Assembly: GCA_030618495.1 (NCBI GenBank)
Contig: JAUXDE010000021.1
Coordinates: forward strand, 1-18,672
Reading direction: 5' to 3'
Origin: Clostridia bacterium
Lineage (GTDB): Bacteria; UBA6262; WVXT01; JAUXBS01
DNA length: 18,672 nt
Position 1 is the stretch's first letter. Each line of letters opens with the position of its first letter. The notes below the pieces were generated by a model. It saw only the letters and a list, made by a program, of their open reading frames with translations, did not search any database and was not told the DNA's origin. The position numbers and the translations under genes were made by a program. Below are positions 1 through 18,672 of this stretch, in pieces.

Positions 1-2215
1 TTTTGTCGCTGTCCCACATGTCACCATTATCCAATGCCAGCGCGGCAGGACTTGCCGCCACCAGGATTTTGTGTGCCGACTGCGTGTCCCCGTCATCAGG
101 GTCAGAGAATGTCCAGGAAAACTCCGGTGTTAAAGTGTTTATATTCGGCGGATTTACCTGTCCTTCACAAAGCGTAGACTGGGGAGCATACGGCATAGAA
201 TTATCCGCATATACCACAGGTTCCGGACTGTAATTAAGGTACCCTGACCTTATCAACACCAAGGCTGTCCCGGGTTCCTCTGCCGACCTTAATATAATCG
301 TGGCAATACCATTTACTGCCGTCTTCACGGTCGTTCCCAATAGCATCCCCGGGCCGTTAAGTGTAAACAGCACTTCTGGGGCGGTGGGAACAACGGTTCC
401 ATAAGCGTCGGTTATTATACCTGTAACCAATGCTGTACTTGTGCCGTCGGACGGCATAACAGATTCAGAAAGCGCGGGAGTTATCTTGTAAGCAACCGCC
501 GGGGTGGGTGAGATTATGGAAAGATCTCCCCAGTTACCGGTATCCGTAAGCGTTGTTAAATCATTCCAGTCCATGTACTGGTAACCGTCAGCCACTTCAT
601 CCCTGTCTCCTGCCGCGAGTTCAATCCCGATGTATTCCCTTGCTACCGGGATACCACCTATGGCTGACCAGGCCAGCGCCATCTCTATTGTATACCCCTG
701 ATCGGTATCCCCGTTATTATTCAATGTCCCGTCCAGAACTACCGCGCTCTGGAAATCAGCGCCGAGGCTCTCTCCAAAATCTTCCCTTGTATTATCCAGG
801 TTTACAATATAGCGGTGATCATCAGCTTCCTGCCAGGTTCCATGATTGTTCAGCCTGTCTATATATATTTCCAGGTTATCATCTTCCCATATATTAGCCC
901 CGCCCGAATTCAACATTGTATCCTTCACTTCATACGAGATGTACAGGTAAGTGCTATCCCACAAACTTTTCACTACAGCCGTGTTGTCCTTCGCTCCCCT
1001 GCCTGAATTATCAGCCATGCTGACAGGCCGGGCATGAAGAAATTCTGATATATCACCGTCTATAACGACGCCCCCGGCAGCTTCAAGGCTTACTATTTTA
1101 GGCTTTATCAGGAAATCACCGGTTTTTTCAAGCAACGGTTGGCTGGAACCCATATCATCCTGTCCCAGAGCCCACATAATAGTGCCCGGGAACTTCCGTT
1201 CCAATATGTATTCACATTTATACTGTGTGGCTTCAGGGTCATCATAGCAAACTATATTGTTACCATCGGTGTCCCATGCCACCTTACAATAGGCGTCCCA
1301 GTTGTTCGACCATCCATACCCGACAATATCAGAATAATCTATTTGTGTCCCCTGTCCATCCCAGCCGGCATTCAGGACACCGCCAACGCCATTGTATCTG
1401 TAGCCATAATATCCTAATCCCGTCAGCATTTTCTCTCTCGGGATTCCAAAAGCTGGCAGTCCATTGTACGCAGTTTCCTGAACTGCGGAATAATAACGCA
1501 TGCTTCTATTATATCCATGGTCAAATGCACTCTTATCCTGGTACAGTGGAGAATGATGCCCTGCATAATTCCAGGCCAAATCATAGGTCATTACATTAAA
1601 ATAATCCGTAAGCGGCTCTAAAGCAACCCAGTCATATCCTTCATTGGTCCATTGACTGGCTCCTATGTCCATTGTTAGAATATAATCGGTATTGGCTGCA
1701 GTAAGAGCCTGTCTTAATTCTGTAATAAACAGGGTATAATTATCCTTGTCCGCCAGCAGGGGATACTCCCAGTCTATATCAACCCCGTCATATTCATTGT
1801 TTACTATAAAATCTATTGTATTGCTTATGGCAGTTGCCCTTTTTACGGGATCGGCAGCTATGGAAGACCATGGGGATGGAGCCCCGGCGCCGCCAACCGA
1901 TATTATCATTTTAACACCGTTTGCATGCGCAGTGTCATTCAGTAACGGTTCAGGAACACCAGTTGGAAGGTCAAGTCCTCCGGAAGAAGTATAATTCATA
2001 AAGGCATGGGCTATGTGAGACAGGTTTTCATACTGGACATCAGCAGGGCCATATGTACCTCTTGTCCAATACATATAAAACCCCATTACAACATTATGTT
2101 TCTTCTGCGCCATTAAGCAGGTGTTTCCTGTGAAAAGAACAATAAGAACGATGATCACGGTTCTTAATTTCATCCAAATGTAATTATTATTAATTGTACT
2201 TTTAAATGTTCGCAT
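1..2215 (-). CDS. Secreted GH18 chitinase-like glycosidase, multidomain (3' end off window)
   Basis: This gene hydrolyses beta-1,4-GlcNAc-type polymers by family logic; the substrate (chitin, peptidoglycan or other) is not determined. I read 738 codons with no stop before the left edge. A hydrophobic signal peptide covers about residues 19-36 and ends ...LMA|Q. The GH18 barrel spans about residues 40-360. It shows the SVGG strand, the catalytic motif DGVDIDWEYP (D143, D146, D148, proton donor E150), MTYD at 209-212 and the late MWALGQDD strand, so the catalytic set looks intact. About 380-565 is a CBM9/DOMON-like domain (VIDGDISEF, WEDDNLEIYID). About 570-665 looks like a bacterial Ig-like domain, and an FN3-like domain begins near 675. 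I chose the ATG at 2213-2215 because AAAGGAG lies 8 nt upstream; the in-frame ATG at 2171-2173 has no ribosome binding site. It has its own promoter. Confidence 0.9.
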   Translation of the reverse strand, partial: MRTFKSTINNNYIWMKLRTVIIVLIVLFTGNTCLMAQKKHNVVMGFYMYWTRGTYGPADVQYENLSHIAHAFMNYTSSGGLDLPTGVPEPLLNDTAHANGVKMIISVGGAGAPSPWSSIAADPVKRATAISNTIDFIVNNEYDGVDIDWEYPLLADKDNYTLFITELRQALTAANTDYILTMDIGASQWTNEGYDWVALEPLTDYFNVMTYDLAWNYAGHHSPLYQDKSAFDHGYNRSMRYYSAVQETAYNGLPAFGIPREKMLTGLGYYGYRYNGVGGVLNAGWDGQGTQIDYSDIVGYGWSNNWDAYCKVAWDTDGNNIVCYDDPEATQYKCEYILERKFPGTIMWALGQDDMGSSQPLLEKTGDFLIKPKIVSLEAAGGVVIDGDISEFLHARPVSMADNSGRGAKDNTAVVKSLWDSTYLYISYEVKDTMLNSGGANIWEDDNLEIYIDRLNNHGTWQEADDHRYIVNLDNTREDFGESLGADFQSAVVLDGTLNNNGDTDQGYTIEMALAWSAIGGIPVAREYIGIELAAGDRDEVADGYQYMDWNDLTTLTDTGNWGDLSIISPTPAVAYKITPALSESVMPSDGTSTALVTGIITDAYGTVVPTAPEVLFTLNGPGMLLGTTVKTAVNGIATIILRSAEEPGTALVLIRSGYLNYSPEPVVYADNSMPYAPQSTLCEGQVNPPNINTLTPEFSWTFSDPDDGDTQSAHKILVAASPAALALDNGDMWDSDK

Positions 2216-2316
2216 ATATTATTCTCCTTTTACTCATTTTGCTATTTGTTCCCAAGGTTTATTTCACCATATTCTTTGACATATAAGCCACAACTAACTT
2301 TGTCGGAAACTATATA
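2216..2316 (-). promoter_or_regulatory. About 100-nt 5' leader of the GH18 gene, possible weak structure
   Basis: This is the predicted untranslated leader between the inferred start of transcription and the GH18 start codon. It holds a small dyad (CC-G-ACAA / TTGT-GG, one bulged G, AGTTAG loop) near 2289-2307. A longer-range pairing of GTTTCC with GGGAAC (one G-U pair) would enclose the first half. It matches no riboswitch consensus I could recall, including the c-di-GMP types sometimes found ahead of chitinases. The structure may be chance. Confidence 0.25.
2224..2230 (-). promoter_or_regulatory. Ribosome binding site of the GH18 gene
   Basis: Minus-strand AAAGGAG is followed after 8 nt by the ATG at 2215. 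It decides the start: the next in-frame ATG, 42 nt downstream, has only AT-rich sequence before it. Confidence 0.8.
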
Positions 2317-2322
2317 TTTATA

Positions 2323-2350
2323 ATTATACTACAAAAATTAGATTTGTCAA
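2323..2350 (-). promoter_or_regulatory. Consensus sigma-70-type promoter for the GH18 gene
   Basis: On the minus strand, TTGACA (2350-2345) is followed by 16 bases and then TATAAT (2328-2323). Both hexamers match the housekeeping consensus exactly; the spacer is one base under the usual 17. Transcription should begin near 2316, giving a leader of about 100 nt before the ATG at 2215. The very AT-rich DNA just upstream (2360-2452) could act as an UP element. This is the only strong promoter match I found in the window. Confidence 0.75.
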
Positions 2351-2359
2351 CCATTTTTG

Positions 2360-2452
2360 AAATTTTTAATTATACTATTTCAAATATTTATTTATTTAAA
2401 AAATTATATTATTATGAATATAAATAATTATTAATAAATTATATTATATATA
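2360..2452. other. 93-bp tract that is almost pure A/T
   Basis: Only three of these 93 bases are G or C (2375, 2381 and 2416). It lies between the stop of the TPR membrane protein (2486) and the -35 box of the GH18 promoter (2350). It holds no open reading frame of note and no GC-rich terminator hairpin. Likely roles are an UP element, an easily melted or curved segment, or a binding site for an AT-preferring nucleoid protein. The rest of the 2216-2485 gap holds only the promoter and leader described separately. Confidence 0.7.
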
Positions 2453-2485
2453 GCGCAATCGATTTTAAAACAGTTTTTATCCTTT

Positions 2486-4780
2486 TTACTGCTTATTCCT
2501 GTATTTACTAAGCCACTCTTTAACCTTATGCGCATCAGGAGTGTCCGGTTTCAGTGTAAGGTATTTACTCCAGGCGCGCGCTGTTTCCTCTTTCTGTCCC
2601 TTCTGCAGGTAAGCGATGCCGAGGTTGTAGTACCCACGAGCAAAATCCGGTTGTACCCTTACGGTTTCTTTTAATTCTGTTATCGTTCTGTCTATATCGC
2701 TTTTCGTGTACATTTCCGCAAGCTTTAAATGCGCCTTGAAATGGTCCGGGTTAATTCTTGTGGCTTCCTCAAGTTCCTTCAGGAACAGCTTCTTATTCTC
2801 CTGTTTCTCATACGTCAGCGCCAGTTCGTAATGGGTGTCCGCATCCCCGGGTTTCATCGCTATTATTTCCCTGTATTTAGCTTCCGCTTTTTCATATTCA
2901 CCGGTCAGGCTATAAAGATTTGCGAGGTTCACATGAGCGTGCAGGTAGTCCGGCTTTACCTGTATTGCTTTTTTATAAGCATCAGCGGCTTTTTCATTTT
3001 TCTTTTTTTTCCGGTAAACGTTGCCAAGGTTATTGAATGCTTCATAGAAGCGCGGGTTTATCAGTGTAGCCTGTTTGAATTCGCACTCGGCATTCCTGTA
3101 CTTTTCTATTGAATAGAAAAAAGAACCTTTTTTGAAGTTGTTGTCCTGGAAAAGTTTTAAATCCCTTTTTGGTTCTTTAATAAGCGAGTTAAAATCAACC
3201 GGGTTGTTCTTGATAACATCCGCATTTCCCGGAGTGTTCCTTATGAATATTGAGGCAATGTCGTCAAACCATACCAGTTTCCAACCGGCGTCCCCGTACA
3301 ATCCGGTAAGAAGTCTCCTTGATTCCATTGAATAATGAGTGAATAATGTATAGTTTATATCGTACTCATCAGCAATTTTATTAAAAGAACTGACATCCGT
3401 AAGCGATGATTTGTACCTGTCCATGAACTGCTGGCCGTACACTTCCCATCTTCCGTCAACGAAAACCTTCCTCTCGGGATTAAGCCGCCATATCAGGTAT
3501 CCCCCTATACAGTTGGCATTGAAGATATTTCCGGTCAGGTTATTCTTTAATATGAAATCAACCGCTTTTGCGGGGTAGAGCGATTTTGACATCCCAAGCC
3601 CAAATCTCTTGGCATCGTTTTTCCTTATGTAATAAGTGTTAGTTGAAACGTTTATAATCCATATTACTGACAGGATTATCATAAAAACGGCAAATACCGA
3701 TTGCTTTACATTAATGAATTTATTATGTTTCCTGGTAAATTCAATAATTTTATCGGAACCATTCCTGATGTTTATTATCGCAACAGGAGCTGCAATGAAA
3801 GCAAACAAGGACATGTTCCTTCTTGCCTTGACCGATATATAAAGAAACCCGAGGTAAAGTATTAAATATGTTATGTTTATTCTTTTTATATTCATTAGAA
3901 ACGACATGCCCGTAAGGGCTATCAACAATATGTAATAAAACCTGACTGATGATTCCCCGGATGCCGAAAATGACGGCTGCAATTCACCAACGGTTTTCAT
4001 CCAGGCATTTGCCCCTTCCCCGATTTCAGTGAAAAGCAGGAACGGGTAGGACACTCCCCTTATCCCGTAAGGATTGATAAAACACGTAGCCAGCATCAAT
4101 AGCATGATTATCAGCAGCTTGTTCCATTTAGCGCCCCAGATGTGGTTGTTTTGGCGCAATTTCAATATTCCGGCAATAAATCCGCCCGCCAGGTATGCAA
4201 GGACAATAATGAGCCCTATGATGAAAAGCCCGTGCATGTTTGCCCAGGCAAGCTGCAGTAAGGGCAGCAGCCATATCATTTTCGTTTCCTTATGGCTGTA
4301 ATTGTGCAGTATCAGGAAATACAATCCCGTGAAAAGAACCGTCGGCATTTCAGGCCTTACCAGGAACCTCTCCTGTGTAATCATGACGGCAGTAAACAAA
4401 AACAATGATGATGTTATCATGTCATTCTTCCTGGCTATTTTTAACAGGCAAACAAAGGCGAAAATAAAAACGATTATTCTTAACAGCTGTATTCCTGTTA
4501 TTCCTCCCATGCTGTATACCAGGTAAAGTATGACCTGAAAAAGCCAGTGCGAATCAAGATATTGATTCTCCGATGCAGTGTAGGAGAACATATCACAGGC
4601 GGGGACCCTGCAATTTTCCACTATCCATTGCCCTGCTTTGAGATGGAACCAGACATCAAATCCTGAAACTTCCCTTACAAGGAAAGTTATGAGCAGGAGG
4701 AATACCAGGGATATCAACATCCATCCCAGAATATTGTTGATAGTTTCTATTGAATTATTCTGCTTGTTCAGTGTTTTCAT
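2486..4780 (-). CDS. Polytopic membrane protein, GT-C-like, with C-terminal TPR domain
   Basis: The first 380 residues of 764 are a membrane domain with roughly ten hydrophobic segments (for example 19-36, 97-115, 184-206, 222-237, 281-296, 360-378). Its first outer loop carries DVWFHLKAG (42-50), then PACDMFSYTA and DSHWLFQV; WANMHGLF follows at 178-185. This pattern is familiar from uncharacterised GT-C-type membrane proteins, where an acidic residue in the first loop is often functional; no activity can be assigned from sequence. Residues 380-545 form a soluble part with GGYLIWRLNPERKVFVDGR. Residues 545-750 hold five to six TPRs (for example AFNNLGNVYRKKKKNEKAAD). It is the last gene of the unit and overlaps the metallopeptidase gene by 26 bases; AAGGA lies just before its ATG. 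No terminator hairpin is evident after it. Confidence 0.8.
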   Translation of the reverse strand: MKTLNKQNNSIETINNILGWMLISLVFLLLITFLVREVSGFDVWFHLKAGQWIVENCRVPACDMFSYTASENQYLDSHWLFQVILYLVYSMGGITGIQLLRIIVFIFAFVCLLKIARKNDMITSSLFLFTAVMITQERFLVRPEMPTVLFTGLYFLILHNYSHKETKMIWLLPLLQLAWANMHGLFIIGLIIVLAYLAGGFIAGILKLRQNNHIWGAKWNKLLIIMLLMLATCFINPYGIRGVSYPFLLFTEIGEGANAWMKTVGELQPSFSASGESSVRFYYILLIALTGMSFLMNIKRINITYLILYLGFLYISVKARRNMSLFAFIAAPVAIINIRNGSDKIIEFTRKHNKFINVKQSVFAVFMIILSVIWIINVSTNTYYIRKNDAKRFGLGMSKSLYPAKAVDFILKNNLTGNIFNANCIGGYLIWRLNPERKVFVDGRWEVYGQQFMDRYKSSLTDVSSFNKIADEYDINYTLFTHYSMESRRLLTGLYGDAGWKLVWFDDIASIFIRNTPGNADVIKNNPVDFNSLIKEPKRDLKLFQDNNFKKGSFFYSIEKYRNAECEFKQATLINPRFYEAFNNLGNVYRKKKKNEKAADAYKKAIQVKPDYLHAHVNLANLYSLTGEYEKAEAKYREIIAMKPGDADTHYELALTYEKQENKKLFLKELEEATRINPDHFKAHLKLAEMYTKSDIDRTITELKETVRVQPDFARGYYNLGIAYLQKGQKEETARAWSKYLTLKPDTPDAHKVKEWLSKYRNKQ

Positions 4781-6368
4781 TCTTCCTTTTGAGGTTTAAA
4801 AGCCAGCCCTGGATTTCAGTATCGTAAGGGGCAAGCATGCCGGTTACTTTAAACTCCCTTACCGCTTCTTCCTTATTCCCGAGATTGAAGTGGATTAATC
4901 CCATGCTCTTGTGTATCGCGGGATTGAAGGGATTAATATGGTTTGATTTCACATACGAGTTAAGCGCTTCTTCCAGCCTGTTCCTTGAAAACAGCAGGTC
5001 TCCAAGATTAGTGTGCGTGTTGGCGGAATTAGGGTTGTACTCGAGAGATTTCTTTAAGTTTTCTTCCGCGGATTCAAACTCACCCAAATCAAAGTACGTT
5101 TTGCCGATTTTATTGAGAATCACCGGGTTTACCGGATCAAGTTCCAATGCTTTTGCATATTCTATCAGTGCAACAGGGTACATTTTCTTCTTCCTGAATT
5201 TGTTCCCCAGTCTTACATACCCCCTTGCCTCAACTCCAACGTATTCATTGGTTTCGTTCACGTTTTCATCCTTCAATTTGAAATTATCCAGGACAGCGCC
5301 CTCAGTTGCCTGGAGGTTCTTGTCCCTGATAAATTGCTTCAGTTCTTTCAGAAATTTTATGCTTGAAACACCCAGTATCTTCTTGAACGCATTGTTTTCA
5401 TTTTTATTATCCATGAATTCTCTTACAAGCGATGCCAGTTTATTACTGCCGTAGGTGGATATTATATAGTCCACTCCTGCGCCTACCTCGGCAAACGCCA
5501 TGGAAACCTCCTTTTTGTTGTCAAGGTTGGGCATGCCGTTTTTCATTTTCTCAAATTCAACCCATTGGTTATCCTCAACCGCTTCCTTGAGGAGATTTTT
5601 AACTACAGGCACCAGGTAGAGCGATTCTTCGCTTCTCCATGTTGTTTCAAAGTACCTGGCTATACCTTCATTCAGCCACAGCGGTATGTCGGAACTTGCC
5701 GTGTGAAGTATCATGTAGTGCGTGAGTTCATGGACAATACTGTCAAGCCATCTGAAGCCGAATGCCAGACAGCGCGGCGAAACTATCATGTTCCTGTTGA
5801 ACTTGCATATGCCTATTGCGCCCGAAGCCTCTATCTGCTCTTTAGTAAGGGTTGAAGCGAAGTTGAAGTCCTCGCGCCTGGAATATATTTCCGCTATTAT
5901 TTTTCTGCCTGCCTTGAATCCAAGCATGTTCCCTATCTTTCTATACCCCTTTTCCAGCGCATCAAGCACGTAATACTTTAGTATTCTGTCCCGTGGATGG
6001 ACTCTTAGGATAAAATGCTCGCTTTCGTGTTCTTCGTAGGGTTTTAGAATATCCCCGGTTCCTTTTACGAATGCAAGGAGATTCTTCCTGTACATGTTAT
6101 ACGGATCGAGGTCGCATGCTTTACTGATATGTTTTATCGCCTCAGCATAGTTACCGCTGTAAAAATACGCAAAACCCATGAGCTCATATGACTTGGCATC
6201 CTGCGGATTTTCTTTTATTGCTTTCTCCGCAGATTCCATGGCCCCTTCCGTGTCCCACAGGGATAGCCGATCATACCCCGCGGTCCTGTAGGCCTGGGCA
6301 TGCAATAAGCCAACCGATAAAAACAGTATCGCAGGTAATAATAATATGCGGATTAATTTCCTTGTCAT
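4755..6368 (-). CDS. Secreted TPR protein with peptidase MA-type metallopeptidase domain
   Basis: This is a predicted periplasmic or surface zinc peptidase with TPR scaffolds at both ends, 537 residues. A signal peptide (1-24, ending LLHA|Q) is followed by TPR-like helices at about 27-95. The central domain at about 115-345 has HELTH at 213-217 and WLNEGIARYFE at 231-241. H213, H217 and E234 are the expected zinc ligands and E214 the general base, as in gluzincins of the peptidase MA type. At least three more TPRs follow at about 383-515. The tail is short and polar. The start lies one base past the stop of the DUF4175-like gene, with only a weak upstream purine stretch, so it is probably translated by coupling. 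Substrate unknown; the complete zinc site argues that it is active. Confidence 0.85.
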   Translation of the reverse strand: MTRKLIRILLLPAILFLSVGLLHAQAYRTAGYDRLSLWDTEGAMESAEKAIKENPQDAKSYELMGFAYFYSGNYAEAIKHISKACDLDPYNMYRKNLLAFVKGTGDILKPYEEHESEHFILRVHPRDRILKYYVLDALEKGYRKIGNMLGFKAGRKIIAEIYSRREDFNFASTLTKEQIEASGAIGICKFNRNMIVSPRCLAFGFRWLDSIVHELTHYMILHTASSDIPLWLNEGIARYFETTWRSEESLYLVPVVKNLLKEAVEDNQWVEFEKMKNGMPNLDNKKEVSMAFAEVGAGVDYIISTYGSNKLASLVREFMDNKNENNAFKKILGVSSIKFLKELKQFIRDKNLQATEGAVLDNFKLKDENVNETNEYVGVEARGYVRLGNKFRKKKMYPVALIEYAKALELDPVNPVILNKIGKTYFDLGEFESAEENLKKSLEYNPNSANTHTNLGDLLFSRNRLEEALNSYVKSNHINPFNPAIHKSMGLIHFNLGNKEEAVREFKVTGMLAPYDTEIQGWLLNLKRKNENTEQAE

Positions 6369-6369
6369 T

Positions 6370-9300
6370 TTACTCAGTCAGCCTCTTGTAATATTTCTTT
6401 ATTAAATCTTTATATATCTCGGGGTATTTTTCTTTCATGGCATCCATTATATCCTGCCGGAATTCCCTGGGCACCTGATAATCCTCGGCAGTGGGTATAC
6501 GTACCTTTCTGTCCCTGAAACCCATTCTGCCCCCCGGCAGGCTGCCGCCCCTAGGCTGCATGAAACCCGGCATGCCCTGCCCGTATTGCATTCCCATACC
6601 CATCTGCTTCATCATTCCCTTCATCTGGCTGCCAGCCGCCTGCAGTCCTTCCTTCCCCTGTGTCAGATGCTGGAGAGCCGATTGTTCACTTTCCATTGCC
6701 TGGGGCGTATCCCCTTCGGAAAGAGCATTACCGGCTTTGTTCATCTCAGATGAACCGTTTTTCATATTTCCCAATATATCAGGTCCTATTGCGGAAGTTT
6801 TCATTGAAAGTTTCCTGAGCCCCTGGTTCAGGCTGTCCGTCCTCTGGCGTAATCCATTCTGCTTATCGGAAAGTTCCCGTAGTTTTTCCATGTCGTCTTT
6901 TGACAGGAAGTTGCATCCTGAATTATTCGATTTTTCAAGTTTCTCAAGGATTTTCTTTTCAGTATCATATATCCAATTAAACTCATCAGAAACATCTTTC
7001 ATCCTGTTTTTCTTTTCACCGAAGGCTTTTAATATTTCCCTGCGTTTCTTCTCCCTTTCCTTCCTTTTTGGTTTTTTATTTTTCAGCAGAATTTCAAGCT
7101 CTGCTTCTTTTTCACTCGTCAGCCTGTTTTCTATAATGCTCAGGATAGTTCTTGAAGCGTCAAGTTTTACCAGGACATTCTTAATAAAGTCCTTTGCTTT
7201 CCTGGCGGGCGGATTTACCATGTCTTCAAAGGCCTTCTGCATGTCTTTAAGGGAATCTCTTGTTCTTGATGAAAACTTACTTCGAAGTCTTGGATACTCA
7301 AGTTTCCCTTTGACACCTCCAATCAGCTTCTTTGTCCTTGATATTACTTCTTTTTGCAGTTCAGACAGTTCTTTTAGGATTTTTTCCTGTTGTTTCATAA
7401 GTTCTTCCATCATTTTTTCATCATAGCCCGCGGTTTCTTCAATGATTTTCTCCTGTTCCTCGATTATACCATCAAGTTCCTTCATGAATTCATCGGTCTC
7501 TTTTGAAAGCGAATCAAGCTCTGACGACGGGACATTGCTTGCCGCTTCCATAAGGGTGTCCATCATTTCCGAAAGCATGTCAAGCAGCTGCTGCGTTCTC
7601 GCAAGCGCGGAATCAATATTTCCTGCGGCCATGTCCTTTTGAAGTTCTTCCATGAGATTGCCCATCTCTCCGACATCCATATCCTTTATTGAATCCTGGT
7701 TAACGAACTCTTCCGGTAATTCCTGGGGCATATCCTTTAACGCTTTCTGAAGTTCATTCATCAAGTTCGATATCTCAGAAAGCGTTTTAGAAAGCTGTTC
7801 AAGTTTTTCCTTGTCCGCTTTACCCGCCAGTTCCTCAAGCGCCCGGGTAAAATCCGTCTGCTTATCTACCATCTCGTGGGCAACGTCCATGAGGTCATTC
7901 ATCTTCTGGTTCTGCAGTATATCTTCAGAAAGAAGCGCCATCTTTTCAAGTTCATCTATGATTTCCTGCTGTGTTTTAATTGCCCCGCCGGCGCGGCTGC
8001 TTCTTGACTGGGCGTCCCGCGCTTGTTCTGCGCCGGTTATTTCATTAACGGCCTGTTTCATTTTTCCACTTTCCAATAATCTTATATGGCCCGTAATATT
8101 CTTATATTCAGTGTAAGTCCTCCAGTCAACCAGGGGGTCATTTTCCATCCTCGGGAAAAGTTTTTCAATTAAGTCAACCAGGTCTCCGGCTCCTTCCCTG
8201 ACGCCTTTCTGTCTCTCCTTTGAATCCTTTAACTTTTCAAGCGAATCCGCGGTTTTTGCTTTTTCCAGTGCATCCTTTGCCATTATCTGGTCGCCCAGAA
8301 GGTTCATCAGCCTGTCCCTGAAATCCGCAAGACCTTCTTCTATTTCCCTGTGTTCCTTTTCATAACTGAAAACCTCAATGTAGAAAGTTCTGCTCACTCC
8401 CTTGTTGGGCCCTGAAATCAGGTCATTATCACTTACCTCTATATAGTAACTAAGAATATCTCCCGGCCTTAAACTCAACTTCCCCATGTCCCATTCATAA
8501 TTCACAATTTTCATTTCAACGGCCGGCTTGAACCTCTTAATGGTTAACCTTTCAGGTTCAAAGTCGGACAATTCCGATTTCTGATAAACAAGTTCAACCT
8601 TCTTAACTCCGAAATCATCTTTCACCTCACAGGCAATGTCAATTACGCTCTCCTGGGATACAACGAGGTCCATGTCAGGCGCAATCATCTTTACCCCGGG
8701 TTCCTCATCCTTCAATATCGTTATCCTGTGCCGTACGGGGTCCTCATTCATGTATCCCAGGCTGTCCTCAACCGTAAGGCTGTACTCCTCTTCCCCAGTA
8801 AGCAGTAGTGAACTCTCCAGTTCAATACCCTTTCTTATTTTAACCGGGAAACGCTTACCGTCATTAGTGACAAGAAAACCCTTTTTAATGCTCTTGTTTG
8901 CCCTGGCGGATATTTTAACCTTAGTTCCATACAGCGCTTCTATATCTCCGTTAGTGTTTTCAACAATTCTTTCAGAAATTCCCGCATATGAAGGGTAGTG
9001 ATATACCAATGATATATCACCTATTTCCGGCAGTGTTATTACTTTCACCGAATAAACCGGTGACTGCGCATTACTCCACTTAACGAAGTATTCCATGTCG
9101 GAAGACAGGTTTTCAAATTCATGGATGTATTTCCTTTGTCTTTTCCCTTCTTCCTGCTCTTTCAGGGCATTCATTCGCATACTATTCCAAGCCCCGCCGG
9201 TTTCCCGGTAACTTATGAAAGCCTTTCCCCTTCTTTCCTGGATAATCACTTCAACCTTGAGGTTTTTTCCGGACATTATCTCGATATCTCCCGGCAATAC

Positions 9301-9885
9301 TTTCATGAGACTGCTTATCCGCCCGTAATCCATGGGGTTGAACAACCTCGGCAATGTTGTCCTCATTATACGAGGGGGTACGATAGCAAGCATAATGAAA
9401 AGAAAGAAAACCGCTAAATTCGGAACAAGGTACTTCTTCAGGGGAAATTTCACGACATCAAGAGGATTTATTTTTGAGGCGTTTATTGCGGTGTTTTTAA
9501 CGAGAGTGTCGATTAAATCATGTGAAACCCACGGGTTTTCATCTTTCTTTAATTTTCCAAGCTGTAATGCGTTTACAAGGTCGTCTGACAGAGCGGGGCA
9601 GCTTTTCTGTATGACCAATGCAGTATCATCGTCGGAGTTTCTTGTAAATAAAGGTCTAATAATAAACCATATAGAACATATTATAATTTGCCCGACTATG
9701 CTGTAAAGAATCCACAGCCGCTGTATGGAAGTAAAGGAAATGAAATAATCAAGAAGTGATTCAATGATTATTAAGCATATAAAAATAAAGCATGTCAGGC
9801 AGGAACCCTTGAATAAATCACTTAACCTTAGTTTTATCCGAACCTTTCGTATAATATGAATTATTTTTTTGTAATCATTTATCAT
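6370..9885 (-). CDS. Large DUF4175-like membrane protein with long helical region
   Basis: This 1171-residue protein resembles the DUF4175 family, whose function is unknown. Two membrane segments lie at about 28-50 and 57-79, and a third at 152-171. Residues 195-505 look like beta-rich Ig-like modules (VYHYPSYAG; DFGVKKVELVY; GDILSYYIEVSDND). Residues 510-1085 are highly charged and helical, rich in E, K, M and L, likely coiled coil, with a basic patch at 935-950. A Met/Gly/Gln-rich stretch at 1088-1110 precedes a conserved-looking tail (VRIPTAEDY, then an EFRQDIMDAMKEKYPEIY segment and YYKRL). The ATG at 9885 has AAGG 8 nt upstream. It is separated by 84 nt from the glycosyltransferase gene before it and by 1 nt from the peptidase gene after it. 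By context it is probably a partner of the vWA proteins; the large soluble part is probably outside the cytoplasm, which is inference. Confidence 0.8.
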   Translation of the reverse strand: MINDYKKIIHIIRKVRIKLRLSDLFKGSCLTCFIFICLIIIESLLDYFISFTSIQRLWILYSIVGQIIICSIWFIIRPLFTRNSDDDTALVIQKSCPALSDDLVNALQLGKLKKDENPWVSHDLIDTLVKNTAINASKINPLDVVKFPLKKYLVPNLAVFFLFIMLAIVPPRIMRTTLPRLFNPMDYGRISSLMKVLPGDIEIMSGKNLKVEVIIQERRGKAFISYRETGGAWNSMRMNALKEQEEGKRQRKYIHEFENLSSDMEYFVKWSNAQSPVYSVKVITLPEIGDISLVYHYPSYAGISERIVENTNGDIEALYGTKVKISARANKSIKKGFLVTNDGKRFPVKIRKGIELESSLLLTGEEEYSLTVEDSLGYMNEDPVRHRITILKDEEPGVKMIAPDMDLVVSQESVIDIACEVKDDFGVKKVELVYQKSELSDFEPERLTIKRFKPAVEMKIVNYEWDMGKLSLRPGDILSYYIEVSDNDLISGPNKGVSRTFYIEVFSYEKEHREIEEGLADFRDRLMNLLGDQIMAKDALEKAKTADSLEKLKDSKERQKGVREGAGDLVDLIEKLFPRMENDPLVDWRTYTEYKNITGHIRLLESGKMKQAVNEITGAEQARDAQSRSSRAGGAIKTQQEIIDELEKMALLSEDILQNQKMNDLMDVAHEMVDKQTDFTRALEELAGKADKEKLEQLSKTLSEISNLMNELQKALKDMPQELPEEFVNQDSIKDMDVGEMGNLMEELQKDMAAGNIDSALARTQQLLDMLSEMMDTLMEAASNVPSSELDSLSKETDEFMKELDGIIEEQEKIIEETAGYDEKMMEELMKQQEKILKELSELQKEVISRTKKLIGGVKGKLEYPRLRSKFSSRTRDSLKDMQKAFEDMVNPPARKAKDFIKNVLVKLDASRTILSIIENRLTSEKEAELEILLKNKKPKRKEREKKRREILKAFGEKKNRMKDVSDEFNWIYDTEKKILEKLEKSNNSGCNFLSKDDMEKLRELSDKQNGLRQRTDSLNQGLRKLSMKTSAIGPDILGNMKNGSSEMNKAGNALSEGDTPQAMESEQSALQHLTQGKEGLQAAGSQMKGMMKQMGMGMQYGQGMPGFMQPRGGSLPGGRMGFRDRKVRIPTAEDYQVPREFRQDIMDAMKEKYPEIYKDLIKKYYKRLTE

Positions 9886-9889
9886 AATT

Positions 9890-9906
9890 AAAACCTTGAT
9901 GGTTTT
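9890..9906 (-). promoter_or_regulatory. Small hairpin over the ribosome binding site of the DUF4175-like gene
   Basis: On the minus strand AAAACC, loop ATCAA and GGTTTT form a 6-bp stem. The AAGG that would serve as the ribosome binding site lies partly in its loop and 3' arm. It sits in the only sizeable gap (84 nt) within the long transcription unit. The stem is short and AT-rich, so it may be weak or accidental. It lacks the GC stem and U-run of an intrinsic terminator. Confidence 0.25.
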
Positions 9907-9969
9907 GTTTTTTTAGTATAACCGTATTATTTTCTTATTCATTTAATTCACTCTTTTGACGGATTATAT

Positions 9970-11346
9970 TTATTTCTTGTATAACAAAACATGATTACCA
10001 AGCCATACCTTTTTATAATTACCACTGTTTATCCAGTCCCTGCGCCTGTGATACTCCCGTTTCGTTATTATCATGAATATTCTCTCCGCTAGATTAGAAT
10101 GTGCCATGAACTCATTCCAGTCAGATATCTGAAACAACCTTCTGTTACTGTAAAAAATGGGTATAACTTTATTATATGACTTGGAAATCCAAAGTATATC
10201 GTCCATCCTGCTGTGTTTGCGCGCTTCCAGCGACAGGTGCTTTACTTCAAGTAGGCGCTCTTTATAGAAAATCCTGTCGTTGAACGGAATGTGAAGCACC
10301 ATTATAACAATACCCGCGGTAACGATATGCCCGAACTTCGCCTTTCTTGTCCTTTCCGCAATAGAATGCCCCACACAAACAGCCAGCGCCGGAAACGTGG
10401 GGAATATATAATGAGGGTGTTTTATCTTTGATAATGAAAATACCAAAAAGACCAGGCATATCCATGAAAATAACAATACGATATCCTTCCTTTGCTTTTC
10501 ATCTGTCTTCCTTATAAGACGTGCAAATGCAAACGGTAAGACCAAAAACCATGGCCTGAAGTGATTAAAAATACTTTTAAAATGATAATACCAGGGCCTG
10601 GCGCCTTCCATAAATTCACCTCTAAGCCTGCTGATTATATGAAGTCCTATATAATTGTCCAGGAACACATCACTGTATTTTGCATACTGATGAACATGCC
10701 AGGGCAGAGCAATGGCCAGTCCCGCGAGGATGCCCGTTATCCATTGTTTGTCAAACACCCTTTTTAAGTCTTTTGTGAACGCAAAATACATTACTTGGAT
10801 TAACGGTATCAGAAAACCCACAACCCCTTTTGTCATAAGGGCAAAGCCAAACACCATCCCCGAAAATATAAAGTTCCGGGATTTCCCCTTCAAACCGAGG
10901 CGGAAAAAGTATATTGACAAAGTAAATAGGAACATAACCACGCTTACCATCATTCCCGTTTTTGAGAACTCCATGAAACCCAGGGTGCTCAATAGAACCA
11001 CGCCTGCAATAAAAGCGCTCCTCCTTCCAAACATACCAAGGGAAATAATATATACGAGCATTACCGTTCCAATTCCCGCCAGAGCCGGCAGGAGTGTTGC
11101 ACTGAAGCCGGAAACCCCCATTATCCTGAATACAATCGCGTTAAGCCACATGAACAAAGGCGGTTTATCAAACCATTCTTCAAGGTTCCAGTTCAGGGTC
11201 AGCCAGTTCCCCCTGGTTACAATATCCTGTGAAACCGCGGAATATATAAATCCATCATGCGTATAAAGAGTCCTGCCGTTTAATTGAAATAACATAAAAA
11301 ACGATGCAAGAAAAAGCAATATCAGGATTTCTTTATGGTTTTTCAC
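9970..11346 (-). CDS. ArnT/PMT-like GT-C glycosyltransferase
   Basis: This integral membrane transferase of 458 residues is expected to move a sugar from a lipid-phosphate carrier to an extracytoplasmic acceptor. The family evidence is a first outer loop with THDGFIYSAVSQDIV (29-43; D31 is the likely acidic residue), then WNLEEWFDKPPLFMWLNA. About ten hydrophobic segments follow, and KIKHPHYIFPTFPALAV at 307-323 is the ArnT-type K-P-Y-P motif. The C-terminal 110 residues are soluble and basic. The start is GTG (11344-11346), preceded by AGGGG 6 nt away; it overlaps the stop of the epimerase gene as GTGA, so the two are coupled. Sugar and acceptor cannot be told from sequence. The acceptor could be lipid A-like, a lipid-linked glycan or a protein. 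Confidence 0.82.
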   Translation of the reverse strand: MKNHKEILILLFLASFFMLFQLNGRTLYTHDGFIYSAVSQDIVTRGNWLTLNWNLEEWFDKPPLFMWLNAIVFRIMGVSGFSATLLPALAGIGTVMLVYIISLGMFGRRSAFIAGVVLLSTLGFMEFSKTGMMVSVVMFLFTLSIYFFRLGLKGKSRNFIFSGMVFGFALMTKGVVGFLIPLIQVMYFAFTKDLKRVFDKQWITGILAGLAIALPWHVHQYAKYSDVFLDNYIGLHIISRLRGEFMEGARPWYYHFKSIFNHFRPWFLVLPFAFARLIRKTDEKQRKDIVLLFSWICLVFLVFSLSKIKHPHYIFPTFPALAVCVGHSIAERTRKAKFGHIVTAGIVIMVLHIPFNDRIFYKERLLEVKHLSLEARKHSRMDDILWISKSYNKVIPIFYSNRRLFQISDWNEFMAHSNLAERIFMIITKREYHRRRDWINSGNYKKVWLGNHVLLYKK

Positions 11347-12323
11347 AAATCACCCCTGTCTTTGTACCACTTTATGCTGTCCTTCATTCCCTGCTCAAAA
11401 TCAACCCTTGGCTCGAATCCGAGTTCCTTCCTTATTCTTGATATGTCGTATATCCAGTAGGAATCCCTGGTTTCCCTGACGCTCCGCCGGCTGAAGAATG
11501 ATTTTTTCCCGGTTAGTTTTGATATTATTTCCACAAGGAACGCACCGGCAAACATAACCGGGTACGTTAACTTAATAACCGGCGGCCCTATGTCCAGGTG
11601 CTTACGCGCAAGTTCAATTACATAACGCCAGGAGTACACATTTCCATCGGAAATGAAATAGGTCTTGCCTTTTGATTCGCTCTTCTCGCCGGCAAGAATG
11701 ATTCCGTTCACGAGATCGCTTACAAAACAAAGGCTTGCCTGCCTGTCGCCGTTCCCAAGCAAGGGTATAAACCTGCGCTTTACGAGTTTGAGCAAATCAA
11801 GGAAATCATCCTCCCGTGTCCCCAGTATAGTAGTCGGTCTTATTATAGTAACCGGGATTTTAGCCTTAAGTTTCTCAAGTTCCTGTTCGGCAAGCAGTTT
11901 GCTCTTGCCGTAATCGGATACGGGCATTGGGTCATCCTCTTCATTTATTGGCTTTCCCCTGCCCCCGGGGCCCGCGGCTGATATGCTGGATATGAAAACA
12001 AATCTTTTCAGGCGCGTATTGGTTTCAACGCATACTTCGGCAAGATTTTTTGTGCCCGCACAGTTTGCGTTATAATATTCCAGCCAATCCTTCCCTTTTA
12101 TGATTCCTCCAACGTGGTAGATGTAGTCCATGCCTTTCACTGCGGCATAAAGGGACTCCTTATCCCTGCAGTCCCCAATATGCGTTTTTATATCAAGCCC
12201 CTTCAGCCATCTGAAATTGCTTGTCTTCCTTATCAGGCAGTGTACCCGGTAGCCCTTTTTAATAAGCGCTTCAACAAGGTGGCTGCCGATAAAACCGTTA
12301 CTGCCGGTTACAAGTGCTTTCAT
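11343..12323 (-). CDS. NAD-dependent epimerase/dehydratase (extended SDR)
   Basis: This is a nucleotide-sugar or dihydroflavonol-reductase-like extended SDR of 326 residues. The Rossmann motif GSNGFIG lies at 7-13, the catalytic serines at FISSIS near 110-115, and YGKSK gives Y138 and K142. IRPTTILGTRE and a typical C-terminal substrate domain follow. A slightly longer form could start at TTG 12338. I prefer the ATG at 12323 because AAAGGA sits 6 nt upstream, inside that extension, and MKALVTGSNG is the usual N-terminus. It follows the broken TPR gene by 11 nt and overlaps the GT-C gene by 4 bases, so it probably prepares or modifies the sugar or lipid used by that enzyme. The exact reaction is not identifiable. 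Confidence 0.88.
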   Translation of the reverse strand: MKALVTGSNGFIGSHLVEALIKKGYRVHCLIRKTSNFRWLKGLDIKTHIGDCRDKESLYAAVKGMDYIYHVGGIIKGKDWLEYYNANCAGTKNLAEVCVETNTRLKRFVFISSISAAGPGGRGKPINEEDDPMPVSDYGKSKLLAEQELEKLKAKIPVTIIRPTTILGTREDDFLDLLKLVKRRFIPLLGNGDRQASLCFVSDLVNGIILAGEKSESKGKTYFISDGNVYSWRYVIELARKHLDIGPPVIKLTYPVMFAGAFLVEIISKLTGKKSFFSRRSVRETRDSYWIYDISRIRKELGFEPRVDFEQGMKDSIKWYKDRGDL

Positions 12324-12334
12324 AATTAATCCTT

Positions 12335-12544
12335 TCAATTATACATGCCCGAGTATTTTCTTGCCCTGGGCAGGAACTTCTTTGCTTTTTCATGCCCGGG
12401 GTCAATCCTGAGGGCTTCTTCAAACTCTTTCACCACTTTTTCCCATTTTCTTAACTTACAGTAAACCACCCCGAGGTTATAATGCGCGTCGGGCTTGGCG
12501 GGGCTAAGAACTGCTGCGGTCTCGTATGATTATATATTCTTCAT
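12335..12544 (-). pseudogene. Remnant of a TPR protein gene
   Basis: An ATG (12544-12542) overlaps the stop of the upstream vWA gene as ATGA, the usual form of a coupled gene start. It reads only MKNI before TAA (12532-12530). The same frame then continues for 64 codons to a TGA at 12337-12335. That stretch is clearly TPR: PDAHYNLGVVYCKL, then KVVKEFEEALRIDPGHEKAKK, ending KYSGMYN. It has no start codon except near its end. The simplest reading is a TPR gene that lost its middle by deletion, leaving its first codons and last repeat. TPR proteins (BatC, BatE) are normal members of related vWA operons, which makes a lost partner plausible. A sequencing error cannot explain it, since too much of the protein is missing. 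Confidence 0.75.
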
Positions 12545-14766
12545 AACATACCGTTTTTCCTGCGTAAGTACCATTGGACAGTAAGAAGCGCGCAAATCAG
12601 CGTAAAAATAAATGCGCTGTTCCAAACGCTTACCTTTCTTAGCGCGGTTGCAGCCTTCTTTTCCCTCTCCGGGAATTTTATCTCTTCTTCACTGATACTG
12701 CTTATATTGAAGTACTTTCCGCCTGATGCTTCTGATATATCCCTGAGTAGAGGTTCATTAAGCTGCGGGTCTTCAAGTTCGATGGTCGGGACCGCTACCT
12801 CGCAGGTTAATTCATCTGCCCCGAGTTTTATGCCGCCCTTGTAAGCCTCAGACCTGAACTTGTAACTGCCTTCAATATTACCCGCGTAGTCAGCTTCGTA
12901 CCGTCCTTCAACTTTCCGGACTGCGGGGATTATTCCAAGGTCAATCTTTTTTCCGCTCGGGTTAATTACCGAAACATACACGGAAACGCCGTTGTTGGGC
13001 CTGTAGTACTTGTCAAAAACCCTCACGTTAAGTTTTATCTCCTCGTCCCTCATGAAAACCTTTTTATCGGCTGAGAGGTGCACAAGTTTCATGTCCTCAG
13101 CCTGTATGAGCCACCTTATTGCCTGCGACCAGAAACGGTTGTAATAGTAGTTTCCCTTGCCTTCCGCGGCAAGCTGGAAGCTCCACCTCCAGGTTGTGTT
13201 GGAAGCCATTGTCATCACTCTTCCCTTGCCGGCGTCCCAGACGCATAATACCGGCAGGTTCCCGTACTCGTTTGCCGCCATGGGATGCGAGCCGAGGAGA
13301 ACCGCTCCCGGTTTTGGTTTTAACAGCTGGTTACAACTGTCAAGGTCAGGCATTGATTCCCAGATTTTTCTGTTCTCTTTCGGGTCATTCGACAATTGGA
13401 CTATCGGATGGCTGTACCGGTTCACCCTCATACTGAACGTTCCCAGAGATATCTTCTCGTCATTTCCCGACAGTTCAACGGGGAGTATTTCATATAGAGG
13501 TGTTGACTTGTACCCACCCTTCCCGAACGAATTGTCACCCCCGAGCATCAGGAATGCTCCGCCGTATTCCTTAACAAACTTCCTGATATTGTCCAGGTAG
13601 CCATGTGTTATCCTGAAACGCGAGTACTTGAAGTTTTCAAACACCAGCAGGTCAAAGTTATATATTTCTTTCGTAAAAATCTCCCTGATTGGAAAAGGTA
13701 TAAGCGCAAGCTGTGATTCAGGGACGATTGTTACATTTTCAGGATTTCTGAGTATATTGAATGATACGAAATCCAGCGTAGGATCCGCCTTCAGGGCGTT
13801 CCTGAGGAAGCTGTACTCCCAGCTAGGCTGGCCGCATATATACATTATGCGTATCTTATCCCTTACGACCTGCATGGTGAACTTCCTGGCATTGTTCTTA
13901 TGGGAAACCTCGGAACCGTACGTCGGTATGTTCACCGTGTACTTGAAGGTTCCAACTCTCTTCGGGACAAAACTGAATGCTATCTTTGTCTTCTCATTGT
14001 TGCTTTTTATTTTAACCTTCTTAGTCTGCAGTATCCCGTCAACGTTTTTCAGTATAACAGGCACGGTCCAGCCCGCGAAACCGAACCCCGAAAGCGTAAC
14101 TTCAACATTGGTGGGGGTATTTTTAAAAGCAAACTCAGGCGCTTCAACTTTAGATACCTGAAGGTCGATGTACTTACCCGGGTCACCCACTCCTATGGTG
14201 TATACAGGGACTTCGCAGTCCATGGCTGATTCAACAGGTGAAAAAGCTCCGTTGTGCGCCCCGTCACTTATAAGGATTACTCCGTTGAGGATATTTCCCG
14301 GCATTTCCTTTTCAACCTGGCGGATGGCAAGCCCGATATCCGTTTTTCTGCCTTCAGGGTTTGACTTTGAGATGTTGGCTATGGTTGTTCTCTGGCTGCT
14401 GCCCGAGAAAGTAAAGATAAGCGGTTTGTACCTGCCTCCGAGTTCATGCATGATAGTGTTGAATCTTGAACCTCTTTCTTCCCCGAAGAACTTTTTTACC
14501 TGATGAAAACGAGACGTGGCGTCCTTTGTCTTCATGCTCATTGACGAATCTACCAGAAACGCAATCACCGGCTTTTTACTTGAGTGTTTGTATACAGTCC
14601 TTGCCGGCTGGAACAGGATGAAGAGCAATAACAGAAAAATAATTACCCTGATTGCGGTAAGCGCTTTCCTTCTTGCCTCAATTCGTTTGAAGCAATACTG
14701 TATAATCCATACTATCCCGGAGAGGATAATCAGTATAATCCATAATTTAACGGGTTGAAAAACCAT
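12541..14766 (-). CDS. Membrane vWA protein with amidotransferase-like domain (COG5426 type)
   Basis: This 741-residue protein has membrane segments at about 8-27 and 39-53 and a C-terminal one at 717-733, which puts most of it outside the cytoplasm. A vWA domain at about 66-195 has a full MIDAS: DSSMS at 73-77, T142 and D168. An Ig-like part (200-300) is followed by a class I glutamine-amidotransferase-like domain at about 303-555, with YICGQPSWEY, the strand GGAFLMLGGDNSF (402-414) and VMTMASNTTWRWSF. The position where the catalytic cysteine elbow would lie reads LGGD, so enzyme activity is unlikely. A second beta-rich part (560-660) precedes the last membrane segment. The gene follows DUF4159 by 6 nt, with AAGGAAG upstream. 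The domain order matches an uncharacterised family found beside MoxR-type genes; role by context: envelope complex. Confidence 0.85.
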   Translation of the reverse strand: MVFQPVKLWIILIILSGIVWIIQYCFKRIEARRKALTAIRVIIFLLLLFILFQPARTVYKHSSKKPVIAFLVDSSMSMKTKDATSRFHQVKKFFGEERGSRFNTIMHELGGRYKPLIFTFSGSSQRTTIANISKSNPEGRKTDIGLAIRQVEKEMPGNILNGVILISDGAHNGAFSPVESAMDCEVPVYTIGVGDPGKYIDLQVSKVEAPEFAFKNTPTNVEVTLSGFGFAGWTVPVILKNVDGILQTKKVKIKSNNEKTKIAFSFVPKRVGTFKYTVNIPTYGSEVSHKNNARKFTMQVVRDKIRIMYICGQPSWEYSFLRNALKADPTLDFVSFNILRNPENVTIVPESQLALIPFPIREIFTKEIYNFDLLVFENFKYSRFRITHGYLDNIRKFVKEYGGAFLMLGGDNSFGKGGYKSTPLYEILPVELSGNDEKISLGTFSMRVNRYSHPIVQLSNDPKENRKIWESMPDLDSCNQLLKPKPGAVLLGSHPMAANEYGNLPVLCVWDAGKGRVMTMASNTTWRWSFQLAAEGKGNYYYNRFWSQAIRWLIQAEDMKLVHLSADKKVFMRDEEIKLNVRVFDKYYRPNNGVSVYVSVINPSGKKIDLGIIPAVRKVEGRYEADYAGNIEGSYKFRSEAYKGGIKLGADELTCEVAVPTIELEDPQLNEPLLRDISEASGGKYFNISSISEEEIKFPEREKKAATALRKVSVWNSAFIFTLICALLTVQWYLRRKNGML

Positions 14767-14772
14767 AAATAC

Positions 14773-15531
14773 TTACTTCCTTATTTTAAACTTCAATTTT
14801 TTGTCAATGTAGGGCTGGTGCACCATGTCCTTTTTGTAGGTCCCGGTCAATGAATACATTATGAGGTTCATAGTTAATTTCATTGCCTCCAGCCGCTGTG
14901 TTTCGCCCCCGGGGATGCATTCATAAAGCCAGTTTCCCATCCTATCCCTTGCCCACGCTCCCAGCAGATTATTCTGAGAATATACAACGGCCGTCCTCCT
15001 GCCCACTGTAAGTCCTTCAAGGTGCCTGTTTACAATCTTTCTTCCGCCCACTTCCCTTAACAGGTAATACGCCCTGTATATGGCATGGTCTCCAGGTAGT
15101 TTTTCAAGCTTCTTACCAGGGAATAATTGTTTTATTAACTCCCTGGCGCACCTGTCAAAACCATGGTTCCTGTGTCCGATGGCATCATCCATGATAAGCA
15201 GTCCCCCGCAGAGCAGATACTGCCGAAGTATCTTTATCTCCTTATCGGTGAACCTGTCGAATTTTCTGTCACCTACCATCCACATGAACGGGGAAATAAA
15301 CAGGTTCCTGTGAGTCAGCGATATATCGTTTCTGCGCAGTTGGGGCTTGACGCTCGTTGTAGTCATGAGCAGGTTCATTATTTCAGCAAAACTTGACGGG
15401 TACATGTTCCAGTTCCCGCCGCGGTACTTCAACTGCGAGAAAACGAAATGGTCCCTCTGCTGGGCTGAAGTAAAAGAACATGTAAAAACTAACACCGAAA
15501 CAATGATTATAACCGTTTTTTCCAGTTTCAT
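14773..15531 (-). CDS. DUF4159 family exported protein
   Basis: This protein has 252 residues. A signal peptide covers 1-23 (ending TSA|QQ). The mature part matches the DUF4159 pattern: FSQLKYRGGNWNMYP (31-45), NDISLTHRNLFISPFMW, LRQYLLCGGLLIMDDAIGH (102-120), a run ending PGDHAIYRAYYLL, and late LGAWARDRMGNWLYE. The family has no established function and is thought to have an amidotransferase-like fold. It starts 39 nt after the BatA-like gene, with AAGGAAG close to its ATG, and ends 6 nt before the next vWA gene. By its invariant company it is probably an extracytoplasmic partner of those two vWA proteins. Confidence 0.85.
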   Translation of the reverse strand: MKLEKTVIIIVSVLVFTCSFTSAQQRDHFVFSQLKYRGGNWNMYPSSFAEIMNLLMTTTSVKPQLRRNDISLTHRNLFISPFMWMVGDRKFDRFTDKEIKILRQYLLCGGLLIMDDAIGHRNHGFDRCARELIKQLFPGKKLEKLPGDHAIYRAYYLLREVGGRKIVNRHLEGLTVGRRTAVVYSQNNLLGAWARDRMGNWLYECIPGGETQRLEAMKLTMNLIMYSLTGTYKKDMVHQPYIDKKLKFKIRK

Positions 15532-15570
15532 ATAATCTTCCTTTCAATGGCTTCAATTAAATACTTCGTT

Positions 15571-17745
15571 TTATTCTTCTCGATTTCTCCGGTTTGCCAC
15601 GTAACCTTCAAGCATAAATAATCCAAAAATAAATATTACAGCCATTTTGCTGGCTTCCTTGCCGTGCAGGACGCTTAAAAGGATTTTTTCAAGTTCCGCC
15701 AGTTTGCCGATAAGAATGACCGGGGTTTGCGGCAGGAGCTTTTTAATATCCCTCATTTTTATTTTCGTTAAATCCGACTCTCCCAATTCAGCATCCAGGT
15801 TATATACAACGTGTTCCTTCCTGCTTCTTCCGGCTTCAACCCATTCAAACTCATATATTCCCGGTTCTCCCGCCCCGCTGAATTCAATTCCGTTAAATGC
15901 CTCGCTCTTAACAGGCAGAATGATTTCCTTTTTGCCTGATGGCAGCCTTAGCGTTACCCTGTCCGGGATGTTGGCTGTTTTAAGAGGGATTATGGCAGGT
16001 TCGCCTATCTTGAGCGAATCCCTGTACCCTTCTTTTGAAGACCTTTCGGTCATGTAACTCATAACCTGCTGCATTAACGGCAGAAATAAAGGCTTTGCCG
16101 GAAAATTATTCCATTCCCTGTCCACTGTAGACGTAAAAAGCATTATCCTGCCGGATTTTGAATAGGGCAGTCTTCTTTCAAGCATCAGTGGCTGGCCCTC
16201 GTGTTCCATGTTTTTATTACGACCAGAGGCAACCCTCAGTAAAACCTTTGAATTCTCCGCGGGCCGGACCTTGTACCAGCTGAAAAACCTGCCGAGAGAT
16301 AAATCACTCTGTTCTTCACCCGAGAATATCTTTAACGCAGGATGTTTCTCATCACGGTACCCTATTGTCCAGCCCTTCTCATAGCGGCTGATTTCATCCA
16401 GCTTCCCCGGCAGAAGGCCTCCCAAAAAATCATTGTAAAAATCCTTGTTTACATTATCTCCGAGAAAAAAGATAAGGCCTCCGCCTTTCCTGACGAAATC
16501 GTACATGCTCTTTATCTGGACTTCATTAAACTCTTTAACGTTTGCCGATATCATGACCGAAAACTCCGGGAGATTATAATTACCCAGCTCATTTACGGTT
16601 ATTATGGTAGGTATGATTGAGAGTCCTTTATCATACGGGTCAAGGGCAAAACGCAGGTAAAAAGTTTCCTTGTCAAACGAGGAAAACCCGGGTTCACCGT
16701 CAATACACAATACTCTTATTTTGTCATGCACGGATGTTTTAAACCAGTAACAGTCATCCACGGCAAGAGCGTCTTCCTTTATGTTGATTTTGCCCAGGTA
16801 AGTGCCTTCCTCCGGGAAGTTATAGAAGAAATCCTTTTCCTTCTCCTCTTTCTTCTGCAGTTCTATAAAACCCTGGTCAGCCTTGCGCCCTTCCTTAATT
16901 CCATTGGTTCTGCCGGCTACGGACATCCAGACAAGGAGGTTGGATACGGCCGAGTCCGAGAAATTATTTATAGTTGCCTTTATCTTCATCATCTGCCCCG
17001 TGGTCATGACGCCCTTTTCCATGCCTGTAACCGCAATGTTCGGGCTGTCGGTTTTGGCGACGTCAATTATGATAAGTTTTACTTTGGGGTCGTATTTATT
17101 TATTGCATCTTCATTTATTTCAGCCCAGCCGTTTTGGGCCATGTCGGTGATAAGGATAATCTGCTTATTAGGTGAAAGCGACCCCTTCAACAGGGAATAC
17201 GCTTCCGAAACAGCAGGCAGTATATTGGAAGACCGCGGGCCCAGTGAACTGTTCTCAATTTCATCAATGAGTATATCGGTGTCTGAAGTAAGGTACTTAA
17301 TCCCTGCTTCCAGCCTGTCAGATACGAGCAGGTAAGCCGTCCTGTCGTATTTTTCCATCAGTTTCAATATGCGTTTAGCCGCATCCTTTGCTATGCTGAA
17401 ACGTTCTGACTGTTCTTCCTTGTATCCCATTGAATACGAACTGTCAAGCACGATGACGTTAGAAAGCGAAGTATCCCTTCCACGGGCAAATATCGGAGCC
17501 ACGTGAACTATTGGACGGGCGAAGAGTAATACGAGCAGGAGCAGAAGAAGCGTTCTCAGTAAAAGCAGAAGCAGTTGTTTAAGCTTATGTCGCTTGACGA
17601 CTTTTGTCGAGGCAAGTTGTATGAACTTCACATAACTGAACTTGCGCGTTATCGTCTTTTTCTTTGACAGCAGGTGAATGATAATAGGAATAGAAATGAC
17701 CGGCAGTCCGGCAAGAAACCATGGATTCAAGAAGGAAATATTCAT
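15571..17745 (-). CDS. BatA-like membrane vWA protein
   Basis: The N-terminus (FLNPWFLAGLPVISIPIIIHLL) and the second hydrophobic segment at 57-77 are the BatA-type N-terminal domain. A vWA domain at about 96-230 follows, with MIDAS residues DSSYS (101-105), S173 in place of the usual Thr, and D201 (ITDMAQNGW). A beta-rich part (235-335) leads to an amidotransferase-like domain at about 340-570 (IRVLCIDGEPGFS; FVRKGGGLIFFLGDN). A final membrane segment lies at about 700-714. At 724 residues it is about twice the size of a plain BatA. Its ATG overlaps the DUF58 stop as TAATG, so translation is coupled, and GGGAG lies upstream. BatA-type proteins form membrane complexes with MoxR and other vWA proteins; their precise function is unsettled. 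Confidence 0.87.
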   Translation of the reverse strand: MNISFLNPWFLAGLPVISIPIIIHLLSKKKTITRKFSYVKFIQLASTKVVKRHKLKQLLLLLLRTLLLLLLVLLFARPIVHVAPIFARGRDTSLSNVIVLDSSYSMGYKEEQSERFSIAKDAAKRILKLMEKYDRTAYLLVSDRLEAGIKYLTSDTDILIDEIENSSLGPRSSNILPAVSEAYSLLKGSLSPNKQIILITDMAQNGWAEINEDAINKYDPKVKLIIIDVAKTDSPNIAVTGMEKGVMTTGQMMKIKATINNFSDSAVSNLLVWMSVAGRTNGIKEGRKADQGFIELQKKEEKEKDFFYNFPEEGTYLGKINIKEDALAVDDCYWFKTSVHDKIRVLCIDGEPGFSSFDKETFYLRFALDPYDKGLSIIPTIITVNELGNYNLPEFSVMISANVKEFNEVQIKSMYDFVRKGGGLIFFLGDNVNKDFYNDFLGGLLPGKLDEISRYEKGWTIGYRDEKHPALKIFSGEEQSDLSLGRFFSWYKVRPAENSKVLLRVASGRNKNMEHEGQPLMLERRLPYSKSGRIMLFTSTVDREWNNFPAKPLFLPLMQQVMSYMTERSSKEGYRDSLKIGEPAIIPLKTANIPDRVTLRLPSGKKEIILPVKSEAFNGIEFSGAGEPGIYEFEWVEAGRSRKEHVVYNLDAELGESDLTKIKMRDIKKLLPQTPVILIGKLAELEKILLSVLHGKEASKMAVIFIFGLFMLEGYVANRRNREE

Positions 17746-18647
17746 TATTTGAACTTCTCCCTTCTCGTCAGGTACAACCCGAGCGCTCGGTCAAGCGGTT
17801 CGGAAGTGTTAATCTGAGTGTAGTCTATACCAGAGTTCCTGCAATTTAGTTTATAATTATTGATGAACCCGTTAATTATTCTTGAATACTCTTTCCTGAT
17901 TATATCAGGTTCTGACAATATCTTCCGGCCGTTTTCCATGTCTTCATAAAGAACGGATTCCCCGTACGGAAGTTCCAACTCAGCCCTGTCAAGCAGTTGG
18001 AATACGATAACCTCGTTCTTCTTAAAGCGGAAATGCTTGAGGGCTTTAATCACCTCTTCCTGCTCATCAAGTAAATCTGAAATGATAATTACCAGCCCCC
18101 TTCGCTTTAGGTAAGGGCCCATCCCCTGCAGAGCTCCGCTTATTTTTGTTTCGCTTGAGGGCCGGACCTTCTCCAGTTCACTAAGGAGCGCTGCAAGGTG
18201 CCCTGTGCTCTGCCTCGGTGGGATATGTTTTCTTATCCTGCTGTCAAAAGTGCTCAGCCCAACCGAATCATGCTGTTTAATCATCAGGTATGAAAGCGCC
18301 GCTGCAGCCATCGCGCCGTACTCAAGTTTGGATACTCCGTTTGACCTGTAGCCCATAGAGGCGCTCGTATCAAGGAGGATATAGCAGCGCATATTGGTTT
18401 CCTCCTCGTACTGCTTCACGTAATGGCGGTCTGTCTTCGCGTAAACCTTCCAGTCAAGGTGCTTCAAGTCATCCCCAGCCGCATACTCCCTGTGCTGGGC
18501 AAAATCCAGGCTGTACCCCTTGAGGGGGCTCTGGTGCATCCCGGAAATAAAACTATCAACCACGAACCTTGCCCTGAGAAGCATCCCTGAAAGTTTTGCA
18601 ATCATGACAGGATCAAGTATTTTCTTCTTATCAGCCATGTTAAACAT
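17745..18647 (-). CDS. DUF58 family vWA protein
   Basis: This cytosolic-looking 300-residue protein has the DUF58 signature HREYAAGDDLKHLDWKVYAKT (52-72) and an embedded vWA-like domain with MIDAS residues DTSAS (93-97), T167 (TKISGAL) and D191 (IISDLLD). DUF58 proteins are almost always encoded next to a MoxR AAA+ ATPase, which would be expected just outside the right edge. It ends in TAATG with the BatA-like gene. The start is uncertain: ATG at 18647 gives MFNMADKKK and ATG at 18638 gives MADKKK; neither has a ribosome binding site in the AT-rich 25 bases available. Confidence 0.88.
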   Translation of the reverse strand: MFNMADKKKILDPVMIAKLSGMLLRARFVVDSFISGMHQSPLKGYSLDFAQHREYAAGDDLKHLDWKVYAKTDRHYVKQYEEETNMRCYILLDTSASMGYRSNGVSKLEYGAMAAAALSYLMIKQHDSVGLSTFDSRIRKHIPPRQSTGHLAALLSELEKVRPSSETKISGALQGMGPYLKRRGLVIIISDLLDEQEEVIKALKHFRFKKNEVIVFQLLDRAELELPYGESVLYEDMENGRKILSEPDIIRKEYSRIINGFINNYKLNCRNSGIDYTQINTSEPLDRALGLYLTRREKFK

Positions 18648-18672
18648 AATAATATATTTAATAATATAATTC
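18648..18672 (-). other. AT-rich sequence before the DUF58 gene, at the window edge
   Basis: Only 25 bases are visible. They are nearly all A/T and hold no ribosome binding site. Whether this is a promoter, or a short gap after a MoxR gene, cannot be seen. Confidence 0.4.

Follow-up and report, generated by a model that had tools for sequence, protein, structure and literature searches.

Do the genes that follow one another along one strand of this contig make up a single envelope machine, and which of them would be its parts? The window, that is, the whole stretch of DNA that was analysed (18,672 nt), is an entire contig that ends 25 nt upstream of the DUF58 gene, and therefore no sequence is found just right of the window. 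The same-strand run (2486-18647, minus strand) comprises nine intact genes and one decayed TPR gene:

17745..18647, minus strand, DUF58 protein (PF01882, 175 bits)
15571..17745, minus strand, BatA-like vWA protein (PF07584, 63.8 bits; VWA_2, 38.6 bits)
14773..15531, minus strand, DUF4159 protein (PF13709, 119.8 bits)
12541..14766, minus strand, vGAT, a vWA plus GATase1-like protein (PF00092, 31.6 bits; PF07090, 36.1 bits)
12335..12520, minus strand, remnant of a TPR gene (TPR_2, E 7e-9)
11343..12323, minus strand, NAD-dependent epimerase/dehydratase family protein (PF01370, 134 bits)
9970..11346, minus strand, PMT_2/ArnT-like GT-C glycosyltransferase (PF13231, 67.5 bits)
6370..9885, minus strand, DUF4175 protein of 1171 aa (PF13779, 77.5 bits, gathering cut-off 27.3)
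4755..6368, minus strand, predicted TPR zinc peptidase of the Peptidase MA superfamily (PF13485, 57.7 bits, cut-off 32.4)
2486..4780, minus strand, multi-TM protein with C-terminal TPRs (TPR profiles only)

An earlier note on this DNA had described the same run and its remnant, with coordinates, strand, overlaps and gaps that all proved correct on rechecking, while its count of eight intact genes rises to nine. DUF58 and BatA overlap by 1 nt (TAATG), gaps of 39 nt and 6 nt separate BatA from DUF4159 and DUF4159 from vGAT, an ATGA junction lies at the TPR remnant, the epimerase and PMT_2 genes overlap in GTGA, PMT_2 and DUF4175 are 84 nt apart, DUF4175 and the peptidase 1 nt, and the peptidase overlaps the TM-TPR gene by 26 nt. 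The two GT-C proteins of that note are reduced to one, as the PMT_2 assignment at 9970-11346 holds and the protein at 2486-4780 consists of TM segments and TPRs only, with no match to a glycosyltransferase profile. An Rfam search of the window gave no matches.

The linkage of the two halves of the run, the first ending in vGAT and the second beginning with DUF4175, was a point on which the earlier note let its claim depend, and it was found in a sister family and in several phyla. Four sister-family genomes, in which the genes were followed along one contig or over a gap between contigs, carry one run in the order MoxR-DUF58-BatA-DUF4159-vGAT-DUF4175-(one unrelated gene)-TPR peptidase, in which the halves abut at a distance of 9 nt. 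When named genomes were scanned with the peptidase alignment as query, the immediate upstream neighbour of the peptidase was DUF4175 in 68 of 72 testable loci, the immediate downstream neighbour was MoxR in 42 of 71, and all seven genes stood together in 9 of 80 loci (Nitrospinota, Entotheonella and 'Deltaproteobacteria' MAGs). DUF4159 was close by in 14 of the 25 loci outside the order that were found by DUF4175 similarity alone; a scan of the genome collection with a single DUF4175 protein as query returned no matches, and an alignment of 11 DUF4175 sequences contained no usable conserved stretch. The set recurs, often as a single operon, and its usual gene order elsewhere is DUF4175 - TPR peptidase - MoxR - DUF58 - BatA - DUF4159 - vWA/GATase, and the window holds six of these seven genes. 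On this synteny, a chance pairing of conserved genes is refuted, the vWA proteins, DUF4159, DUF4175 and the TPR peptidase stand as one conserved unit with MoxR, as had been proposed, and the module genes almost certainly form a functional unit. Many loci hold the DUF4175-peptidase(-MoxR) part alone and other lineages DUF4159-DUF4175 alone; joint action of all seven is therefore not required everywhere. In the literature searched, the seven-gene set is not described, DUF4175 is mentioned by a single paper and DUF4159 by none.

MoxR itself, which the earlier note suggested looking for just right of the window, is encoded outside the window. Two MoxR genes are present in the genome, neither of them on this contig, and the sole module-type orthologue lies on contig C3 among other genes; in a MoxR tree it groups with the sister-family module MoxRs (support 96/98). 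Here MoxR seems not to be linked to the DUF58 gene of the module.

Among the vWA proteins, DUF58 is predicted to be soluble, with no TM segment, and has a complete MIDAS (D93, S95, S97, T167, D191) that is identical in all 16 module homologues, whereas the set is only partly conserved in BatA and vGAT. From hydropathy and charge pattern, BatA is predicted to have two N-terminal TM segments, a large periplasmic part and a C-terminal TM segment; DxSxS and D201 are conserved in its vWA domain, no conserved MIDAS Thr was seen in the alignment, and weak matches to ThuA and ABC_transp_aux (E 0.049) were obtained. In the BatA-type protein BB0173, the vWA domain has been shown to be periplasmic (PMC5700661). 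vGAT, with two N-terminal and one C-terminal TM segments predicted, keeps D73, S75 and D168 in 12 of 12 aligned sequences and matches the solved GATase1-like structure 3rht (E 7e-15). The DUF4159 protein, related to the solved structure 4i66 (Hoch_4089, E 3e-63), is predicted to be exported by a Sec-like signal, and in most distant modules the signal is twin-arginine-like, with an RRx[FIL] motif in 7 of 8 distant homologues.

The DUF4175 protein has three TM segments, three Ig-like domains (about residues 190-507), a helical part (508-1094) and conserved C-terminal helices (1133-1170), with a structure model at pLDDT 83.8. Structure searches matched residues 189-507 to Ig/FN3 domains generally and found no specific relative of the helical region. 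Orthologues in the sister family are 39-41% identical. The protein scores above the PF13779 gathering cut-off, and its likeness to the alphaproteobacterial TIGR02302/DUF4175 proteins consists of the Pfam DUF4175 and C-terminal region; against TIGR02302 only this C-terminal part is matched (27.7 bits over residues 995-1164), far under the cut-off of 394.3. Acinetobacter AdvA, an experimentally studied protein annotated as DUF4175, is a cell-division protein whose description gives it a DUF4175 domain and a pair of TM helices (PMC7481262); it was considered and left out of the reading below. The peptidase, modelled at pLDDT 93.5 and predicted to be exported, carries a HELTH...E motif flanked on both sides by TPRs, and H213, E214, H217, E234 and E241 are identical in 45 of 45 aligned sequences; Foldseek/VIA-align searches with the model matched mainly its TPR parts. 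The Peptidase MA score together with HExxH and the downstream Glu suggests an exported zinc peptidase for which proteolysis is predicted.

How the seven products might act together can be outlined as follows. In the cytosol, MoxR and DUF58 would work as an AAA+/vWA pair and spend ATP on remodelling a complex in the inner membrane, made up of BatA and vGAT, the two vWA proteins that face the periplasm, and of the exported DUF4159 protein. DUF4175 would be the membrane-anchored periplasmic rod of this vWA/DUF4159 complex, and the TPR zinc peptidase a periplasmic effector or client that processes or clears envelope proteins, the outcome being envelope integrity as with the homologous Rhizobium operon. 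These steps differ in how far they can be trusted. An envelope role is likely, because of homology to the Rhizobium RL3499-RL3502-type operon, and, somewhat less firmly, the seven-gene module without its passenger genes probably acts as one envelope system. That the peptidase is under the control of the MoxR/vWA machine is a tentative proposal, and the full chain, in which the cytosolic MoxR ATPase would act across the inner membrane, through the MIDAS vWA proteins and the amidotransferase-fold vGAT/DUF4159, to drive a DUF4175 rod by which the peptidase is presented or gated, must be regarded as speculative. What survives of the single envelope machine of the earlier note is thus the conserved unit, with the envelope pointed to by the Rhizobium homology, and not its glycan parts. 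If correct, the model would describe a widespread ATP-linked machine for quality control or maturation of envelope proteins that acts where ATP is absent. It would tie several long-unexplained families (DUF4175, DUF4159, vWA/GATase) to one machine, and the presence of a DUF4175 rod and a TPR peptidase in the MoxR-DUF58 unit across several phyla would name missing partners. Its function can be tested in culturable strains of Myxococcus and Corallococcus that have the DUF4175-peptidase pair.

The genes lying between and behind the conserved ones bear on two other readings. In this place, the epimerase, PMT_2 and TM-TPR genes are confined to the genus of the window, and they are more likely passengers than conserved parts of the module. 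The epimerase also adjoins vGAT in the same-genus genome G001 (72% identity), for PMT_2, five related genomes hold no orthologue and the best elsewhere is 30-31%, and the TM-TPR gene, which has paralogues on contigs C61, C84 and C117 of the genome, adjoins the peptidase within the genus only (on C268 of G001, the peptidase at 71% is followed by the TM-TPR gene at 64%). The remnant (12335-12520) corresponds to the end of a TPR protein, has no start and an early stop, and is probably non-functional; in G001 this junction holds a shorter homologous remnant (local score 60, whereas 500 shuffles reached no more than 35), no other similar DNA occurs elsewhere in the genome, and no TPR gene lies directly upstream of the epimerase orthologues examined. 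A machine for glycan assembly or protein glycosylation, with the vWA proteins and the protease serving PMT and epimerase, could be read from the position of these two overlapping genes inside the run and from the epimerase junction conserved within the genus. It is nonetheless very improbable: neither turned up in any other module that was examined, the epimerase orthologues of the sister family belong to a separate glycosyltransferase/aminotransferase-like cluster, and the earlier idea that the glycosyltransferase-like genes and the epimerase are machine parts is unsupported in view of their absence beside the module genes in the four sister-family genomes and in distant modules. Equally improbable, as far as the conserved genes go, are two or three independent transcription units abutting by chance in this genome, although the epimerase, PMT_2 and TM-TPR genes may be such neighbours. 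Gaps of 202 nt and 84 nt, a pseudogene and genus-specific genes do lie between the halves, but these are adjacent in the sister family and form one run in several phyla, and among the matches listed no minus-strand terminator-like match falls inside the two gaps.

That the module is an ordinary aerotolerance or oxidative-stress Bat operon might be supposed from the BatA N-terminal domain, DUF58 and MoxR, all common to Bat operons. This is quite unlikely, as the hallmark BatD has no match in the window and is found in a separate canonical operon on contig C101 (MoxR-DUF58-...-BatA-BatB-TPR-BatD), whose MoxR falls in a different clade from that on C3. A secretion or surface-assembly apparatus, in which DUF4175 would serve as a structural arm and the peptidase would mature the cargo, is less improbable than these but still unlikely; the three Ig-like domains of DUF4175, the weak ABC_transp_aux match of BatA and part types like those in the available description of the predicted archaeal secretion system around arCOG01314 (PMC5898192) speak for it, while the likeness to that system is one of architecture rather than of demonstrated homology, and the module showed no conserved channel of the outer membrane, cargo signal or surface protein.

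Compared with known systems, the module, read here as an envelope system, shares MoxR, DUF58 and a BatA-type periplasmic vWA protein with the Bat operons of Bacteroides, Leptospira and Borrelia, which have BatB, BatC/TPR and BatD and are not known to carry DUF4159, vGAT, DUF4175 or the TPR peptidase. With the archaeal arCOG01314 system it has in common a MoxR-family ATPase, extracytoplasmic vWA and Ig-like domains and a flavodoxin-like membrane protein, but the families differ, and no DUF58, DUF4159 or peptidase is among the parts given in the available description (PMC5898192). The ternary MoxR-vWA systems of biological conflict were set aside, since the window shows no beta-propeller partner and the defence search no match that convinces; a PADLOC anti-phage search with the module proteins gave only a weak peptidase match (21.5 bits, E 2e-5, residues 293-442).

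A Rhizobium leguminosarum operon has homologous MoxR, DUF58, BatA, DUF4159 and vGAT (vGAT E 5e-72) in the same order as the module, its proteins matching the module profiles, but with BatA and DUF4159 fused and no DUF4175 or TPR peptidase alongside. The operon examined lies on a plasmid of another strain and by gene content would be of the RL3499-RL3502 type, which encodes MoxR of the MRP subfamily, DUF58 and two membrane proteins. Homologues of all five proteins are present in the genome, four in the window and MoxR on C3. RL3499 is reported to play an important part in membrane integrity and cell morphology (PMC3893208), and insertions in RL3499 or RL3500 to impair growth on complex medium (PMC5118466). 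Caulobacter has DUF4159 and no DUF4175 match, and the Rhizobium phenotype may therefore not extend to the DUF4175/peptidase half. In NorQ/NorD, MoxR and its vWA partner are an ATP-driven remodeller (PMC9976466), and both NorQ/NorD and RavA/ViaA, which differ from the module in their single cytosolic vWA partner, their known enzyme client and the lack of a periplasmic vWA set, have an AAA+ ring that acts on a membrane protein by way of a vWA partner with MIDAS, much as the module would in the reading preferred here.

The window comprises the whole of contig C154 (18,672 bases, from a 1.69-Mb draft genome in 179 contigs that is 98% complete). Nine genes on its minus strand are intact, and a tenth survives as a remnant. 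The earlier note had counted eight intact genes, and its description of the overlaps and gaps at the junctions agrees with the sequence.

Genes of the run on the minus strand in transcript order (5' to 3'), with families assigned by Pfam
Gene 1: DUF58
Gene 2: BatA plus vWA
Gene 3: DUF4159
Gene 4: vWA plus GATase1-like (vGAT)
Between vGAT and epimerase: TPR remnant
Gene 5: NAD-dependent epimerase
Gene 6: PMT_2 glycosyltransferase (PMT)
Gene 7: DUF4175
Gene 8: TPR plus Peptidase MA
Gene 9: multi-TM protein with TPRs (TM-TPR)

Two GT-C proteins had been proposed in this run; Pfam bears this out for PMT, but the TM-TPR protein matches no glycosyltransferase profile. Window 2-2215 (minus strand) encodes a secreted chitinase-like protein, assigned to GH18 by eye, whose gene continues past the contig end. 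Since a promoter-like element upstream of it (2350-2323) matches the sigma-70 consensus perfectly (12/12, 16-nt spacer), this gene is probably transcribed separately.

The earlier note had named a lack of conserved linkage between the two halves of the run as grounds to reject its single envelope machine; the sister family shows such linkage. The window's taxonomic order is small: G001 (same genus, 76% complete) and four genomes of a sister family were compared, and in the latter the genes run MoxR-DUF58-BatA-DUF4159-vGAT-DUF4175-one unrelated gene-TPR peptidase. There the halves adjoin, 9 nt separating vGAT from DUF4175, and the module proteins share about 39-61% identity with those of the window. 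This order lies on one contig each in G004 and G005, while contig breaks interrupt it within DUF4175 in G002 and within vGAT in G003. The gene at the DUF4175/peptidase junction is a GuaA-like PP-loop ATPase gene by eye (L041 4866-5801, L042 8984-9919, L045 2339-3274).

Named GTDB genomes were also scanned with a peptidase profile, and partner genes were identified by six-frame profile searches at the 80 loci given by the best 80 of 355 matches, which span Elusimicrobia, Planctomycetes (Brocadia), Nitrospinota, Candidatus Binatia, Entotheonella, Myxococcota, Desulfobacterales and other 'Deltaproteobacteria'. Among these best 80, DUF4175 lies immediately 5' of the peptidase at 68 of the 72 loci with sufficient flank, often with a 4-nt overlap, and MoxR immediately 3' at 42 of 71; because the peptidase served as query, these counts give the frequency of partners beside such peptidases and not that of the module. 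All seven families occur on one strand at nine of the best-80 loci (L093, L112, L114, L117, L139, L142, L145, L165 and L167). The commonest complete order is DUF4175-peptidase-MoxR-DUF58-BatA-DUF4159-vGAT, which is permuted in the Nitrospinota loci L142 and L145 and likewise in the window's order. A separate sample, drawn by DUF4175 similarity alone from 79 genomes, gave 25 loci outside the taxonomic order; the stretch fetched includes DUF4159 at 14 of them, and one or more of DUF4159, vGAT, BatA, DUF58 and MoxR at 17 (the MoxR of L061 is of the Bat type). L112 and L048 are apparently one contig (same size, identical MoxR) and are to be taken as a single locus. A second arrangement, with DUF4159 directly before DUF4175 and no MoxR block nearby, is seen in L057, L063, L065, L067, L068, L071 and L073. 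In several deltaproteobacterial modules, an exported metallo-beta-lactamase-fold protein follows vGAT (L093 13777, L117 14408, L139 17677, L140 8260, L165 15703; PF13483 in the two scanned, the remaining ones called from a similar start) and is a possible eighth member.

The window's genome holds two MoxR genes. One, on contig C101, belongs to a canonical Bat operon (L053 8898-18181) of MoxR, DUF58, SurA_N-like, BatA, BatB-like, TPR, BatD and TPR-SH3 genes. The other, on contig C3, shares 80-81% identity with the MoxR of the sister-family module and clusters with it in the tree (96/98 support); its neighbours are an Sm_multidrug_ex-type gene and, on the other side, a gene without family match that overlaps the MoxR stop codon. 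Because this orthologue groups with the module MoxR and sits among other genes, the module's MoxR appears to have been relocated in this lineage. Since the window reaches just 25 nt beyond the start of DUF58, a third MoxR might conceivably have been lost in an assembly gap; no obvious ribosome-binding site precedes the annotated DUF58 start. Contig C3 also encodes, 2.3 kb upstream of the module MoxR (8713-9744), a further and shorter TPR Peptidase-MA-like protein whose start is lipoprotein-like (L054 5063-6379), and Brocadia genomes likewise have a second short peptidase copy close to DUF4175.

The sister-family run lacks the epimerase, PMT and TM-TPR genes. In G001, what comes after vGAT is a shorter homologue of the window's TPR remnant (score 60 in local alignment; the best of 500 shuffles reached 35). 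The epimerase is next (72% identity), and the contig stops there; on another contig the TM-TPR gene (64%) comes after the peptidase (71%). This shared vGAT-remnant-epimerase arrangement indicates that the epimerase insertion is genus-wide and that disruption of the TPR gene probably predates the split of the two genomes. No PMT orthologue was found in the five relatives, the incomplete G001 among them. Sister-family epimerase orthologues (45-46%) lie in another cluster, flanked by glycosyltransferase-like and aminotransferase-like genes (both by eye); at L182 66-3581 and L184 380-3828 these resemble glycolipid-type glycosyltransferase and serine-palmitoyltransferase genes (by eye), and the cluster is possibly one for lipid modification.

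As to the module proteins, DUF58 is soluble and retains the full MIDAS set in 16/16 aligned sequences. In BatA, DxSxS and the aspartate are conserved (each position in 14 or 15 of the 15 sequences), with no conserved MIDAS threonine seen among these 15, and vGAT keeps D73, S75 and D168 in 12/12. Both are predicted to carry a pair of TM helices at the N terminus, joined by a positively charged loop, and a single one at the C terminus. This would place their vWA and GATase-like parts in the periplasm, consistent with what experiments show for BB0173, a BatA-type protein (PMC5700661). DUF4159, a family with a solved structure (4i66), is predicted to be exported from its signal-like N-termini, which are twin-arginine-like in 7/8 distant modules (among them the starts at L093 10762, L112 15855, L117 11247, L140 5258, L142 2993 and L165 12600) and Sec-like in the window's order, suggesting that the export route switched within one family. 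DUF4175 has three predicted TM helices with a positive N terminus, three Ig-like domains, some 590 helical residues and, at the C terminus, a conserved motif about 40 residues long; its structure model is fair (pLDDT 83.8, pTM 0.51), so how the domains lie relative to one another is uncertain. The N terminus of the peptidase is signal-like, its gluzincin domain has TPRs on either side, and H213, E214, H217, E234 and E241 are invariant in 45 aligned sequences.

MoxR-DUF58-BatA-DUF4159-vGAT has a homologous, colinear counterpart in a plasmid operon of Rhizobium leguminosarum (vGAT profile E 5e-72), in which BatA is fused to DUF4159; by gene content this operon would be of the RL3499-RL3502 kind. 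RL3499 is reported to matter for membrane integrity and cell morphology (PMC3893208), and transposon insertions in RL3499 and RL3500 impair growth on complex medium, a class tied by the authors to the envelope (PMC5118466). A MoxR-family gene of Rhodobacter, RSP_1024, appears in the list of direct targets predicted for the envelope regulator CenR (PMC9275681). Moreover, the MoxR/vWA pair NorQ/NorD remodels a membrane-protein client in an ATP-driven manner via the MIDAS site (PMC9976466), and mycobacterial MoxR1 reportedly interacts with a Tat-exported wall hydrolase (PMC12067865). Because of these reports together, we favour an envelope assembly or quality-control machine, in which, judging from adjacency and topology, the peptidase would be the effector and DUF4175 the physical link. 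In the open-licence literature searched, no description was found of a recurrent seven-gene unit with DUF4175 and the TPR peptidase; the MoxR-DUF58-BatA combination is already known.
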